Origin: an uncultured Lachnospiraceae bacterium
GTDB lineage: Bacteria; Bacillota; Clostridia; Lachnospirales; Lachnospiraceae
Length of the DNA stretch: 64,000 bases
NCBI GenBank assembly: GCA_949949005.1
Contig: CATLHM010000017.1
Location: 1-64,000, forward strand
Direction: 5' to 3'
In this document: positions 1 through 64,000 of the stretch, in pieces
Layout of the letters: every line of letters starts with the position of its first letter
Numbering within the stretch: the stretch's first letter is position 1
The notes under the pieces: model-generated
Databases searched by the model: none
What the model saw: only the letters and a program-made list of their open reading frames with translations
What the model was told of the DNA's origin: nothing
Made by a program: the position numbers and the translations under genes

Positions 1-133
1 AAAGGCTTCTGAAAATAAACCATAGACCGTCAAAATGACCGTCAGCGATAGAGTGGGATGTTCCTTTTTTCCTTAATTTACTGGGGGTTAGAGGAGGGGG
101 AGAAAAAATTTCGTAAATTATGTAATTCCACGA

Positions 134-170
134 AAAAAAGAGCTGGCATAATGACCAACTCTTTTCGTTT
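134..170 (-). terminator. Intrinsic terminator of the 180-428 gene
   Basis: Arms CCAGCTC and GAGTTGG (minus strand) enclose an 8-nt loop and are followed by seven T residues on the minus strand. It lies just downstream of the stop codon at 180. A-rich and T-rich flanks on both sides would let it work in both directions. Confidence 0.75.
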
Positions 171-179
171 TATTGTACA

Positions 180-428
180 CTATTTTTTTCCAGAAACCTC
201 CTCACACTCATCCTTTTCCCGTCTGTCTCGAAGCTCACGGCTCCGCTCTCCCAGGTAATCCATGTTTCCGCGCCGTTCTCTTGCCGTCCTGTAAACTTCC
301 AGGACGCCTTTTATAAGCAGGGCAAAGGGCAGCCCCAACGGGGGACACAAAAGCTGACAAACAAGGAGCAATATTCCTGCTCCCATCAAAAAACTCATAA
401 GAGGGATAACCAGAAGATTTAAAAACAC
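180..428 (-). CDS. Small putative membrane protein (82 aa), possibly 5'-truncated
   Basis: I do not recognise a family. The reading frame opens at a GTG at 428. Residues 3-43 hold two hydrophobic stretches (LLVIPLMSFL... and GLPFALLIKG), followed by a strongly charged tail rich in Arg, Glu and Asp. That is the look of a small membrane protein with a cytoplasmic tail. The start overlaps the end of the AAA-ATPase-like remnant in another frame and no clear ribosome site precedes it, so it may be the 3' part of a gene whose 5' half was lost when the two sequences were joined. A good terminator follows the stop directly, which supports a real transcript end. It could also be fortuitous. Confidence 0.35.
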   Translation of the reverse strand: MFLNLLVIPLMSFLMGAGILLLVCQLLCPPLGLPFALLIKGVLEVYRTARERRGNMDYLGERSRELRDRREKDECEEVSGKK

Positions 429-1013
429 AGGATAGATGCTTCCTCCACCGCCTTTGCCACAAGAGCCTCATCCTGATTCCAGACCGCGTCCAGAACAGAC
501 CTTGAATTTCTCAGTGCCTTCAACACCTCCCCCCCCCAGTCAGAATTGCTGATGGACGTAATCTATTCATTTAAGATCTCCTCATTGGGAATAAAGACTT
601 CTCCCCGCTCACTGCGGTATCCCAGATACCCCAGATGTACAAGGAGAGTCAGCACGTCATCCCTGGAATGGAAGGTCACCATGTCATTGGTAGAGCTGCG
701 AATGTCCACCGGAACCGCGTTTTTCCCGTCCATCATTTGGAGGATTGCATCCTTAAGCCCCTCGAAGTTCAGGTCAATATAGGTGCGAAGAGCTTCAAAA
801 GTCTCTGTCTGGTTCCAATAAAACTGAAATTTTCCAAAGCGCATGGCGCTGACCACGGAACGCGGGTTATAGACAGAGCCCACGCCTTCCAGAAAATATC
901 CGTCATACCATTTCTTCGTTCCCTTAAAATCCATGCCATAGCGCCGGCACAGCCCTCTGACCGGTTTTGTCTATATAAATTTCAGAATTGATACATTGCG
1001 CGAACAAGCGTAT
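419..1013 (-). pseudogene. Remnant of an AAA-ATPase_like / PD-(D/E)XK family gene
   Basis: Three damaged pieces of one known family are visible. Near 1013-963 the frame reads SEIYIDKTG, the N-terminal motif of AAA-ATPase_like (DUF1703) proteins. At about 961 it jumps, with a frameshift and the whole Walker A/B region missing, to RRYGMDF...KWYDGY and VYNPRSVV, the middle-domain motifs. The frame then continues to 563-565, where an in-frame TAG interrupts it. After the TAG a further 47 codons (SNSDWG...VLKALRNS, WNQDEALVAKA) still match the family before a TAA at 419-421. The usual C-terminal nuclease domain is absent. Internal deletion, nonsense codon and 3' truncation together make this a dead copy. 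It begins directly after the stop of the ABC permease gene, probably an old insertion site. Confidence 0.75.
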
Positions 1014-1024
1014 TTTTAGAAACC

Positions 1025-3154
1025 TCAGTTTCCCCCAATCCCCAGCTTCCTGCGTATGCCTCTTGCCGTAAACCGATACACCCCATAAATCAGGCCTCCC
1101 AGGACAAGCTCAATCCCCAGGCACACAGCCAATGCCATCACCTCGCTGAAAGCAATCCGGCCGTCGTTTCCGTACAACAGCAGGATAAAAATCAGATAAA
1201 TAGCGACCATACCTACCAGCGCAGGTACCTTAAAGACTCCGCCGCACTGACTGTCCACTTCCCTTTTCAGAAAGGCAGGGGAAGCTCCCAGCTTTTTCAG
1301 ATCGTCGAAAATATAACGGTTGTTCAGGGCAATGGTCTGACAGCGGGTATGGCAGATAATCAGGGCCGTCAGGATGCACACGATAAAGATAAACAGAAAC
1401 ATCATCAAAAACACGGAGGTAGAGAGCAGGAAGTCATTCTGGCTCAAAATACGGAAGCTGGGTTTATATTTCCAGTTCTGGCGAAAGACAATGGAATCCG
1501 CCTCCTTGGGATCCACATACATGAACGATCTCTCCGACTCTCTTTCCTGCCAGTCTTCCTTCCCCTCCTCCCTTGCCAGGATGGAAGTCACCCGGCTGTA
1601 TTCCTTGGAGGTAAAGCAGTCCTCTCCGTTAGAGGCAATCAGACGGCGAAAAAGCGCGTTGGCAAAAGGATAGGAATCCTCTCCCTCCACATTGAAGGCT
1701 GTGAGCGTTCCTTTCCAATCGTCGGTAAGTCCCTCCGAAAGCTTCTCATAATCTCCCTGATCCAAAACCCGGCACTGCCTGTCGCCCCCTAAAAGATCAT
1801 AGTGGAGCAGTCCGGCGCACTGGGTGGAAAGCTGCGTGCGTGTGACCATGTTGGTCAGGTGTCTGGCGTTGGTATTGACATAAAGAGAGGTCTCTTCCCG
1901 ATTCGTAATGCACAGATAGGTGCCCGGAAGAACGTCGATCTCCTCCCCCGTCAGCCGATTCCATGCCTCTTCGGAAATCGCCATCTCCTCCCCGCTTATA
2001 GGGGCATATTCCGTATGCCAATGCTCGCCGTCCTCCTCCATAACATCCCCGTAATTACCAAAGCCCAGGGTAATATAATCATACTCTCCCCAATCCTTTA
2101 AGGAAAGCCCGTATTCCCCGGCAAGGGCGTCTATGTCCTCCTTTTCCGGCATGGCCTGGTCGGCCCGGCAGTGGTAAAAATAGTCAAAAGGTTGTGCGTC
2201 ATAGCCCATCATAGCGCCTACGGAGATGATCGGAATATAAAAGATGCCGAAGCAGGCTCCCGCAATCAGGAGCGTGACCACAATCATATTGTTTACGGTC
2301 TGTTTCCCCTGAAATTTCATCATGCTTCTGGCTATGATATTTTTGTAGGGGTTACGCTTATAGCTTCGAAAGCCATGTACCACCGCGTGAAGCATGACCA
2401 TATAGAGCCCCGCAAGCGCAGGCAGATACAGGGCGCTTAGCCAGACTGGGGACAGAGTATTAAACTTTCTCATATAAATGACAGGCATAAAATATCCAGC
2501 AAGAACCCCCAAGGCGATCAGAATCCCCCCTACCGGAGCGCACCATTTTCCCAGTTCCTTCACAGGCTCGTTGATGTGTTCTTCCCGGATCACCTCCATG
2601 ATATTGGTTCTGCGCAGATACCGCCAGGCAGTGAGACAGGAAAAGGCCACCACCACGAGAAGAAAGGCCAGAGAGATCAGCAGGCACCTGAAATCAAAGG
2701 AGAGCTTCATGTCCGAGCTGTCGATCATAATCAGCCGAAACCCTGTCCAGATCACCCAGATAAAGGGAAATCCAGCCAGAGTGCCCGCTACGGAGGATAA
2801 GCCGCTCAAAAGCAGCACCTCTCTGAAAAGCCCGGGTATCAGCCGTCTCCTGGACGCCCCCAGCGCCATCAGGATACCCAATTGTCCCGATTTATGCCGG
2901 AAAAAGAGGCTGGCCGCATAGACGGTAAACACAACGCAGCCGATCAGGGTCAGCATGAAAATAGCGTTCATCTGCTTGCGGCTGTCTCCCCCTGTGGGGA
3001 AAGCTTTCTGCACCGTAGGCGAGAGCATCATGCCCGAGTAAGCAGAAATAATCATCAAAGCTGTGAAGTTGCAGAACAGATAAAGCCGTGCATGCTTCCG
3101 GTCCGCATGCTGCAATTTCCGTTCCATTTTTTTCAACGTAAAAATCTGTTCCAT
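1025..3154 (-). CDS. BceB-like ABC transporter permease (FtsX family)
   Basis: Membrane subunit of a BceAB-type exporter, a family that usually removes or senses cell-wall-active peptides. The 709-aa length and layout fit: an N-terminal membrane helix at about residues 28-48, an FtsX-type block with the GALGASRRRLIP loop, several further helices, then a large extracellular domain at roughly 315-575 that is the signature of this family, and a final FtsX block. It follows the ATPase gene by 21 bp and is surely co-transcribed with it. The divergent partner is a LytTR/GHKL two-component pair, not the OmpR-type BceRS found beside the second copy at 44-49 kb. Substrate unknown. Confidence 0.88.
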   Translation of the reverse strand: MEQIFTLKKMERKLQHADRKHARLYLFCNFTALMIISAYSGMMLSPTVQKAFPTGGDSRKQMNAIFMLTLIGCVVFTVYAASLFFRHKSGQLGILMALGASRRRLIPGLFREVLLLSGLSSVAGTLAGFPFIWVIWTGFRLIMIDSSDMKLSFDFRCLLISLAFLLVVVAFSCLTAWRYLRRTNIMEVIREEHINEPVKELGKWCAPVGGILIALGVLAGYFMPVIYMRKFNTLSPVWLSALYLPALAGLYMVMLHAVVHGFRSYKRNPYKNIIARSMMKFQGKQTVNNMIVVTLLIAGACFGIFYIPIISVGAMMGYDAQPFDYFYHCRADQAMPEKEDIDALAGEYGLSLKDWGEYDYITLGFGNYGDVMEEDGEHWHTEYAPISGEEMAISEEAWNRLTGEEIDVLPGTYLCITNREETSLYVNTNARHLTNMVTRTQLSTQCAGLLHYDLLGGDRQCRVLDQGDYEKLSEGLTDDWKGTLTAFNVEGEDSYPFANALFRRLIASNGEDCFTSKEYSRVTSILAREEGKEDWQERESERSFMYVDPKEADSIVFRQNWKYKPSFRILSQNDFLLSTSVFLMMFLFIFIVCILTALIICHTRCQTIALNNRYIFDDLKKLGASPAFLKREVDSQCGGVFKVPALVGMVAIYLIFILLLYGNDGRIAFSEVMALAVCLGIELVLGGLIYGVYRFTARGIRRKLGIGGN

Positions 3155-3175
3155 ATGAAATCCCTCCTAAGTCCT

Positions 3176-3913
3176 TTACTCTGCCATCTCTTTGATGGCG
3201 GCCAACAGCTTGTCGTGGAAGCTCCCCCGCTCCCCGTTATTTTCCAGTTGGCGGTAGATGGAGCCGTCCTTTAAGAGCACCACCCGGTCGCAGAAGGAAG
3301 CGGCAAAGCTGTCGTGGGTCACCATAAAAATCGTGGCGCCCATGCGCTCCCTGGCCTCCCCGAAGCTTTCGATGACAGCCCTGCTGGATTTGGAATCCAG
3401 ATTTCCTGTGGGTTCGTCGGCAAGAATAATCAGCGGATTATTGATCAGGCTACGGGCCACCGCCGCCCTCTGTTTCTCACCGCCGGAAATCTCCGCCGGG
3501 TACTTGTTCACGATATGGCTAATCCCAAACAGCCCCGTAAGCTTATCCGCCAGCTCCTGCGCCTCCTCGGACACCTCACCCTGGACGATGCGGGGCACCA
3601 GGATATTTTCCCGAATCGTAAGTCCGTCCAGAAGCATAAAATCCTGGAACACAAAGCCGATCTGGGTATTGCGCAGCTTTGCCAGCTCAGACTCGCTCTG
3701 CCCTGCAAGCCTGGCGCCTCCGATGGTGATCTCTCCCTGGTCAAAAGGGATATAGCAGGAGATACAGTTGAGCAGCGTAGTCTTACCCGAGCCGGAGGGC
3801 CCCATGACGGCCACAAATTCCCCCTTTCCCACATGGAAGTCGATCCCCTTTAGCACCTCATACTTGTTCTTTCCCACCTGATAGGATTTGTGCAGATTTT
3901 TCACATATAACAT
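3176..3913 (-). CDS. BceA-like ABC transporter ATP-binding protein
   Basis: Cytoplasmic ATPase (245 aa) driving the adjacent FtsX-type permease. Walker A is GPSGSGKTT at about residues 38-46, the signature is SGGEKQRAAVARS, Walker B is LIILADEPTGNLDS, and the H-loop is MVTHD. This is the LolD/MacB/BceA branch of ABC ATPases. Start: ATG at 3913 preceded by a purine-rich GAGGGAG. The promoter side faces the repeat array at 4004-4188, and a possible minus-strand -10 (TACGAT, plus-strand 3967-3972) lies next to it. This suggests control by the divergent LytTR regulator, which is inference. Confidence 0.92.
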   Translation of the reverse strand: MLYVKNLHKSYQVGKNKYEVLKGIDFHVGKGEFVAVMGPSGSGKTTLLNCISCYIPFDQGEITIGGARLAGQSESELAKLRNTQIGFVFQDFMLLDGLTIRENILVPRIVQGEVSEEAQELADKLTGLFGISHIVNKYPAEISGGEKQRAAVARSLINNPLIILADEPTGNLDSKSSRAVIESFGEARERMGATIFMVTHDSFAASFCDRVVLLKDGSIYRQLENNGERGSFHDKLLAAIKEMAE

Positions 3914-4003
3914 GAAACTCCCTCTCTTTCTTTCCTGATAAACCGGTAAATTTTTTGTTCTTTCCTATCGTAACACCCCCAAGGCCGCTCTGCAGAAGGC
4001 AGG

Positions 4004-4090
4004 GTAAAGTTTGACCGTCTGTATGTAAACTTTGGAGGTCAAAAGCAGATGTTGTAAAGTTTGGCCGTATCCAGTGTAAAGTTTGGCTCA
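4004..4090 (+). promoter_or_regulatory. Candidate LytTR regulator binding array, set 1
   Basis: Four near-identical direct repeats read GTAAAGTTTGACCGT (4004), GTAAACTTTGG (4025), GTAAAGTTTGGCCGT (4054) and GTAAAGTTTGGCTCA (4076). Spacing within each pair is 21-22 bp, about two helical turns, as LytTR dimers use. The core AAAGTTTGG fits the AgrA-type 9-bp consensus. They lie between the divergent exporter and regulator genes, upstream of a weak plus-strand promoter (-10 TACTAT at 4132-4137, no good -35). That is the usual layout for an activator. Confidence 0.55.
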
Positions 4091-4150
4091 CGAAAGCAGC
4101 GAAAGGGTATGCGAAGGGAAAAAGAATGTGATACTATAGAAAACGACAAC

Positions 4151-4188
4151 ATACTTTGCCGTTCACAAAATACTTTACCGTTCGCAAA
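4151..4188 (+). promoter_or_regulatory. Tandem 19-bp repeat in the leader of the LytTR regulator
   Basis: Two head-to-tail 19-bp units (4151-4169, 4170-4188) read ATACTTTGCCGTTCACAAA and ATACTTTACCGTTCGCAAA, differing at two positions. They lie downstream of the presumed promoter and directly before the ribosome site of the response regulator. They may be an autoregulatory operator of a different type from the array at 4004-4090. Confidence 0.45.
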
Positions 4189-4199
4189 AGGAGTCCTTC

Positions 4200-4907
4200 A
4201 TGTTACGAATCGCCCTGTGTGATGATGAGACGGATGCGAGAGATGCCCTCCGCTTCCAGTTGGAAAAAGCCCTGATTGAGGAAACCGAAGAGATTGTCTA
4301 CGAATTCTCGGCCGGCGCCAATGCGGTGTCATGGCTGCAAAAGCATCCGGGAGAGGTTGATCTGCTTTTTCTGGATATTGAGATGAAAGGCTTAAATGGA
4401 ATGGAAACGGCCCGGAGAATCAGGGATTTTGACCAAAATATCATGATCGTCTTTTTGACAGGCTATCCCGATTATGTGTTTGACGGTTACAGCGTGGGAG
4501 CCCTTGACTACATCGTAAAACCGGTGGCGACACAGCGGCTTATGGAGCTGCTGCACCGGGTGCGGACCAAACTGGAGCAGGAAAAAAATCTGACTTTTTC
4601 CTTCAGAAACGCAGACGGGACATGGCGTTTTCTGCTGCACGATATTCTGTATTTTTATTCCGACAGACGCAAGGTCACTCTGGTCACTGAGCAGGCGGAA
4701 TATGCCTTCTATGCCAGGCTGGACGAAATCGAGGAACAAACCGGACATCAGTTTGTGCGGATTCATCAGCGCTATCTGATCAATCCGGCATGGGTGGATT
4801 ATCTGGGAAGCAGTTCTGTCACGATCGGAAACAAAAAACTTCCCTGCAGCAGAAACCACAGGGAAGCGGCGGCGGAAAAAATTGCCAGATTTATGATTGG
4901 AAACTAA
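4200..4907 (+). CDS. LytTR-family response regulator
   Basis: Two-component DNA-binding regulator of 235 aa. Residues 1-120 form the receiver domain: acidic pocket CDD (8-9), phospho-acceptor D59 in LLFLDIEM, switch residues FLTGY, and K107 in YIVKPV. Residues about 130-232 form the LytTR DNA-binding domain (YFYSDRRKVTLV, FVRIHQRYLINP). This is the AgrA/VirR type, which binds paired direct repeats like those found just upstream. The ATG at 4200 follows AAGGAG. The sensor kinase begins 22 bp after its stop, so the two are one operon, divergent from the BceAB-like exporter they probably control. Confidence 0.93.
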   Translation: MLRIALCDDETDARDALRFQLEKALIEETEEIVYEFSAGANAVSWLQKHPGEVDLLFLDIEMKGLNGMETARRIRDFDQNIMIVFLTGYPDYVFDGYSVGALDYIVKPVATQRLMELLHRVRTKLEQEKNLTFSFRNADGTWRFLLHDILYFYSDRRKVTLVTEQAEYAFYARLDEIEEQTGHQFVRIHQRYLINPAWVDYLGSSSVTIGNKKLPCSRNHREAAAEKIARFMIGN

Positions 4908-4929
4908 CCGGGAAGGCGCCAGGACGAAT

Positions 4930-6402
4930 ATGTACCTAATTCATTTTTATATCGTTGGAATTGCGGCGGCTTTTGTCCTGCTGCAAGGGATGAAAAATTT
5001 TATTACAATAGCAAGCAAACCCTGGAAACGGCTTATCCTATGGTGCGGCTGTTATCTTACTCTCAGTTCTATTATCTATCTGGGAGACTGGGGGAACATT
5101 CTGCCCACAACCACCTTCTTTCTTCTGGCAATCTATATTGCCTGTGAGGGAAGCTTCTGGAAAAAGATAACCCTAGGGCTGATGTATGCCAGCACGGTTT
5201 TCGCTTTTAATGTTCTGCGGGATAACTTTCTTATCCCCCTGGACATGAGGGCAAATAGCCGCTCCCTGAGCCTGGTTCTTTCCTCTTCCTTTTCCCTGAT
5301 GCTTGCCCTGCTTTTGTATCTGACCAACAGAAAATTTGCGCCGGATAAGGACTACCGCCTCTCCGACAGCCTCTGGAAGCTTCTGCTGCTTTTGACAGCC
5401 ACTCCCCTGGGCATTGTCTTATCTCTGGTCTTACTGACTGTGCTGGAACAAGCGGGTCTTATGATCGACAAAACCAGTTTTCGCTCTGTCTGTATCGTCC
5501 TGCTTTCTCTGGCTATGCTGTCCTTTATCGGCCTGTTCCGGGCGGTTATTGTGCTGGCAAGACAGCAAAAGCTGGAGGAGCAGACCATGCTGGCAGAGAT
5601 CAACCGCAGCTATTATGAATCCATGGAACAGCAGCATTTCGCCATACGGCGGCTAAAGCACGACCTGCTCAACCATTTGTCGGTGCTCAGCGTGCTTCCG
5701 CAGGAGCAGAGAGAAGAATATATTCAGGGTTTAACCCGGGATCATACCGTAGGCAGGCCTTTCAAATACTGTGAGGATACCGTGGTCAACGCAGTTCTCT
5801 CCGTCAAAGAAGAACAAATGAGCCGGTATGGCATACGGCTGCAAGCAGAAATTCAAATTACCGATGAGCTCCCCTTTGAAAAGGCGGATATCTGCGCCCT
5901 TTTTGCCAACGCCCTGGACAATGCCGCCCAAGCCTGCCGGAAGCTGCCGCCGGATCAGCGGAGGGTTTCGCTAAAGAGCAAGGCTCAAAAAGGGCTGTTT
6001 TGCCTGGAGGTCAAAAACCCCGCCCGGTGTGAGACTTGGCAACAGCACGATGAGCACACGAGGCGCTCTGACACAACGCGAAATGACAAAACGCCGGAAA
6101 ACGAAAGAACGTTGGGAAACAAAAGAACGCCGGAAAACAAAAGAACGCCGGAAAACGAAAGAACACCCGAAAACAAAAGAACACCGGGAAAACGCAGAAC
6201 AGATCGGGCAGAAATCCCTCTGCCCCAGACCTCCAAGCCGGATAAGGAAAATCATGGAATCGGGCTCAGAAGCATGCAGGAAATTGCAAACCGGTATCAC
6301 GGGAAAATGACCCTGCAGACCGAAGGGGAGGTGTTTGAGGTGTTTCTGTATCTGCCTTTGGGGGAAGATTCAGCTATTTCGGATCATGAAATGAGGGTTT
6401 GA
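4930..6402 (+). CDS. GHKL-type sensor histidine kinase (AgrC-like)
   Basis: Membrane sensor partner of the LytTR regulator. From the ATG at 4930 (preceded by AGGA) it is 490 aa; an earlier ATG at 4897 overlaps the regulator and is less likely. Residues 1-215 contain about six hydrophobic helices, as in AgrC. The phospho-acceptor is H244 in LKHDLLNH. The catalytic domain shows the N-box DNALDNAAQAC-like motif and a G-box NHGIGLRSM. Between them, at residues about 387-422 in the ATP-lid region, sits an insertion made of six 6-residue repeats (TPENKR/TPENER) encoded by 18-bp tandem DNA repeats at 6088-6195. This is unusual for the family and could vary in copy number. Confidence 0.9.
   Translation: MYLIHFYIVGIAAAFVLLQGMKNFITIASKPWKRLILWCGCYLTLSSIIYLGDWGNILPTTTFFLLAIYIACEGSFWKKITLGLMYASTVFAFNVLRDNFLIPLDMRANSRSLSLVLSSSFSLMLALLLYLTNRKFAPDKDYRLSDSLWKLLLLLTATPLGIVLSLVLLTVLEQAGLMIDKTSFRSVCIVLLSLAMLSFIGLFRAVIVLARQQKLEEQTMLAEINRSYYESMEQQHFAIRRLKHDLLNHLSVLSVLPQEQREEYIQGLTRDHTVGRPFKYCEDTVVNAVLSVKEEQMSRYGIRLQAEIQITDELPFEKADICALFANALDNAAQACRKLPPDQRRVSLKSKAQKGLFCLEVKNPARCETWQQHDEHTRRSDTTRNDKTPENERTLGNKRTPENKRTPENERTPENKRTPGKRRTDRAEIPLPQTSKPDKENHGIGLRSMQEIANRYHGKMTLQTEGEVFEVFLYLPLGEDSAISDHEMRV
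6088..6195 (+). repeat. 18-bp tandem repeat inside the sensor kinase gene
   Basis: Six in-frame 18-bp units, consensus AGAACGCCGGAAAACAAA, encode (K/R)TPEN(K/E)-type hexapeptides. Units 3 and 4 differ by one base. Because 18 is a multiple of three, a change in copy number would lengthen or shorten the ATP-lid insertion without a frameshift. Confidence 0.9.
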
Positions 6403-6625
6403 ACGGTTATGAGTCTGTCCGTTTCTGAGATGAACGGCGAAAATTGCCCTCTGGGGAGGGCGAACAGCAAAGCCTCTCTCATGCTGATGGCGGCGCAGGG
6501 CAAGCGCAATACATAGCAATATTTGTATCTTTTTTCTCTATCATTCTCCTTGACTGGTACATAATAAAAATATAAAATATATGTACAATAAAAAGTACGG
6601 TTTTAGGTACAGAAAGGGGTTATTT

Positions 6626-6883
6626 ATGATTGCAACAAAGCAGGTGGATATAAGAGCAAACATAAAAAAATATTTTGATATTGCATTTAACGGGGAGCCA
6701 GTGATTGTTTCTCGGAAAGAAAACAGAAATGTTGTTATCATCTCAGAGACAGAGTATAACGAATTAGCAAAGGCAAAGAAGAATGCTGAATACTTGGCAA
6801 AATTGGCGAAAGCAGATGAGCAAATCCAAAATGGGCATGTCATTACTAAGACCATGGAAGAACTTCTTGCTATGGAGGAATAA
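6626..6883 (+). CDS. Type II antitoxin, YefM/Phd family
   Basis: Antitoxin of 85 aa. The ATG at 6626 follows GAAAGGGG, giving the start IATKQVDIRANIKKYFD. The N-terminal part has the Phd/YefM fold pattern (NGEPVIVSRKENRNVVIISETEYNEL), which binds operator DNA. The C-terminal part (KADEQIQNGHVITKTMEEL) would wrap around a RelE/YoeB-type toxin. The toxin gene begins 6 bp after the stop but is broken, so this antitoxin has no intact partner here. It could still repress its promoter or neutralise a related toxin elsewhere in the genome. Confidence 0.88.
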   Translation: MIATKQVDIRANIKKYFDIAFNGEPVIVSRKENRNVVIISETEYNELAKAKKNAEYLAKLAKADEQIQNGHVITKTMEELLAMEE

Positions 6884-6889
6884 GTACCA

Positions 6890-7065
6890 ATGAAAATTAC
6901 TTTTGCAGAAGATGGATGGAGCGAATACCTCTATTGGCAAACTCAGGATAAAAAGACATTAAATGCTCCTTCAGCCGGCGGATTGACTCTGCCAATCGCT
7001 TGATATATGAGGTTTTTGAAGACCAAATAATTGTAAAGTCCTGTAAAGGACATTATGAACTCTAA
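6890..7065 (+). pseudogene. YoeB-family toxin with internal deletion
   Basis: The first 24 codons (ITFAEDGWSEYLYWQ...) are a good YoeB N-terminus. The frame then loses roughly 25-35 residues and shifts: the continuing frame stops at a TGA near 7000, while another frame resumes family sequence as RRIDSANRLIYEVF...SCKGHYEL and stops at 7063-7065. YoeB is normally about 85 residues and ends in such a GHY motif, with the catalytic residues in the C-terminal half. The deletion plus frameshift should abolish the ribosome-dependent mRNA cleavage activity. Confidence 0.8.
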
Positions 7066-7067
7066 TG

Positions 7068-7116
7068 ATGGCTATACCCAAAGCGCCAACGCTTCAGGCA
7101 TAGCCATTATTATTTC
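7068..7116 (+). terminator. Intrinsic terminator after the toxin-antitoxin remnant
   Basis: Outer arms ATGGCTAT (7068-7075) and ATAGCCAT (7100-7107), an inner stem AAGCG/CGCTT, then TATTATTTCC. It starts 3 bp after the toxin stop codon. Confidence 0.7.
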
Positions 7117-7121
7117 CTTTC

Positions 7122-7151
7122 CGCATATTGCAAGCCGCCCTGCAATATGCG
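7122..7151. terminator. Inverted repeat at the convergent junction
   Basis: Perfect 11-bp arms CGCATATTGCA and TGCAATATGCG with an 8-nt loop, just downstream of the sulfatase stop on the minus strand. No strong T-run follows on that strand, so terminator function is likely but not certain. Confidence 0.5.
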
Positions 7152-7163
7152 TTATTTATCCTG

Positions 7164-8639
7164 TCATTCCCTCGTCCTGTCGCTCTTCATGATTTCTCCA
7201 AGACGCTGTTCCATGTCCTTCACCACATCTTCATAATCCCAGGCCACATTTGCCCGCTGTCCAATATCATAATCCATATTGTAAAGCTGGGGATCCATGG
7301 ACAAACCGGTTTCAATCTGCACACTGCCGATAAAGGGCGAACCCTCGCTGGGAGACAGATAGGCCCAGTTCCCCCGCCGGAGCATCTTGCCGCAGGAAAC
7401 ATCCTCCACCATCAGCTCTTTTCTGCCTGCGGGATCCTCTCCAATCAATGCATCGTACATATCCTGACTGTCAACCGCACTCTCCTTTTCAAGCTCCATA
7501 CCAAGCATATGCGCAAAGGAAGCAAACAGATCTGCCTGGCTTACCAGCGCCTGGGAAACTCCCCTGTGAACAAGGTTCGGGCAGCTCACGATAAAAGGTA
7601 TCCTTGTTCCTCCGTCAAATTTGCTGTACTTTCCGCCCCGCAGCGGCCCTGCCGCCCGGTGAGTGCCATTTAATTCAAAGGCCCCGTCCACATATCCGTC
7701 GTCCAATACCGGGCCGTTATCGCTGGAAAAGATAATCATTGTATTGTCCCGGATATTTAATTTTTCAAGTTCCTCCATTAATTGTCCCACACACCAGTCA
7801 AGCTCGGCAATCACATCTCCCCTGGGGCCAAGAGCCGTTGCGCCGCGGAAACGGGCCGAGGGCACACGGGGTACATGGGGCTGATGCACCGCATAATACA
7901 AAAAGAAAGGCTTATCCTCCTTCCGGCTCTCATTGATAAATTGAAGGGCTCTGCCTAAGAAAGTTTCCGCCAGATCCTCGTCTTTCCAAATGGCCTTCCT
8001 GCCTCCGCGCATATATCCAATCCTTCCGATTCCGCCCACAATACTCATATCATGACCGTTGGAGGACTTCATTTCCAAAAGCTCCGGATTCTTGTGATAG
8101 GTAGGAATATCGTCAAACGGACATTCTCTCTCGTATGAAACCTCAATAGGATCCTCCGGATCCAGATTCACCACCGAACGGCCTTCCACATAAACGCAAG
8201 GAACCCGATCCGCTGTCGCCGGGAAAATAAAGGATTCGTCAAATCCCAGATCAATTGGGGTAAGATTGATCTCCTGATTCCAGTCAATTGGACGGCTTCC
8301 GTCGCTTAATCCCAGATGCCATTTTCCTACAATTCCGGTATGGTACCCGGCGCGCTGAAAAAGCCTGGGCATGGTATCCAGCGCAGGGTCTATGATGCAG
8401 CCGGCATCTCCCGGCAATATATGCGCCTGGCTGTTCCGAAACGGATACCGTCCCGTCAGAATGCTGTAGCGGGATGGCGTACAGACCGCGGAGGTGGCGT
8501 AGGCATTGGTAAACTTAAGCCCCTCCCTGCACAACCGATCCAGATTCGGCGTCTCAATCTGATGGCTTCCATAGCAGCCCAGATCCCCGAACCCCAAATC
8601 GTCCGCATATACGATGATCACATTGCGTTGTTCGTTCAT
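7164..8639 (-). CDS. Sulfatase, Cys-type (anaerobic)
   Basis: Arylsulfatase-family hydrolase of 491 aa removing sulfate esters from an unknown substrate, plausibly host mucin or glycan. The ATG at 8639 is chosen because a strong GGAGG precedes it by 7 bp; longer frames exist upstream without one. Metal ligands appear in YADDLGFGDLG (residues 11-21). The active-site motif is C53-T-P-S-R. The Cys must be oxidised to formylglycine by a radical-SAM maturase (anSME), which is not in this window. Other ligands are visible in FSSDNGPV and WHLG. No signal peptide is apparent, so it is probably cytoplasmic. A LacI-type regulator is divergent with an operator on the transcription start. Confidence 0.9.
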   Translation of the reverse strand: MNEQRNVIIVYADDLGFGDLGCYGSHQIETPNLDRLCREGLKFTNAYATSAVCTPSRYSILTGRYPFRNSQAHILPGDAGCIIDPALDTMPRLFQRAGYHTGIVGKWHLGLSDGSRPIDWNQEINLTPIDLGFDESFIFPATADRVPCVYVEGRSVVNLDPEDPIEVSYERECPFDDIPTYHKNPELLEMKSSNGHDMSIVGGIGRIGYMRGGRKAIWKDEDLAETFLGRALQFINESRKEDKPFFLYYAVHQPHVPRVPSARFRGATALGPRGDVIAELDWCVGQLMEELEKLNIRDNTMIIFSSDNGPVLDDGYVDGAFELNGTHRAAGPLRGGKYSKFDGGTRIPFIVSCPNLVHRGVSQALVSQADLFASFAHMLGMELEKESAVDSQDMYDALIGEDPAGRKELMVEDVSCGKMLRRGNWAYLSPSEGSPFIGSVQIETGLSMDPQLYNMDYDIGQRANVAWDYEDVVKDMEQRLGEIMKSDRTRE

Positions 8640-8684
8640 GATATTCCTCCATTCTTTTCCCCTTGAAGGGCTTTTATTCCGCAT

Positions 8685-8700
8685 ATAAACACGTGTGTAT
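8685..8700. promoter_or_regulatory. Candidate LacI-type operator at the sulfatase start site
   Basis: The palindromic core ACACGTGT (8689-8696) in ATAAACACGTGTGTAT has a central CG, as LacI-family operators do. It covers the expected transcription start (about 8700) of the promoter at 8707-8735, a classic repressor position. Confidence 0.5.
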
Positions 8701-8706
8701 ATCCTA

Positions 8707-8735
8707 AGTATATTCCCACTGGGAACATCTGTCAA
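8707..8735 (-). promoter_or_regulatory. Sigma-A promoter of the sulfatase gene
   Basis: On the minus strand, TTGACA (8735-8730), a 17-bp spacer and TATACT (8712-8707): a near-consensus promoter 70 bp upstream of the sulfatase start. Confidence 0.8.
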
Positions 8736-8740
8736 TCCAT

Positions 8741-8769
8741 TTGACTTAAAAACTTTTCCCCATTATAAT
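8741..8769 (+). promoter_or_regulatory. Sigma-A promoter of the LacI-type regulator
   Basis: TTGACT (8741-8746), a 17-bp spacer and TATAAT (8764-8769). Its -35 box is 5 bp from that of the divergent sulfatase promoter, so one regulator could control both. Confidence 0.8.
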
Positions 8770-8806
8770 TTCAATGTAACAGTTCCGCTCCCGTCCGGAC
8801 TGCTGC

Positions 8807-8819
8807 ATTAACACGTTAC
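8807..8819. promoter_or_regulatory. Second LacI-type half-operator
   Basis: TTAACACGTTACT shares AACACGT with the operator at 8685-8700. It lies downstream of the regulator's promoter and before its start codon, suggesting autorepression. Only one half matches well. Confidence 0.3.
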
Positions 8820-8848
8820 TTTTGAAAGCCCGCAAAAAGGAGCCCCAC

Positions 8849-9871
8849 ATGGATCAGAAACGTTCACCCGTTACCCGAAAAGACATTGCCCTGGAAGCAG
8901 GGGTCAGTGAAACGATCGTCTCTTATGTTATAAATAATAACCGATATGTGGACAAGGAAAAACGCAAAAGAGTGCTGGAGGCAGTGGAAAAGCTGGGCTA
9001 TCGCCCCAATCCCATAGCCCGTGCTTTAAAGGGAAAAAGGATGAACCATATTCTTTTTATCACCGACCAGCTCATATCCGAGCATTTTAGCCTCCTGCTC
9101 AGCGAGCTGGAAAAAAATGCTTACGACCTGGGTTACATCATCTCCCTCTGCGGCAACCGCAATACCCGGCAATTTGTAGACGACATCATCGGCAGATGCT
9201 ATGACGGGGTGATCATCAGCTCCATCAGCTTTCCCGAAGAATACATCCAGCAACTGATCGACGCAAATATTTCTGTGGTTCTGATTGTCAACAGGGATTA
9301 CGATAACATAACCGGAGCTGCCAAAGTGGACAGCGGTTTATATATGGGGATAAAAGAAAGTCTCAGATATTTGTTTGCCCTGGGCTGCAGAAATGTGATC
9401 TATATCGACCGTTTCAGCCCAAACGGTCATTTCAGCGACGAAAACGATATGCGCTACCGCGGTTTTACACAGGAAATGAAAGCCCTTGGCTTATCTTCCT
9501 CCCCACAGCAGAATATCATTACAGGGTGCCATAGCCGGGAGGAAGTCGCCAGGCAGACAGAAATCTATATCCAAAAGCATCCCGTGGACGCAATCTTAGG
9601 CCGCAATGACGAACTGGCCTATATCGCTATGCAAAAAGCCCAGAGCCTTGGATACCGGATTCCTGAGGATATAAAAGTCATGGGATTCGACAATTCCACC
9701 ATAAGCCAGCTCTGCACTCCTCCCATCACCACCATGGAAATCCAAAGGCCCGCTATGGCAAAAGCAATCCTTACCATGCTTCAGAACATGATCGAAAATC
9801 ATACTCTTCCCGCTGCCGCCTCCTTCCCTACCCGGCTGATTGAGAGGGGGAGTACAGAGAGGGGGCTGTGA
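8849..9871 (+). CDS. LacI-family transcriptional regulator
   Basis: DNA-binding repressor or activator of 340 aa. Start: ATG at 8849, seven bases after AAAAAGGAG; a TTG nine codons earlier is less likely. Residues 7-30 form the LacI helix-turn-helix (TRKDIALEAGVSETIVSYVI), followed by the hinge helix (NPIARALKGK). Residues about 60-335 are a periplasmic-binding-protein-like effector domain (HILFITD..., DGVIISS, VMGFDN). Variant region: SETIVSYVINN where many members read SxxTVSRVLN. Its divergence from the sulfatase gene and the shared intergenic operators suggest it senses a desulfated sugar or glycan product and controls the sulfatase. The effector cannot be read from the sequence. Confidence 0.92.
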   Translation: MDQKRSPVTRKDIALEAGVSETIVSYVINNNRYVDKEKRKRVLEAVEKLGYRPNPIARALKGKRMNHILFITDQLISEHFSLLLSELEKNAYDLGYIISLCGNRNTRQFVDDIIGRCYDGVIISSISFPEEYIQQLIDANISVVLIVNRDYDNITGAAKVDSGLYMGIKESLRYLFALGCRNVIYIDRFSPNGHFSDENDMRYRGFTQEMKALGLSSSPQQNIITGCHSREEVARQTEIYIQKHPVDAILGRNDELAYIAMQKAQSLGYRIPEDIKVMGFDNSTISQLCTPPITTMEIQRPAMAKAILTMLQNMIENHTLPAAASFPTRLIERGSTERGL

Positions 9872-9896
9872 TCTAATGCTGATTTTCTGTCAATGA

Positions 9897-9930
9897 CAAA
9901 GCCCGGTACTGCTTACGCTCCGGGTTTCCT
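9897..9930. terminator. Bidirectional terminator between convergent genes
   Basis: Arms AAGCCCGG and CCGGGTTT flank a 13-nt loop between the LacI-type gene (+) and the ecfT gene (-). Short T or A runs flank both sides. Confidence 0.65.
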
Positions 9931-9934
9931 GCTC

Positions 9935-10762
9935 CTACCCAAACGGATTATAAAACCTGCTCCCATCCGCAAACGTAACCACCAGCGCCGCCACGCTGAA
10001 CAGCACCGTAAAGGCAATCGCCAGATAATCGTTGCGCCCAAGCGGCTTTCCCATATACCAGGTTCTCTTCTTATGCTTGCCGAAGCCCCGCAGCTCCATG
10101 GCGTTACTGACCACATCAATCCGGTCCATACTGGAAAAGATCAGCGGGAAAATGATGGTGGCAGTATTTTTGATCCTGCTGATCAGGGAAGCCTTGCCTG
10201 ACATCTCGATCCCTCTGGCCTCCTGGGCATGCTTGATCTTGGTAAACTCCCCCTGCACATCGGGAATATACCGAAGGGCAATGGAGATGGAATAGCCCAC
10301 ATTGTAGCTGACCCCCATTTTGTTCAGGGAGGCCGCAAATTCGCTGGGGTTGGTGGTCACCAGAAACATGAATACCGCCGGAATCACCGTGAAATATTTG
10401 ATCACCACATTCAGCTCATAAAAGAGCTGTTCCATCGTCACATCATAGCGGCCTGCAATGTGAAACAGCACGGTTTTAGTTCCGTAAATAGCCGTACCCT
10501 GATCCGGAGAAAAGAGATAAATGGCCAGCACGTTAAAAACCAGAAACACCATCACCAGCTTAAACACTGCCCCTACCTGCTTCCACTCTGTCTGGGATAT
10601 CTTGAAAATGATCAGGGCAAGAATCAGCATGGTAACCAGCACTCTGGTGTCATAGGTAAGCATACTGGTCAGACACCACAGCAGGAAGAAGATCAGCTTG
10701 GTCACGCCGCTCAGCTCATGGATCCATGTATCTTTTTCTTCATAGGATAAAATCTTAGCCAT
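9935..10762 (-). CDS. ecfT: ECF transporter transmembrane (T) component
   Basis: Membrane scaffold of an energy-coupling-factor vitamin transporter, 275 aa. The start ATG at 10762 overlaps the last 8 bp of the ATPase gene, indicating translational coupling; a longer in-frame extension (to 10864) lies within the ATPase gene and is rejected. About five hydrophobic helices are visible (LIFFLLWCLTSML, VLVTMLILALIIF, LVMVFLVFNVLAIYLF and others). The two Arg-Gly coupling motifs that contact the ATPases appear as QEARGIEM and MELRGFG. With the fused ATPase and the S component upstream it makes a complete dedicated (group I-like) ECF system. Confidence 0.92.
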   Translation of the reverse strand: MAKILSYEEKDTWIHELSGVTKLIFFLLWCLTSMLTYDTRVLVTMLILALIIFKISQTEWKQVGAVFKLVMVFLVFNVLAIYLFSPDQGTAIYGTKTVLFHIAGRYDVTMEQLFYELNVVIKYFTVIPAVFMFLVTTNPSEFAASLNKMGVSYNVGYSISIALRYIPDVQGEFTKIKHAQEARGIEMSGKASLISRIKNTATIIFPLIFSSMDRIDVVSNAMELRGFGKHKKRTWYMGKPLGRNDYLAIAFTVLFSVAALVVTFADGSRFYNPFG

Positions 10763-12506
10763 CCGCCCGCATCTCCTCTTCTTCCCTTTTGTCTGGCTTG
10801 CCGGCCTTTTTCTGTTCCCGCTCGTAGGCGATAAACCGCTCCACAAATTCCGAAGGGTTACCAATCCCGCAGCCCACTGCCAGATCGTACAGGGATGTTT
10901 TTTTCAAATAAGCCTTATCGGCAATGACTTCATTTGTCAAAACCTTTGCCGGAGTATCGTCCGCGATCAGGTGTCCGTCCGCAATCACAATGGCCCTGTC
11001 CGTATATTCCAGCATCAGATGCATGTCGTGGGTGATCATGATAATGGTAATCCCCAGGGTTTCGTTGATTTCCTTCAAAAAATCCATGATCTCCGTATAA
11101 TGCCGGTAGTCCTGGCCAGCGGTAGGCTCGTCCAGTATCATGACCTCCGGATTCATCACCAGTATGGAGGCAATGGACACTCTCTTTTTCTGCCCGAAGC
11201 TAAGGGCCGATACGGGCCAGTTCCTGAAAGGATAGAGACCGCAGGTTTTCAGCGTCTGATGCACCCTCTCTTTTATCTCATCCTCCGAGGTTCCTCTCAC
11301 CGCAAGGCCCAGAGCCACCTCGTCGAAAATCATGGGCTTTGAGATCATCTGGTTGGGACTCTGCATCACCAGCCCGATCTTTTCCCCTCTCTCCTTAATG
11401 GAAAGAGGCGCCATGTCCCTCCCGTTCAGGCAGATGGTTCCTCTGGTAGGCTTATAGAAGCCGCAAATCAGGTTGGAAAGAGTGGACTTGCCCGCGCCGT
11501 TTTTACCCACGATGCTGACCATCTCACCCTTTTTGATATCGAAATGAATATGTTGAAGGATAGGTTTTCCCTCCACATAAGAAAAATACAAATCCTCCAC
11601 CTTAAGGGCCGAGGCAGAATCCGGCCTTTTTTCTTTTCCCTCGGTTTTGTCAAACCAGGCTCTTACCTTGTCCCGGTAAGACTCCAAATCCATGGTTTCC
11701 ATGTGCATGGGCTTATCCTGAGCCTGGATCCGGCATCCCGCATGTTTGATCGCAGTGATATAAAGGGGCTCCCGGATGCCCTGCTTTTCAAGCACATCCG
11801 TAACCAACAGCTCGTCCGGCGTGGTGTCCGCCACAATCCGTCCCTCTCCCACCACAACAATCCGATCCACATCCCGGTAAAGGGCGTCCTCAAGACGATG
11901 TTCTATAATAAGGATGGTAGTCTTCTTCTTTTTCTGAATCTGGTCGATGAGGTCAATGGCCCGCTTTCCGGTAGCCGGGTCAAGGTTGGCCAAAGGCTCG
12001 TCAAAGAGCAGGATGTCCACGTCGTCTACCATGACCCCCGCCATGGAGACCCGCTGCTTCTGACCGCCGGAGAGCTCCCGCGGCGCATTGCCCAGAAGCT
12101 TTTTTACATCCACCAGCTCCGCCACCTCATCCACCTTCGGAATCATTTCCTCCTGGGGTACATTGTCATTTTCAAGGGCAAAGGCAATATCCTCCGCCAC
12201 CGTCAGTCCGATAAACTGTCCGTCCGTATCCTGCAATACGGTTCCCACAATCTTGGACAGGCCAAAAAGACCCAGATCCGCCGGGTTTTTGCCTCCCACC
12301 CTAAGCGTTCCTGTCATCTCCCCGGCATAAGAAAAGGGAACAAGGCCATTGACGCAATGGGCCAGAGTAGATTTTCCGGAGCCGGAAGGCCCTACGATCA
12401 GAACCTTCTCTCCGGGCATAATCGTGAGATTGATGTCCCGGAGAGTCGGTTCCTTCTGAGCACGGTATTTAAATGAAAAATCCTTGAACTCGATCATAGG
12501 CTCCAT
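10755..12506 (-). CDS. ecfA: ECF transporter fused double ATPase
   Basis: Two ABC ATPase domains in one chain of 583 aa. Domain 1 (about 1-250): Walker A GPSGSGKST, signature LSGGQKQRVSMAG, Walker B DILLFDEPLANLDP. Domain 2 (about 310-560): Walker A GKNGAGKST, signature LSFGQKKRVSIAS (variant), Walker B VMILDEPTAGQD, H-loop ITHDMH. In most ECF systems EcfA1 and EcfA2 are separate proteins; the fusion resembles YkoD. The gene sits 3 bp after the S component and overlaps the T component, so the order S-A-T forms one operon. It powers import of the small molecule bound by the S subunit. Confidence 0.93.
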   Translation of the reverse strand: MEPMIEFKDFSFKYRAQKEPTLRDINLTIMPGEKVLIVGPSGSGKSTLAHCVNGLVPFSYAGEMTGTLRVGGKNPADLGLFGLSKIVGTVLQDTDGQFIGLTVAEDIAFALENDNVPQEEMIPKVDEVAELVDVKKLLGNAPRELSGGQKQRVSMAGVMVDDVDILLFDEPLANLDPATGKRAIDLIDQIQKKKKTTILIIEHRLEDALYRDVDRIVVVGEGRIVADTTPDELLVTDVLEKQGIREPLYITAIKHAGCRIQAQDKPMHMETMDLESYRDKVRAWFDKTEGKEKRPDSASALKVEDLYFSYVEGKPILQHIHFDIKKGEMVSIVGKNGAGKSTLSNLICGFYKPTRGTICLNGRDMAPLSIKERGEKIGLVMQSPNQMISKPMIFDEVALGLAVRGTSEDEIKERVHQTLKTCGLYPFRNWPVSALSFGQKKRVSIASILVMNPEVMILDEPTAGQDYRHYTEIMDFLKEINETLGITIIMITHDMHLMLEYTDRAIVIADGHLIADDTPAKVLTNEVIADKAYLKKTSLYDLAVGCGIGNPSEFVERFIAYEREQKKAGKPDKREEEEMRADG

Positions 12507-12509
12507 AGG

Positions 12510-13061
12510 TTAATCCTCTTTGGAAAGACTGGACGATTTGGCTCCGATCTTGGAGTAACCGGCGCACAGCAGGGTTCCCAGGATTCCAATGATAAGGATG
12601 TTCCCCAAAAAGGCTCCGGCACCCTGTACGAAAAGCTTCTCCACCGGCTCCGCATAAATCAGAATGTCGAGCAGGGGAGCAAGGCCAATCCATGCAACAG
12701 CATTGACCACGATCTGCGCCACATTAAAGAGAATGATGGCTTTCTTGTCAAACCCGCCCTCTTTCACCGCATATTTTGCGGCAAACAGGCCGATCGCCAA
12801 ACCTACCAGCCCATCCGGGAATACCCAGCTCCACCACACGCTGCCGTAGAACATGGCGTCTCCCAGGGCATGTCCCAAAAGGCCTACCACCGCCCCCACG
12901 ATAGGGCCGAACACCGCCGCCAAAAAGGCCATGATCGCCATACGGGGCTGCAAGTAGGTGTTAGGAATACCTGTGGGAATCTGGATTTGCGTGAGCGCCA
13001 CAAAAAGCGCCGTGCCGATACCGATGGCAACCACTTCCTTAATGCCAAACTTCAGTTTCAT
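12510..13061 (-). CDS. ECF transporter S component, UPF0397 family
   Basis: Substrate-binding membrane subunit, 183 aa, with about six hydrophobic helices. Start ATG at 13061 follows GAGGAGGT; a few extra upstream codons are open but lack a ribosome site. The sequence pattern (FGIKEVVAIGIGTALFVALT, VFGPIVGAVVGLLGHALGDA, WWSWVFPDGLVGLAIGLFA) is that of the UPF0397 family, whose operons are S-fused A-T as here. PGAP-type names often call this riboflavin-type, but the ligand is not established and no riboswitch that would reveal it is visible upstream. Confidence 0.88.
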   Translation of the reverse strand: MKLKFGIKEVVAIGIGTALFVALTQIQIPTGIPNTYLQPRMAIMAFLAAVFGPIVGAVVGLLGHALGDAMFYGSVWWSWVFPDGLVGLAIGLFAAKYAVKEGGFDKKAIILFNVAQIVVNAVAWIGLAPLLDILIYAEPVEKLFVQGAGAFLGNILIIGILGTLLCAGYSKIGAKSSSLSKED

Positions 13062-13125
13062 GACTATGTACCTCCTCATAGTATACCGCAGGGAAAGCCC
13101 CGCCCCAGGCGGGAGGATTCCTTAC

Positions 13126-13154
13126 GTCCTGCGCACGCATTGGCGTGCTTCCTT
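13126..13154 (-). repeat. Dispersed leader element, copy 1
   Basis: On the minus strand AGGAAGCACGCCAATGCGTG... resembles AGGAAGCACGCCAAGGTGTG... at 43449-43474, about 22 of 29 positions alike. Both lie in the 5' leader of a membrane protein gene and both can form a short stem (GCACGC/GCGTGC here). Function unknown. Confidence 0.4.
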
Positions 13155-13174
13155 ATGGTAATATGTTTCCGTTC

Positions 13175-16100
13175 CTAGTATACCATAATCTCTTTTCCAA
13201 GTGCAAAAGAATATAGGATTTTTTCGGTAACCTCTTTTCCGGTAAGCCGGGTAAGGGCTTCCCCGTAGTAGTCAAGCTGTACCCGGTATCTGGAAATCAA
13301 TTCCTCCGGCGATTTCACAACATCCGTTTTGTAATCGGCCACAATGATTTTTCCATCCTCCTCAAAAAACACGTCTATGATTCCCTGAATTAACACCTGT
13401 TCTTTTTCGGGGAATTCCTCTCCCAGGCGGCTGGCCGGAAGCCCCAGTACAAAGGGCTGTTCCCTGTAGAGCATATCCTTTTCCTTTGCCCGGCTCATCC
13501 GAATGGCAAGAGTACTCTCAAAAAAGTCTGTGAGCTTGGGAAGATAGATGCCCCCACGCCACTTGGCGCTTAAAAATCCCTCTGCTTCGAACCGGGTCAG
13601 CTCAGAGGCAAGCAGCGCCTCTCTTTCCTTCCCTTTTGGGGCCGACAAAATCTTTCCCAAGTCCAAAAGCTCCATTACCTTGTGGTAGGCACTTCCCCTG
13701 TCCGTGCCGGAGAGGGTTTCCTCCTCCCTCAAAAATGACGGAATATAGGGAACCACCTCCTGCTCCTCAAAAAGCCTTCTGGTAAATACCTGCTCCAAAG
13801 AGGCCCCTTTGCCTGCCGGTTCCGTGGTCAGGACAACTTCTATTGACTGGTTTGGTAAATCATGCATGGCCTTTTTCTTTAGCTCCGACACAGATGTCTT
13901 CACAAATAAATTCGACAAATATTGATAAGGATAGGAAAGTTCCATTTTCCTTGACAGTCTTGACATAACTTCATTATCCATTTCAGTCAATTCCTTATCT
14001 CTGAGCCTGCTCTCAAACAATTCCTGTCTCCGCTTTATTTCCTCCACCGCAGCCCCCACATCTTTTTGCAGGATATCTGTCGGTTCTACAAATTCCACCG
14101 TCAGGTCAGGACAGGCGGCAAGAAAATCCAGACTGGAACCGGCCCTCGCCAACACCGAAAAAGAGACCTTTCCCTGGGGCCCCTCCAGCTCCTGAAACTC
14201 TGATCTCTGCTCCAATTCCTCCCGGAATTTTTCAAGGGAAGGGACAAGCGCGCTCAAAACCAGCTTCTCCTTTGCCCTGGTCATTGCCACATAGAGAACC
14301 CGCAGCTCCTCGCCTAAAATGTCATGCCGCATTTTAAGGGCCACGGCTCTTTTCTTTAAGGTGCTGCTCCTTACCCGCAGTGTACTGTCCACATAGTCCA
14401 CTCCGATCCCCATATCCATATCGGCAATCATGCCTCCGGTTATATCCTGCATATTAAAACGCTTGGCAAGCCCCGCCACGAAGCACACCGGAAATTCCAG
14501 CCCCTTACTCTTATGAATACTCATAATCCGCACCACGTCGGCATTTTCATCCATCACATCTGCCTGGCCGTAATCCACCTCGTATTTCTCCAACTGCTCG
14601 ATATATCTCAAAAAGTGGAAAAGTCCATAATAGCTGGTGTTTTCAAATGCCGCCGCCCGGGTCAGCAGCATCTCCACGTTGGCTCTCTTCTGCTCCCCTG
14701 CATTGCCTGCAAGGATATAATCCAGATACCCGGTATCCGAAAGGATTTCCTGTATCAGCTTATGGATGGGTGTGTATATTGTCTTTTGTCTGTAGTGGGA
14801 AAGGCGTTTCAAGAACATCTGTATTTTATTTTCGTATTCTCCCTTATAAGAAATTAAATTATCATATAATAAAACCCTCTTATTATCCCCCCGGATCCGT
14901 GCAATCTCCTCCTCGCTAAAGCCTCCAAAGTAAGATTTCATGGTTCCGAAAAGGGGAATGTCCTGCAAAGGATTATCGATCACCCGCAAAAACTGCAGAA
15001 GAGTCTTTACCTCCACTGCCTGAAAATATCCGGTACGGGAGGCCACATAGGCCGGAATCCCCTCCTTCTCCAAAACACCCTTAAATTCCTCTGCCCAGCC
15101 CGAAGTGGTGCGCAGCAATATCACCATATCGCTGTACTTCACCGGGCGCAGCTCTTTGCTGACTTCATCGGTCACTTTCAAGCTTTGATACAGATCCTTG
15201 ATTTTCCGGGCGATTGCCGCCGCCTCCTGCTCTCTTGGCGTAGTAAAGGCATCCTCCGATTTCCCCACGATAAGATATTCCGTATCATAGGCCGACGGAT
15301 CTGCGGGATAATCCGGGAAAGAGGCTCCCTGGTAGAGGGCCGCCTCCCGATCATACTCCACGCCCCCTAAATCCCTCCTCATAATCTGTCCAAACAACTT
15401 GTTCACACTGGTGAGCACCTGGGGACGGCTTCGGAAATTCTTGTGCAAATCAATCCTCTGCCGCTCCCCCTCCGCCGTGGAATAACAGTTGTATTTTTCC
15501 ATAAACAATTCCGGGCACGCCTGCCGGAACTTATAAATACTCTGCTTCACATCCCCTACCATGAAGCGGTTATATCGCCCTTCCTCTTCCCCGGAAATAC
15601 TTTTCAGAAGCAGCTCCTGGACCTGGTTGGAATCTTGATATTCGTCAATAAAAATCTCCTTAAAGAACTGTCTGTACTCTAAGGCCGCAGGGGAAGGAAC
15701 GATCTCATCCCCCGTCTTTTTCAGAAGAATATCCAGTGCAAAATGCTCCATGTCATGAAAATCAATAAGATTTTTTTTGCGTTTATTCTCGTCCAGACGC
15801 GCCTTAAAGGCAAGGGTAAGCCCCAGAAGCTCCTCCACAAAGGGGGCCGCTTTGCGCATACGCTCCGCCGCCTGGGATGAGGGCAAGGCCAGCAGGGAGC
15901 TGTGAATTTCTTCCAACAGCTTTTTTACCCCCTTACGCAATTGCTGTACCTTTTCCCTGCAAAGAGGATTCACCGAATCATCCTTTTTGGAGGGAAGCCT
16001 TCCGAAGGAAATCGTCCCAAAGGCTTCCTGAAGACCGGAAAAGCTCTCAAATCTTAAAATATGATTTAACATTTCAGTCTCTTTTTCAAGGGTTTCTCCG

Positions 16101-16840
16101 TACATATAAGGGCCGTCAGGCCTGTGAACCACCCGGATAGCAAGCTCCAAATCACCGATGCATTCCCTCACAACGGTCTGAATATAGGAAACCAGATAAT
16201 CGCACCAGGCGCTCTCTACCAGCTTGCTTTCATCCGTTATTTTATACTCCTCTATGCATTGACCAATCCAGTCTTCCGGCCATGGGCAGCTCATGGAAAA
16301 CTCATAGAGATTTCCTATATATTCTTCCAAAAGCTTATCGTTGCTTCCCCCGGTAAAGTATTCCACACAGCCCAGGAAATTCCCGTCCTTTTCCTGATAC
16401 CGCTCTTCCAAAAGCTCCTGCATCACATCCTGCTTAAGCAGCCGCATCTCCCCCTCGTCCGCCACCCGAAATCCCGGGTCAAGGCCGATGTCATTAAAGT
16501 TATTGCGGATCACAAAAAGACAGAAGCTATCGATGGTGGTAATCTGGGCGTTGTGAAGAAGGGAAGCCTGTTTCTGAAGATGGACATTTTCCCCCTCCAC
16601 CAGAAGCAGCCTGTTAATAGCAAGGCTGATCCTCTCCCGCATCTCTGCCGCCGCCGCATTGGTAAATGTTACGATCAAAAGCCTGTCGATGTCCACAGGA
16701 TTTTCCCTATCTGTCACCATGCGGATGATCCTCTCCACCAACACCGCGGTCTTTCCCGACCCGGCCGCAGCGGAAACTAGCAGATTTCTGTTCCGCAATG
16801 TGATCACCTTCTGTTGATCTTGTGTGAAACTGATTGCCAT
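13175..16840 (-). CDS. addA: Helicase-nuclease subunit AddA
   Basis: RecB-like subunit (1221 aa, normal length) of the AddAB enzyme that resects double-strand DNA ends at Chi-like sites for homologous recombination. UvrD-type helicase motifs are complete: Walker A SAAAGSGKTAVLVERI (about 17-32), DEAD-like IFIDEYQDSN, motif V SIHKSKGLEFPV, motif VI LYVAMTRAKEKL. The C-terminal RecB-type nuclease shows GIIDVFFEEDGKIIVADYKTD. The gene begins one base after the addB stop and is in the same operon. This is housekeeping recombination and repair, and it can also degrade phage DNA. Confidence 0.97.
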   Translation of the reverse strand: MAISFTQDQQKVITLRNRNLLVSAAAGSGKTAVLVERIIRMVTDRENPVDIDRLLIVTFTNAAAAEMRERISLAINRLLLVEGENVHLQKQASLLHNAQITTIDSFCLFVIRNNFNDIGLDPGFRVADEGEMRLLKQDVMQELLEERYQEKDGNFLGCVEYFTGGSNDKLLEEYIGNLYEFSMSCPWPEDWIGQCIEEYKITDESKLVESAWCDYLVSYIQTVVRECIGDLELAIRVVHRPDGPYMYGETLEKETEMLNHILRFESFSGLQEAFGTISFGRLPSKKDDSVNPLCREKVQQLRKGVKKLLEEIHSSLLALPSSQAAERMRKAAPFVEELLGLTLAFKARLDENKRKKNLIDFHDMEHFALDILLKKTGDEIVPSPAALEYRQFFKEIFIDEYQDSNQVQELLLKSISGEEEGRYNRFMVGDVKQSIYKFRQACPELFMEKYNCYSTAEGERQRIDLHKNFRSRPQVLTSVNKLFGQIMRRDLGGVEYDREAALYQGASFPDYPADPSAYDTEYLIVGKSEDAFTTPREQEAAAIARKIKDLYQSLKVTDEVSKELRPVKYSDMVILLRTTSGWAEEFKGVLEKEGIPAYVASRTGYFQAVEVKTLLQFLRVIDNPLQDIPLFGTMKSYFGGFSEEEIARIRGDNKRVLLYDNLISYKGEYENKIQMFLKRLSHYRQKTIYTPIHKLIQEILSDTGYLDYILAGNAGEQKRANVEMLLTRAAAFENTSYYGLFHFLRYIEQLEKYEVDYGQADVMDENADVVRIMSIHKSKGLEFPVCFVAGLAKRFNMQDITGGMIADMDMGIGVDYVDSTLRVRSSTLKKRAVALKMRHDILGEELRVLYVAMTRAKEKLVLSALVPSLEKFREELEQRSEFQELEGPQGKVSFSVLARAGSSLDFLAACPDLTVEFVEPTDILQKDVGAAVEEIKRRQELFESRLRDKELTEMDNEVMSRLSRKMELSYPYQYLSNLFVKTSVSELKKKAMHDLPNQSIEVVLTTEPAGKGASLEQVFTRRLFEEQEVVPYIPSFLREEETLSGTDRGSAYHKVMELLDLGKILSAPKGKEREALLASELTRFEAEGFLSAKWRGGIYLPKLTDFFESTLAIRMSRAKEKDMLYREQPFVLGLPASRLGEEFPEKEQVLIQGIIDVFFEEDGKIIVADYKTDVVKSPEELISRYRVQLDYYGEALTRLTGKEVTEKILYSFALGKEIMVY

Positions 16841-16841
16841 T

Positions 16842-19800
16842 CTATTTTTCTTCCTCTTTCTCTTCCTGCTCTAACTCCTGGCGCATCTTAAATATCAAGT
16901 CGTCGTTTGTGCCGCCCTTTAAAAACCGCATGTGATACCCCGGTATCCTCTCCTCAAAATCGCAGACTCCACGAAAAGTACAGTAGGTACAGGCCTGCGT
17001 GGTGCCCTGCCGGCACGGGTTCATCTCTATATTTCCAGCCAGAATTTCCCTGCCAAGCTGCCGGATCTTATGGCTCACAAACTTAGAAACCGTCTCATAG
17101 TCCTGTGGCCTCATGACACTGGAACGGGCGGAAAAGGTACCGTCCTTTTTCCGCTCCACCGGAATCACCGAGGATTTATCCTTAAAATTTTTGTCCAGAA
17201 GGGTGACGATCTTCTCATCCTCACTGACAAGCCCTGCCATACAGAGCTCCTTTAAGATTTCCTGGTTCAGCTCCTGGCTGCTCAGTTCTTCCTCCGCCCG
17301 GATCATAGGATCGCTTACATGGTAATACAAAAGTGCAGCCGGAACGACCTCCTTCCCCGGATGCTGCCTTGCGGCGATCTCCGCCGCCACATTCATATAA
17401 ACCACCAATTGGAGCTGCAGGCCATAGTAGAGAGCCGCCAGACTAAATTTTTTCTCGCCGGACTTATAATCAATCACCTTCACATAGACATGCTCCTCGT
17501 CCTCACAGGTGTCGATCCGGTCAATCCTTCCCCTAAGCCGCATCTTCTCCTGCTCCGACAGGGCAATGTTTACCGCTTCCAGCCTCTCCACCCTGGAAAA
17601 ACTCATCTCAAAAGCGGCAGGCACAAAATCCCCCTCCCGTAGCTGTGCGCGAAGCGTCCTTATCGTCCTCCTTAAAATCCGATACATCCTCTCCACCATG
17701 TACTCATAGCGGGCATTGCTGTAGAGCACCGTCTCCCCATAGGCCATGGTACAGGCGTCCAGAGCTTCCTTTAAAAGGGCATCCCCTTCCTCGTCTGTGA
17801 AGTCAAACCAGGTCAGGTTATTTTCTGCAAGTTTTCCTGCAAAGCACTCCAGCACCTGATGAAAAATATTTCCCAGATCAGCCTGCTCGAAGCTGTATTC
17901 TTCCCTCTCTCTCAGGGTCAGGCCATATTGCAGGAAATGTGCATAAGCGCAGGCCGCATATCGTTCCAGACGGCTGACGCTGTTTTCCAGCACCGCACCA
18001 TAGAGGGCCCGGGCTACTGCCTTTACCAGAGGCTTGTGCTCATATCTGGCAAAAGCTTCCTCCTCCAGCTTTTGCGCATAGTCCCTGAACTCCTCATCCT
18101 TTCTGTAGAGCCGGTAAAGCCCCCGCAGCTCCCCAGCCTTTAGAGCCCCTTCCCTGCCCCAGGCATACTCCCGAAGTTCCCCTGCCAGCAGGGTAAGGCC
18201 ATCCTTTTTACCCACAATCTGATCAAAGGGCGATTTCATAACATATGTATTTTCTATTTTCAAGGACGGAAAAAGCTTCTGCATTATGTCGATCAGATAG
18301 GAAGGACGGATGGTTTTTCCCTGGGCATTCATTCGTGCATAAGACAAATACAGCCTCTCTGAGGGTTTGGTCATATTCATATACAGATAAAGCCTCTGGA
18401 TATACATCTGCTGCCGTGGCGTAGGCGCCAGCTCAAACTCCGACTGCTGCAAAAATTCCCGGTCGATATCGGACAGGATACCGCCCCTGTTCCCGTTTCC
18501 GGGAATATTCCCGTCATTTACCCCCAAAAAGAACAGTACCTTCACCTGCTTTAAGCGGCTTCTCTCCATATCTCCCACCACTACTCTGTCCACGCTGCCG
18601 GGAATGATTCCCACCTCGATCTCCCCAAAGCCCGCATCCAGTATATCCGCAAATTCCGAAAGGCTCATGGGTTCCTCCTTGAGAAGTCCCATGATCTGCT
18701 CTAATAGCTCCATCACGAGCCGGTAAATCTGATCGTATTCCTTTGCCTTTTCAGGTTCCCCCTGCTCTCTGAAATATTCCGCGAAGCCGCAGAGTTTTTC
18801 CTGGATCCGGCCTGCAACGATAAAATCATAGAGCATCCGCACCATTTCCCCGGCGGTTTTCTTCTTCTCCAAAAGCGGCCCGATCTGTCCCATAAGTTTC
18901 TCCCGGGATTCGTTGAGCTGCTCCATCAGCCGAAGCTCCTGTTCCGCTTCCTCCTCACCCCCCGGCATAACGCTTGATATATTTAAATTTACATTTAATT
19001 TTCTGGTAAACATTTGGTTCCATTTGCGCTTTCCCTTGATGCCCAGAGCCAACACATAATTTTCCAGTCTGTCGATCTCATCTGTCTGAAAATCCGCAAG
19101 GCCGCAGCGCAGATAGTGAAACACGCTTTCATAGGAAAAGTCGAAAAGCGCTATTTTCAGGGCGCTCCGGATATATTCAATAAAAGGGTTGAGCAAAATT
19201 CCTCTGGTTCTGTCCAAAAAAACAGGAAGGTCATACACCATGGCTTCCCGCTCGAAATAATCTCCATAGGTTTCCATATCACCTGTTACCACAGCAATAT
19301 CCCGATAGCAGAATCCCTCCTCCAAAACCAGCTTTTTGATTTGGAGACAAACCTGCCGCACCTCCTGGGCCGGGTTTAGGGCCTCCCTCATGTGAATGCT
19401 TTCCATCGGTTTTGGACGCTCCCCCTCATAGGGCTGCAAAGGATACCGAAACAAATGCTGCTCCAGATGAGCCATCTCCCTGTTGTCCCCAAATCTTGGC
19501 AGGGGACTGCTTTTCAAATAAACGTCCTTCTCCCGGTCTCCCCCCGCCGTAGCCTTTGGGGAGTGAGCCGGGGCCTTTGCGGAAGGAATCGGAATCTTTG
19601 GGGAGTGAACCGTCCCTTTTCCCGTTTTACCCGAGAGCGCCTCATTCAGCCGGCACAGATCCTTTACCGTCTTTTTGCTCAGATAGAACAGCTCCTGCTC
19701 CCCGCCCATGCGGAAGGGATCCTCCCGTATATCAATTGTTATTGACACAATGACTCTTTCGGTCAACCGCAAAAGTTCCTGAATCAGCCGGTACTGAATA

Positions 19801-20426
19801 GGGGTAAAGCCGGTAAAGCCGTCAAAAATCATAACGCTCCCCTTTATAATCCGGGACTTTGAAACGGCTCTGGTGAGAAGATCCAGGGTTTCCTCCGTGG
19901 TAATAAAGCGGTTTTGTATGTAGTCCACGAAGCCTTGGTAAATCACCTCCAAATCCTTCAGCTTGTAGTGGAGGGCCCCCCGGCCTTTGGCGAACTGGGC
20001 CAATTCTCCCACCTGGCTGACCCCTATGCCATACTGCATAAACTCAGAGATCGCCGATTTCACCTCATGGATATAGCCGATTTTGTTTAAATTCTTTCCG
20101 ATGATGGGCATCTGCTCCTTTAAGGAGGCGGCAACCTTGCGAAGCACCAGGCTTTTTCCGGTATCGTCCAGCACTGCCTCCCCTCCGCATCCTGTCTCCT
20201 CAAAAATCCGGTGTGTCAGACGGCCGAAGCTGAGCACATCAATATTCATGATTCCGCCGCGCTCACTGGCATTTACCAAATCCACCTGGGTCTGCATGGT
20301 AAACTGATCCGGCACCAGATACAAAAAATTCCGTTTTGGCTCCCTCCCGGCCCATTCCACAATGGTTTGATGTAGCTGTCTGCTTTTTCCCGCTCCTGAA
20401 CCTCCGAAGATAAACTGTAGTCCCAT
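16842..20426 (-). CDS. addB: Helicase-nuclease subunit AddB
   Basis: Partner of AddA, 1194 aa. N-terminal Walker A GGSGAGKS at residues 8-15; the C-terminal nuclease domain has VYVKVIDYKSGEKKF. The [4Fe-4S] cluster cysteines are present: one early (YAACAYAHF) and three late (ACTYCTFRGVC). Start ATG at 20426 follows AAAGGAG. Odd: residues about 271-291 hold a Pro/Ser/Lys-rich insertion built from three 21-bp DNA repeats (HSPK motifs), which I do not recall from AddB homologues. Confidence 0.96.
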   Translation of the reverse strand: MGLQFIFGGSGAGKSRQLHQTIVEWAGREPKRNFLYLVPDQFTMQTQVDLVNASERGGIMNIDVLSFGRLTHRIFEETGCGGEAVLDDTGKSLVLRKVAASLKEQMPIIGKNLNKIGYIHEVKSAISEFMQYGIGVSQVGELAQFAKGRGALHYKLKDLEVIYQGFVDYIQNRFITTEETLDLLTRAVSKSRIIKGSVMIFDGFTGFTPIQYRLIQELLRLTERVIVSITIDIREDPFRMGGEQELFYLSKKTVKDLCRLNEALSGKTGKGTVHSPKIPIPSAKAPAHSPKATAGGDREKDVYLKSSPLPRFGDNREMAHLEQHLFRYPLQPYEGERPKPMESIHMREALNPAQEVRQVCLQIKKLVLEEGFCYRDIAVVTGDMETYGDYFEREAMVYDLPVFLDRTRGILLNPFIEYIRSALKIALFDFSYESVFHYLRCGLADFQTDEIDRLENYVLALGIKGKRKWNQMFTRKLNVNLNISSVMPGGEEEAEQELRLMEQLNESREKLMGQIGPLLEKKKTAGEMVRMLYDFIVAGRIQEKLCGFAEYFREQGEPEKAKEYDQIYRLVMELLEQIMGLLKEEPMSLSEFADILDAGFGEIEVGIIPGSVDRVVVGDMERSRLKQVKVLFFLGVNDGNIPGNGNRGGILSDIDREFLQQSEFELAPTPRQQMYIQRLYLYMNMTKPSERLYLSYARMNAQGKTIRPSYLIDIMQKLFPSLKIENTYVMKSPFDQIVGKKDGLTLLAGELREYAWGREGALKAGELRGLYRLYRKDEEFRDYAQKLEEEAFARYEHKPLVKAVARALYGAVLENSVSRLERYAACAYAHFLQYGLTLREREEYSFEQADLGNIFHQVLECFAGKLAENNLTWFDFTDEEGDALLKEALDACTMAYGETVLYSNARYEYMVERMYRILRRTIRTLRAQLREGDFVPAAFEMSFSRVERLEAVNIALSEQEKMRLRGRIDRIDTCEDEEHVYVKVIDYKSGEKKFSLAALYYGLQLQLVVYMNVAAEIAARQHPGKEVVPAALLYYHVSDPMIRAEEELSSQELNQEILKELCMAGLVSEDEKIVTLLDKNFKDKSSVIPVERKKDGTFSARSSVMRPQDYETVSKFVSHKIRQLGREILAGNIEMNPCRQGTTQACTYCTFRGVCDFEERIPGYHMRFLKGGTNDDLIFKMRQELEQEEKEEEK
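19555..19617 (-). repeat. 21-bp tandem repeat inside addB
   Basis: Three 21-bp units (19555-19575, 19576-19596, 19597-19617), each starting TTTGSGGA on the plus strand, encode SPKIPIP, SAKAPAH and SPKATAG. In frame, so a copy-number change would be tolerated by the reading frame. Confidence 0.75.
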
Positions 20427-20442
20427 ATCCGCTCCTTTTGCT

Positions 20443-21267
20443 TTAGAGGAAAGGAATCATCTCCCTCACCGATGAAAAAATCAGATGGGGAATCACCCCA
20501 TCCTTCTCTATGTCCTCTCTCCTGGCCTCTCCGCTGAGCACCAAAATCCCCCGATAACCGTTATTTACCCCGGCGGCCACGTCCGTATAGAGCCGATCGC
20601 CCACCATGGCAGTCTCTTCCTTTAAGGCCCCTGCCCGACGGGATAAATAGTCCATGATCATCCCGTTAGGCTTTCCGATGACCACATCCGGATACCGGAA
20701 GGCGGACGCATGGATAAAAGCGTGGATTGCCCCCGCATCCGGAATAAATCCGCTCTCCGTGGGACAGTTAAAGTCGGGATGGGTGGAAAGATAGGGCAGT
20801 CCCTCCCTGACCAGGTCGCAGACCCGGCACATTTTCTCATAGGTAAGGGAGGTGTCGAAGCCTACCACCACCACCTCTGGCGATTCGTCATCCAGCAAAA
20901 TTCCGTCCTGTGCAAATTCCTCCCTGAGCAATTCATTTCCAAGAAGATACACCCTTTTCCCCGGATAATTTTGCTGCAGATAATCAATGGTGGCCATGCC
21001 CGAGGTAACGATCTGCTCCGGCCCGATTTCCAGCCCCATCCGTCCCAGTTTTTGGATATAAGCTTCGGGGTTTTTGGAGGAATTGTTGGTCAGGAACACA
21101 TATTTCTTCCCGGCCCGCTCCACTGCCTTAAGGAAATCCGTCGCCCCCGCAATCCATTGCTCCCCAAGGTATACGGTTCCGTCCATATCCAGTGCAAAGC
21201 AAGCGATCTCCTTTAAAATACCTTTTTCATCTCTGTCCGTTTCGGGTATGTACATACCAATAACCAT
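20443..21267 (-). CDS. HAD-superfamily IIA phosphatase (NagD-like)
   Basis: Cytoplasmic phosphatase of 274 aa with all HAD motifs: nucleophile motif FALDMDGTVYLG near residues 24-35, motif II LTNNSSKNP, the Lys in GKPNGMI, and the acidic motif MVGDRLYTDVAAG. The cap between motifs II and III is the C2 (NagD/AraL/Pho13) type. Substrates in this group include nucleotides and sugar phosphates; the actual one cannot be told. Two start codons four codons apart (21267, 21255) are possible. It follows the Xaa-Pro aminopeptidase gene and precedes addB by 16 bp, so the three may form one transcript. Confidence 0.9.
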   Translation of the reverse strand: MVIGMYIPETDRDEKGILKEIACFALDMDGTVYLGEQWIAGATDFLKAVERAGKKYVFLTNNSSKNPEAYIQKLGRMGLEIGPEQIVTSGMATIDYLQQNYPGKRVYLLGNELLREEFAQDGILLDDESPEVVVVGFDTSLTYEKMCRVCDLVREGLPYLSTHPDFNCPTESGFIPDAGAIHAFIHASAFRYPDVVIGKPNGMIMDYLSRRAGALKEETAMVGDRLYTDVAAGVNNGYRGILVLSGEARREDIEKDGVIPHLIFSSVREMIPFL

Positions 21268-21354
21268 GCCTTTCCGCCGCCTGCCAACTGATAGGAAAAG
21301 ACCGGATAATCTCTCCTTCCTACGGCCCCTTTGGGGGATACGCAGGCATAAGCC

Positions 21355-23142
21355 TTATATTTCTCTGGTGGCTTCTCTAAGCCATGCAAGCTCCTCTTTC
21401 TCAAAATAAGGAGAAAGCTTCTCAAACACCTCCGCGTGATAGGCGTTGAGCCGCTGTCTGTCCTTTTCCTCCAGATAAGCAGGATCCACTGCGTCCAGGT
21501 CAATGGGAACACAGGTCAGATCCTCGAAATACATGAACTGGCCGTACTCGTTTTCCTCCCCTTTGCGGCACAAGAGCTCGTTCTCAATCCTGATTCCATG
21601 ACTTCCTTCTATGTAAAGCCCCGGTTCATCCGTGGTCACCATGCCCTCTTCCAACTCCGCATTTTCCTCATGATCTGTAAGAAGCCGCCATCGGAAGCCG
21701 TTAGGCCCCTCATGCACATTCAAAAGATAACCTACTCCATGGCCCGTACCGTGCTTATAGTCAAGTCCATACTCCCACAACACCTCTCTGGCCCTCACGT
21801 CCAGGTTCAGCCCCCTGCAGCCATAAAGGAACTTGGTATTCTTCAGATTAAGCATGGCCCGCAGCACCAGCGTGAAGTGCTTTTTCATTTCGTCGGTCAA
21901 AGGCCCCAGGGCAAAGGTTCGGGTGATATCCGTAGTCCCTTCCGGATAATGTCCGCCGCTGTCCACCACCAAAAGCCCCTCCGGCTTAAGAGACGCATAA
22001 TTTTCCGGGGTGGCGCTGTAATGGACGATGGCACCGTTGGAACCGTATGCGCAAATAGTTGCAAAGCTGGGCTCTATAAATCCTTCCTGCTGCTGCCTGA
22101 AAGCCTTAAGCTGATCCGCAGCGCTGAGCTCCGTCATGGGGAGAGTGCCGATATTCTTTTTCAGCCAGTACATGAAATGTGTCACCGCAACCCCGTCCTT
22201 TAAGTGGGAGTTGCGCAGATTTTCCATCTCCACCGGATTTTTCACCGCTTTCATAAGGGACGTTGGATTGGGCTTGTCGATGATCTCCACATCATCCCCC
22301 AGCTCCATTTTCACCCGGCAGTTGACACGGTTTAAGCAGATCAACAGTTTCTCCTCATACACCTCTGAAACCCTACGGTAAAAGTCCTCATAGGGGCGAA
22401 GGGTAATCTCATTTTCCGCAAAATAGCTGAGAACCTCCTGGCTGCAGGCCCCCTCATCCATAAAGAGCTGGAAGTCCTCCCTAGTGATCACCGCATAGGC
22501 AAGCGCCACAGGACAGCACTCCACATCATTCCCCCGGATGTTAAGGAGCCAGGCAATATCGTCCAGAGAGGTGAGGATATGCATGGTGGCTTCCTCCTCC
22601 TGCATCTTTCCCCGCAACCGGGAAATTTTGGACGCCGCATTCTCCCCGCTATAGCGCTCTTCCAGGAGCGATACGCTGTGGTGAACCAGTGCCGGGCGGT
22701 CCTCCCAGATCCCTTCTGCCAGATCTCTGTCCCAGACCAGACATCCCTGCTTCTTTTCCAGAATCTCCTCATACTCTTTGGCGCTTTGGGCCTTCACCAC
22801 CCTGCCGTCGAAGCCAAGGCTCTGTCCCTCCCCAAGCTTTTGCTCCAGATATTCGTTCAGCGTGGGAACCTCCGGCTCACCCATCTTCATCAGCTCGATG
22901 CCGGTACCCGCAAGCTGCTCCCCGGCCTGGATAAAATATCTGCCGTCCGTAAAAAGAGCCGCTTCCTCCTGCAATACCACCAACGTCCCTGCCGACCCGC
23001 TGAAACCGCTGAAAAACTCCCTGACGCGAAAAAAGCCGCTGACATATTCGCTGTCGTGATAATCTGAGGTTGGTATCAGATAACAGTCGATTCCAGAGGC
23101 TTTCATGCTTTGTCTCAGTTTCCTTAATCTCTCCCGTATCAT
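21355..23142 (-). CDS. Xaa-Pro aminopeptidase (M24B), long form
   Basis: Cytoplasmic metallopeptidase of 595 aa cleaving the N-terminal residue before proline. Start ATG at 23142 follows AGGAG; an 18-codon upstream extension is unlikely. Two creatinase-type N-terminal domains (1-about 310) precede the pita-bread catalytic domain and a short M24 C-terminal domain. The five metal ligands are visible: D in VVDSGGHYPEGTTDITRTF (two), H in GTGHGVGYLLNVHEG, E in TDEPGLYIEG, and E in GIRIENELL. Its leader contains the array of 14-bp palindromic repeats at 23207-23311. A second, shorter Xaa-Pro peptidase lies at 38101-39375. Confidence 0.95.
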   Translation of the reverse strand: MIRERLRKLRQSMKASGIDCYLIPTSDYHDSEYVSGFFRVREFFSGFSGSAGTLVVLQEEAALFTDGRYFIQAGEQLAGTGIELMKMGEPEVPTLNEYLEQKLGEGQSLGFDGRVVKAQSAKEYEEILEKKQGCLVWDRDLAEGIWEDRPALVHHSVSLLEERYSGENAASKISRLRGKMQEEEATMHILTSLDDIAWLLNIRGNDVECCPVALAYAVITREDFQLFMDEGACSQEVLSYFAENEITLRPYEDFYRRVSEVYEEKLLICLNRVNCRVKMELGDDVEIIDKPNPTSLMKAVKNPVEMENLRNSHLKDGVAVTHFMYWLKKNIGTLPMTELSAADQLKAFRQQQEGFIEPSFATICAYGSNGAIVHYSATPENYASLKPEGLLVVDSGGHYPEGTTDITRTFALGPLTDEMKKHFTLVLRAMLNLKNTKFLYGCRGLNLDVRAREVLWEYGLDYKHGTGHGVGYLLNVHEGPNGFRWRLLTDHEENAELEEGMVTTDEPGLYIEGSHGIRIENELLCRKGEENEYGQFMYFEDLTCVPIDLDAVDPAYLEEKDRQRLNAYHAEVFEKLSPYFEKEELAWLREATREI

Positions 23143-23206
23143 TTTTGCTCCTATCTGCGTGCCCCGGCACGCCTGCGAATGAAAGGGTGATTCCACCCCT
23201 TTTCTC

Positions 23207-23311
23207 TACTATGAGCACTCTACTCTAGATATGCTGCTCTGAACATGTTGCTCTGAGCACACTGCTCTGGGCATGATGCTCTGAGCATGTTGCTCTGAGC
23301 ATGCTGCTCAT
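23207..23311. repeat. Array of 14-bp palindromic units
   Basis: Seven consecutive 14-bp units plus a partial one. The core of each is an 11-bp palindrome TGCTC-T-GAGCA followed by a variable 3-bp spacer. The five central units match the core closely; the two at 23207-23234 are degenerate. It lies between the spoVAE stop and the start of the Xaa-Pro aminopeptidase gene. Confidence 0.9.
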
Positions 23312-23352
23312 ATTCACATTATACTACGAAACGGGAAAAATGGGACATTTTT

Positions 23353-23709
23353 TTATTTCTTCATCTTGGGGTTAAAGACAAGGCTGGCCAGATACCCGAA
23401 GATCAGTGCCGCCGAGGTCCCAACGGCTCCTGCCTTAAAGCCGCCGGAAAACACCCCCATAAAGCCCTCCTGGTCTACGGCCTCCTTTACTCCCTTCATC
23501 AACACATTGCCAAAGCCCAGAAGCGGAACCGACGCCCCGGCCCCTGCAAACTCCACAAAGGGCTGATACCATCCAAACGCACTGAGCGCCGCTCCGGCAC
23601 AGACCAAAAGCACCATGATCCGTCCGGGCATCATTTTCGTCTTTTCCATCAGGATCTGTACCAGGGCACAGATCAGCCCTCCTACCCAAAACGCATTAAA
23701 ATAATCCAT
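23353..23709 (-). CDS. spoVAE: Stage V sporulation protein AE
   Basis: Small membrane protein (118 aa) of the SpoVA channel that moves dipicolinic acid into the forespore and releases it on germination. Start ATG at 23709 follows AAGGAGG. Family features: AFWVGGLICALVQILME, AALSAFGWYQPFVEFAGAGASVP, FGNVLMKG, GGFKAGAVGTSAALIFGYLAS. In Bacillus and Clostridium it sits directly after spoVAD; here it stands alone between GH31 and peptidase genes with its own sigma-G-like promoter (23756-23785). Confidence 0.93.
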   Translation of the reverse strand: MDYFNAFWVGGLICALVQILMEKTKMMPGRIMVLLVCAGAALSAFGWYQPFVEFAGAGASVPLLGFGNVLMKGVKEAVDQEGFMGVFSGGFKAGAVGTSAALIFGYLASLVFNPKMKK

Positions 23710-23755
23710 GATAACCTCCTTGCCGCTTAAATTTGCGCAACTCGTTTTCATGGAT

Positions 23756-23785
23756 TATTATTTGCCTTTTTTTACATTGATATAC
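23756..23785 (-). promoter_or_regulatory. Sigma-G/F-type promoter of spoVAE
   Basis: On the minus strand GTATA (-35, fits GHATR), an 18-bp spacer and AATAATA (-10, one mismatch to CATWNTA). It is 47 bp upstream of the spoVAE start codon. Confidence 0.6.
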
Positions 23786-23787
23786 CA

Positions 23788-26208
23788 CTAAAATTTCCGG
23801 ACGATTTCTATCTTTCCATAAGGCCGATAGCCCTCATGCAGGATTTTGACCTCTGCCTCCCCGTCCTGATTGGAAATCTCATATTCGTTAAAAGCACCCT
23901 GACGGTACTGGAAATCTTCTCCGTTGTCCTGGTAATGGGTGTAAACTCCCTCCCCCGGATAGGCCTCCAGGATCAGCAGATCGTCTTTATCCTCTCCCAC
24001 ACAAAGGCGCGCCGGATATTTGGGAATCACGGCTCCTGCCTTCACATAAACCGGGCACACATCCAAAGGCGCCTCTTTTACGAAGAAGCTCCTGCCCTCT
24101 TTCCGCTCTCCCGTCCAATAATCATACCAGATGCCCTGGGGAAGATAAACCATCCTTTCCCTTGCGCCCTGCTCCACCACCGGCGCAATCAGCATCCGGT
24201 CGCCTAACATAAACTCGTCGTTTCGGTTCCTTACATTTTCATCCTCCTCATATTCCATCACCAGAGGACGCACCATGGGGATTCCCGTAACCTCTGTCTC
24301 ATGCATCAGGTCATATAAATAAGGAAGAAGTTCATAGCGCAGATTGATGTATTTCCTGCTGATGGAAAGAACCTCCTTTCCAAACTGCCAGGGCTCCTGG
24401 GGCCTTCCGCCCAGGGCGCAGTGATCCCTGAAAAAGGGCATAAAGCATCCGGCCTGAATCCATCTGGCAAACAGCTCCGGCGTGGCGTCGCTTCCAAAGC
24501 CTCCCACATCAGCCCCCACAAAGTTCATGCCTGACATGCCGAGGTTACAGATCTGGGGAATCATCATGCGGATATGGGACCAGATGCTGTGATTGTCCCC
24601 GGTCCATGCGGTGGTATATTTCTGGGAACCGCTGTAACAGGCTCTTGTGATCACAAAGGGCCTTTTCCCGGAATATTCTTTCCACCCCTCATAGGTGGCC
24701 TTGGCCATATTGTGGCCGTAAATATTATGGATCTGAGAGTGGGGTGCCTGCCTGTCCTCATCGGTGAACACCACATCATCCGGCAAAGGCCCCCGGAAGC
24801 TTGCGGGCTCGTTCATGTCATTCCACACGCCTCCAACCCCCAGATCAATGAGATATTTCTGTTTCCCGGCCCACCAGGTGCGCACCCTGGGATCGCCGAA
24901 ATCAGGAAATACCGCGTCCCCGGGCCAGACGGCGTTTACATAGGCCTCTCTGCTGTCAGGCTTTTTGGCAAAATATCCCTTCTCCATCCCTTCCTCATAT
25001 ACATAGTAGTCCTTCTCCACCTTCACCCCCGGATCAATGATGGTGACGGCCTTGATTCCCATTTCCTTCAAATCGGAAATAACCTTCCGCTCATCCTGAT
25101 AGGTTTCCTGATTCCATGTAAAGACCTTGTAATGATCCATATAATCAATGTCAAAGTGAATACAGTCGCAGGGCAGGTCATTCTCCCGCAGGCCCTTTGC
25201 CACTTCCCGGATCTTTTCCTCTGACTCATAGCCCCATCTGGACTGATGGTAGCCCAGCGTCCAGAGCTGCTGCATGGGAGCGCGCCCGGTAAGCCAGGTA
25301 TAATCCGAAACCACCTCTTTCAGGCTTTCCCCGGCCATAAAATAGTAGTCCAGATTTCCCTCTTCCGCTCCAAACACGTAATAGTCTTCGCTTTCCTTTC
25401 CCAGGTCAAAGAAGGATTTACAGTGATTGTCAAAGAAAATGCCGTAGGCCCCTTTTTCCTTCAGGACAAGCATAAAGGGAATGCTCTTATAAAGGGACTT
25501 GAAATTATCTTCATGAGGATCCGGAATATCCGAATTCCACATCACATACTCGTAATGCCTCTTGTTCAAAAAGCCTGTCTTGTCGCCCAGACCGTAAATA
25601 CAATCCGTCTTATCCAGGCTTCTTAACTCCTGCACCTGATTTCCCTTTGCCTTCCCATCCGATGCGGCATGTCCTTCCTCTGCCAGCAACATCAATTCTT
25701 TCCAGCCGAGGCCGCTTTTTTCTTTTCTCTCTCCCCGCCAGGCCAGACTTAAGGGGTTGCCCTCACAGTCATAAAAATCCACCGCGAAACCGTCATTGAC
25801 CTTCACAGTCACTTTCTTGCTGCGGATTACCACCGCAGAGCCTTCCCATGACACCCAATCCGCTTTTCCCGCAGCTTCCCTGTTTGCTGGGCTTTCTGCG
25901 TTTTCTCTACTTTCTACGCTTTCTGTACTTTCTGCCTTTTCGGCTCCCTCCGGCCCGTTCTCCCGGCCTTCCCCAAGGGCCTGACATTCCTGACAGGTAT
26001 CGGCGTTCAGCCTCTTCCCAAGCTCTCCTTCGATGGCCCTGGTTCTGTGTCCCAGACCGTCATAGTCAACAAACACGTTAAAAATCGTATCAGAAATCAC
26101 CTCCACGCTGGGACGCAGATTCTCCTGCCCTCCCTCGAACTCAAAGGTGACCTTCCGCCCCTCCAGACGATAATCCTTCAGCTTTCCAAACAAAATATTC
26201 TGAGTCAA
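23788..26208 (-). CDS. Glycoside hydrolase family 31 (alpha-glucosidase type)
   Basis: Cytoplasmic exo-alpha-glycosidase of 806 aa. The TTG at 26208 is chosen because AGGAGGAG precedes it at good distance and no ATG lies near. Catalytic nucleophile D464 in GVWNDMNEP and acid/base D538 in TGDNHS; DCIHFDIDYMDHYKVF and FVGADVGGF are further GH31 motifs. An N-terminal beta-sandwich comes first (galactose-mutarotase-like), then the barrel, then C-terminal beta domains. Odd: residues about 70-110 in the N-terminal domain carry a hydrophilic insertion rich in Glu, Ser and Asn, part of it encoded by 18-bp DNA repeats (25892-25945). Likely specificity alpha-glucosides or alpha-xylosides; not decidable here. 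Confidence 0.94.
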   Translation of the reverse strand: MTQNILFGKLKDYRLEGRKVTFEFEGGQENLRPSVEVISDTIFNVFVDYDGLGHRTRAIEGELGKRLNADTCQECQALGEGRENGPEGAEKAESTESVESRENAESPANREAAGKADWVSWEGSAVVIRSKKVTVKVNDGFAVDFYDCEGNPLSLAWRGERKEKSGLGWKELMLLAEEGHAASDGKAKGNQVQELRSLDKTDCIYGLGDKTGFLNKRHYEYVMWNSDIPDPHEDNFKSLYKSIPFMLVLKEKGAYGIFFDNHCKSFFDLGKESEDYYVFGAEEGNLDYYFMAGESLKEVVSDYTWLTGRAPMQQLWTLGYHQSRWGYESEEKIREVAKGLRENDLPCDCIHFDIDYMDHYKVFTWNQETYQDERKVISDLKEMGIKAVTIIDPGVKVEKDYYVYEEGMEKGYFAKKPDSREAYVNAVWPGDAVFPDFGDPRVRTWWAGKQKYLIDLGVGGVWNDMNEPASFRGPLPDDVVFTDEDRQAPHSQIHNIYGHNMAKATYEGWKEYSGKRPFVITRACYSGSQKYTTAWTGDNHSIWSHIRMMIPQICNLGMSGMNFVGADVGGFGSDATPELFARWIQAGCFMPFFRDHCALGGRPQEPWQFGKEVLSISRKYINLRYELLPYLYDLMHETEVTGIPMVRPLVMEYEEDENVRNRNDEFMLGDRMLIAPVVEQGARERMVYLPQGIWYDYWTGERKEGRSFFVKEAPLDVCPVYVKAGAVIPKYPARLCVGEDKDDLLILEAYPGEGVYTHYQDNGEDFQYRQGAFNEYEISNQDGEAEVKILHEGYRPYGKIEIVRKF
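25892..25945 (-). repeat. 18-bp tandem repeat inside the GH31 gene
   Basis: Three 18-bp units, themselves built of 9-bp half units (CTTTCTRCG/CTTTCTGTA), encode the hexapeptides EKAES-type: AEKAES, TESVES, RENAES. In frame with the gene. Confidence 0.75.
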
Positions 26209-26327
26209 AATGCTCCTCCTCTCTTGCCCCTGAAACTCATTTTTTTACATTATATTATCCGTAAGGGAATTTTTCTTCCCTCTGCTTGACCATTTATTAC
26301 ACTATTTTGACTCTATCTTGCCTCACT

Positions 26328-26366
26328 GTCTTAACTTACGGTTTTAACTTGCTGTTTTAACTTTCA
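26328..26366. repeat. 13-bp tandem repeat at the end of the EamA gene
   Basis: Three 13-bp units (GTCTTAACTTACG, GTTTTAACTTGCT, GTTTTAACTTTCA) span the stop codon of the EamA transporter gene and the sequence after it. Confidence 0.6.
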
Positions 26367-27358
26367 GGCGCTTTTTCTGCCGAATCTTTTTTGCCGCCGG
26401 GAAGCTGCACCAGGATCACAGCCCCAAACACCAGAGCGCAGCCCATAAGCTCTTTTGCGCTCAGGGCCTGCCCCAAAATCAGCCAGCCTGCCAGCACGGA
26501 AAACACCGACTCCATGGAAAGCAAAAGGGAGGCAACCGCGGGATCCGTATCTCTCTGGCCGATCACCTGCAGGGTATAGGCCACACCGCTTGACATAATT
26601 CCCGCATAGGCAAGGGGAATAATTCCCTCCCCAAGGGCGGAAAGATTAGGCTTTTCAAAGGCCAGGGCCAAAACGCTGCTGATGACTCCCGCAGTCAAAA
26701 ACTGAATACAGGATAATTCCACTCCGTCCGCCTTTGGGGAAAAATAATCAATCACCAGAATATGTACGGTAAACAAAAGGGCGCTTATAAACACCAGCCC
26801 GTCCCCTCTGCTCAGGGAAAATCCCTCATTGACACAGAGCAGGTAAAACCCCAGGGCCGCAATGCCGGCTCCGATCCACACCTTGCCGGAAGGCGCCCTT
26901 TTCATAAAAATTCCCGCAATAGGTACAAGGATGATGTAAAGAGTTGTAATAAAGCCCGCTTTCCCAACTGTGGTATACAGAATACCGAACTGCTGAAACA
27001 AGGCGGCGCAGCACAGCGCCAGCCCACAGCAAAAACCGCCCACAAAAACGGTCTTTTTATTGTCTTTTCCCCCCGGGAACGCTTCCTGGGAAGCCCCCCT
27101 GTCCTGGCAGCCGTCCTGCGTCCCACAATCGTTCTGCGCCCCACGGACGCTCTGTATGGGGCCGCCGTTCTGCACCGGGCCGGCACAGCGATATACCCTT
27201 TTCCTGCGAAAGAGAATCACCGGGACAAGTACCGCGCTTCCCATCAGAAATCTTGCACCGTTGAAGGTGAAGGGCCCCATATAATCCATGCCCACGCTCT
27301 GCGCCACAAAGGCCACGCCCCAGATCAGCGCCGCCAAAAGTAAGAGTAATTTTTTCAT
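26357..27358 (-). CDS. EamA/DMT-family transporter
   Basis: Inner-membrane transporter of the drug/metabolite superfamily, 333 aa from the ATG at 27358, which overlaps the aroK stop as ATGA. Ten hydrophobic helices in two EamA repeats (ALIWGVAFVAQSVGMDYMGP at the N-terminus, SGVAYTLQVIGQRDTDPAVASLLLSMESVFSVLAGW in the second). Between helices 2 and 3 (residues about 55-100) is a hydrophilic loop made of hexapeptide repeats (GPVQN-type) encoded by four 18-bp DNA units, far longer than normal in this family. Substrate unknown; metabolite or amino-acid export is typical. Confidence 0.88.
   Translation of the reverse strand: MKKLLLLLAALIWGVAFVAQSVGMDYMGPFTFNGARFLMGSAVLVPVILFRRKRVYRCAGPVQNGGPIQSVRGAQNDCGTQDGCQDRGASQEAFPGGKDNKKTVFVGGFCCGLALCCAALFQQFGILYTTVGKAGFITTLYIILVPIAGIFMKRAPSGKVWIGAGIAALGFYLLCVNEGFSLSRGDGLVFISALLFTVHILVIDYFSPKADGVELSCIQFLTAGVISSVLALAFEKPNLSALGEGIIPLAYAGIMSSGVAYTLQVIGQRDTDPAVASLLLSMESVFSVLAGWLILGQALSAKELMGCALVFGAVILVQLPGGKKDSAEKAPES
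27113..27184 (-). repeat. 18-bp tandem repeat inside the EamA transporter gene
   Basis: Four diverged 18-bp units at 27113, 27131, 27149 and 27167, each beginning GTYCTGCR or GCTCTGTA on the plus strand, with a partial unit before them. They encode the loop repeats AGPVQN, GGPIQS, VRGAQN and DCGTQD. Confidence 0.8.
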
Positions 27359-27846
27359 AAGTATCCCGCAATTTCCTCCACAATACTCCGGATGTCCCTG
27401 CCGCCGCAATCCACCCTCAGATCCGCATATTTTTCGTAGAGTACTATCCTTTCTTCGTATAAATCCTTAAGGGTACTCCCCTCTCTTAGCACCACGCCCC
27501 GCTCGTGGAGGTCGCCAAGCCGCTCTTTCAGCTCCTCATAGGGCAGCCTTAGATAAACGATTCTGCCAATTTCCCGGAAATGATCCATAGCCTCTTTTCC
27601 ATAGACCGCGCTTCCCCCGGTGGCGATCACCATCCGCTCGCCCCAAATATCCCTGTTTATTTCGTTTTCAAGCATAAGAAAACCTGCTTCACCCCTCTCT
27701 TCTATGAGCTGGTAAAGCAGTTTTCCGCATTTTTCCTGAATCACCAGGTCGGAGTCCAGAAACCGGTATCCCAGCCTCTTGGCAAGCACCACACCCACCG
27801 TGCTCTTCCCCGCCCCTGGCATTCCGATCAATATCACATTACTCAT
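27355..27846 (-). CDS. aroK: Shikimate kinase
   Basis: Phosphorylates shikimate at the 3-OH with ATP in aromatic amino-acid synthesis. 163 aa, normal length. Walker A GMPGAGKSTVG near residues 8-18, the shikimate-binding FLDSD, the IATGGSAVYG motif that contacts substrate, and a lid Arg region. Its ATG overlaps the ridA stop (ATGA) and its own stop overlaps the EamA start, so ridA, aroK and the transporter are translationally coupled. No other aro gene is nearby. Confidence 0.93.
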   Translation of the reverse strand: MSNVILIGMPGAGKSTVGVVLAKRLGYRFLDSDLVIQEKCGKLLYQLIEERGEAGFLMLENEINRDIWGERMVIATGGSAVYGKEAMDHFREIGRIVYLRLPYEELKERLGDLHERGVVLREGSTLKDLYEERIVLYEKYADLRVDCGGRDIRSIVEEIAGYL

Positions 27847-28217
27847 ACCACCGCGATGACCTCAACCTCGCACAGCACACCCTTGGGAAGCTCCTTAACC
27901 GCAACGCAGCTCCTGGCCGGTTTGCCTGTAAAATATTTCTCATAAACGCCGTTGAATGCCGCGAAATCAGCCATGTCCGCCAAAAAGCAGGTAGTCTTGA
28001 CCACATTTTCAAATTCCGTTCCTGCCGCTTTTAACACTTCTCCCACATTCTTCATCACCTGCTGTGCCTGCACCGTGATATCTCCCTGGGCAATCTCCCC
28101 GGTTTCAGGTACAATGGGAATCTGCCCTGATGCAAACAGAAAATTATTTGCAATAATCCCCTGGGAATAAGGCCCTATGGCCGCCGGCGCTTTTTCGGTA
28201 GCTACTTTTGTCAACAT
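27843..28217 (-). CDS. ridA: RidA-family enamine/imine deaminase
   Basis: Hydrolyses reactive 2-aminoacrylate and related imines formed by PLP enzymes. 124 aa, typical. Signature elements: AIGPYSQGI near residue 13, FASGQIPI, TTCFLADMADF, and the key Arg in KPARSCVAV followed by LPKGVLCEVEVIAV with the conserved Glu. ATG at 28217 follows GGAGG. First gene of the ridA-aroK-EamA operon. Confidence 0.93.
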   Translation of the reverse strand: MLTKVATEKAPAAIGPYSQGIIANNFLFASGQIPIVPETGEIAQGDITVQAQQVMKNVGEVLKAAGTEFENVVKTTCFLADMADFAAFNGVYEKYFTGKPARSCVAVKELPKGVLCEVEVIAVV

Positions 28218-28404
28218 CTCTCATCCTCCATTTTTTCCTTTTTTGTTCCTCATAGAGTAGCCGTCCGGGTTTGGCCGGGCGGCGCAAATTGCCGGTTGGA
28301 AGTAAACTTACATACGCCGCTGGCGCGGCGCACCACCAAGGCATGAAAGCCGATTGCTCCGCACGACCTGCTCCCGCAATCGCCGCCTGTATTCGTATTC
28401 CGGG

Positions 28405-28647
28405 CTACTCCTCAAATTCTGCGGTTACATAAAATCCCCTCTCGTTTTCAATAATGCTCACCACTGTGCCGCTTCTGGCAAGCATCCTCTCCCGGAAAGG
28501 GATATTTCCCGACATGGCAAGGGATGGGTCAATGGTATAATAGTAATTGCTGGGAAGCACTCCCTCCGTCACCGTGATCTCGTCCCCCTCCTTCAGAAGG
28601 CCGGGACGCTCCATCTTAAACTCCATCTGCCGCATCTCTATAACCAT
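28405..28647 (-). CDS. Conserved small protein of unknown function (80 aa)
   Basis: I do not recognise a named family. The 80-residue product is mostly beta-type sequence (GDEITVTEGVLPSNYYYTIDP, GTVVSIIENERGFYVTAEFEE), like a small beta-barrel or SH3-like fold, with no membrane helix. An AAAGGAG lies one base before the first ATG and 13 before a second (MRQME), so the true start is uncertain. It lies between the ridA operon and spoVAB on the same strand, 68 bp downstream of spoVAB, and may be transcribed with the spoVAA-AB unit. Confidence 0.7.
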   Translation of the reverse strand: MVIEMRQMEFKMERPGLLKEGDEITVTEGVLPSNYYYTIDPSLAMSGNIPFRERMLARSGTVVSIIENERGFYVTAEFEE

Positions 28648-28715
28648 ACTCCTTTCAAAATCTGATGGAACTCTTATCTATTGTAATCGGATTAGGGGGA
28701 TATTTCAATACCCAT

Positions 28716-29225
28716 TCAAAATCCCGACCTGTAAATCCCCTCGGCAAAATAAATCAGGCTTCCCAAAAGCTTCCCAAAAGCAGCGGCGGCAATGGCCACT
28801 CCCAATCCATGTCGGAAGCCGATCCTACGTGCAAAGATCGGAATGGAATTGAGCATTTCCGCGATGGCAAGGGCCAGGCATCCCACAAACATTCCTGCAA
28901 AAATTCCCCAAAGAATTAACAGACCGCTCCCTATCCATTTCCAGATGAGCACCGTATTCTCCCCAAAAGGTTGTCTGGACAAAATCCAGCCACCCAGATG
29001 GCCGTACCGGGAAAACACGCTCAAAAATCCCCCGAACAAGGTACCGAAGACCACCGCCTCCTCTAACACGAATACCTTTTTCGCCACATGCATTTTACCT
29101 GCAAACCTGGGAATCAGCCCAACGGAAACCAGCACAGTAAAGACCCCCGCCGATGCCAAAAGACCAAAGCTCAGCCCGCACATTCCCAGGAAAAGCTGTT
29201 TTACAAGCTCTGCTTTCTCAAACAT
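28716..29225 (-). CDS. spoVAB: Stage V sporulation protein AB
   Basis: Membrane protein (169 aa) of the SpoVA dipicolinate transport system. About four to five helices. Family-defining stretches: GVFTVLVSVGLIPRF near the N-terminus, GIFAGMFVGCLALAIAEMLN, IPIFARRIGFRHG, and FGKLLGSLIYF at the end. It overlaps spoVAA by 8 bp, the same order as in the classical spoVA operon, but spoVAC does not follow. The third helix region carries a longer loop (SRYGHLGGW...) than in Bacillus. Confidence 0.92.
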   Translation of the reverse strand: MFEKAELVKQLFLGMCGLSFGLLASAGVFTVLVSVGLIPRFAGKMHVAKKVFVLEEAVVFGTLFGGFLSVFSRYGHLGGWILSRQPFGENTVLIWKWIGSGLLILWGIFAGMFVGCLALAIAEMLNSIPIFARRIGFRHGLGVAIAAAAFGKLLGSLIYFAEGIYRSGF

Positions 29226-29844
29226 CTATGGTTTTTCCCTCCCTGTCCGCCGTCTCAATCAAGGCCTTATTCACATCCGTCTCGTACACTCTCATTTCCA
29301 CCTCGATCGGCGTGGGATCCTTGGTAATGCGCCTGCCTCCGATATGGTTAAAAAACAAGATAATGCCCGCGGCAAGGCCTATGGAATAGGAAACCTCCAG
29401 AATGCTGTAGCCATCCGAGGGATACCCCATCACCAGCTCATAAACATGGGAAAATATTTTGTTGATACTGATGTCATTATGAAATGCCATGATCGTAAAG
29501 CCTGTTCCGAAGAAACTCACTGCCGCCACGAATGTCAGTTTCAGCCATTGAAGAAATCCTTTGTGTCGGTTCACATTGACCAATTCGATCAATACAGCAT
29601 TTTCTCCAAGGCTCTCCACCTGGACTCCCTGACACTCCTTTTCGATCAGCTCGATCACCTTCAGGATACTGACCACCTGGCGTTTTCTGTCTTTTTCGCC
29701 GAATTTATATACCGTCAAAGACTCTGCCTTTGCGCAGACCGTCTTATCGGAACAATAAACGGAGGCGATATCCTTCACGCATACGCGCTCCTGCATCACC
29801 TCCGCATTCTGTTCCGCTTTCAAATAGATAACCGTACTCGCCAT
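29218..29844 (-). CDS. spoVAA: Stage V sporulation protein AA
   Basis: 208 aa. The ATG at 29844 is preferred because it gives the normal family N-terminus (STVIYLKAEQ); an upstream TTG (29910) would add 22 odd residues. The soluble N-terminal domain (1-about 95) is followed by two helices. Hallmarks: GFTIMAFHNDISI, YSILEVSYSIGLAAGIILFFNHI, and PTPIEVEM at the C-terminus. Expressed in the forespore, judged by the sigma-G/F-type promoter at 29921-29949. Needed with AB for stable assembly or function of the SpoVA channel. Confidence 0.94.
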   Translation of the reverse strand: MASTVIYLKAEQNAEVMQERVCVKDIASVYCSDKTVCAKAESLTVYKFGEKDRKRQVVSILKVIELIEKECQGVQVESLGENAVLIELVNVNRHKGFLQWLKLTFVAAVSFFGTGFTIMAFHNDISINKIFSHVYELVMGYPSDGYSILEVSYSIGLAAGIILFFNHIGGRRITKDPTPIEVEMRVYETDVNKALIETADREGKTIDV

Positions 29845-29920
29845 ACCAAAGCCATGCCCTTTCCACAGCCTGCCGTCCCTGATGCGCCTGCAGGCATGAA
29901 TTTTATTCAACAGATAAGGT

Positions 29921-29949
29921 TAGTATAGCTTTAAAAGACAGAATTATTC
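29921..29949 (-). promoter_or_regulatory. Sigma-G/F-type promoter of spoVAA-spoVAB
   Basis: On the minus strand GAATA (-35, perfect GHATR), a 17-bp spacer and TATACTA (-10, one mismatch to CATWNTA). It begins just after the stop of the upstream EEP-family gene and is 77 bp before the spoVAA start. Confidence 0.65.
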
Positions 29950-29954
29950 ACTTT

Positions 29955-31034
29955 TTAATCCAATATGAACTGCATCAAAACCGGGTCATGATCTGAAAGC
30001 TCATACCCCCAATCCATGTTCTGATAGTAATTCACCCGCACGTTATCCGACACGATAAACCCGTCCAGGGTAACCGTATAGGTGGTCGCCTCATCGTAGG
30101 GCGTCTCGGCGCTCCGGCAGCTATTATGGGAAATGTCCTCCTTTCCCCTGACTCCGTCAATCGCCATCTGAAATCCTTCCGGCAGGGTTTCCCGCGGAAA
30201 GGGATAGGCCCACTCCGGCGCATTTTCCCCTCCGTCCTCTTTCAGGTTGTGATTAAAATCGCCGCCGCAGATCACATAATTTCCTTTCTTATAATCGGAA
30301 ACCATATCCTCATAGAGCATGGAGAGCTGCGCCTGCCGGATCTCATCGCTTCCTCCGTAAGCGGAAGTGTGTACGTTATAAATACAAAGCTGCTTTCCGT
30401 TCTCCGCCGGAATGCGGGAGATGGAATAGCACCTGTCCAAATCCACCAGCTTACTGAAAGACTCCGATATGGGCAGGCTTCTGCGCATGGTATCCGTAAT
30501 CTCCGCCCGGGAATATGTGACCAGACAACTTTTGTTTGCACCATGAGGCTCCCATGGCGGGAAAAATAAAAAGGGTGAATCATAGTCCTGGGCTATGTCG
30601 TAATAATATCCTTTAATAAACTGGTTGATCAGCTCCAGCTCATCCACATGGTAAGACCGGGTACCGTCCAGATCCACCTCCTGAAGGAGCACAAAGTCAG
30701 GGTTCACGGTACTGACAATATCCCCCATACCGCAGACTGCCGCCATCACGCTCTCCTTATCCTTTCCCCATGAGGATTTGCCTCCGTCCATAAAGAAGCT
30801 GTAATCCTTCTGGTAGGCCCCAAAGCCTATATTATAGGTCATGATAAAATAGGCCCCTCCGGGAACCACCCTGAAATCCTCCTTAAAGGAATTATTCTCC
30901 CCGGTTCTTTTGACTTCAAGAGTCAACTTATCCGGCAGACGGTAGTAGGCCTTAAAGACATAAACCACATAAGCAGCAAAAATTATGAGCACCACTATTA
31001 AAATAAATACAATTCTTTTTAATGCTTTTTTCAC
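29955..31034 (-). CDS. Endonuclease/exonuclease/phosphatase (EEP) family protein, membrane-anchored
   Basis: 359 aa from the GTG at 31034, chosen because AGGAG lies ten bases upstream and the product then starts with a clean membrane anchor (KRIVFILIVVLIIFAAYVVYVF). The EEP fold follows: Asn in MTYNIGFG, catalytic Glu in VLLQEVD, CIYNVHTSAYGG, GGDFNHN, and the final SDHDPVLM His/Asp pair. Such proteins hydrolyse phosphodiesters (nucleic acid, lipids or phosphoinositides); the substrate is unknown. The reading frame stays open a further 140 codons upstream into an Rpn-family remnant, so automatic annotation would probably report a 488-aa fusion. Confidence 0.83.
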   Translation of the reverse strand: MKKALKRIVFILIVVLIIFAAYVVYVFKAYYRLPDKLTLEVKRTGENNSFKEDFRVVPGGAYFIMTYNIGFGAYQKDYSFFMDGGKSSWGKDKESVMAAVCGMGDIVSTVNPDFVLLQEVDLDGTRSYHVDELELINQFIKGYYYDIAQDYDSPFLFFPPWEPHGANKSCLVTYSRAEITDTMRRSLPISESFSKLVDLDRCYSISRIPAENGKQLCIYNVHTSAYGGSDEIRQAQLSMLYEDMVSDYKKGNYVICGGDFNHNLKEDGGENAPEWAYPFPRETLPEGFQMAIDGVRGKEDISHNSCRSAETPYDEATTYTVTLDGFIVSDNVRVNYYQNMDWGYELSDHDPVLMQFILD

Positions 31035-31454
31035 TGTGATTCTTCTCCTGTCTGGCTCCCTCACCCTGCTCACGCATTCCCGCGTTTCATCCTCCGTGGC
31101 TCCGATCTTGATACACAGACTCTCCATCACCGATACAATAACATCCAAAATTACCTCTGGCGTATCCCTCACCATATCATTGAGCTTCTCCCCCGGAAGC
31201 TTCAGGAATTCAGAGATATCCACTGCATCCTGTATCTTGTTAAAAAGCATGATCAGCGATATTTCATCCCCTCTTGCAAGAAGCTCCTCATTGCTGTAAT
31301 CATGAAGCCTCACTACCTCATAAGCAAAATCCGGTATCCAATCCTGAAACAACTTCCTGTGTGAAATTCTGGTCTGAAACCGACGCTCTGCCGTCCACGG
31401 AGCTTTCCCCTCGTAGTACACAATCGGCTCGTAAAGCTGCCGCCCTAAAAAAAA
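31035..31454 (-). pseudogene. Remnant of an Rpn-family (PD-(D/E)XK transposase-like) gene
   Basis: In frame with the EEP gene downstream and starting immediately after the TGA of the GH125 gene, the translation reads LYEPIVYYEGKAPW, then FQDWIPDF and GDEISLIMLFNKI. This is the segment following the nuclease domain in Rpn recombination-promoting nuclease family proteins. The nuclease domain and the real start are gone. No stop codon separates it from the EEP gene, so a GTG at 31421 could produce a fusion protein, but the internal ribosome site at 31034 suggests the EEP gene is translated on its own. Confidence 0.6.
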
Positions 31455-32735
31455 TCACTCAAAAAACCCTTTTTCCATCAAATCCTCCAGCAACTCCGCA
31501 AACAGGGTATTGGCCCAGGCAAACCAGGATCTTGTGTATTTCTCCGGCGCGTCGGGATGGAAGCCTTCATGCATATAGTTGGTTCCCGCATGGGTATTGG
31601 CCAGCATTTCCAGGCAGTCCATGATTTCCTCGCGGCTGTCTGAGGTAAGGGCCTGCATCACAATGCCGATATGCCACACAAATCCCGGCGGTGTGTGGGG
31701 GCTTCCCACTCCTTTCGCCATCTTTCCCTCATAATAATAGGGATTATCCTCTGACAGGACAAAGCGCCGGGTATTCTGATAGAGCTTATCCTCCTTACTG
31801 CAAAAATCCAGATACGGCATTGCCAGAAGGCTGGGGGAATTGGCATCGTCCATCAGATTATAATTTCCAAAGCCGTCCGTCTCATAGGCATAAATTTTTC
31901 CATATTTCGGGTGCTCCACAATTCCATAGGCCAGAATGCCATCCAAAATCTCTTCCGCCAGCTCATGATACTGAACGGCAAGAGTCTCATCCTGATAGCA
32001 CTCCCGGCAAATCTGCTCCCCATATCCAAGGGCTGTGACTGCCATCATATTCGAAGGGATCAGATACCCGAATTTGCAGCAGTCATCAGAGGGGCGGAAT
32101 CCCGACCAGGTCATCCCCGTCACATTCACCGGACGGCCTTTTCCCTTGCAGGGAAGGGTATCTGACTTCACACAGTCGTAGCGGCGGAAAAAATAGCCCG
32201 ACTTTTCATGATTCTGTTCCAGAGTAAAAATCCCCACAATGTGTATCAGCATATCATGGAAGGTTTCCGTAAAAATCCGTTCAATCCCTGTTCTTTTCCA
32301 ATAAGTGTAAGCCAGATAAAGAGGGGCGCAAAGGGAATCTACCTCATACTTGCGCTCCCATACATGATCGTTTTGCTCCGTTTCATCCTGATACCCCGAA
32401 GCCCCATTTGCACTCTCATTAAACGCATTGGCATAAGGGTCAATACAGACCAGCTCCGCCTGCTTCTCAATAATCCCCTCCAGAATGGTCTGCAGCTCCT
32501 GGTCTTCCTTTGCAAACCGCACATAGGGCCGCACCTGGGCCGCCGAATCCCGCAGCCACATGGCGGGGATATCGCCGGTAATCACAAAATAACTGCCGTC
32601 CTCCAATTGCTTAACCGTGGTTTCAATCGTGTTCAAAAAGCACTGCCGCACAAGGGGGGCCAGGGGCTTATAATGGGCACTGTAGTATTCCTCCAGCAGG
32701 GCGGCTTGTTTTTCTAAGATTTGTGGTATCTTCAT
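31455..32735 (-). CDS. GH125 exo-alpha-1,6-mannosidase
   Basis: Metal-independent inverting alpha-mannosidase (DUF1237), 426 aa. Diagnostic stretches: ITGDIPAMWLRDSAAQVRPY near residues 53-72, CIDPYANAFNESANG, WERKYEVDSLC, and the TGMTWSGFRPSDD loop containing a catalytic-region Asp. No signal peptide, so it acts on imported mannosides, typically from host or yeast glycans. Start ATG at 32735 with AAAGGA upstream. Together with the GH31 enzyme and the sulfatase it points to glycan foraging. Confidence 0.94.
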   Translation of the reverse strand: MKIPQILEKQAALLEEYYSAHYKPLAPLVRQCFLNTIETTVKQLEDGSYFVITGDIPAMWLRDSAAQVRPYVRFAKEDQELQTILEGIIEKQAELVCIDPYANAFNESANGASGYQDETEQNDHVWERKYEVDSLCAPLYLAYTYWKRTGIERIFTETFHDMLIHIVGIFTLEQNHEKSGYFFRRYDCVKSDTLPCKGKGRPVNVTGMTWSGFRPSDDCCKFGYLIPSNMMAVTALGYGEQICRECYQDETLAVQYHELAEEILDGILAYGIVEHPKYGKIYAYETDGFGNYNLMDDANSPSLLAMPYLDFCSKEDKLYQNTRRFVLSEDNPYYYEGKMAKGVGSPHTPPGFVWHIGIVMQALTSDSREEIMDCLEMLANTHAGTNYMHEGFHPDAPEKYTRSWFAWANTLFAELLEDLMEKGFFE

Positions 32736-32799
32736 TTTATCAGGGTTTCCTTTCTCTCTTCATTTTTCATAGCTTTATACAAAAATCAATTCCATTTCC

Positions 32800-34380
32800 T
32801 TATACTACTGCCTCGATCAGAACTTTGTCGCCTAAGGTAATCTCCCTTACTCCTATTTCCTTCTTCCTATTAAAATTAAAGCTGAGCATATATCCTTTTT
32901 TCAAATGAAAATAGTCAAGATAGGCGGAAAGCTGTTCCTCGCCGCGCTCATTATAGGCATTTCCCCGCCATATTTTCAGCTCGCAAATATATTGCTCTCC
33001 TCCATAATAAATGACTAAGTCCATACGCTCATTGTTTCTGGTTTCTGGCTCTATACTATAATTTCCGATTCCATTTATGATCGGCTTGAGGAATAAAAGA
33101 AAGTAACGCCTGCCAGCCTCCTCCAAAAAAGTTTCATCCTTATCTCCATATAGAAAATCAAAAGTCTCCACAAATTTTTCAAGAATCCTTCTGACATTAA
33201 GATGTCCTCCAATGATAAACTGGTTTTTCTCCTGCGCGCCTGCATTATATATCCGGCTTAGGGCAAACTCCTCAGAAATAAAAAAATTATAAAGGACAGT
33301 CTCAAAAATACGATTAGAAATAACTGCCATTTCCTTTTCATTTCTTATAAATCCAAACATCTCCGCCACCTGGATATAGTCATTTGTAGCGGCATATGGA
33401 ATTGGCTTACCTGTAAAAAGCAATTCATACAGCACCCTGCGAAGCTGTGGATAACTGTTTAACTTCTCTATCAGAGACTGATATAACGTATTATTTTCCT
33501 TTACTACAATCTTCTCGGCTTCAAAAAAACCTGCCCTGGTCCATACGCTGCTCTGATCTGGAAATGTCTCAATATCCTTTAATTTCTCGTCCATTACTTT
33601 ACACAGCCTAGAAACTAAAAAGGGATAACCGGAAGTATAGTCAAAAATCAGCCTGGAAATCTCCCCTACATCCATACCAGTATGATGATCCGCCTCATAC
33701 TCACCAAGCATCCCTGCAATATCCTCGACGATAAAACTCATATTTATGTCGAAATCAGCAGCAATATTCCAGGGACTGTTCTGCCAGTGCTGCTCATCCG
33801 GACGTATTTTCCTCCTGATATTCCTAATATCATAAACGCCTGCGAGGATTACCGACTGGAAAGTCCGCCTTTTGCGCCTCTTTAAATAATAAAAACGAAT
33901 CTGTGCAAGAAAATCTATAAACACCTGATTATTTGCCGCCGAATCGACCTCGTCAATGATCAGGACAATCCCTTTCTCGGTCTGTATACACATTTCAGAC
34001 AAGGTAATAAACAAAACCGACAAAGTAACTTCCCTGGCTGTTCCGGCAGCATATAACGTTAGCTCTTTTCTGACATCCTCAGGCATATTTTCGGAGTACA
34101 TTAATATTTGTCTGGAAAAGGCGGCAACAAAACTCTGCTCAGATTCAAAATCGGCACAACTGATCCCCTGAAAGTCCAAGCTGATCACCTCATACTCCTC
34201 CCGCAACTCCTCCGCCAGGGCATTCAGCATCGTGGTTTTGCCGTACTGCCTGGCTCTGTTGACAGTAAAGTACTTTTCTTTTTCTATCATTTCCCTAATC
34301 TTTTCAAGCCGTCCGGACAGGTCAACCATATAGTTAAGTTCTCTCTCACAGCAGCCATCCGTATTAAATGACCTATACAT
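32800..34380 (-). CDS. AAA ATPase with C-terminal PD-(D/E)XK nuclease domain
   Basis: 526 aa. The N-terminal ATPase domain has a Walker A variant NRARQYGKTTML (about residues 41-52) and Walker B-like IVLIIDEVDSAANN. A middle winged-helix-like region follows (SGYPFLVSRLCKVM...). The C-terminal domain carries the PD-(D/E)XK core: RMDLVIYYGGEQYICELKIW (Asp, then ExK). This is the intact form of the AAA-ATPase_like/PDDEXK family, widespread and multicopy in gut Firmicutes and Bacteroidetes, of uncertain function (mobile-element-like or defence roles have been proposed). A low-GC stretch compared with neighbours suggests transfer. Confidence 0.85.
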   Translation of the reverse strand: MYRSFNTDGCCERELNYMVDLSGRLEKIREMIEKEKYFTVNRARQYGKTTMLNALAEELREEYEVISLDFQGISCADFESEQSFVAAFSRQILMYSENMPEDVRKELTLYAAGTAREVTLSVLFITLSEMCIQTEKGIVLIIDEVDSAANNQVFIDFLAQIRFYYLKRRKRRTFQSVILAGVYDIRNIRRKIRPDEQHWQNSPWNIAADFDINMSFIVEDIAGMLGEYEADHHTGMDVGEISRLIFDYTSGYPFLVSRLCKVMDEKLKDIETFPDQSSVWTRAGFFEAEKIVVKENNTLYQSLIEKLNSYPQLRRVLYELLFTGKPIPYAATNDYIQVAEMFGFIRNEKEMAVISNRIFETVLYNFFISEEFALSRIYNAGAQEKNQFIIGGHLNVRRILEKFVETFDFLYGDKDETFLEEAGRRYFLLFLKPIINGIGNYSIEPETRNNERMDLVIYYGGEQYICELKIWRGNAYNERGEEQLSAYLDYFHLKKGYMLSFNFNRKKEIGVREITLGDKVLIEAVV

Positions 34381-34449
34381 TTATCAGTCTCTCCACCACT
34401 ACTCTCTTTACTTTTCCCCTATGATATGCTCCTAAAATTCAGCTTAAGG

Positions 34450-35997
34450 CTACTTCGCCCCGCTTCCCTTAAACACCTCCAGCACGGTTTTCAGCAGTAT
34501 CTTTATATCCAGCATAAAAGACCAGTTGTCGATATACTCCACATCCAGCCGGACAATCTCCTCAAAATCCGTGATATCGCTTCTGCCCCCTACCTGCCAC
34601 ATACCGGTAAGGCCGGGCCGGAAGCTCAGGCGCTTTTTGTGGTAAGGGCTGTACTGGGCAAATTCATCCAGGGTGGGCGGCCTTGTCCCTACAAGAGACA
34701 TGTCGCTCCTTAAAATATTGATGAACTGCGGAAATTCATCCAGGCTGGTCTTGCGCAGAAACCGTCCGACCTTGGTAATCCGGGGGTCATTTTCCATCTT
34801 AAACATCAGGCCGTTCATTTCATTCTGCTTCATCAGCTCTTTCTTGCGTTCCTCCGCATCCGCGTACATGGAACGGAACTTGTACATTTTAAAGATACGC
34901 CCGTTGCGCCCCACCCTTTTCTGGGAGAAAAACACAGGTCCCGGGGACTCTAACTTAATCAGGGGCCCCACAATGATGGTCAGCAGGAAAAGAATCACGC
35001 ATCCCACCAGAGCGCCGCATATGTCCAGCATTCTCTTAAGCAGAAGCTGCCCCACCGGCGCCACCCGGTTTGCATAGGTCACGGTATAAAAACGCCCGAA
35101 CTGGGAAAGCACCTTCTGCCTGGCCCCGTAAAGCTCCGGCACCGGAATCTGATAGTGAATGGTGATCCCCATTTCCGCCAGAATTTCCATGTCCGCCAGA
35201 ATTTCCTTTTTCCGTTCAGGGCCCACGGCAATGATCACCTCATCCAGAGAGGCCCCCTTACAGTAATCGATCAGCCCCTTCCGGTCAGAGACCACGGGGA
35301 TCCCCTCGAAGATTTTATTCTCCGCTCCCGCGCTTTCGCCCTGGGTCTTTTCCTCCTGAGCCGCTTCTTCCTGAAACGTACCTTCCTGCGCTGCTTCCTC
35401 CCAGGCTGTCTCTTGTTGCTTCATACCTTCCTGCGCTTCCCTGCAAGTTTCCTCCCCCTTCTTCACGAGGGCAATCCCGGTAAGCTCATAGCTGAAATCC
35501 TTCATATTCTTCAGATCCTGCACCAGCGCAGGGGCAAATTCCTCATCCGCCACCACCAGCAGATTCCTGACCTCCCCGAATTTCCGGTACAGGAAGGGCA
35601 GCATCTTTTTCCAGAGCTGGTGAAGGAAAAACATCAGAACGCAGTCCAGCACAAGGAAGTAAAAAAAAGCCAGACGGGAATAGGCATCCAGCACATTCAA
35701 AAAGTACAGGATCACCGCCGCCCCTGCGAACATGAAAAGGTTGCTCTGTATGATGTGTACCACCTCATGCAGGGGCCCCCGCAGGAACATGTTCCGATTG
35801 GTGCTCCGCAGCAGATTCATGCCGAGAAAGACAGTGAGGCAGGCCACAAGGAGCAGGCCAAAGTCCATACGGTCATTGTCACTGCGGAAAAACCTGCCGC
35901 TTCTTATGTAATTGGCAATGGCCAGACTGACGGTGATACAGATGCAGTCCAGCATTAAAATAAATAAGCTTTGTAATCTTGATTTTCTGTGATACAT
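34450..35997 (-). CDS. Polyprenyl-phosphate sugar-1-phosphate transferase (exopolysaccharide priming)
   Basis: 515 aa. About four N-terminal membrane helices, a Rossmann-like regulatory domain (residues about 140-300), then the bacterial sugar transferase catalytic domain: LLKRMLDICGALVGCVILF membrane hairpin, SPGPVFFSQKRVGRNG, YKFRSMY, RKTSLDEFPQFINIL and LVGTRPPTLDEF. It transfers a sugar phosphate from a nucleotide sugar to undecaprenyl phosphate, the first step of capsule or exopolysaccharide units (WbaP/CpsE type). No other capsule genes are adjacent. Residues about 180-225 hold a Gln/Glu/Ala-rich insertion encoded by 15-bp DNA repeats. Confidence 0.92.
   Translation of the reverse strand: MYHRKSRLQSLFILMLDCICITVSLAIANYIRSGRFFRSDNDRMDFGLLLVACLTVFLGMNLLRSTNRNMFLRGPLHEVVHIIQSNLFMFAGAAVILYFLNVLDAYSRLAFFYFLVLDCVLMFFLHQLWKKMLPFLYRKFGEVRNLLVVADEEFAPALVQDLKNMKDFSYELTGIALVKKGEETCREAQEGMKQQETAWEEAAQEGTFQEEAAQEEKTQGESAGAENKIFEGIPVVSDRKGLIDYCKGASLDEVIIAVGPERKKEILADMEILAEMGITIHYQIPVPELYGARQKVLSQFGRFYTVTYANRVAPVGQLLLKRMLDICGALVGCVILFLLTIIVGPLIKLESPGPVFFSQKRVGRNGRIFKMYKFRSMYADAEERKKELMKQNEMNGLMFKMENDPRITKVGRFLRKTSLDEFPQFINILRSDMSLVGTRPPTLDEFAQYSPYHKKRLSFRPGLTGMWQVGGRSDITDFEEIVRLDVEYIDNWSFMLDIKILLKTVLEVFKGSGAK
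35341..35400 (-). repeat. 15-bp tandem repeat inside the sugar transferase gene
   Basis: Four 15-bp units (35341, 35356, 35371, 35386) each beginning CTG on the plus strand encode the pentapeptides EEAAQ, EGTFQ, EEAAQ and EEKTQ. In frame. Confidence 0.8.
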
Positions 35998-36037
35998 AAC
36001 CTTTGCTGTACCTTTCCTGTTCTCTCAGTCTCTCCGG

Positions 36038-36850
36038 CTAAACCTCCCGCTCCATCCACTGGTGGGCCAGTTCCATCCACTTCTCGCACCCCGGCTGGAT
36101 CCCGAAGCCGTCGCTTCCCTGTGTCAAAGCGTTTGCCAGGGAAAGCCCATGGGGGCCCTTCTCAAACATATGAAATTCCGTGGGGATCTGATGGGCTACC
36201 AGGGCGTTTACCATGAGAAGGGAATTTTGTATGGGAACCGCATCGTCCTCAAAGGTGTGCCAGATAAAGGTTCTGGGCATATCTTCGTTTACCAGCTTTT
36301 CCAGGGACAATTCTTCCTTTTTGGCCTCGTAATCCTCCCCCAGCAGATTCTCGAAGGAGCCCTGATGGGCATATTCCCCTGCGGTGATCACCGGATAGCC
36401 CAGGATTAATCCGTTTGGCTTTAGCTGCTTATTGTCCGTCCTAAGAGCCTGCGCCATCCATTTCTGGTTCCATGTCAGACAATAGCTGGCAACCATATGG
36501 CCTCCCGCCGAAAACCCGACCAGCACAATCTTGTCCGTATTTACCTTCCACTGCTCTCCATGTTCCCGAACCAGGCGAATTGCCCGTCCCAGCTCCAAAA
36601 TAGCCGCCGGATAAACGGAAGGGGCCACAGAATAACGAAGCACTGCGGCATGATACCCAAAGGCCAGAAACTGCATGGCCACCATTTCCGCTTCCCTGTC
36701 AGAGGTCATCATATAAGCGCCTCCCGGACACACAATCACCATGGGCCGCTCCCTGGCCGCCAGCTCCGGGGAACCATCCAAAAGATAGGTATACAGAGCC
36801 GCATATTCCTGAGAGCCCTCCCCGGCCACCTTATATTTTTCAACTTTCAT
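36038..36850 (-). CDS. Alpha/beta hydrolase, esterase (BD-FAE/acetyl-esterase-like)
   Basis: 270 aa. Start ATG at 36850 after GAGGAC. Oxyanion loop VIVCPGGAYMMTS (HGGxY-type, with CPGG), nucleophile in GFSAGGHMVAS, then DDAVPIQN with the catalytic Asp and GPHGLSLA with the His. No signal peptide. Family members remove acetyl or feruloyl groups from carbohydrates, in line with nearby glycosidases. The true substrate is unknown. Confidence 0.87.
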   Translation of the reverse strand: MKVEKYKVAGEGSQEYAALYTYLLDGSPELAARERPMVIVCPGGAYMMTSDREAEMVAMQFLAFGYHAAVLRYSVAPSVYPAAILELGRAIRLVREHGEQWKVNTDKIVLVGFSAGGHMVASYCLTWNQKWMAQALRTDNKQLKPNGLILGYPVITAGEYAHQGSFENLLGEDYEAKKEELSLEKLVNEDMPRTFIWHTFEDDAVPIQNSLLMVNALVAHQIPTEFHMFEKGPHGLSLANALTQGSDGFGIQPGCEKWMELAHQWMEREV

Positions 36851-36909
36851 ATCGTCCTCTCCTTTCTCCTGAATCATGTTCTCGCAAAATGCCTATTCCT
36901 AAACCATGG

Positions 36910-37974
36910 TTAACCCTTTCTCTCCATCCAAACCCCAAGGCCCGCCGCTGCCAGCGCCCCGCTGAGCTTTCCCCCCAGCAGGGCTCCCAGCATATCCGGC
37001 TCGGTACTGATCACAAATCCCATGTGGGCGGCCAGAAGACTTGCCCCGCTTACCAGAAAAGCGCTGCAGACCACCTTTCCCTTCTTATCCATATTTTTAT
37101 ACAGGGAAAGGGCTGGAATCACGCTGACCAGCCCGATCAACATCCCCATCATGCTCTCCGGCCCCATCCCCAGCCCCTCTCCCAGACGGGCAAAGGGCTT
37201 TGTGAGAATCCGGCGCAGAAATTCTGCGGCAGGTAGGGAGCCCAGCATCACAATTCCGATAGAGGCCACCACCTCCATAGCCTCCTCTATGGGAGCCATC
37301 CCCTTGATTAACCGAAAGCCGCACATAGATTCCACTGCCGCCAGCACAAGGCCAATGGTAATCACCGCCTTGATTCCATCCGCCAGAAGGCAGAAACCCT
37401 TTATCATCTTTTCCGGAATGCACTTAAGCCCCAAAAGAAGAAGCAGGGCAAGCACAAATACCGGAAGATTCTGCCAGATACAGGCCGGAAGGGAAAGCCC
37501 CGAGAGCAGACCGCCCACCGTTAATCCTACCGGCATGGCCGCCAGGCCAAGCATGATCCCTCTGGCAAAAAATCCTCTTTCCTCCTTCTTCATCATTCCC
37601 ATGCCTACGGGAATGGTAAACACAAGGGTACAGCCGAAAATCGCCGAAACCACCAGCCCTGCGTAGCTTCCCATCCCGGCATCCGCGGCAAGCGCCTTTG
37701 CAAGCTGATAACCTCCCATGTCGATGGCAAGCAGGCTTCCGAACATGGCCGGGTCTACGCCTATGGCCCGGTAAAGGGGAACGACCACCTTTCCCAGCAC
37801 ATCCGCCAGCACAGGGGCCAGGCAGATCATCCCCGCCATGGACAGGGCCGTAGGGCCTAAGAACAGGAAGCCCTCCTCGAATTTTTCCCCGTATCCGTGC
37901 CTATTTCCCCTGATCCTGTCAATCCCCCCGACTACCGCTCCCACTGCCATCACAAGCATGATGATCTGGTTCAT
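36910..37974 (-). CDS. eutH: EutH-like ethanolamine transporter
   Basis: Membrane protein of 354 aa with about ten helices. ATG at 37974 follows GGAGG. Family sequence: GGIDRIRGNRHGYGEKFEEGF, FLGPTALSMAGMICLAPVL, AIDMGGYQLAKALA, ILTKPFARLGEGLGMG and the C-terminal SGASLLAAHMGFVIS. EutH helps ethanolamine enter the cell when it is protonated. No other eut gene (ammonia lyase, microcompartment shell) is in the window, so this is a stand-alone copy, and another amine substrate is possible. Confidence 0.87.
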   Translation of the reverse strand: MNQIIMLVMAVGAVVGGIDRIRGNRHGYGEKFEEGFLFLGPTALSMAGMICLAPVLADVLGKVVVPLYRAIGVDPAMFGSLLAIDMGGYQLAKALAADAGMGSYAGLVVSAIFGCTLVFTIPVGMGMMKKEERGFFARGIMLGLAAMPVGLTVGGLLSGLSLPACIWQNLPVFVLALLLLLGLKCIPEKMIKGFCLLADGIKAVITIGLVLAAVESMCGFRLIKGMAPIEEAMEVVASIGIVMLGSLPAAEFLRRILTKPFARLGEGLGMGPESMMGMLIGLVSVIPALSLYKNMDKKGKVVCSAFLVSGASLLAAHMGFVISTEPDMLGALLGGKLSGALAAAGLGVWMERKG

Positions 37975-38081
37975 TTTAACCTCCATGCCGCGTTTTTTTG
38001 CGGCAACGCGATGCGAAATCCGCGTAGGCGTTTTCGCGTCTGCGATCCAATTTGGGCCGCTTGCGGCACAAATTCCCTGTC

Positions 38082-38101
38082 AAAAAGACCGCAGGTCTTT
38101 T
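38082..38101 (-). terminator. Terminator of the short Xaa-Pro peptidase gene
   Basis: AAAAGACC-TGC-GGTCTTTTTG on the minus strand: 8-bp perfect arms, 3-nt loop, touching the stop codon of the gene at 38101. Confidence 0.75.
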
Positions 38102-39375
38102 CACAACGATATCCCCGGCGCAAAACCCTTTTGCATGGTTTCCTCAACCTCTTCGATGGTTCTGGGAGTAATGACGGAGAGATTCTCGCACCCATCCTCC
38201 GTCACCAGACAGTTATCCTCCAGCCGAAAGCCGATTCCCCACTCCTGGTGATAAATTCCAATATCCACGCAGAATACCATGCCGGGAGCAATGCTCTCCG
38301 GCATCTCAACCGCATCATGGACATCAAAGCCCACATGATGGGCGCCGCCGTGCCACATATAAGTACCGATCTCATCCGCATTTTTCAGCACTCCCGCGTC
38401 CTTTAACAGTCCGGCATTATAGCGCCTGGCCTCTGCGTCCACCTCTTTCATGAGCATGCCGGGTTTGATGATACCGAACATGTGATTGGAAGTGTTCAAC
38501 GCGCACTGGTAGAGAATCTTTTGTCTTTCACTGAATTTCCCGTTACAGGGCCAGCCCCGGGACACGTCGTTCATCAGATTGTCATACCATGCCCCCACGT
38601 CGTTGAGCACCATATCCCCGTCCATTGCCTGCCCTGTGTAGGCATAATAGTGGATGCAAAAATTATTTTTCCCTGCGGAAATGATTGAGGGAAAGGCCGG
38701 CCCCTGGGGGCCGTACTGTCCCAATATGTAGTCGAAAACTGCCTTGTACTGATACTCATACATCCCCGGCCTGGAAGCCTTCATCATGGAAGTGATGCCG
38801 TCACAGGTGATCTTCTCCGCCTCCCTCATGGCGGCAATCTCGCAGGGCTGCTTCACGGTGCGGAGCCTGCGCACGATGACATTGGCATTCTGGATTTTCA
38901 GATAGGGGTAATCGCTGGCTGCTCTCCTTAACAGGCAATGGGCCGGCTCCTCCCGATCCACGGGCTCCGCCCGGTAAAGATCCAGATACAAATGCCGGTA
39001 ATTTCCCGTCGTGGCCAGCCGGTGAAGCTCCGCCTCAAACTCGCTGACAAAGCCGATCTGCCCGATTCCGGAGAGCTCTGCGGCCTGCTCCGGTTTGATT
39101 CTCTCCCCCGTCCAGCGCTCCTTCATAGCATCAGGGGGCAGTATGTAAACCTTCTCCTCCACCTGCCCTTCCGCGTCCTTCCGGGCAAGGAGCACAAACT
39201 CCTTGCCATCCAGCCCCGTAAGATACAAAAAATTCCGGTTCGTGTAGAAGGGGTAATACTCATCGTTGGTCTTACGCACCTCCGTCCCCGAAAACATCAC
39301 CAGAAGGGAATGCTTTTTCATCTGCTTATAAAACCTTTTTCTGTTCCCCTGAAAAAATTCCTTCGTCATCCTCAC
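38101..39375 (-). CDS. Xaa-Pro aminopeptidase (M24B, PepP type)
   Basis: 424 aa, the PepP-length form: an aminopeptidase P N-terminal domain (FYTNRNFLYLTG, LLARKD) and an M24 catalytic domain. Metal ligands: two Asp in LNDVGAWYDNLMNDVSR, His in GGAHHVGFDVHD, and Glu in FRLEDNCLVTEDG. At the fourth position, where most PepP enzymes read (T/V)IEPGxY, this protein has CVDIGIY, an Asp in place of the Glu ligand. It may still bind metal, but the substitution deserves note. It lies between eutH and spoVAD on the same strand. Confidence 0.9.
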   Translation of the reverse strand: MRMTKEFFQGNRKRFYKQMKKHSLLVMFSGTEVRKTNDEYYPFYTNRNFLYLTGLDGKEFVLLARKDAEGQVEEKVYILPPDAMKERWTGERIKPEQAAELSGIGQIGFVSEFEAELHRLATTGNYRHLYLDLYRAEPVDREEPAHCLLRRAASDYPYLKIQNANVIVRRLRTVKQPCEIAAMREAEKITCDGITSMMKASRPGMYEYQYKAVFDYILGQYGPQGPAFPSIISAGKNNFCIHYYAYTGQAMDGDMVLNDVGAWYDNLMNDVSRGWPCNGKFSERQKILYQCALNTSNHMFGIIKPGMLMKEVDAEARRYNAGLLKDAGVLKNADEIGTYMWHGGAHHVGFDVHDAVEMPESIAPGMVFCVDIGIYHQEWGIGFRLEDNCLVTEDGCENLSVITPRTIEEVEETMQKGFAPGISL

Positions 39376-39409
39376 ACTTCTCCTTTCCCAGCAGGAAATT
39401 TCCTGCTTC

Positions 39410-40459
39410 TTATCGCACGCTCACCAGCTCCACTCCATGGGCGATCCCCGGAATGCTCTGTCCCTCATTAAAGCTGGTCTTGGAAAGAAGGGCTCCCGTC
39501 GGCACAAACAGCACCCTCTTCCACTTTCCCTCCTCCAACTGTTTCAGCACATAAGCGGAAAGAACCACGGCGCTGCAACCACAGCCGCTGCCTCCCGCAT
39601 GGGCGTCCTGGCTCTGATCGTATATCTCCATTCCACAGTCCATATGCACCTTGGAGATATCCATTCCCATCTCCCGCATCATATCCCAAAGGGCCTTCTG
39701 GCCCACGCTTCCCAGATCCCCGGTGATGATTTTATCGTAATCCGAAGGCTTCCTGTCAAAGTCCGACAAATGCTCATAAATCGTATCGGCAGCGGCAGGC
39801 GCCATACAGGCCCCCATATTCATGGAGTCCTTCAGGCCAAAATCCACGATCTTTCCTATGGTAATTCCGTCAATCAGGGCCCTGTCCTTACTGCTCTTTG
39901 TACTGCTCAAAATAAAAGCGCCGCTCCCCGTTACCGTCCAGGTAGCGGAAAGAGGTCTCTGGTTCCCATAGCCCAGGGGAAAACGGAATTCCTTCTCCGC
40001 ACTGGCAAAATGGCTGGAGGTAACGCAGGCCGCATTCTCCGCCATTCCCCCTGCGATCATCATTGCCGCCATGGACAGGGTCAGCCCGCAGGTAGAACAG
40101 GCCCCATACATACCGACCAGGGGAATATGAAAGGAACTGAGGCCAAAGCTGCTGGCAATAGACTGCCCCAGCAGATCCCCGGCAAACAGATACTTGATGT
40201 CCTTACTTTTCAGCCCGGACTTTCCGATGGCAAGCAAGAGCGCTTCCTTTTGCAGAGTGCTCTCCGCCTCCTCCCAGGTATTGCATCCGAACTTATCATC
40301 CATTCCCACCGCATCAAAGCTATCCCCAAAGGGGCCTTCCCCCTCCTTGGTTCCCACCACCGATGCGCTCGTCCTTATATATACAGGCACCGGCACCTTA
40401 ATACTCCGGTTTCCCTGCTCAAAAATTGCTCCCACTGTTTTTTCCATATAAATGACCAT
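39410..40459 (-). CDS. spoVAD: Stage V sporulation protein AD
   Basis: Thiolase-fold protein (349 aa from 40459, or 345 from the ATG at 40447) that binds dipicolinic acid for uptake into the forespore. Hallmarks: GPFGDSFD, YLFAGDLLGQS, GMYGACSTCGLTLSMAA, HFASAEKEFRFPLGYGNQRP, ATWTVTGSGAFILS. It resembles FabH/thiolase enzymes but lacks a working condensing-enzyme triad and serves as a binding protein. It is normally between spoVAC and spoVAE; here those genes are 3 kb and 16 kb away. Start uncertain: GGAAAGGG is 2 bp before one ATG and 14 before the other. Confidence 0.94.
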   Translation of the reverse strand: MVIYMEKTVGAIFEQGNRSIKVPVPVYIRTSASVVGTKEGEGPFGDSFDAVGMDDKFGCNTWEEAESTLQKEALLLAIGKSGLKSKDIKYLFAGDLLGQSIASSFGLSSFHIPLVGMYGACSTCGLTLSMAAMMIAGGMAENAACVTSSHFASAEKEFRFPLGYGNQRPLSATWTVTGSGAFILSSTKSSKDRALIDGITIGKIVDFGLKDSMNMGACMAPAAADTIYEHLSDFDRKPSDYDKIITGDLGSVGQKALWDMMREMGMDISKVHMDCGMEIYDQSQDAHAGGSGCGCSAVVLSAYVLKQLEEGKWKRVLFVPTGALLSKTSFNEGQSIPGIAHGVELVSVR

Positions 40460-40494
40460 GCCCTTTCCGTAACCTGCAAACTTTGGGCCGCAGG

Positions 40495-40529
40495 CACAAA
40501 TTTGTGTGTGAAAAATTTATTTTTCACAC
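40495..40529. repeat. Palindromes in the spoVAD leader
   Basis: A perfect 12-bp palindrome CACAAATTTGTG (40495-40506) abuts an 11-bp-arm hairpin GTGTGAAAAAT/ATTTTTCACAC (40506-40529). They lie between the SGNH gene's stop and the spoVAD start, and could end the upstream transcript or fold in the spoVAD leader. Confidence 0.6.
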
Positions 40530-40552
40530 TAACCTCCAGATGATTTTTGGAT

Positions 40553-40581
40553 TAGTCTCTCTCATCCGAAAATTTTTATTC
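40553..40581 (-). promoter_or_regulatory. Weak sigma-G/F-type promoter candidate of spoVAD
   Basis: On the minus strand GAATA (-35, perfect), a 17-bp spacer and GAGACTA (two mismatches to CATWNTA), ending next to the stop of the upstream gene. Weaker than the other three spoVA promoters; named mainly because spacing and position agree. Confidence 0.35.
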
Positions 40582-40582
40582 A

Positions 40583-41986
40583 TCATTCCTGTTCCATGGC
40601 AACTCCGTGAGAGAGCAAAAACTGCTTCCACAGGTCGTTGTACTTTCCCAGAAGATGAAGCTGGTCATAGGTATACTCCGAATTTAAATTTCCCTCCTCA
40701 TCGCAAACCACTTCGTTTACATCAATATAAAAAAAACATTCATTGTCTGCCAGGGTTGCTATGGCATTATTTCGCGCATTAATATTGTCATTGTTGAATA
40801 TGGGATCCGAATGGTGTTTCTTTCCGGTCACCCGCATGATTCCCTGGATAAAGATTTTCGCCTCCGGCTCCTTCTCATGGAGAAAATCAACCACCTCCGT
40901 ATAATGATCCATAAAATCTTCCGTGGTTCCCACCCCAAGCTCATTGATCCCCGACATAATATAAATCTTGCCGTAATCCTTATTTTCCAGGGCCTTTTCA
41001 ATGGTTCCCAGGCCATGGAAATCCTCCTTAAGTATCTTCTGGATGGTCAGGGAGGTCTCGCAATAAAAATCCGCGTGCTCCGACAAATCCGTATAATCCC
41101 GAAGGCCTACCGTCCTGGAATCCCCGATAAAGAGGGCGTCGTCAAAATAGCTCTCATCCACCTGGGAAAAACCATACTCTGCCGCCCGTTTCACGCCCGC
41201 GTCGCCATAAATATCCGCCGAAATATGATTGAGATACTCCTCCCGGGTACTTTCCCGCAAAGGCTTGATCCGTCCGTTGGGAAGCTCCCTCTCCTGCAAA
41301 TCCTTTCCCTCCGGCGGCTTTGACCCTTCCTCCGCATCTTCCTCGGCCGGCTTCGTATCCTCCTCATCCTCCCGGCCACCGCTGTCAGAAACTGTTCCCT
41401 GGCTGGCCCCGCTTTCCTGATCCTCCTTGTTTCCCTGATCTTTCCCGTTTCCCGAGCCTTCCTCCTTTTCCTGGGCTGATGTCCCATTCCTGCCTGTATC
41501 GGCCTCCTTGGCCTCTTCCGCCGGATCCGGGCCGTGTCCATCTTTTACCTCCGATTCCGGACTCCCTGCGCCATCATCCGCCTCCTGGGCCGGGCCCTGG
41601 CTGTTCTTGCCCTCATCCCCCGGCTCCCCACTTTCGGCGGCCTTATCTGTCTCCTGGGCCTTGTCAGGGAGTTCTTCTGTCGCTTTCTCATCCCCCTGTC
41701 CATCGGCAACAGCCCCGCTTTCAGCTGTATCATTTTGCTGGCCAGCGTCCTCTTTCGAGGCCATCACTGCAGCGCTTTCCTCCTCAAACATCTGCCAGGG
41801 GTAGATATCGTCCTTAAATCCCTTAAACATCATCACCGAAGCCGGTTCCTTAAGGGGGGCATATTCCTGGCCGGAATAGATATTCTTCCGTCCGCATAAG
41901 CCAATCAAAGAAAAAAGAATTCCCGTACTCACCAAAAGCAGCAAAAACGGACTTTTCTGAATGAACCTTTTCACTTTCGCTCTCAT
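40583..41986 (-). CDS. Membrane-anchored SGNH-fold hydrolase with acidic linker
   Basis: 467 aa. One N-terminal helix (residues about 12-30, PFLLLLVSTGILFSLIGL) anchors it outside the membrane. Residues about 75-225 are a disordered linker rich in Glu, Asp, Gly, Ser and Lys. The C-terminal domain is SGNH-like: FIGDSRTVGL (nucleophile Ser), SGINELG (Gly/Asn), and DQLHLLG (Asp-His). It starts 63 bp after the MBOAT gene and should be its partner in O-acylation of an extracellular polymer, like PatB, DltD or AlgX. The acyl acceptor could be an exopolysaccharide or peptidoglycan. Confidence 0.83.
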   Translation of the reverse strand: MRAKVKRFIQKSPFLLLLVSTGILFSLIGLCGRKNIYSGQEYAPLKEPASVMMFKGFKDDIYPWQMFEEESAAVMASKEDAGQQNDTAESGAVADGQGDEKATEELPDKAQETDKAAESGEPGDEGKNSQGPAQEADDGAGSPESEVKDGHGPDPAEEAKEADTGRNGTSAQEKEEGSGNGKDQGNKEDQESGASQGTVSDSGGREDEEDTKPAEEDAEEGSKPPEGKDLQERELPNGRIKPLRESTREEYLNHISADIYGDAGVKRAAEYGFSQVDESYFDDALFIGDSRTVGLRDYTDLSEHADFYCETSLTIQKILKEDFHGLGTIEKALENKDYGKIYIMSGINELGVGTTEDFMDHYTEVVDFLHEKEPEAKIFIQGIMRVTGKKHHSDPIFNNDNINARNNAIATLADNECFFYIDVNEVVCDEEGNLNSEYTYDQLHLLGKYNDLWKQFLLSHGVAMEQE

Positions 41987-42049
41987 CGAAACACCTTTTA
42001 CCTATGTAAAAATTTCTTTCTGTTGTATCGTGAATTTTCCCATTCCATT

Positions 42050-43426
42050 TTAAAATTTCAGATACATAAACGGATTTCCCGCGCTGACGGACTGGGAATA
42101 AACCGCCATCCAGAAAACCAATACCAGCAAAAGCATCACCAGAGGATGATCCTTGTGCCTTTTCCAGAAACGCGTCATAGCCGGAATACAAAGACTGATG
42201 CCCGCGATAAAATAAATACTGTAGTCTCTCAAATATTTAATAATATCCCTCTGGTTTACTGCAATGCCCTCTCCCCCAAACCAAGGGAAGAGCCTTCCGA
42301 AATAGATTACCAGTTGCTGCAAATCCGTCACGGCAAAAATCACCCATGTAAGGGGTATCAACACCAGTACATACACATTGCCAAGCAAAGGTATCTTCTG
42401 TAAAAGTTTGCCATACACCAGCTTTTCCAGAATAATGACCAGCCCAATCACGCTGCCCCAGACCAGATAATTGAAGCCGTTCCCGTGCCAGATTCCCGTC
42501 AGGAGCCACACCAGGGCCAGATTGAGAACCAGCCTCTTTTTGTCGCACCGGCTTCCCCCAAGAGGTATGTAGACATACTCCCGAAACCACCTTCCCAGCG
42601 TCACGTGCCACCTTCTGTAAAACTCGGAAATACTTTTTGACGCATAAGGGTCGTTAAAATTCATGATAAAGGGATAGCCCAGCATCACCATCAGCCCTGA
42701 CGCCATCAGGGAATAGCCCCAGAAATCAAAATACAACTGCAGGGAATAGCCCGCGGCCCCCAGCCACGCCAGGGGCGTGGAGATACTCTGAAAGCCGATC
42801 ATCTGCAAATCGTTCCAGAGGATTGCCAGCTTGTCCGCCAGAAGCACTTTCATGCCAAGCCCTGCCACGAAGCACTTAAGGCCGTCCTCGAAGCCTTCCA
42901 GGCTGCACCCCTTTCCGCTGCCAAAGCCGCCCTGCGCATATCCCATAATAGGCCCGGATTCCACCTGGGGAAACAGGGTAAAATAAAGCGCGGCCTGCTT
43001 CCATCCGGGTTTTTCCGGCACCTTCTGCCGGTACAAATCCATCTGATAGGAAATCATCTTAAATATGTAAAAACTCAGGCCCATGGGCAAAAGGGCGTTG
43101 TCCACGAACACCGCCAGACATTTAAAAACCCCAAGGATCCCCACATCCGCTCCCACAGCCAGCAGCAAAAAGGTTTTCCGCCTTCTGACCTGCCGCCCGT
43201 AAATACAGGGCACGTTCCCCGGCTTCCAGAGCTTCTCCCCCAGATAGTAGTTCAGGGCCGTTGCCACAACGAGCACAAGCACAAAAAGAGGCTCCCCCAG
43301 AGCATAAAAAATAAGGCTCTCCAGAAGCAGAATACTCTCTCTGTGTTTGGCTGGCGTTATAAAATATATGATGAGAAAAACCGGCAGTAGCCGGAATAAA
43401 AATTCCAATCCGGAAAAGCTGACCAT
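42050..43426 (-). CDS. MBOAT-family O-acyltransferase
   Basis: Integral membrane acyltransferase of the AlgI/DltB type, 458 aa, with about ten helices. ATG at 43426 follows AGGGGAA; longer upstream frames lack a ribosome site. Motifs: SEFYRRWHVTLGRWFREYVYIPLGGSR and the active-site His in LTGIWHGNGFNYLVWG. It passes acyl (usually acetyl) groups across the membrane to the neighbouring SGNH protein. The pair sits between spoVAD and spoVAC; whether it acts on vegetative polymer or spore coat/cortex is not known. Confidence 0.93.
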   Translation of the reverse strand: MVSFSGLEFLFRLLPVFLIIYFITPAKHRESILLLESLIFYALGEPLFVLVLVVATALNYYLGEKLWKPGNVPCIYGRQVRRRKTFLLLAVGADVGILGVFKCLAVFVDNALLPMGLSFYIFKMISYQMDLYRQKVPEKPGWKQAALYFTLFPQVESGPIMGYAQGGFGSGKGCSLEGFEDGLKCFVAGLGMKVLLADKLAILWNDLQMIGFQSISTPLAWLGAAGYSLQLYFDFWGYSLMASGLMVMLGYPFIMNFNDPYASKSISEFYRRWHVTLGRWFREYVYIPLGGSRCDKKRLVLNLALVWLLTGIWHGNGFNYLVWGSVIGLVIILEKLVYGKLLQKIPLLGNVYVLVLIPLTWVIFAVTDLQQLVIYFGRLFPWFGGEGIAVNQRDIIKYLRDYSIYFIAGISLCIPAMTRFWKRHKDHPLVMLLLVLVFWMAVYSQSVSAGNPFMYLKF

Positions 43427-43448
43427 AACGTTCCCCTGCTCTCTGCAA

Positions 43449-43474
43449 CCTGTACACACCTTGGCGTGCTTCCT
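43449..43474 (-). repeat. Dispersed leader element, copy 2
   Basis: Counterpart of the element at 13126-13154, in the leader of the MBOAT gene. The 5' half AGGAAGCACGCCAA is identical. The 3' arm differs but can still pair with the 5' arm through G-U pairs. Confidence 0.4.
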
Positions 43475-43513
43475 CTTATTGTACCATCCCTGTTTTAAAT
43501 CTACAAGAATGAC

Positions 43514-43542
43514 GCATAATTTTTTTCTTTCCACGCATACTA
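43514..43542 (+). promoter_or_regulatory. Sigma-G/F-type promoter of spoVAC
   Basis: GCATA (43514-43518, perfect GHATR), a 17-bp spacer and CATACTA (43536-43542, perfect CATWNTA). 80 bp before the spoVAC start. The best forespore promoter in the window. Confidence 0.75.
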
Positions 43543-43621
43543 TCGGAAACATCGTTACAGTTCACGGCCTAACCGGCCGTGTATAGCAAACAAATTTGCC
43601 CAAGGAGCTAAGAGCGAGAAT

Positions 43622-44101
43622 ATGAACGAACAAAAAAGTCAGGAACAACTCGACCTGGAAAAAGATTATGAAGAGTATGTAAAGAAAATAACCCCAACCC
43701 ACAACCTTTATCTGCAGATGCTAAAGGCTTTCATCACGGGCGGCATTATCTGTACCGTTGGCCAGGCGCTTCTCACCTTTGCAAAAGACAGGCTTGGCAT
43801 GGACAAGGACATGGCAGGAAGCTTCTGCTCCCTGATCCTTGTGCTGATCAGCGTCCTTCTCACAGGCTTCAACCTCTATTCTTCCATCGTCAAGTTTGGC
43901 GGCGCCGGCGCTTTGGTGCCCATTACAGGCTTTGCCAATTCCGTGGCGGCTCCCGCCGTGGAATTCAAAAAAGAAGGGCAGGTATTCGGGATCGGCTGCA
44001 AAATCTTCACCATCGCCGGGCCGGTGATTTTGTACGGCATCTTTACAAGCTGGGTGCTGGGGCTGGCTTACTGGCTCGGAAAGATGGCGGGCATTGTCTG
44101 A
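43622..44101 (+). CDS. spoVAC: Stage V sporulation protein AC
   Basis: Membrane protein (159 aa) of the SpoVA channel. In Bacillus, SpoVAC behaves as a mechanosensitive channel that releases dipicolinate during germination. Family pattern: an N-terminal soluble stretch (YEEYVKKITPTHNLY), then FITGGIICTVGQALLTF, LLTGFNLYSSIVKFGGAGALVPITGFANSVAAPAVEFKKEG and a C-terminal helix. It is the only spoVA gene on the plus strand here, separated from spoVAD by the acylation pair. AAGGAG lies 14 bp before the ATG, a long spacing. Confidence 0.94.
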   Translation: MNEQKSQEQLDLEKDYEEYVKKITPTHNLYLQMLKAFITGGIICTVGQALLTFAKDRLGMDKDMAGSFCSLILVLISVLLTGFNLYSSIVKFGGAGALVPITGFANSVAAPAVEFKKEGQVFGIGCKIFTIAGPVILYGIFTSWVLGLAYWLGKMAGIV

Positions 44102-44127
44102 CGGGGAAGGGGTTTTTGTAAATTACC

Positions 44128-46341
44128 TTATCCATTTATGGAGCGTCTGAAAAGTATCCATGTACTCAGAAAATAACAGACCAACAAGATTGCCAGAAGC
44201 CCCACTGTGGCGCCAATCTGTACCATCAAACTGGTAAATCCTATATAGGCTGAAATTTCTGCCGATATGGTCTGGACAAAATAGCCGGTCACAACAGCGG
44301 CTATAGCGACCGCAACAATAATGGGAAGCCCAAACCAGACGCCTAACTGTTTTAAGACCAGCTTTTCTATCCGCTTTTCCTCCACGCCTAATTTCCGCAG
44401 TACGCCGAAACGGTATTGGTATTGTCCTGCGTCTAAAAGCTGCTGCAGGGAAAGCACCGTAAGGCAGATCACCATCAATACCACGGCTCCGTAAAGCATA
44501 GCGGCCTGCAGGATAAAGTTATTGGCCTTTGTACTGTTGATCTGCAAGGTGCGAAAGCGTATGCCGTAGGAAGCCCCCTTTGTTGTCTGCTCCGGGTACC
44601 CCTCCATAAAGAGCTTTTCCAGTTCAAGGGCATCCTCGTAAGTGATTTTTTCTGTTGTAGTAATATAGCGGTTTCGCATCACCGGCAGCAATTTCCCGCA
44701 GACCTTGTCCGGGAATACGTAAAGCACATTGGTATAAGTATTGTAAGCCGTCTGTCCTATTGCTTCCTCATGATAAGGCTGTGGTGAAATATGCAATGTC
44801 CCCCCATCTGTCACAATATCGGTATGCTCTGCCAGAAAAGAGGTTTTTTCTTCCTTTGTCGCGACAGATTTCCATTGTGTTGTAAACTCGTTTTCTGCCA
44901 GGGAAATTTGCTCATAGCCCAACATTTCCCGTATCCTGTTATAATCGCTTAAAGAAATAGCCACAACAGGAAAATCATATTTTATCCGGTTGTGAAACTG
45001 GCCTTTTTCCGGCAGATATAGATTGAAAGTGCATTCATATGCCATATCAATCCCATGCTCTGCCAGAAATTCAGTGATGATTCCATAATCATCCTTTGGC
45101 AGATTTTCTTCCTCATACACGTTATTGTATCTCGAAAACACCTGTACATCATACATAGCGCGTACATCCAGATAACCGGACGCCCAGCTTGTCAGGACAG
45201 GAGTGGCAATGAACAAGAAAATAGCCAGCGCTAAAGTCATACAGATAACCGCCATCGTCTTGCTGGTTGTATTTAATTTGGATGTAATCTGGCCAAAAAA
45301 GAAAAGCGCTTCCTCATGGTATCTGTGTTCCGGGGATTTTTCCTTCCAGGCCACGATCCATCCACTGGCAAGATAAATGAAGCCGCAAACCAGGAAAAGT
45401 AAGTCAATCAAAACAAACTGCAGATATTGATTGAGCATTCCGCTCCCTAAGGCCAGATAATATTGATTGGTCAATGCCGCAACGCTGCCTGCCGAAAAGG
45501 CGCTCAACGAGCAGCAGGCCAGCAGTCCGGCAACCAGTGAGGAATACTCCCTTTTCCCCTTCCTCGCCAGCCATAAAACAGACCACAGCAAGGTGAGGAA
45601 CGGAAAAAGAAGATTTCCCCAGAACATCAACCGCACAGGAAGCGCAAAGCGGGGATCGTAATAGAACCAGACTTTTTGCACCCCTGTGACCAGCGCCCAG
45701 AGGCTGACCGCCTCAAAAAGTATGACTACGCCCAAAATCCAGGGGCGCTTTTTCAGACCGGGTTCGTTCTCCTTGTCTGCGGAAAGCATCTCGATCACTT
45801 TCGCTTTTTGAATTGTGCGCCTGTTCCCCATCCCCACAAGAAAGAAGCTGAACACAAAAAAGCAGATTGTCAGCAAAACGGTATCCGGGAACAAGGTCCA
45901 TACGATTTCAAAAGGCTTTCCATAAGTGGTTAGAAGCATTGCTGTCATAAACTGAGAACAAAATACGCCGAGTAAAATTCCAATCAAAATGGAAATAATC
46001 CCCATAATCAGGGTTTCCGCGAAGAAAATCCTGCCAATGGTTTTTTGTTCCATTCCCATGACCGCCTGAATTGCAAACTCTTTTTGCCTGCGCCGGAGCA
46101 TGTAATGATTGACAAACCGTATTAAAAACAAGACCAGGCATGTTACCATGCAAATGGCTGCTTTCAGCCCGTCGCCCAACAAGGTAACATCATATTCACT
46201 GCCTATGTCCGGGTTATAATAGCTGCTGGAAATGGACAGGAATGCGTAAAACAGGGTGACGCAGATCGTCATTGTGACAATATAGATTAAATAATCTTTT
46301 ACAGACCGTCTGGCGTTTCTGAAGACAAGTTTAGCATACAT
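44128..46341 (-). CDS. BceB-like ABC transporter permease (second system)
   Basis: 737-aa FtsX-family permease of a BceAB-type antimicrobial-peptide exporter. First helix at about 17-38 (DYLIYIVTMTICVTLFYAFL), the FAIQAVMGMEQKTIGRIFFAETLIMG cytoplasmic loop, a run of helices, the large extracellular domain at about 385-600, and the C-terminal FtsX block (RFGVLRKLGVEEKRIEKLVLKQLG). It overlaps the ATPase gene by 11 bp. The sensor kinase upstream is the small-loop type that cannot sense ligand alone and relies on such a permease. Confidence 0.92.
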   Translation of the reverse strand: MYAKLVFRNARRSVKDYLIYIVTMTICVTLFYAFLSISSSYYNPDIGSEYDVTLLGDGLKAAICMVTCLVLFLIRFVNHYMLRRRQKEFAIQAVMGMEQKTIGRIFFAETLIMGIISILIGILLGVFCSQFMTAMLLTTYGKPFEIVWTLFPDTVLLTICFFVFSFFLVGMGNRRTIQKAKVIEMLSADKENEPGLKKRPWILGVVILFEAVSLWALVTGVQKVWFYYDPRFALPVRLMFWGNLLFPFLTLLWSVLWLARKGKREYSSLVAGLLACCSLSAFSAGSVAALTNQYYLALGSGMLNQYLQFVLIDLLFLVCGFIYLASGWIVAWKEKSPEHRYHEEALFFFGQITSKLNTTSKTMAVICMTLALAIFLFIATPVLTSWASGYLDVRAMYDVQVFSRYNNVYEEENLPKDDYGIITEFLAEHGIDMAYECTFNLYLPEKGQFHNRIKYDFPVVAISLSDYNRIREMLGYEQISLAENEFTTQWKSVATKEEKTSFLAEHTDIVTDGGTLHISPQPYHEEAIGQTAYNTYTNVLYVFPDKVCGKLLPVMRNRYITTTEKITYEDALELEKLFMEGYPEQTTKGASYGIRFRTLQINSTKANNFILQAAMLYGAVVLMVICLTVLSLQQLLDAGQYQYRFGVLRKLGVEEKRIEKLVLKQLGVWFGLPIIVAVAIAAVVTGYFVQTISAEISAYIGFTSLMVQIGATVGLLAILLVCYFLSTWILFRRSING

Positions 46342-47098
46342 GGCTCTCTCCCCCTCCCATCATGGTAAGGACATTTAGAATCTTGTGAAAAAAATCACTC
46401 CTCCTGTCATTGTCCCTGCGCAATTCCATAAATATTTCCCCGTCTTTCAAAAAGAGGATGCGGCTGGCATAGCTGGCGGTAAATGCGTCATGCGTTACCA
46501 TGAGAATGGTTGCCCCAAGCTGCTCATTGATACTTTGCATGGTAGAAAGCAGCATCTGTGAGGAATGGCTGTCCAACGCGCCTGTAGGTTCATCCGCCAG
46601 CAGAAGCTTTGGATTGTTGATCATCGCCCTTGCACAGGCGCAGCGCTGTTTCTGGCCCCCAGATACCTGATAGGGATATTTATTCAAAATATCCGTGATA
46701 TTCAGCTTTTGGGCCATATCCCTGACGCGGGGTTCCACCCTCCGCGCAGGCGTTTTGCTAATTGCTAATGCCAACGCAATATTTTCCGAAATCGTCAGCG
46801 TATCTAATAAATGAAAGTCCTGAAACACAAAGCCTAAATTTTCTCTGCGAAACCGGGCCAGGGATTTGGGGGAGATTTCTGTCACATCTGTTCCCTCTAA
46901 AAAAATATGGCCTGCACTTACCCGGTCAATTGTGGATATGCAGTTGAGCAGCGTTGTCTTTCCGGAACCGGACGCCCCCATAATGCCAAGGAATTCCCCG
47001 GCCTCCACACAAAAACTGATATCTTTAATGGCTTTCGTAATATTTCCCTCATTACCATAGTATTTCTGGATATGTTCCAGCTTCAAAACCGTGTTCAT
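46331..47098 (-). CDS. BceA-like ABC transporter ATP-binding protein (second system)
   Basis: 255 aa. Walker A GASGSGKTT near residues 41-49, signature SGGQKQRCACARAM, Walker B LLLADEPTGALDS, H-loop MVTHD. Start ATG at 47098 preceded by GGAGG. The promoter region upstream (47099-47203) carries direct and inverted TTCTTACA repeats that are a likely operator for the OmpR-type regulator at 48232-48900. Confidence 0.94.
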   Translation of the reverse strand: MNTVLKLEHIQKYYGNEGNITKAIKDISFCVEAGEFLGIMGASGSGKTTLLNCISTIDRVSAGHIFLEGTDVTEISPKSLARFRRENLGFVFQDFHLLDTLTISENIALALAISKTPARRVEPRVRDMAQKLNITDILNKYPYQVSGGQKQRCACARAMINNPKLLLADEPTGALDSHSSQMLLSTMQSINEQLGATILMVTHDAFTASYASRILFLKDGEIFMELRRDNDRRSDFFHKILNVLTMMGGGESHVC

Positions 47099-47160
47099 TT
47101 GATCAACCTCCTTCGTATGTTCTTATTTTAGAGGGAGAGTTTCACTTTTTGTATCAGGTT

Positions 47161-47191
47161 TTCTTACACAGTTCTTACAAAAATGTAAGAA
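47161..47191 (-). promoter_or_regulatory. Candidate BceR-type operator of the second exporter
   Basis: TTCTTACA at 47161-47168 and 47172-47179, then a perfect inverted copy TGTAAGAA at 47184-47191 with an AAAA loop. The 11-bp phase of the direct repeats and the inverted pair fit an OmpR-class dimer site just upstream of the exporter operon. Confidence 0.5.
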
Positions 47192-47203
47192 GTGCAGAAC
47201 GTT

Positions 47204-48235
47204 TCAGCCCTGCACTCCGATCACAAAATCGTTCATCTGAAAGGAAAGTTCAACCGTCGTCCCTTTATCTTCTGAATAGACAGCCAACCCTATTCCCAGC
47301 TTATCACAGAGGCGTTTACAGAGGTACAGGCCAATTCCGGTGGCGTCTTTTCCCCATTTTCCGCTTCGCCCGGATCGTCCGTTTTGTCCGGTAAAGCCTT
47401 TTTCGAAAATACGCGGCAAATCGCCTGGGGGAATGCCTGGCCCATTATCGCTGACAGATAAAAGAATTCTGTTATTTGCGGTGACCGCAGAAAAGTGTAA
47501 CACCGGCTGCTCTGCGCGGTATTTTACCGCGTTACTGATAATCTGGTTTAAAATGAACCGCACCCATTTCTCATCCGTATATACTCTGCTTTCCATCTCA
47601 TCAATCCTAATCTGCATATTACTTTGCCGCAAAAGATATTTATTATCTGCGATTGCGCCATGCACCACCTCACACAGGTCTGTTTCACGGACAAAATAGT
47701 CCTTTTCCGTATGCTCGCTTCGGGCATAGTAAAGGGCCTGCTGTGTATATTGATTGATATTTTCCAATTCCGCCAGTATCTCTCTGGTAAAGGGGAAACG
47801 GTTATTTTCACAAAGCAGCTTCATAGCCGTAATGGGTGTCTTCACCTCATGGATCCACTGCTCAATGTATTCTTTGTATTCTTTTCGTTCCCTCTGTATC
47901 TCTCCTATTTTTTCAAGCATGGATTTCTCAGCCATCTTCATGATCTGATAAAAGACCTGCTCATCCGCTTGATCCGGTAAGGGCATAATCTCCGCTATCA
48001 AATACCGTTCCTCTAACTGCTCTGTCATACGAAGCAGCTTATTCAGACGCCTTTTTCGCACAACGTAGGTAAGCCACAGATATACCGTCAAAACAAGTAG
48101 CCAGACCATGAAAATCAGCAGGACTGCCTGCACCTGATTCCCATTTGCAAGCAAAAACAGGGCGAGAGTCCACATGCCCATAAGATTAACTAAAATAGTC
48201 AATAATCGGTTTTTCAAGTATTGCATTCCACTCAT
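47204..48235 (-). CDS. BceS-like intramembrane-sensing histidine kinase
   Basis: 343 aa. Two helices at about 13-30 and 35-58 joined by a very short loop, so no room for a ligand domain, which defines intramembrane-sensing kinases. HisKA with phospho-acceptor His in QWIHEVKTPITAM; N-box NQIISNAVKY, G1 DNGPGIP, G2 TGIGLYLCKRL. It overlaps the regulator gene by 4 bp. In characterised systems the kinase signals according to transport flux through BceAB. Confidence 0.93.
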   Translation of the reverse strand: MSGMQYLKNRLLTILVNLMGMWTLALFLLANGNQVQAVLLIFMVWLLVLTVYLWLTYVVRKRRLNKLLRMTEQLEERYLIAEIMPLPDQADEQVFYQIMKMAEKSMLEKIGEIQRERKEYKEYIEQWIHEVKTPITAMKLLCENNRFPFTREILAELENINQYTQQALYYARSEHTEKDYFVRETDLCEVVHGAIADNKYLLRQSNMQIRIDEMESRVYTDEKWVRFILNQIISNAVKYRAEQPVLHFSAVTANNRILLSVSDNGPGIPPGDLPRIFEKGFTGQNGRSGRSGKWGKDATGIGLYLCKRLCDKLGIGLAVYSEDKGTTVELSFQMNDFVIGVQG

Positions 48236-48900
48236 AACAGATACCCTTGCCTGTGTTTCGTCCTAATAAAGTCTGTGAGTCCGATTGCTGCCAATTTGTC
48301 GCGAATACGGGTAATATTTACGCTCAAGGCATTGTCATCCACATAGAGCTGGTTATCCCAAAGGAAATCTACAATGTCATTCCGGGGACAAATTTTGCCC
48401 GCGTTCCTGAAAAGATAGTAAAGAATTTTCAATTCATTTTTGGTCAATTCCGCTTTTTGTCCATTGTATTCGATCGTACTGCTTTCCAGATGCAGCGCCG
48501 CTTTCTTCCATGTGAAAACCTCTGTCTGCCCGGAAGGGTATGCCCGCTTTAACAGTGCGGCAATTTTGGCAAGCAAAATGGCGGTGTTATAAGGCTTTGT
48601 GATAAAGGCGTCTCCTCCCAGCATTATACTGCTTAATTCGTCCATGTCCGTATTGCTGCTGGTTACGAACACGATGGGAATCTCTGAAAAGGTACGTATT
48701 TGCGAACATATTTCAAAGCCATTGCTTTCCGGCAGCCTGATATCCAAAATGACCAAGTGCGGTGCAAAATCCCTGACCTGACTCACTGTCCGGGAAAAAT
48801 CTGTCACTGCCAAAGCCTCATATCCATTTCCGGCCAGAAGGGTTTGAAGCTGCGTCTGTATGGTCATATCATCTTCCACAATCAGTATTTTTTTCTTCAT
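48232..48900 (-). CDS. OmpR-family response regulator (BceR-like)
   Basis: 222 aa from the ATG at 48900, which follows AGGAGG; a longer frame to 48972 is not supported. Receiver domain: EDD pocket near residue 9, phospho-acceptor Asp in LVILDIRLPESNG, and FVTSS, TKPYN switch residues. C-terminal winged helix: LTKNELKILYYLFRNAGKIC, VNITRIRDKLAAIG, RTKHRQGYLL. It most likely activates the adjacent exporter operon through the repeats at 47161-47191. Confidence 0.94.
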   Translation of the reverse strand: MKKKILIVEDDMTIQTQLQTLLAGNGYEALAVTDFSRTVSQVRDFAPHLVILDIRLPESNGFEICSQIRTFSEIPIVFVTSSNTDMDELSSIMLGGDAFITKPYNTAILLAKIAALLKRAYPSGQTEVFTWKKAALHLESSTIEYNGQKAELTKNELKILYYLFRNAGKICPRNDIVDFLWDNQLYVDDNALSVNITRIRDKLAAIGLTDFIRTKHRQGYLL

Positions 48901-48920
48901 AAAATAACCTCCTGCGCAGT

Positions 48921-48952
48921 CAAAGACCACGCAGCAAGCTGCGGGGTCTTTG
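48921..48952. terminator. Long hairpin upstream of the response regulator
   Basis: Arms CAAAGACCACGCAG and CTGCGGGGTCTTTG, 14 bp each with one G-T position and a 4-nt loop. No long T-run follows on the minus strand, so it may be a leader structure rather than a simple terminator. Confidence 0.45.
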
Positions 48953-49017
48953 GCCCTCGCGGCATTCGCCAAATGTCTGCTTCGCGGCCGCTTGGCTCAT
49001 TGCTCGCGGGAATAAAG

Positions 49018-49037
49018 AAGGGGCATAACTGCCCCTT
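49018..49037 (-). terminator. Terminator of the DUF6062 gene
   Basis: On the minus strand AAGGGGCA, loop GTTA, TGCCCCTT, followed by CTTTATT. The stem begins within the TAA stop codon of the gene. Confidence 0.75.
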
Positions 49038-49797
49038 ACTTGTTCATCTTATATACCGGATCCGCAGGATAGCCTCCCTTAAGCTTCTGCATCCCCCTCT
49101 CCACGGCGTCCTTTGAATTTTTCCAGTCCGCATCCTTGTTGAGATAGTCAAATTTTTCCACAAGCCAGGAAACATCCTCCTGAAGCCGATCCATATTTTT
49201 CTCCATCAGTGCAAACATGGCGGGATAGAATTCCTGCTTTTCCTTATCATTTAGTTTCTTGTCGGAGTACTCGCACAAATCGCCGAAATGATGAAGACAA
49301 AATCCCTTACTCTCAGCAATCTTCTTTTTAAATGCCTCATCCTTTTTGTACATATGGAAAAAGGTGTCCAGATACCTCTCATAGGTGTCCGCAAAACGGT
49401 TGCAGATATAGCAGGACTTCTCCTTCTCCTGCACCCAGATGCCGATGGGATTTTCCCTCTCCGTATTCTTTTTGAATTTTCCCATCAACGTGGATTTGGG
49501 TGGGGTGAACTTCGCAAACTGATCCTTCATCTCCCGGATGGTCTGCTTGTAATGGGTTTTCAGAATCCAGCCGTTTCCCAGAGTATTTCCGTAGTCAAAC
49601 ATCTTCTTAAAATGCTGCCTGCAAAAACCCGCCTTGTCCGTGGCTTCCCGCACGTCGCTCTCCATGTAGGAGGAACCTGAGCCCAGCACAAAATCCATGA
49701 GATCCTGTTCCACTTCCCGTTCTATAAAGCAAAAGGGACATTCATCCCCTGCGTTCACCGCGTCGTTTAATGGTATCGTATAAAGTGTTTCCTTCAT
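49036..49797 (-). CDS. DUF6062 family protein with paired Cys/His motifs
   Basis: 253 aa, soluble, no signal peptide. I recognise the DUF6062 pattern but know no function. Two similar halves are visible: CPFC (about residue 20) with CRQHFKKM, and CYIC (about 130) with CLHHFGDL, so C-x2-C plus C-x2/3-H-F occurs twice. This suggests an internally duplicated metal-binding protein. The gene is followed by its own terminator and precedes the BceRS-type regulator genes, but there is no sign they are co-transcribed. Confidence 0.82.
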   Translation of the reverse strand: MKETLYTIPLNDAVNAGDECPFCFIEREVEQDLMDFVLGSGSSYMESDVREATDKAGFCRQHFKKMFDYGNTLGNGWILKTHYKQTIREMKDQFAKFTPPKSTLMGKFKKNTERENPIGIWVQEKEKSCYICNRFADTYERYLDTFFHMYKKDEAFKKKIAESKGFCLHHFGDLCEYSDKKLNDKEKQEFYPAMFALMEKNMDRLQEDVSWLVEKFDYLNKDADWKNSKDAVERGMQKLKGGYPADPVYKMNK

Positions 49798-49920
49798 GGC
49801 CTTGCCTCTCCCTTCCCAATATGATGTTCTTTTATATGCCCTTCTTTTATGTATAGTGAACGATAAATTTTTTGTCGTTTACTATAAAATCCTTTTCTGT
49901 CATCTCCGGCTCTGATACCG

Positions 49921-50529
49921 TCAGCCGTTTTTATAGCTCAATTTTTTCATCATGGCCAGATACCTTTTCACTTCCTCATAGTAACTATCCGGCTGGAAGG
50001 AATCGTTTCGAAACTGCTCCTCCAAAATCCCCTCCATGGTAAATTGCAGCACCTTCCCCACCATCTCCACGTCCATGTCCTTTTTAAATCTGGCAAGATC
50101 TGCCCTTCCCACAATCTCCTGATATCTGCCGGGCAATATGCCCCGCTTATCCTCCGTTTCCAGCAGGACTTCCCCCACATCCTCTTCCCGGCTCTTATTC
50201 AAAAACCGCAGCATATGGGGATAGTTTTTCATGGCCTTAAGCTGGGCCTGTTTCACCTGTAAAAGAAGCTCGAAATAGTCCGTCTCCTTGGCCGAAACCC
50301 CGGTGGAGAGCTCCAGCATAAGATATCTGACACTGTAGTCATAAATAAAGACATACAGTCCCAGCTTGCTGATAAAATAGTGGAACAAAAGTCCTTTGCT
50401 GATTCCTGCTTCCTTCACAATCTCGTCCGTACTGGCATGGGCATAACCGCTGGCCGCAAATACCTTCAGAGCCCCATTTATCATTCTGTCCTGTTTTTCC
50501 TTTTTCAGATCAAAAAATTTCTCATTCAT
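49921..50529 (-). CDS. TetR/AcrR-family transcriptional regulator
   Basis: 202 aa. The N-terminal helix-turn-helix is at about 12-55 (RMINGALKVFAASGYAHASTDEIVKEAGISKGLLFHYF is interrupted only by normal family variation). A C-terminal ligand domain follows with no family-specific clue. ATG at 50529 after GGGGAGGGG. No efflux or metabolic gene is adjacent in the same direction; the divergent neighbour is the acidic membrane protein at 50789. The intergenic region includes GACTTTATGAGTC near 50583, a possible operator. Confidence 0.9.
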   Translation of the reverse strand: MNEKFFDLKKEKQDRMINGALKVFAASGYAHASTDEIVKEAGISKGLLFHYFISKLGLYVFIYDYSVRYLMLELSTGVSAKETDYFELLLQVKQAQLKAMKNYPHMLRFLNKSREEDVGEVLLETEDKRGILPGRYQEIVGRADLARFKKDMDVEMVGKVLQFTMEGILEEQFRNDSFQPDSYYEEVKRYLAMMKKLSYKNG

Positions 50530-50788
50530 GGAACCCCTCCCCGTTCTGTTTTGCAGTGCCGCTTCCCCATCCCTGAATGTTGACTTTATGAGTCGAAATT
50601 AAATATAGCATATTTATTTTGCCTCTTCAATGTCTGCGGGGAAACTAGTAGCAAACTTTTTTTGGCCCACCACATCTTGTATTGCTATTTTCAGAATTTA
50701 TAGATTTTTTATACATATTCTCTTTTCAATTTCACAAAATAGTATTAAGATAGTACTTATATGATGAATAACCGAAAGGAGCATTTCT

Positions 50789-51349
50789 ATGTCCAGAAAA
50801 TTTGGTAAATTTTTACTCTTCTCTGCCGTTGCCGGTGCTGCTGCCTACGGCACCTACTATTACTTAAAATCCAAAGAAGGTACTCCCGCCCCTGCAGGCG
50901 AGGCTGAGGGTGATGATGATTTCGACGATTTCAGTGAAGACCTTGACGATGATGGAACCGCGACCAAAGAGCGCTCTTACGTTTCCCTGAACCTGGACAG
51001 GGCGGAAGCCATTGCCTCGGAAGCTTTCCATAAAGCAAAGGAAGTCATTGTGGATTCCGTTCAGCAGGTAAAGGATACCGTAAAATCCGTAACCGAAAGC
51101 CAAACAGCCCATGAGACCAGTTTCACAGACTTAACGGCCATCAACAAAGAAAAAGAAGACGCTTCCAAAGAACATGTTTCGGAGGAAAGTGCAGCAGAGG
51201 AAGAGCCTTCCACAGAAAATGCTTCTAACGAAAATCCATCCGAAGAAGCAGCCCAGAGCCAGCCTTCCCAGGAAGCCGCAGCCCAGGAAGCTTCCGATGG
51301 GGCAGCCAGCGGAACCGTGGAAGAATTCTTTGACGACGACAAAAATTAA
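50789..51349 (+). CDS. Acidic membrane-anchored protein of unknown function
   Basis: 186 aa. Start ATG at 50789 eight bases after AAAGGAG. One N-terminal helix (residues about 6-26, KFLLFSAVAGAAAYGTYYYL), an Asp-rich stretch (DDDFDDFSEDLDDDG), a helical amphipathic segment (AEAIASEAFHKAKEVIVDSVQQ), and a long disordered Glu/Ser/Ala tail. The build resembles YtxH-like envelope or stress proteins, but I find no firm homology. It has its own promoter region and a strong terminator. Confidence 0.8.
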   Translation: MSRKFGKFLLFSAVAGAAAYGTYYYLKSKEGTPAPAGEAEGDDDFDDFSEDLDDDGTATKERSYVSLNLDRAEAIASEAFHKAKEVIVDSVQQVKDTVKSVTESQTAHETSFTDLTAINKEKEDASKEHVSEESAAEEEPSTENASNENPSEEAAQSQPSQEAAAQEASDGAASGTVEEFFDDDKN

Positions 51350-51367
51350 ACCACCCCTATTCGGGTC

Positions 51368-51417
51368 AAAAAAAGCATGAAGCCTCCTGCTAAAGCCAGG
51401 CGCTCCATGCTTTTTTT
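51368..51417. terminator. Bidirectional terminator between the acidic protein and MocR genes
   Basis: Seven A, a 15-16-bp imperfect stem (AGCATGAAGCCTCCTG with CAGGCGCTCCATGCT), and seven T. It serves both converging genes and covers the last codons of the MocR gene. Confidence 0.85.
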
Positions 51418-52886
51418 AACAGGCCGAGCCCTTGCGAAAGCTCCTGCTCCTCCAAGGCCCCGTAGCCCAGAAGGATGGTGCTGCCAAAGGGTTTGTGGGG
51501 CTGCTGCCCGCCTCCCATACAGGCCTCCGATATTCCGTAGAGCTTTATCCCCTCCCGGGCCGCCGCCCCAATCAAATCCCCTTCCGGGATATGGCTTCGG
51601 CTGGTAAGCAGGATATGCAGGCCTGCATTCTCTCCCGACAGGGCAAATTCCTTCTCGAAACAGGCCAATTCCCCGAGAAGGAAATCATGACGTCCCCGGT
51701 AGATTTTCCGCATCTTGTTCAGATACCGCTCAAAATAACCGTCCCTGATAAACTCATTTAAGATCCGCTGATCAATCCTGGATACTGTGGAGGCATAAAA
51801 CCCGCAGTTTTCCCGATAGGTTTTCAGAAGCCGCAGGGGCAGCACCATGTAGCCCACACGGATGGCCGGGGCAATGGATTTGGAAAAGGTTCCCATATAG
51901 ATCACCCTGCCATTTCTGTCCGAGGCCTGTAGGGCCGGGATGGGCTTTCCCCTGTAGCGAAACTCACTGTCATAATCATCCTCGATGATATACCTGTCCT
52001 CCCCCTCCCCGGCCCATTTCAGGAGCTCCAGGCGCCTTCCAATAGGCATCACTACCCCGGTGGGATACTGATGGCTGGGCATAACATAGGCGATCCTTGC
52101 CCCTGTCCCGCGAAGCCTTTCCACATCCATCCCGTTTTCATCCATGGGAATGGCTTCGATCTCATAGGCAAAGGACTGAAACACCCGGTAAGCCCGCTTG
52201 TAGGTAGGCTCCTCCATGGCAACGGGCACATGTCTTCCCAGTATTTTTTCCAGCAGCATCAAAAGGTAATCATTTCCCGCTCCCACGATCACCTGCTCCG
52301 GAGTGCAGTTCACGCCCCGGGACGAATGCAGGTACCGGGCTATGGTTTCCCGCAGGGCAAAATCTCCCTGGGCCTGTCCCAGGGCAAACATCTCGCTGTT
52401 GGCATCCACCAGAATATTTTTGGTGATCTTTTTCCAGGTGGCAAAGGGAAAATCCTTAAGGCTCACGGCATGGGGCGAAAAGTCATACCGCACTGCAGGC
52501 TGAGATTCTTTTGCCGGAGAGTGCGTCCCTTTTCCTCCGCTATGGGAGGGCTGATCTGCCTCCCTCTCCCCACCAGAGGAAAAAACGTCAGAACTCTTAC
52601 TTTCGGGAAAAATACTGCCGGAGATATCCAAAAGCCCTTCTATGGGCGAGACAAAATAGCCCTTACAGGGCCTGGCCTCTAAGTACCCCTCCGCCACAAG
52701 CTGGCCGTATGCCACATCCACCGTGCTTCTCGCCACCTGCAGATATTCCGCCAGGGAACGGGTAGAGGGAAGCTTCTCCCCTACGAAAAGCTTCCCCCTT
52801 CTGATTTCGTCTCTAATATATTCATAAATCTGCTGATAAAGGCATTTTTCATTTTCGTCCTTAAACTCTATTGTCAAATCATTCAT
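51390..52886 (-). CDS. MocR/PdxR-type regulator (GntR HTH fused to aminotransferase fold)
   Basis: 498 aa. Residues 1-75 form a GntR winged helix (YEYIRDEIRRGKLFVGEKLPSTRSLAEYLQ, STVDVAYGQL). Residues about 130-495 are a type-I aminotransferase fold with the PLP Lys in MGTFSKSIAPAIRVGYM, YIIEDDYDSEFRY and MPSHQYPTG. Such regulators bind PLP as effector and often control vitamin B6 or GABA genes; none is beside it. The ATG overlaps the stop of the DUF2225 gene (ATGA). Residues about 100-130 are a poorly conserved linker. Confidence 0.92.
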   Translation of the reverse strand: MNDLTIEFKDENEKCLYQQIYEYIRDEIRRGKLFVGEKLPSTRSLAEYLQVARSTVDVAYGQLVAEGYLEARPCKGYFVSPIEGLLDISGSIFPESKSSDVFSSGGEREADQPSHSGGKGTHSPAKESQPAVRYDFSPHAVSLKDFPFATWKKITKNILVDANSEMFALGQAQGDFALRETIARYLHSSRGVNCTPEQVIVGAGNDYLLMLLEKILGRHVPVAMEEPTYKRAYRVFQSFAYEIEAIPMDENGMDVERLRGTGARIAYVMPSHQYPTGVVMPIGRRLELLKWAGEGEDRYIIEDDYDSEFRYRGKPIPALQASDRNGRVIYMGTFSKSIAPAIRVGYMVLPLRLLKTYRENCGFYASTVSRIDQRILNEFIRDGYFERYLNKMRKIYRGRHDFLLGELACFEKEFALSGENAGLHILLTSRSHIPEGDLIGAAAREGIKLYGISEACMGGGQQPHKPFGSTILLGYGALEEQELSQGLGLLKKAWSAWL

Positions 52887-53743
52887 ACTGATCGCGCCTT
52901 CTGCTCCCTGATCCTTTTGATCAGCTCTTCCTTCACATCCCTGGCCTTATCCTTGATTCTTCGGTTGGTGGAGCGTGAGGTGAGCAAATCCGAAATAATC
53001 CGTGAAGAAATCTCAAATCTTCCGTCATTCATGGCGAGTACCGAAATAAGGTATTCCGCCGTGGTCTGATCCATCCCACACATGGGATAGGTCTCTGTCT
53101 GCCTTGCATTGAGAAGTCCATCCAAAGCATTTTGTAGAAACACTTTTTCCTGCTCCTTTAAATCCGCCAGCTTTTTGTCCCGATCTGGAGTCTGCTCATC
53201 AAGATTTTCCCACATACTGCGCAGGAGCCAGCCGCTTTTTAAGCAGATATAAGCCTTTTCGCTGGCCCTGGCTTTCTTCACCACGGCGCTGGCAAGGCTC
53301 AGTTTATATCGCTCCAAAGCTTCCTCGTAAGTATAGGTTGCTTTTTCCTCCGTTGGATGGTATGCGGCGGAAATCACCTCCTTGATGGCCTCCTTCTGAA
53401 AGCCCACAAGGCCGCCGAAATACCGGCTGGTCACCGCATAACCGCACACCGGGCAAATGATCACATCGTATTTCAGCGGTTCAAACTTCTCGTAAACCGG
53501 GCGGAGATCCATGTCCGTCCGTACAAGCCTTGCCTTCGCCGTCCTTACGGTTCTTGCCTTAATGGCGGCGTAGCACACCGGGCATTCATAGCTCTTGTCA
53601 AAAAGATAGTCCTCCTCCTGCATCTCCTTCGGAGGAGGAGGGGGCGCTTTTGCGGCTTTTTCCTTTTCTTCCTCTTCGTAAAGGCCCGCCCCCTTCAAAA
53701 AATCCAATCCGAATTTTTCCAATCCGGCTAACAGATCCGCCAT
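52883..53743 (-). CDS. DUF2225 family protein
   Basis: 286 aa, soluble. Two CPVC motifs (YECPVCYAA about residue 53 and IICPVCGYA about 97) make a likely zinc ribbon. The rest is helical with TPR-like character (EALERYKLSLASAV, AEYLISVLAMNDGRFEISSRII). A Pro-rich APPPPPKE lies near residue 33. Function not established. It is coupled to the MocR gene by overlap. Confidence 0.88.
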   Translation of the reverse strand: MADLLAGLEKFGLDFLKGAGLYEEEEKEKAAKAPPPPPKEMQEEDYLFDKSYECPVCYAAIKARTVRTAKARLVRTDMDLRPVYEKFEPLKYDVIICPVCGYAVTSRYFGGLVGFQKEAIKEVISAAYHPTEEKATYTYEEALERYKLSLASAVVKKARASEKAYICLKSGWLLRSMWENLDEQTPDRDKKLADLKEQEKVFLQNALDGLLNARQTETYPMCGMDQTTAEYLISVLAMNDGRFEISSRIISDLLTSRSTNRRIKDKARDVKEELIKRIREQKARSV

Positions 53744-53780
53744 TTCACTTCCTCCCCATATCAGATGCCCCCACTCTCTG

Positions 53781-53915
53781 CGGGTTATTTAGGCAGCGCA
53801 TGTTCTTCCGCCCTCCATTCTATGCTTTGGGCAACACATATTTTTCTGTCTCCATTCTACGCTTCGGGCAATGCATACTTTTCCGCCCTCCGCTCTACGC
53901 TTTGGGCAGCACATA
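53781..53915 (-). repeat. Tandem copies of the glnS 3' end
   Basis: A 37-38-bp unit that includes the last glnS codons and stop (YVLPKA-stop) is repeated: the coding copy starts at 53915, then copies start at 53877 and 53840, with a degenerate fourth at 53802. Each still spells Y-x-LPKA-stop, with few changes. Confidence 0.8.
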
Positions 53916-55607
53916 AGAACTTTTCAGGGACACGATACGGTTGAACACCAGCGCCTCTTCTCTGGAATCCCTGGCGTCCACACAGAAATAGCCCTGGCGC
54001 ACAAACTGGAAGCTGTCATAGGGCTTCGCATCCTTTAAGGCCGGTTCCAAACGGCATTCCTTTAACACAGTAAGAGAATTGGGATTCAGGTTCAAACTTC
54101 CGTCCTCATTGTAAACCCCCTTGGCCTCGTCAATGATATTCTCATAAAGTCTTACCTGGGCCTTAACCGACTCCTTAGCCGGAACCCAGTGGATGGTTCC
54201 CTTTACCTTGCGGCCCGTAAAGCCGCTGCCGCTTCTTGTTTCGGGATCATAGGTGCAGTGTACCTCCACCACTTTACCGCTTTCGTCCTTGACGCATCCG
54301 GTGCAGGTGACGAAATAGGCGTTCATCAGCCGCACTTCGTTTCCGGGAAAGAGGCGGAAATACTTCTTAGGCGGCTCCTCCATAAAGTCTTCCCGGTCAA
54401 TATAGAGCTCTCTGCCAAAAGGGATCTCCCTGCTTCCCATCTCCGGATTTTCAAGGTTGTTGGCAACGGTAAAGACCTCCTTCTTATCCTCCGGGTAGTT
54501 GTCTATGACCAGTTTAACCGGGTCAAGAGCGGCCATCATACGGGGACGGGTCAGCTTTAAATCCTCCCGGATACAGTATTCCAGCATGGCATAATCCACC
54601 GAGGAGTTGCTCTTGGAAACCCCGCACAGCTCCACAAAATTACGGATCGACGCGGGCGTAAAGCCCCTTCTTCTCAGGGCGGCAATGGATACCAGCCTTG
54701 GGTCATCCCAGCCGTCCACGATACCGTCCTCCACCAGCTTTTTGATGTAACGCTTGCCCGTCACCACGTTAGTGAGGTACATCTTGGCAAACTCGATCTG
54801 CTTAGGCGGATGGGGATACTCCAATTCCCTTACCACCCAGTCATACAGAGGTCTGTGATCCTCAAATTCCAGGGTACAGATAGAGTGGGTAATCCCCTCT
54901 ATGGCGTCCTCAATTGGGTGTGCAAAATCGTACATGGGATAAATGCACCAGGTATCGCCCGTATTGTGATGGGACATGTGGGCCACACGGTAGATCACGG
55001 GATCCCGCATGTTAATGTTGGGCGAGGCCATATCGATCTTGGCCCGCAGCGTCTTTTCACCGTTGGCAAACTCCCCCGCCTTCATTTTTTCAAAAAGAGC
55101 CAGATTTTCCTCGATGCTGCGCTCACGGCTGGGGTCGTTTTTGCCGGGCTCCTTCAAGGTGCCCCGATACTCCTTCATCTCTTCCGCCGTCAGATCGGAG
55201 ACGTAAGCCTTTCCCTTTTGGATCAGCTTCACGGCTCCCTCATACATCTGCTGGAAATAATCGGAGGCAAAAAACAGTCTGTCCTCCCAATCTGCTCCCA
55301 GCCACTGAATGTCTTCCTTAATCGACTCCACAAATTCCACCTTTTCTTTCGTGGGATTGGTATCATCAAAGCGCATGTTAAACTTGCCGCCGTATTCCTT
55401 TGCCAGCCCGTAATTAAGAAGAATACTCTTGGCATGGCCGATATGCAGATAGCCGTTTGGCTCCGGCGGAAATCTGGTGTGTACTTCCTCGTACACTCCC
55501 TCCTCCAAATCCTTATCTATAATCTGCTGGATAAAATTGCGGGAAATTGTAGCATTCTCCTGCCCGGAATCACTGCTAATATTTATATTCTTCTCTTTGT
55601 CACACAT
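53895..55607 (-). CDS. glnS: Glutaminyl-tRNA synthetase
   Basis: Charges tRNA-Gln with glutamine. 570 aa, class I synthetase. HIGH motif in [11 protein letters not shown] near residue 50; KMSKS-type loop as GVSKSN; other GlnRS features are [11 protein letters not shown] and [21 protein letters not shown]-terminal anticodon-binding beta barrels complete. Many Firmicutes make Gln-tRNA by the GatCAB route instead; its presence here fits several Lachnospiraceae. No T-box leader fits in the 12-bp gap to the upstream gene. The stop region is tandemly duplicated downstream. Confidence 0.96.
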
Positions 55608-55619
55608 ATTCTAAATGCC

Positions 55620-56714
55620 TCATTTCTTTTTTCTCTTAGTTACACCGGAGGTATTTCTTCTTCTCACAGCCTCCTTAGTGGTCAGTCTTGCCAGAATTTT
55701 CTGTAAAATGCGAACCGCCTCGCCCAAAAAGCGAATTTCCTCCAGCTCCCATATCCGCTCCTTCTCCCCCACGCCAAAGCAGACCCACAGCTCCTGCCCC
55801 TGGCCGGGCCTTACAGGCATGACAATCAGCGCTTTCAGGGCAAGGGAATCCATCTCTTCTTTTTCCTCATCCCCCAGCATGGTATTGGAGGAAAGAATCA
55901 GGTTCCTCTCCGCTGTCAATAGGGAGGGCCAGGGGAGCTCTGCATCCGATACAAATCCCCAGCTTTTGTCCTTTTTGTTCCATTTTACTGTCATTTGGGG
56001 CCGCTGCCCCTGCTCTCTGCGATAAACGGCGGCAATATCAAGGCCTAAATGCTCCCCCGTCTTTCTCAAGAGTTCCTCTGCACATCTCTCGGCAGGATCC
56101 GTGCTTCCCATAAGCCACATCATATCCCGCAGAAGCTCAGAGCGTCTTAATTTTCCTTCCACCGCCTGTTCCAAATAGGCTTTTTTCTCCTGTCCCGTCT
56201 GTGCCCGGCGCAGAAGGAGCCTGTCTGCAATCAGCATGTCGGTAACGGCCTTAAGCGCATCCACCACCCGCAGAAACTGTGCTTCGCCGAGAGTGCTGGT
56301 AAATCCCTCCAAAGGCGGGTTTTCATACTCCCCGGGATCCTCCGACTCATTCATAATAGCACAGACCAGCCAATTGACCACCGGCTTTTTCTCCACCCGT
56401 GAGGTAACTACAGCCAGCCGGAAATTGGGATACGCCGTTCTCTCAACAGCCCTGTCTTCCAGCTCGCTTTCTGATACGCGCCCTAACATGCTCTGAAACT
56501 GTTCTCCGTCAATGAGCCGCTCCACCTTTCCCTTCTCCCCCGGGTCGCCCTCCAACTTTGTAAGGGGAAGGCCGTTTTCATCCACGGCGCACAAAAAAAC
56601 ATTGGAAAGAGAGCAAAAATTCTTTTGCCATTTTTCCAGTTCATCCTTCTCGATCAGGCTCTGAGGCCACAGCTTCTCCTCCTGCCTGAGAGTTAAACTT
56701 TCAAGCTTACCCAC
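55620..56714 (-). CDS. PocR-like/GAF-like sensory protein, no output domain
   Basis: 364 aa from a GTG (56714) ten bases after AAAGGAG. The N-terminal part (about 25-160; QKNFCSLSNVFLCAVDENGLPLTKLEGD) looks like a PocR ligand-binding domain. The C-terminal part (about 195-345; ERCAEELLRKTGEHLGLDIAAVYR, ERNLILSS, MPVRPG) looks like a GAF domain. No DNA-binding, kinase or cyclic-nucleotide output domain is visible, and the basic tail is not one. It may serve as a partner of another signalling protein. It ends 12 bp before glnS. Confidence 0.7.
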   Translation of the reverse strand: MGKLESLTLRQEEKLWPQSLIEKDELEKWQKNFCSLSNVFLCAVDENGLPLTKLEGDPGEKGKVERLIDGEQFQSMLGRVSESELEDRAVERTAYPNFRLAVVTSRVEKKPVVNWLVCAIMNESEDPGEYENPPLEGFTSTLGEAQFLRVVDALKAVTDMLIADRLLLRRAQTGQEKKAYLEQAVEGKLRRSELLRDMMWLMGSTDPAERCAEELLRKTGEHLGLDIAAVYRREQGQRPQMTVKWNKKDKSWGFVSDAELPWPSLLTAERNLILSSNTMLGDEEKEEMDSLALKALIVMPVRPGQGQELWVCFGVGEKERIWELEEIRFLGEAVRILQKILARLTTKEAVRRRNTSGVTKRKKK

Positions 56715-56747
56715 GCAGCCTGTACTCCTTTTGTCTCTATTTTTATG

Positions 56748-56777
56748 GTCTGCACCCTTACGGGCGCAGACTTTTTT
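56748..56777 (+). terminator. Plus-strand intrinsic terminator with no plus-strand gene
   Basis: GTCTGCACCC, loop TTAC, GGGCGCAGAC (one mismatch), then TTTTTTCTG. Reads as a terminator only on the plus strand, although all genes nearby are on the minus strand. Confidence 0.6.
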
Positions 56778-56862
56778 CTGTTGGGATCGGATCGTAAAGT
56801 GAAAATTATTTTGCCGTTTGCGATCTCTGGCAGCTTCCCGCCCCCGCAGTATTTAGCAGTGC

Positions 56863-58347
<1,485 letters not shown>

Positions 58348-58388
58348 TTATGGAAAACGGCAAATCCGCCGCCCTCTGATTCCTTTTC

Positions 58389-58883
58389 TCAGTCCTTAAA
58401 TACCTTTCTCGGCGCCGCAAACTGCATGGCCTTCACCATCTCCTCATTGGGCTCGAAGATGATTTTCCTGCCGCCCTCGTAAAAAAAGAGGAAACGCCTG
58501 TCCGGCTTCTTTTCTTCCCCTGAGCTGTAATCCGTAACCTTGTCTGTCCTGTTCTTGTAATTGTCAAGATGCCACGATTTGATGGGGGCCACAATCTCCA
58601 TCTTGCCGAGCTCGAAAACCGCCACCCGTTTGCGTCTGGTTTTCGCCATGACCTTGTCAATGGTAAGCTCCTTGTCCAGATACAGATATTCGTATTCCAG
58701 ATCCGCATTCAGATAGACAATATAAGCGCCCACCCCAATTGCAATGCCCAAAATAAGCGCCGGCCAAAAGATAAACCCTATCAATATGAAGCAGACTGCC
58801 AGCATAATTGACAAAATTTTCAGAAGCGTCATATACGCCGGGGTTTTCTTTTTGACAAGCCATTCCACATATGTTTCGTTCAT
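58389..58883 (-). CDS. DUF6106 family membrane protein
   Basis: 164 aa from the ATG at 58883 (AAAGG ten bases before). Two helices at about 19-60 (LKILSIMLAVCFILIGFIFWPALILGIAIGVGAYIVYL), then a cytoplasmic domain (YEYLYLDKELTIDKVMAKTRRKRVAVFELGKMEIVAP). Looks like a small PH-like/YcxB-type domain, but the function is unknown. It precedes guaB by 71 bp. Confidence 0.82.
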   Translation of the reverse strand: MNETYVEWLVKKKTPAYMTLLKILSIMLAVCFILIGFIFWPALILGIAIGVGAYIVYLNADLEYEYLYLDKELTIDKVMAKTRRKRVAVFELGKMEIVAPIKSWHLDNYKNRTDKVTDYSSGEEKKPDRRFLFFYEGGRKIIFEPNEEMVKAMQFAAPRKVFKD

Positions 58884-58968
58884 TTTCAGTACCAACCTTT
58901 CCGATCCTGCGTCCTTTGACAGCTTCCGATAGCCCTTCTGTCATCCGAACCGTTACATTATTTACAAT

Positions 58969-58997
58969 ATCATAGTATATGTTCCGGGAAATTTCAA
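58969..58997 (-). promoter_or_regulatory. Sigma-A promoter of the DUF6106-guaB unit
   Basis: On the minus strand TTGAAA, a 17-bp spacer and TATGAT, about 85 bp before the DUF6106 start codon. Confidence 0.75.
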
Positions 58998-59056
58998 GTA
59001 AATAAGTAACCGGGAAAATTTTATCCTTTTTTTATAGTTTGGCTATGGGATGTTAA

Positions 59057-59085
59057 TTGACACTTTTTTCTAAACTGGTTATGAT
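59057..59085 (+). promoter_or_regulatory. Sigma-A promoter of the 59190 gene
   Basis: TTGACA (59057-59062), a 17-bp spacer and TATGAT (59080-59085), about 100 bp before the start codon. Confidence 0.8.
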
Positions 59086-59189
59086 GGTAAGTGCAATCAT
59101 TTCAAAGAAAGGGATGCGGCCAAACCGGCTCAGGAATCCAAAAGAATTTTAGGGCTTTCTGTCACCGGCGGCTGCTGAGGAATAGGGAA

Positions 59190-60032
59190 ATGTCCAAAAG
59201 AGAAAAAAAGCCCCGGGAATACCGCGGCGTCATCGACGAGATCAGAGAGCAGCAGTCAAAGACCCGGGATATGTCCAACAAAGGAAAGCTGGAATATTTC
59301 TGGTATTACTACAAGGTTCACACCATTGTTGGGATTCTGGCCCTGATCATGATAATCACCCTGATTCACGATATGGTCAGCGCCAAGGATTTCATATTCA
59401 ACTGCCTCATGGTAAACAGCTACCAGCTTCAGGCAGAAACTCTGGAAAACACCTTCGCGCAGTACGCAGGCCTTGACCTGGATGAGTACGACTGTTACAT
59501 TGACACCTCAACCACCCTGTCTCTGACCACCTACGATCAGTATAACATGGCCACGGTTCAAAAGATCATGGCCCAGATGCAGAGCAGGGATCTGGACGTG
59601 ATTGTGTTTAACTCCGAAATTTTCAATAATTATTCCCTGAACGGGATGTTCATGGATCTACGCAGTGTCATGACAGAGGAAGAACTGGAGAAATACAAAG
59701 ACCAGCTCTACTATATCGATTATGCCGAGTTAGTCAGAGAATCCGAGAAAGAATTAGACGCGGACGAGCTGATGGAGCCCATGGAAGTGGATGTGGAGGC
59801 TGATACCCTCCTGCACCGCCATCCGGAGGATATGGAGGATCCCATGCCCATAGGAGTTTTTATCACCGACTCTCCCTTCCTGGAAAAGAGCGGTTCCTAT
59901 CATCCCTCCCTACAGCCTGTATTTGGAATCGTGGCTACCTGTCAGAGAACCGACGTGGCCAAACAATATCTGGACTTTTTGTGGGATGATTCCATTGATT
60001 TCAGCCAGGTCATCGACACAACGCTATTTTAA
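59190..60032 (+). CDS. Membrane-anchored protein of unknown function (280 aa)
   Basis: ATG at 59190 (GAGGAATAGGG before it); a longer frame from 59091 is not supported. A cytoplasmic basic N-terminus (about 1-40), one helix (HTIVGILALIMIITLIHDMV, about 47-66), then an extracellular domain with alpha/beta character (LDVIVFNSEIFNNYSLNGMFMDLRSVM). That part reminds me of type-1 periplasmic substrate-binding proteins (DLRSVM, GIVATCQRTDVAKQYLDFLWD), but it is short. Function unknown. It has its own promoter and a strong terminator, so it is a single-gene unit. Confidence 0.8.
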   Translation: MSKREKKPREYRGVIDEIREQQSKTRDMSNKGKLEYFWYYYKVHTIVGILALIMIITLIHDMVSAKDFIFNCLMVNSYQLQAETLENTFAQYAGLDLDEYDCYIDTSTTLSLTTYDQYNMATVQKIMAQMQSRDLDVIVFNSEIFNNYSLNGMFMDLRSVMTEEELEKYKDQLYYIDYAELVRESEKELDADELMEPMEVDVEADTLLHRHPEDMEDPMPIGVFITDSPFLEKSGSYHPSLQPVFGIVATCQRTDVAKQYLDFLWDDSIDFSQVIDTTLF

Positions 60033-60071
60033 AAATTAGAGAGCACATCCTGTGCCCGCACAGGTAAAGGT

Positions 60072-60116
60072 AAGGCATCCATCCTGTATCGTTTCGGATG
60101 GATGCCTTATTTTTAT
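60072..60116 (+). terminator. Intrinsic terminator of the 59190 gene
   Basis: 13-bp perfect arms AAGGCATCCATCC (60072-60084) and GGATGGATGCCTT (60097-60109), then ATTTTTAT. Confidence 0.85.
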
Positions 60117-60173
60117 CTGACATATTGGCTTGCAGAGCAGAAAAGCGTCTGCTAAATAGCCCTGCCTTTATCA

Positions 60174-60914
60174 TCAAAAGCGGTAATAGGGGATCCCACC
60201 GCAGCACAAGCCTCCTCCTCCGCAGCAGATGTTGCAGATCAGGTTTGCCAGGCAAATCTTCATGCACAGGCCGTCCCCGCTCACATAAGGCTGGCTGTAG
60301 GTCCTCTGTCTCTGGCTGTACCATGCCCCGCCGTTTTCAAACTGATAGACCAGATTGCTGTACTCCCGGTTTCCCGGCTCCAAAGCCGCCGCGCGTCTGG
60401 CATGTTCAAGGGCCGACACCTGATTGCCAAGGCCGGAATGGGCAAGGGCGCTGTAGTAATACCACCTGGCATCCCTCACATTCTCCTCCATGCCGTCCAA
60501 TACGGTTCTCGCTTCCTTATAATAACCGTTCCTCACATAATTGCCTGCGGCCCGCAGATGGCCGTCTTCCTCATATCCGGTTCCGCTGCTGCCATAAGCG
60601 CCGCCGAAACCTCCAAAGCCGCCGAAGCCTCCAAAACCGCCGAACCCGCCAAAATCTCCATAGCCTCCGTTGCCATAGTTCCCGGCGCTTCTGCCATTGC
60701 CGCCGTTCTGGTAGCTGTAGCCCTCCGTTCTTTCTTTCATGATCTGCTGGTAGGCCTGCTGGATCTCTTTAAATTTTTCTTCCGCCTCGTCCTTATGGGG
60801 ATTGTTGATATTTGCGTCCGGATGATATTTTCTGCTCAGGGATTTATATGCCTTTTTAATATCCTCCTCCGAGGCGCTCCTCGAAACGCCCAGAATCTCA
60901 TACGGGTCACGCAT
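60174..60914 (-). CDS. J-domain protein with Gly/Phe region and Cys-rich tail
   Basis: 246 aa. Residues 1-65 are a J domain with the HPD motif (SRKYHPDAN) that stimulates DnaK. Residues about 75-110 are a Gly/Phe stretch of GGF repeats. Residues about 115-205 are TPR-like ([41 protein letters not shown]). The last 32 residues hold six Cys amid Gly ([23 protein letters not shown]). No DnaJ zinc finger or substrate-binding C-terminal domain, so it is a type III co-chaperone with an unusual tail. It overlaps the DUF5685 gene by 8 bp. Confidence 0.88.
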
Positions 60915-61776
60915 GTTCTACCCCCTGCCGCTTGTCGGCCCTCTTTGTCTGTCCCTCTTCCCGTTTCTGTCTGACCATCTCGTATTTATACCAGATGCCG
61001 GAGTACAGGATATTCCTTAAGATCTCCACATTTTCAATGACAGGAAGCTTCTCAAACTCCCTGCAGCAGTCGGACATGATCATGGTCAGAATCGTTCTGA
61101 TCTCTTCCTCGAAATCGGGGTTGTCAAATCTTTTGATCAGGGGATTATAGCTCCCCTTTTTGATATCCTCTTCAATATCCTCATAGGCATCCATGAGGTA
61201 AATAAACTTTCCCAGATAGTTTCCCATGGCCTGAAGGCCCGCCCGCCATTCGTCCTGCCTCACCGCCATGATCTCGCCCATAATTTCGCCAAAAATCCCT
61301 GCCATATGGTCGATATCCTGATTCTGCCGCTTCTCCTCCAAGGCAAGCTCCCGCAGCAGGCTGTCAATCCGCCTTGCCTTTTCGCCATAGCGGGCGCAGA
61401 CACCGCGATACGCCTTCTTTAGCAGCTTCCCATAGGCCAGCCTGGTGACCCTGCGCTCGTCCGCCCAGTCGTCCCGACACTTATAATAGGAAAAAAGCAG
61501 ATTCATATCCGCCCCGTAAAAAGAAAATTCATTGCTCCTTACAATATGCTTCTCGAAGGGATGGGCGCTGCACTTGGTCTGCCATACCTTAGTCTCCGGC
61601 TCGTAAAGGCTGCCAAGCAGCATCACCAGGAAGGTCATGTCATAGGAAAGGCTAAGCTGCCCCGCCATCCCATGCCGCTCCCTCAAAGCCTGGCACAATC
61701 CGCAGTAGTAGGAATGATAGACGTCGAACTCTTTAAATTTCATATCGCCTTTATTGATGATAATGTATCCGAACAT
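60907..61776 (-). CDS. DUF5685 family protein
   Basis: 289 aa, soluble and mainly helical. Recognised from [19 protein letters not shown] near residue 18 and [20 protein letters not shown] near 200. The conserved Cys pair (CGLC) and the acidic [10 protein letters not shown] hint at metal binding; the pattern recalls some prenyltransferase-like DxxxD folds, though I cannot establish function. Overlap with the J-domain gene implies shared translation; the two may act together in a folding or maturation step. Confidence 0.85.
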
Positions 61777-61811
61777 TGTCTTCTCCCGATTTGAAATTAT
61801 CAGTGTACTAT

Positions 61812-62204
61812 TCAGCTTCTTTTAATAAAAGTCTGCCCGCACTTGGGACACCTGATTTCGATCTTTCCTTTTCCTCTGGGGATCCTGATCTTCTGCTTGC
61901 AGGAGGGGCACTTGTAAATGTGGTGGGTCTTTCTCTGGCTCATATCCCGCTTCCAAGTGGCCCAAAACTGCTTCACCTTATATTCATAGCGCAAATATAC
62001 GGCGTTTTCTGCCCTGCGTTTGTTGTAGTTTTTGGAAAGCATCCTGTAATAGGAAAATACCAGGCTCAAAATCCCCACAAAATACAAGGGGCGCAGCCCA
62101 ATCATGGATAATACCAGGCTCACGATCACCAGAATCATCAGGAAACGGTTTAGCTGGTCGTTTCCGTATCTCCCCTGCATAAACCGATAAAATTTTTCTC
62201 TCAT
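61812..62204 (-). CDS. Small membrane protein with C-terminal zinc ribbon
   Basis: 130 aa. Two helices (RFLMILVIVSLVLSMIGL and YFVGILSLVFSYYRML, about 20-57), a basic helix, then a zinc ribbon with CPSC and CPKC near 100 and 119. Common in Clostridia as a hypothetical protein. Lies 36 bp upstream of the DUF5685 gene on the same strand, likely co-transcribed. Confidence 0.85.
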   Translation of the reverse strand: MREKFYRFMQGRYGNDQLNRFLMILVIVSLVLSMIGLRPLYFVGILSLVFSYYRMLSKNYNKRRAENAVYLRYEYKVKQFWATWKRDMSQRKTHHIYKCPSCKQKIRIPRGKGKIEIRCPKCGQTFIKRS

Positions 62205-62287
62205 TTGTAGTCACGCCTTTCTGTAAATCTACCAGTTTATCCTACTTCTTTCCTGACCATAAATCAATTAACGGGATATAAAGGAAT

Positions 62288-63241
62288 CTAAAGAATTTCT
62301 AAAGAAACCGCCGCACCGGAAAGCTTTTGGAATAAGTCCTCAAAGAGAGCGTCCCGGTTCACACAATAGACATATCGGATGAAATGTCTCGTGGGGTCAA
62401 AGCCGTAATGGTGGTCATACTCAGGAATCGGGCTGGGAACCAGCCTGTCCTTCATAAAATCCTCTTCCAAAAGCCAGGCCACCGCCGTGATGTCCCAGAT
62501 CACCCTGGTCCAGGTTTGATAAGGGCTCTCCGCCGCACCGTCCCTCTCCACAATATCCACCAGATAGTTGCAGAGCTTATTTTTCCCCCGAAGGAACATT
62601 TCCAGTTCCCCCGCACTGGTAGTGCAGGAGGATACCACTCCCGCACAGGGAAGCTGTACCAGCGCCGCACCGCTGCCGAACACCACCCGGGCCGCCGCCA
62701 CATCCTGCTGACAGTTAAATTCCCGGTTATCCGGCCAATCGTGGGCGTTGCCTCCCAGCCAAACCACCACAATCCTGTCTGTGATCCGGGGATTTAACAA
62801 AAGGGCGGAGGCTATGTTGGTGATTGCCCCGATGGCGACCACATATAAGGGATGCTCGGGAGAATACTCCATGGCAAGGCCTGCCAGCTTTTCGGCCGCC
62901 TCAGAGGGCACCGGGGTCTTTTCATCCTCCATCCAGTTTTCTGACCCCCGGTATACCCGATCCCCATAGCCCTGCTTTCCCATGAGCTCCAGAATGTGAT
63001 GGATTTCCTGAAAGCTCTTTTCCATGCCGTCTTTTGGCCCCTCGGATTTGGCATTGTGAAAGGGGGCCGCACAGATGGCCTTTAAATTTATCTTTGCCCC
63101 ATCTCCCTCCGACAGGCAAAGCAGATACGCCAACGCAAACTGATCGTCAACCTCGTTGTAGGTATCGGTATCCAGTACTACGTCGATCTTTCCCGTGGGT
63201 TTTGAAAGTCTCTGAAGTAACGATAACTGCTCTTGATTCAT
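62288..63241 (-). CDS. Nucleoside hydrolase (IUNH family)
   Basis: 317 aa. Inosine-uridine-preferring nucleoside hydrolase fold, cleaving ribonucleosides to base and ribose. The calcium-site motif is DTDTYNEVDDQFAL (about residues 23-36) instead of the usual DPGxDDxxA, a known but less common variant. Other family features: VVAIGAITNIASALL, VWLGGNAHDW, EFNCQQDVAAARVVF and the late DITAVAWLL. Such variants occur in a branch whose specificity is unclear. ATG at 63241 after GAGGGGAG. Confidence 0.87.
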   Translation of the reverse strand: MNQEQLSLLQRLSKPTGKIDVVLDTDTYNEVDDQFALAYLLCLSEGDGAKINLKAICAAPFHNAKSEGPKDGMEKSFQEIHHILELMGKQGYGDRVYRGSENWMEDEKTPVPSEAAEKLAGLAMEYSPEHPLYVVAIGAITNIASALLLNPRITDRIVVVWLGGNAHDWPDNREFNCQQDVAAARVVFGSGAALVQLPCAGVVSSCTTSAGELEMFLRGKNKLCNYLVDIVERDGAAESPYQTWTRVIWDITAVAWLLEEDFMKDRLVPSPIPEYDHHYGFDPTRHFIRYVYCVNRDALFEDLFQKLSGAAVSLEIL

Positions 63242-63495
63242 ACTAACTCCCCTCTGCCCGCTTCAGCAGGCGTACTAATCAGGATTTTCTGTTTCTTTCC
63301 GCCTGGCACTCTGGCAGGCTGTGTTTCAAAAATCTAATCACTCCCAATAAGATCTATAAACGATTGTTTCTATTATAACGCGTCCTAGTCCTTTTTTCAG
63401 CAACAAATTTCCTTATGCGCAGAGGCGAATAAAAATAAAAGTATTGATAGATACAATTTCTAACAATACCTTTTGACCATATCCTCTATTATTAT

Positions 63496-63714
63496 TTAGT
63501 TTTCTTCACACTCTCTAATTTCGAACAAATCCCCAACTTCACAATTAAAAAATTCGCATAATTTCAAAAGAAAATTAGCATCAATCCTTTGAAATTCATC
63601 ACGATAATATCTGTTAAAGTTTGTCCGTTCAATATCTAAGGCTGAACATACCTTTTTCTTTGAAAGTTGATGTTCCTGTAATAGCTCTTCTAATCTCATA
63701 TGTAAATATTTCAT
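63496..63714 (-). CDS. Small XRE-family helix-turn-helix protein
   Basis: 72 aa from the ATG at 63714, which follows GAGGAG; another ATG four codons earlier has no ribosome site. The product is one Cro/C1-type helix-turn-helix (LEELLQEHQLSKKKVCSALDIERTNFNRYYR) with the usual C-terminal LCEFFNCEVGDLFEI. Such proteins often regulate a neighbouring mobile or toxin gene; none is visible before the window ends. The surrounding DNA is richer in A and T than the rest of the window, a hint of transfer. Confidence 0.85.
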   Translation of the reverse strand: MKYLHMRLEELLQEHQLSKKKVCSALDIERTNFNRYYRDEFQRIDANFLLKLCEFFNCEVGDLFEIRECEEN

Positions 63715-63726
63715 ATTTCTCCTCAT

Positions 63727-64000
63727 TTCTGCGCTGCTTTTTGCGCATATCGAGTTTGTGGAAGCAGCGCAGACACAAACTTACAGAGGAAAGATTTGAA
63801 AAATCTTTCACTCTTTTATACCCCTTCCTAATTCACAAGCCGTGCTTGCGATATGGAATTAATAGATCATTTGAATACTCACTTCCAAACTTCCAAGTTT
63901 CCTTTTTTATTTACAGTTTAAACAATGTCTGGCGAAAATATAACTCGCTATATAGACTTGCTTAAATAGAGGGGCTATAATAAGCATATTTAAATAGACA
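63727..64000. other. AT-rich end of window without a recognised gene
   Basis: Open frames here are short and lack ribosome sites and recognisable motifs. The promoter of the XRE gene should lie here, but I cannot point to it with confidence. Confidence 0.4.

Follow-up and report, generated by a model that had tools for sequence, protein, structure and literature searches.

Probable repeated break-up of the spoVA operon in Lachnospiraceae, with probable promoter gain at its detached genes

The four separate spoVA units found in the genome of an uncultured Lachnospiraceae bacterium are likely parts of one repeatedly broken dipicolinic acid (DPA) channel locus, whose detached genes would have gained sigma-G-type promoters. 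The scatter recurs across the family, and separated spoVA genes have a sigma-G-like site upstream far more often than genes within an operon.

Results

The window, i.e., the whole 64,000-nucleotide stretch analyzed, comes from contig CATLHM010000017.1 of assembly GCA_949949005.1, a genome that is 59% complete in 41 contigs. It carries four separate spoVA units over 20.7 kb, with all genes intact and only AA and AB contiguous; there is no contiguous spoVA operon on one strand. spoVAE stands alone and encodes the channel subunit SpoVAEb (23353..23709, minus strand; PF03862, 129 bits; TIGR02839, 128.5 bits against a cut-off of 131.1). Next come spoVAB (28716..29225, minus strand; PF13782, 104 bits) and its partner spoVAA (29218..29844, minus strand; PF12164, 88 bits), whose start is placed at the ATG at 29844 by genus alignment. 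spoVAD, for the predicted plug subunit, occupies 39410..40459 (minus strand; PF07451, 464 bits), and its ancestral start, by alignment, is probably the ATG at 40447. spoVAC, for the other channel subunit, also stands alone and is inverted relative to the other units (43622..44101, plus strand; PF03862, 148 bits; TIGR02838, 155.5 bits against a cut-off of 164). Both channel paralogues are therefore found, with TIGR02838 and TIGR02839 as best but sub-cut-off equivalog matches, as are the SpoVAD plug protein and SpoVAA and SpoVAB, accessory proteins that are not universal. Scores for TIGR02839, TIGR02838 and TIGR02845 fall slightly below the curated cut-offs, and those for Pfam and for NF006160 (SpoVAD) lie above. 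These matches agree with the coordinates, intact frames, four units and AC inversion given in the initial annotation. It had put about 20 unrelated genes between the units, where we count 14: five from AE to AB-AA, seven from AA to AD, and two from AD to AC. Between AC and AD lies a pair encoding an SGNH hydrolase and an MBOAT acyltransferase (40583..43552, minus strand; PF13472, PF03062). The window has no Rfam element at gathering scores and no tRNA; the latter speaks against a tRNA-linked rearrangement.

Gene order in relatives bears out the reading of a broken operon. In the same genus (23 other genomes of Parablautia-like Lachnospiraceae), a canonical AB-AC, AC-AD or AD-AE junction occurs in 0 of 24 genomes, window included. 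Among the 21 other genomes with both AC and AD on one contig, 20 have them on opposite strands. Of 36 genus loci, 29 show AC, and the MBOAT gene sits between AC and AD in 28 of these.

The scatter had been described for a single genome, but it is not peculiar to it. Among 88 Lachnospiraceae genera having all four genes, AB-AC-AD-AE stay together in 28 and at least one break is found in 60; AC-AD-AE form an unbroken trio in 12 of the 15 genomes from outside the family. Breaks that place the partners on different contigs have at least 500 bp of partner-free flank in all cases except one (G153, AB|AC). On a tree of 103 rows, built from the spoVA proteins themselves, parsimony counts 16 changes at AB|AC, 16 at AC|AD and 8 at AD|AE, without distinguishing a break from a re-joining; independent differing pairs on starred branches number 10, 10 and 5, respectively. 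The window's own starred clade of ten rows has AC|AD and AD|AE split in all ten and AB|AC in six. These counts suggest that spoVA break-ups occurred many times in Lachnospiraceae. A literature search found no report of spoVA scatter in the family, which does not prove that none exists.

We scored upstream regions against the sigma-G consensus GNATA / CAWAMTA, taken from the table in PMC3416734; another form of the consensus gave the same outcome. A sigma-G-like site lies upstream of all four units, three of them good and that of AD weak (on the published consensus, AC scores 12, AE 11 and AD 10 of 12). On this sequence evidence, the forespore control proposed initially is partly supported, though not the view that it was simply kept. 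The spoVAC site (43514..43542, plus strand; GCATA-N17-CATACTA, 12/12, shuffle P 0.003) and the spoVAE site (23756..23785, minus strand; GTATA-N18-AATAATA, 11/12, shuffle P 0.02) score at least 11 in 16 of 29 genus loci and 11 of 13 genus sequences, respectively, counts that include wrong rows (L062, entered under AC from a shifted start, and L067, entered under AE, which is one of the two AE misses and apparently the AC paralogue). Upstream of spoVAA-AB (29921..29949, minus strand; GAATA-N17-TATACTA, 11/12, shuffle P 0.027), the pattern GHATA-N16..18-NATWMTA is found in 21/21 genus sequences including the window, against 0.5% of shuffled ones. A site of at least 11 appears in only 1/20 if the start is set at 29910 (the long ORF) and not at 29844, which explains the poor AA score obtained that way. 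The spoVAD site (40553..40581, minus strand; GAATA-N17-GAGACTA, 10/12, shuffle P 0.33) is not significant alone; of the 37 sequences from the genus, 34 match the looser pattern GHATA-N16..18-NANACTA, against 0.4% of shuffled ones, and none match the stricter NATWMTA form.

As a negative control, 16 neighboring genes in the genus loci gave 0/121 upstream regions scoring at least 11. In the window, the M24 peptidase gene after AE, which is not a spoVA gene, also scored 11 (P 0.027). The SASP genes of the genus have a site of at least 11 in 0/15 cases and a weaker nnATA-N17-(A/G)ATACTA site in 6/15. There is overlap between sigma-F and sigma-G sites, and for spoVAC of C. difficile the promoter reportedly looks nearer to sigma-F (PMC7438776), which weighs against a firm assignment of these sites to sigma-G.

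Among the genomes compared, sites of at least 11 are found at 62/100 separated genes and at 14/208 genes within an operon. The contrast holds for AC (19/26 separated versus 7/76 adjacent), AD (32/54 versus 4/49) and AE (11/20 versus 3/83), and it was reached by none of 300 scrambled consensi. Shuffled sequences have a site at rates of 2.8 to 8.7%; the upstream regions of separated genes are more AT-rich, and the shuffles allow for AT content. Pair tests corrected for the tree point in the same direction, weakly (median p of 0.03 for AC, 0.22 for AD and 0.25 for AE), and 38 of the 100 separated genes, the window's own AD (10/12) among them, have no site of at least 11. Detached genes, these comparisons suggest, often gained a sigma-G-like site.

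Where would such sites have been in the unbroken operon? In intact family operons, a site of at least 11 lies just behind sigF (which we take to be sigF from its end motif), heading the whole operon, in 19/22 cases. When only the 180 bp before AA are scored, 6/39 intact operons have a site of at least 11, partly because, inside the family, a small ORF or gap often follows sigF. Outside the family, the sigF-AA stretch reaches 11 in 0/5 genomes with sigF in view, and all five scored 10; this positive control overall gives 19/27, 11 of them perfect, all inside the family. Since the sigF-side site heads intact operons and the internal genes are near chance, AC, AD and AE most simply gained their sites, and forespore control was most simply re-acquired through promoter gain and not kept. 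It is unlikely that internal forespore promoters predated the breaks, which merely exposed them, with control kept throughout. Adjacent AC and AD sites do slightly exceed the shuffles (5.9% and 2.9%, respectively), but the pooled rate within operons is near chance and far below that of separated genes.

The detached genes might also be read through from their neighbors (AD from the MBOAT-SGNH pair, AE from a GH31 gene, AA from a phosphatase-family gene), leaving the sites incidental. The short same-strand upstream gaps (78 bp at AE, 110 bp at AA, 123 bp at AD) and the weak site of the window's AD would fit such readthrough. However, AC is divergent from its neighbor, and sites recur in the genus although the gene upstream of AE varies, which makes this explanation rather improbable.

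An interspersed repeat, a leader ORF (40448..40535, minus strand), lies between the old RBS and the start codon of spoVAD. This mobile repeat has 15 copies in its own genome at E <= 1e-5. The position control for the repeat was passed by 57% of random places as well and is hence uninformative, and the Shine-Dalgarno test there used a loose pattern without a control.

The genome has only two PF03862 genes and one SpoVAD gene, and exactly two PF03862 genes also occur in every one of the 23 other genomes of the genus. No further, complete spoVA operon, which would have made these copies secondary, was therefore found in the 59%-complete genome or in its 23 relatives. Within the genus, the spoVA genes are under purifying selection: median dN/dS is 0.037 for AE, 0.041 for AD, 0.056 for AC, 0.071 for AA and 0.106 for AB (pairs with unsaturated dS: 12/13, 31/36, 16/29, 11/20 and 12/19, respectively), and the highest single value is 0.367 (AE). 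The genome also holds a SASP gene and two spore-sigma-like genes by TIGR02885, both below its cut-off, which are probably sigF and sigG; the best sigF-like match is on another contig (C4) than spoVA (C17). With intact frames, low dN/dS and these sporulation genes, it is very improbable that the genes are relics of a nonworking channel or a nonsporulating organism, scattered by neutral decay, even though PF03862 is without a match in 46 of the 150 family genomes sampled, some of them incomplete, and spoVAB reads with stops in two other genera (G065 and G124). Misassembly or a binning artifact, conceivable for a fragmented draft, can practically be dismissed because independent, separately assembled genomes, isolates included, have the same order.

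Discussion

We propose that the ancestral order in the family was sigF, promoter, (small ORF), AA-AB-AC-AD-AE, with one forespore promoter, and that this operon was broken repeatedly within Lachnospiraceae. In the line leading to the window's genus, AC|AD and AD|AE would have split first; AC would then have parted from AA-AB and become inverted beside the MBOAT-SGNH pair, and AA-AB may have moved behind another gene. Detached genes would have gained sigma-G-type promoters, and therefore the forespore probably still produces the subunits together, SpoVAC and SpoVAEb as the channel and SpoVAD as its plug, in what is presumably a working complex.

The window has the same AA, AB, AC, AD and AEb genes as the B. 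subtilis operon and the intact Lachnospiraceae operon, in which sigF, often a small ORF or gap, and then AA-AB-AC-AD-AE follow one another. It differs in having four units with a site each, an inverted AC and a location away from sigF. In C. difficile, spoVAC-AD-AE is listed as one three-gene operon of the sigma-G regulon (PMC3789822), whereas in the window this core trio is scattered. Operon break-up and block splitting, e.g., of his operons, is a known kind of evolution. Here, in contrast, the dispersed genes encode the subunits of one developmental channel, and a matching cell-type promoter site is found at detached genes.

It is tempting to see Lachnospiraceae as a replicated experiment in operon break-up, with some 40 junction changes on the gene tree (at least 10, 10 and 5 by starred-branch pairs) accompanied by de novo gain of forespore promoters, and channel (C, Eb) and plug (D) dosed independently. 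We hold this broader view tentatively, at somewhat less than even confidence. If it is true, promoter gain at detached genes would mean that co-transcription is dispensable for the DPA channel. A single odd locus becomes, through the comparison, a test of operon dissolution without loss of function: dozens of genera allow the break points and the promoter sites to be traced, along with a complex that presumably works. A search for contiguous operons would miss spoVA in most of the sampled Lachnospiraceae genera (60/88), and the stoichiometry of the DPA channel becomes directly testable.

Four spoVA units in the window, compared with relatives

Gene calls and profile matches bear out the initial annotation's placement of five spoVA proteins in four units: spoVAE (23353-23709, minus strand), spoVAA-spoVAB (28716-29844, minus), spoVAD (39410-40459, minus) and spoVAC (43622-44101, plus). 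In all, 14 genes intervene. GH31, EamA, shikimate kinase and RidA genes and an 80-amino-acid ORF lie between spoVAE and spoVAB-spoVAA; an endonuclease/exonuclease/phosphatase-family gene, GH125, an AAA ATPase, a sugar transferase, an alpha/beta hydrolase, EutH and an M24 peptidase lie between spoVAA and spoVAD; and SGNH and MBOAT genes lie between spoVAD and spoVAC. No further PF03862 gene was found in the window's genome (59% complete), and within the Parablautia-like genus the spoVA genes are under purifying selection, with median dN/dS of 0.037 to 0.106 when pairs with saturated dS are omitted. The window also holds short tandem repeats at 23209-23306 and 6081-6206 (units of 14 and 18 bp).

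Parablautia muri, Parablautia intestinalis and Lachnospiraceae MAGs are the closest named records among the best 80 of 547 matches, and the Lachnospiraceae label of the compared genomes was inferred from these titles. Genus-level loci (SpoVAD identity at least 74%) number 36, some stopping short of the spoVAA or spoVAE genes. spoVAC is visible in 29 and falls outside the flank covered in the other 7; in 28 of the 29 it lies upstream of spoVAD and divergent, with MBOAT in between. At L062, in genome G007, it sits directly downstream of spoVAD and shares its strand, an order opposite to the usual one and possibly a re-joining. Whole-genome coordinates show a canonical junction in none of 23 same-genus genomes, and spoVAC and spoVAD on opposite strands in 20 of the 21 with both on one contig (G007 being the exception); in G014 and G023 the two genes fall on separate contigs.

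The phosphatase-family gene (29955-31421, minus) immediately precedes spoVAA in 19 of the 20 genus loci with spoVAA visible; its ORF has a long additional N-terminal part, which may be a transposase remnant. All 12 genus loci showing spoVAE have the order spoVAD, spoVAA-spoVAB, 80-amino-acid ORF, RidA, spoVAE. The conserved ORF (28405-28647, minus) adjoins RidA and has no Pfam or NCBIfam match; together they lie near spoVAD in 36 of 44 less closely related loci, where spoVAE is within the flank in 26 and RidA between spoVAD and spoVAE in 24. The MBOAT acyltransferase and SGNH hydrolase pair (40583-43552, minus) possibly acts in O-acylation of a surface or spore polymer. A lone EutH gene near spoVAD (36910-37986, minus) is present in the flanks covered of 2 of 36 genus loci.

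Probable repeated break-up of spoVA across the family

We searched 150 Lachnospiraceae genomes, one per genus, with PF03862, PF07451, PF13782 and TIGR02839; among the matches listed, 87 had all four genes, 88 with the window's genome. Junctions were considered intact if the genes were on the same strand, in the right order and less than 400 bp apart. All three (AB-AC, AC-AD and AD-AE) are intact in 28 genomes and split in 7. AC-AD alone is split in 26, AB-AC with AC-AD in 15, AC-AD with AD-AE in 6, AD-AE alone in 3, AB-AC alone in 2, and AB-AC with AD-AE in 1. Splits across contigs have at least 500 bp of partner-free flank in all except one (G153, AB-AC). Outside the family but within the same taxonomic order, the AC-AD-AE trio is adjacent in 12 of 15 genomes having all three genes, the others being G031, G032 and G034. 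In two other genera, spoVAB reads with in-frame stops (G065, contig C61; G124, contig C1), possibly through decay or frameshift.

A quick tree of 103 rows, built from the four spoVA proteins and thus from the genes under study, needs 16 changes at AB-AC, 16 at AC-AD and 8 at AD-AE, with 33 of its 100 inner branches open. In the window's ten-row (starred) clade, AC-AD and AD-AE are split in 10/10 and AB-AC in 6/10, a pattern that suggests an order for the break-up steps.

A repeat before spoVAD

An interspersed repeat (40448-40535, minus; 88 bp) precedes spoVAD. At E <= 1e-5 it occurs in 7 of 24 genomes searched, including the window's own, with 46 matches overall: 15 in the window's genome and 23 in G002. 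Copies include L270-L284 and L369-L387. Of the 46, 34 were inspected for context: a Shine-Dalgarno-like stretch, loosely defined, immediately precedes the repeat in 27 and an ORF start follows it in 32, though the ORF-start test is also passed at 57% of random places. On visual reading, most copies separate such a stretch from the start codon of an unrelated gene. Frame reading was applied to 28 copies, of which 27 were read (L272 had no anchor; L380 was anchored on the downstream gene), and a GTG-started frame (VKNKFFT..KFV...) is open over 25 codons in 23, the other two frames in 0 and 1. The repeat also has a hairpin and a new ribosome site, and no Rfam family matches it at gathering score. 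Perhaps it is a mobile leader ORF; in the window, a new leader is inserted between spoVAD and its old ribosome site.

Predicted promoter sites at detached genes

Scored as matches of 12 to a working sigma-G consensus, the sigma-G-like sites in the window are GCATA-N17-CATACTA for spoVAC (12/12, shuffle P 0.003), GTATA-N18-AATAATA for spoVAE (11/12, P 0.02), GAATA-N17-TATACTA for spoVAA (11/12, P 0.027) and GAATA-N17-GAGACTA for spoVAD (10/12, P 0.33). After spoVAE, the M24 peptidase gene, a non-spoVA gene, also scores 11 by this consensus. Across the genus, counting the window, the strict pattern GHATA-N16..18-NATWMTA occurs at spoVAA in 21/21, spoVAE in 7/14, spoVAC in 4/30 and spoVAD in 0/37, and the looser -10 pattern NANACTA in 17/21, 0/14, 18/30 and 34/37; shuffled background for both is 0.4 to 1.4%. 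Upstream of sixteen other genes in the same genus loci, no score reached 11 (0/121).

Across 102-103 genomes, scored with the published B. subtilis consensus, sites (score at least 11) accompany separated versus adjacent spoVAC in 19/26 versus 7/76, spoVAD in 32/54 versus 4/49 and spoVAE in 11/20 versus 3/83 (pooled, 62/100 versus 14/208). The working consensus, window excluded, gives 16/25 versus 3/76, 30/53 versus 1/49 and 10/19 versus 0/83. The largest separated-adjacent difference among 300 scrambled consensi is 16 points, versus 55 for the real one. Phylogenetically independent pairs point in the same direction but are few (median p 0.03 for spoVAC, 0.22 for spoVAD, 0.25 for spoVAE).

Among 39 intact operons, 27 have within reach a gene that we take, by its end motif, to be sigF. 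Just behind it, 19 of the 27 have a site scoring at least 11, versus 9.5% expected, and 11 of the 19 are perfect, versus 0.3%. All 19 are within the family (19/22; outside, 0/5). The initial annotation supposed that the parts had kept forespore control, a reading at odds with the near-chance rate at internal genes and the frequent sites at detached ones; judged from sequence, this contrast is most simply explained if detached genes gained promoter sites rather than retaining them from the operon.

In the channel model described in PMC13059800, dipicolinic acid crosses the membrane through a path made of C and Eb, with D as its plug. C. difficile spoVA is placed in the sigma-G regulon (PMC3789822), although its promoter is described as resembling the sigma-F type more closely (PMC7438776). 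The simplest reading for the window is that coordinated forespore expression would be achieved in trans, from four predicted promoters.
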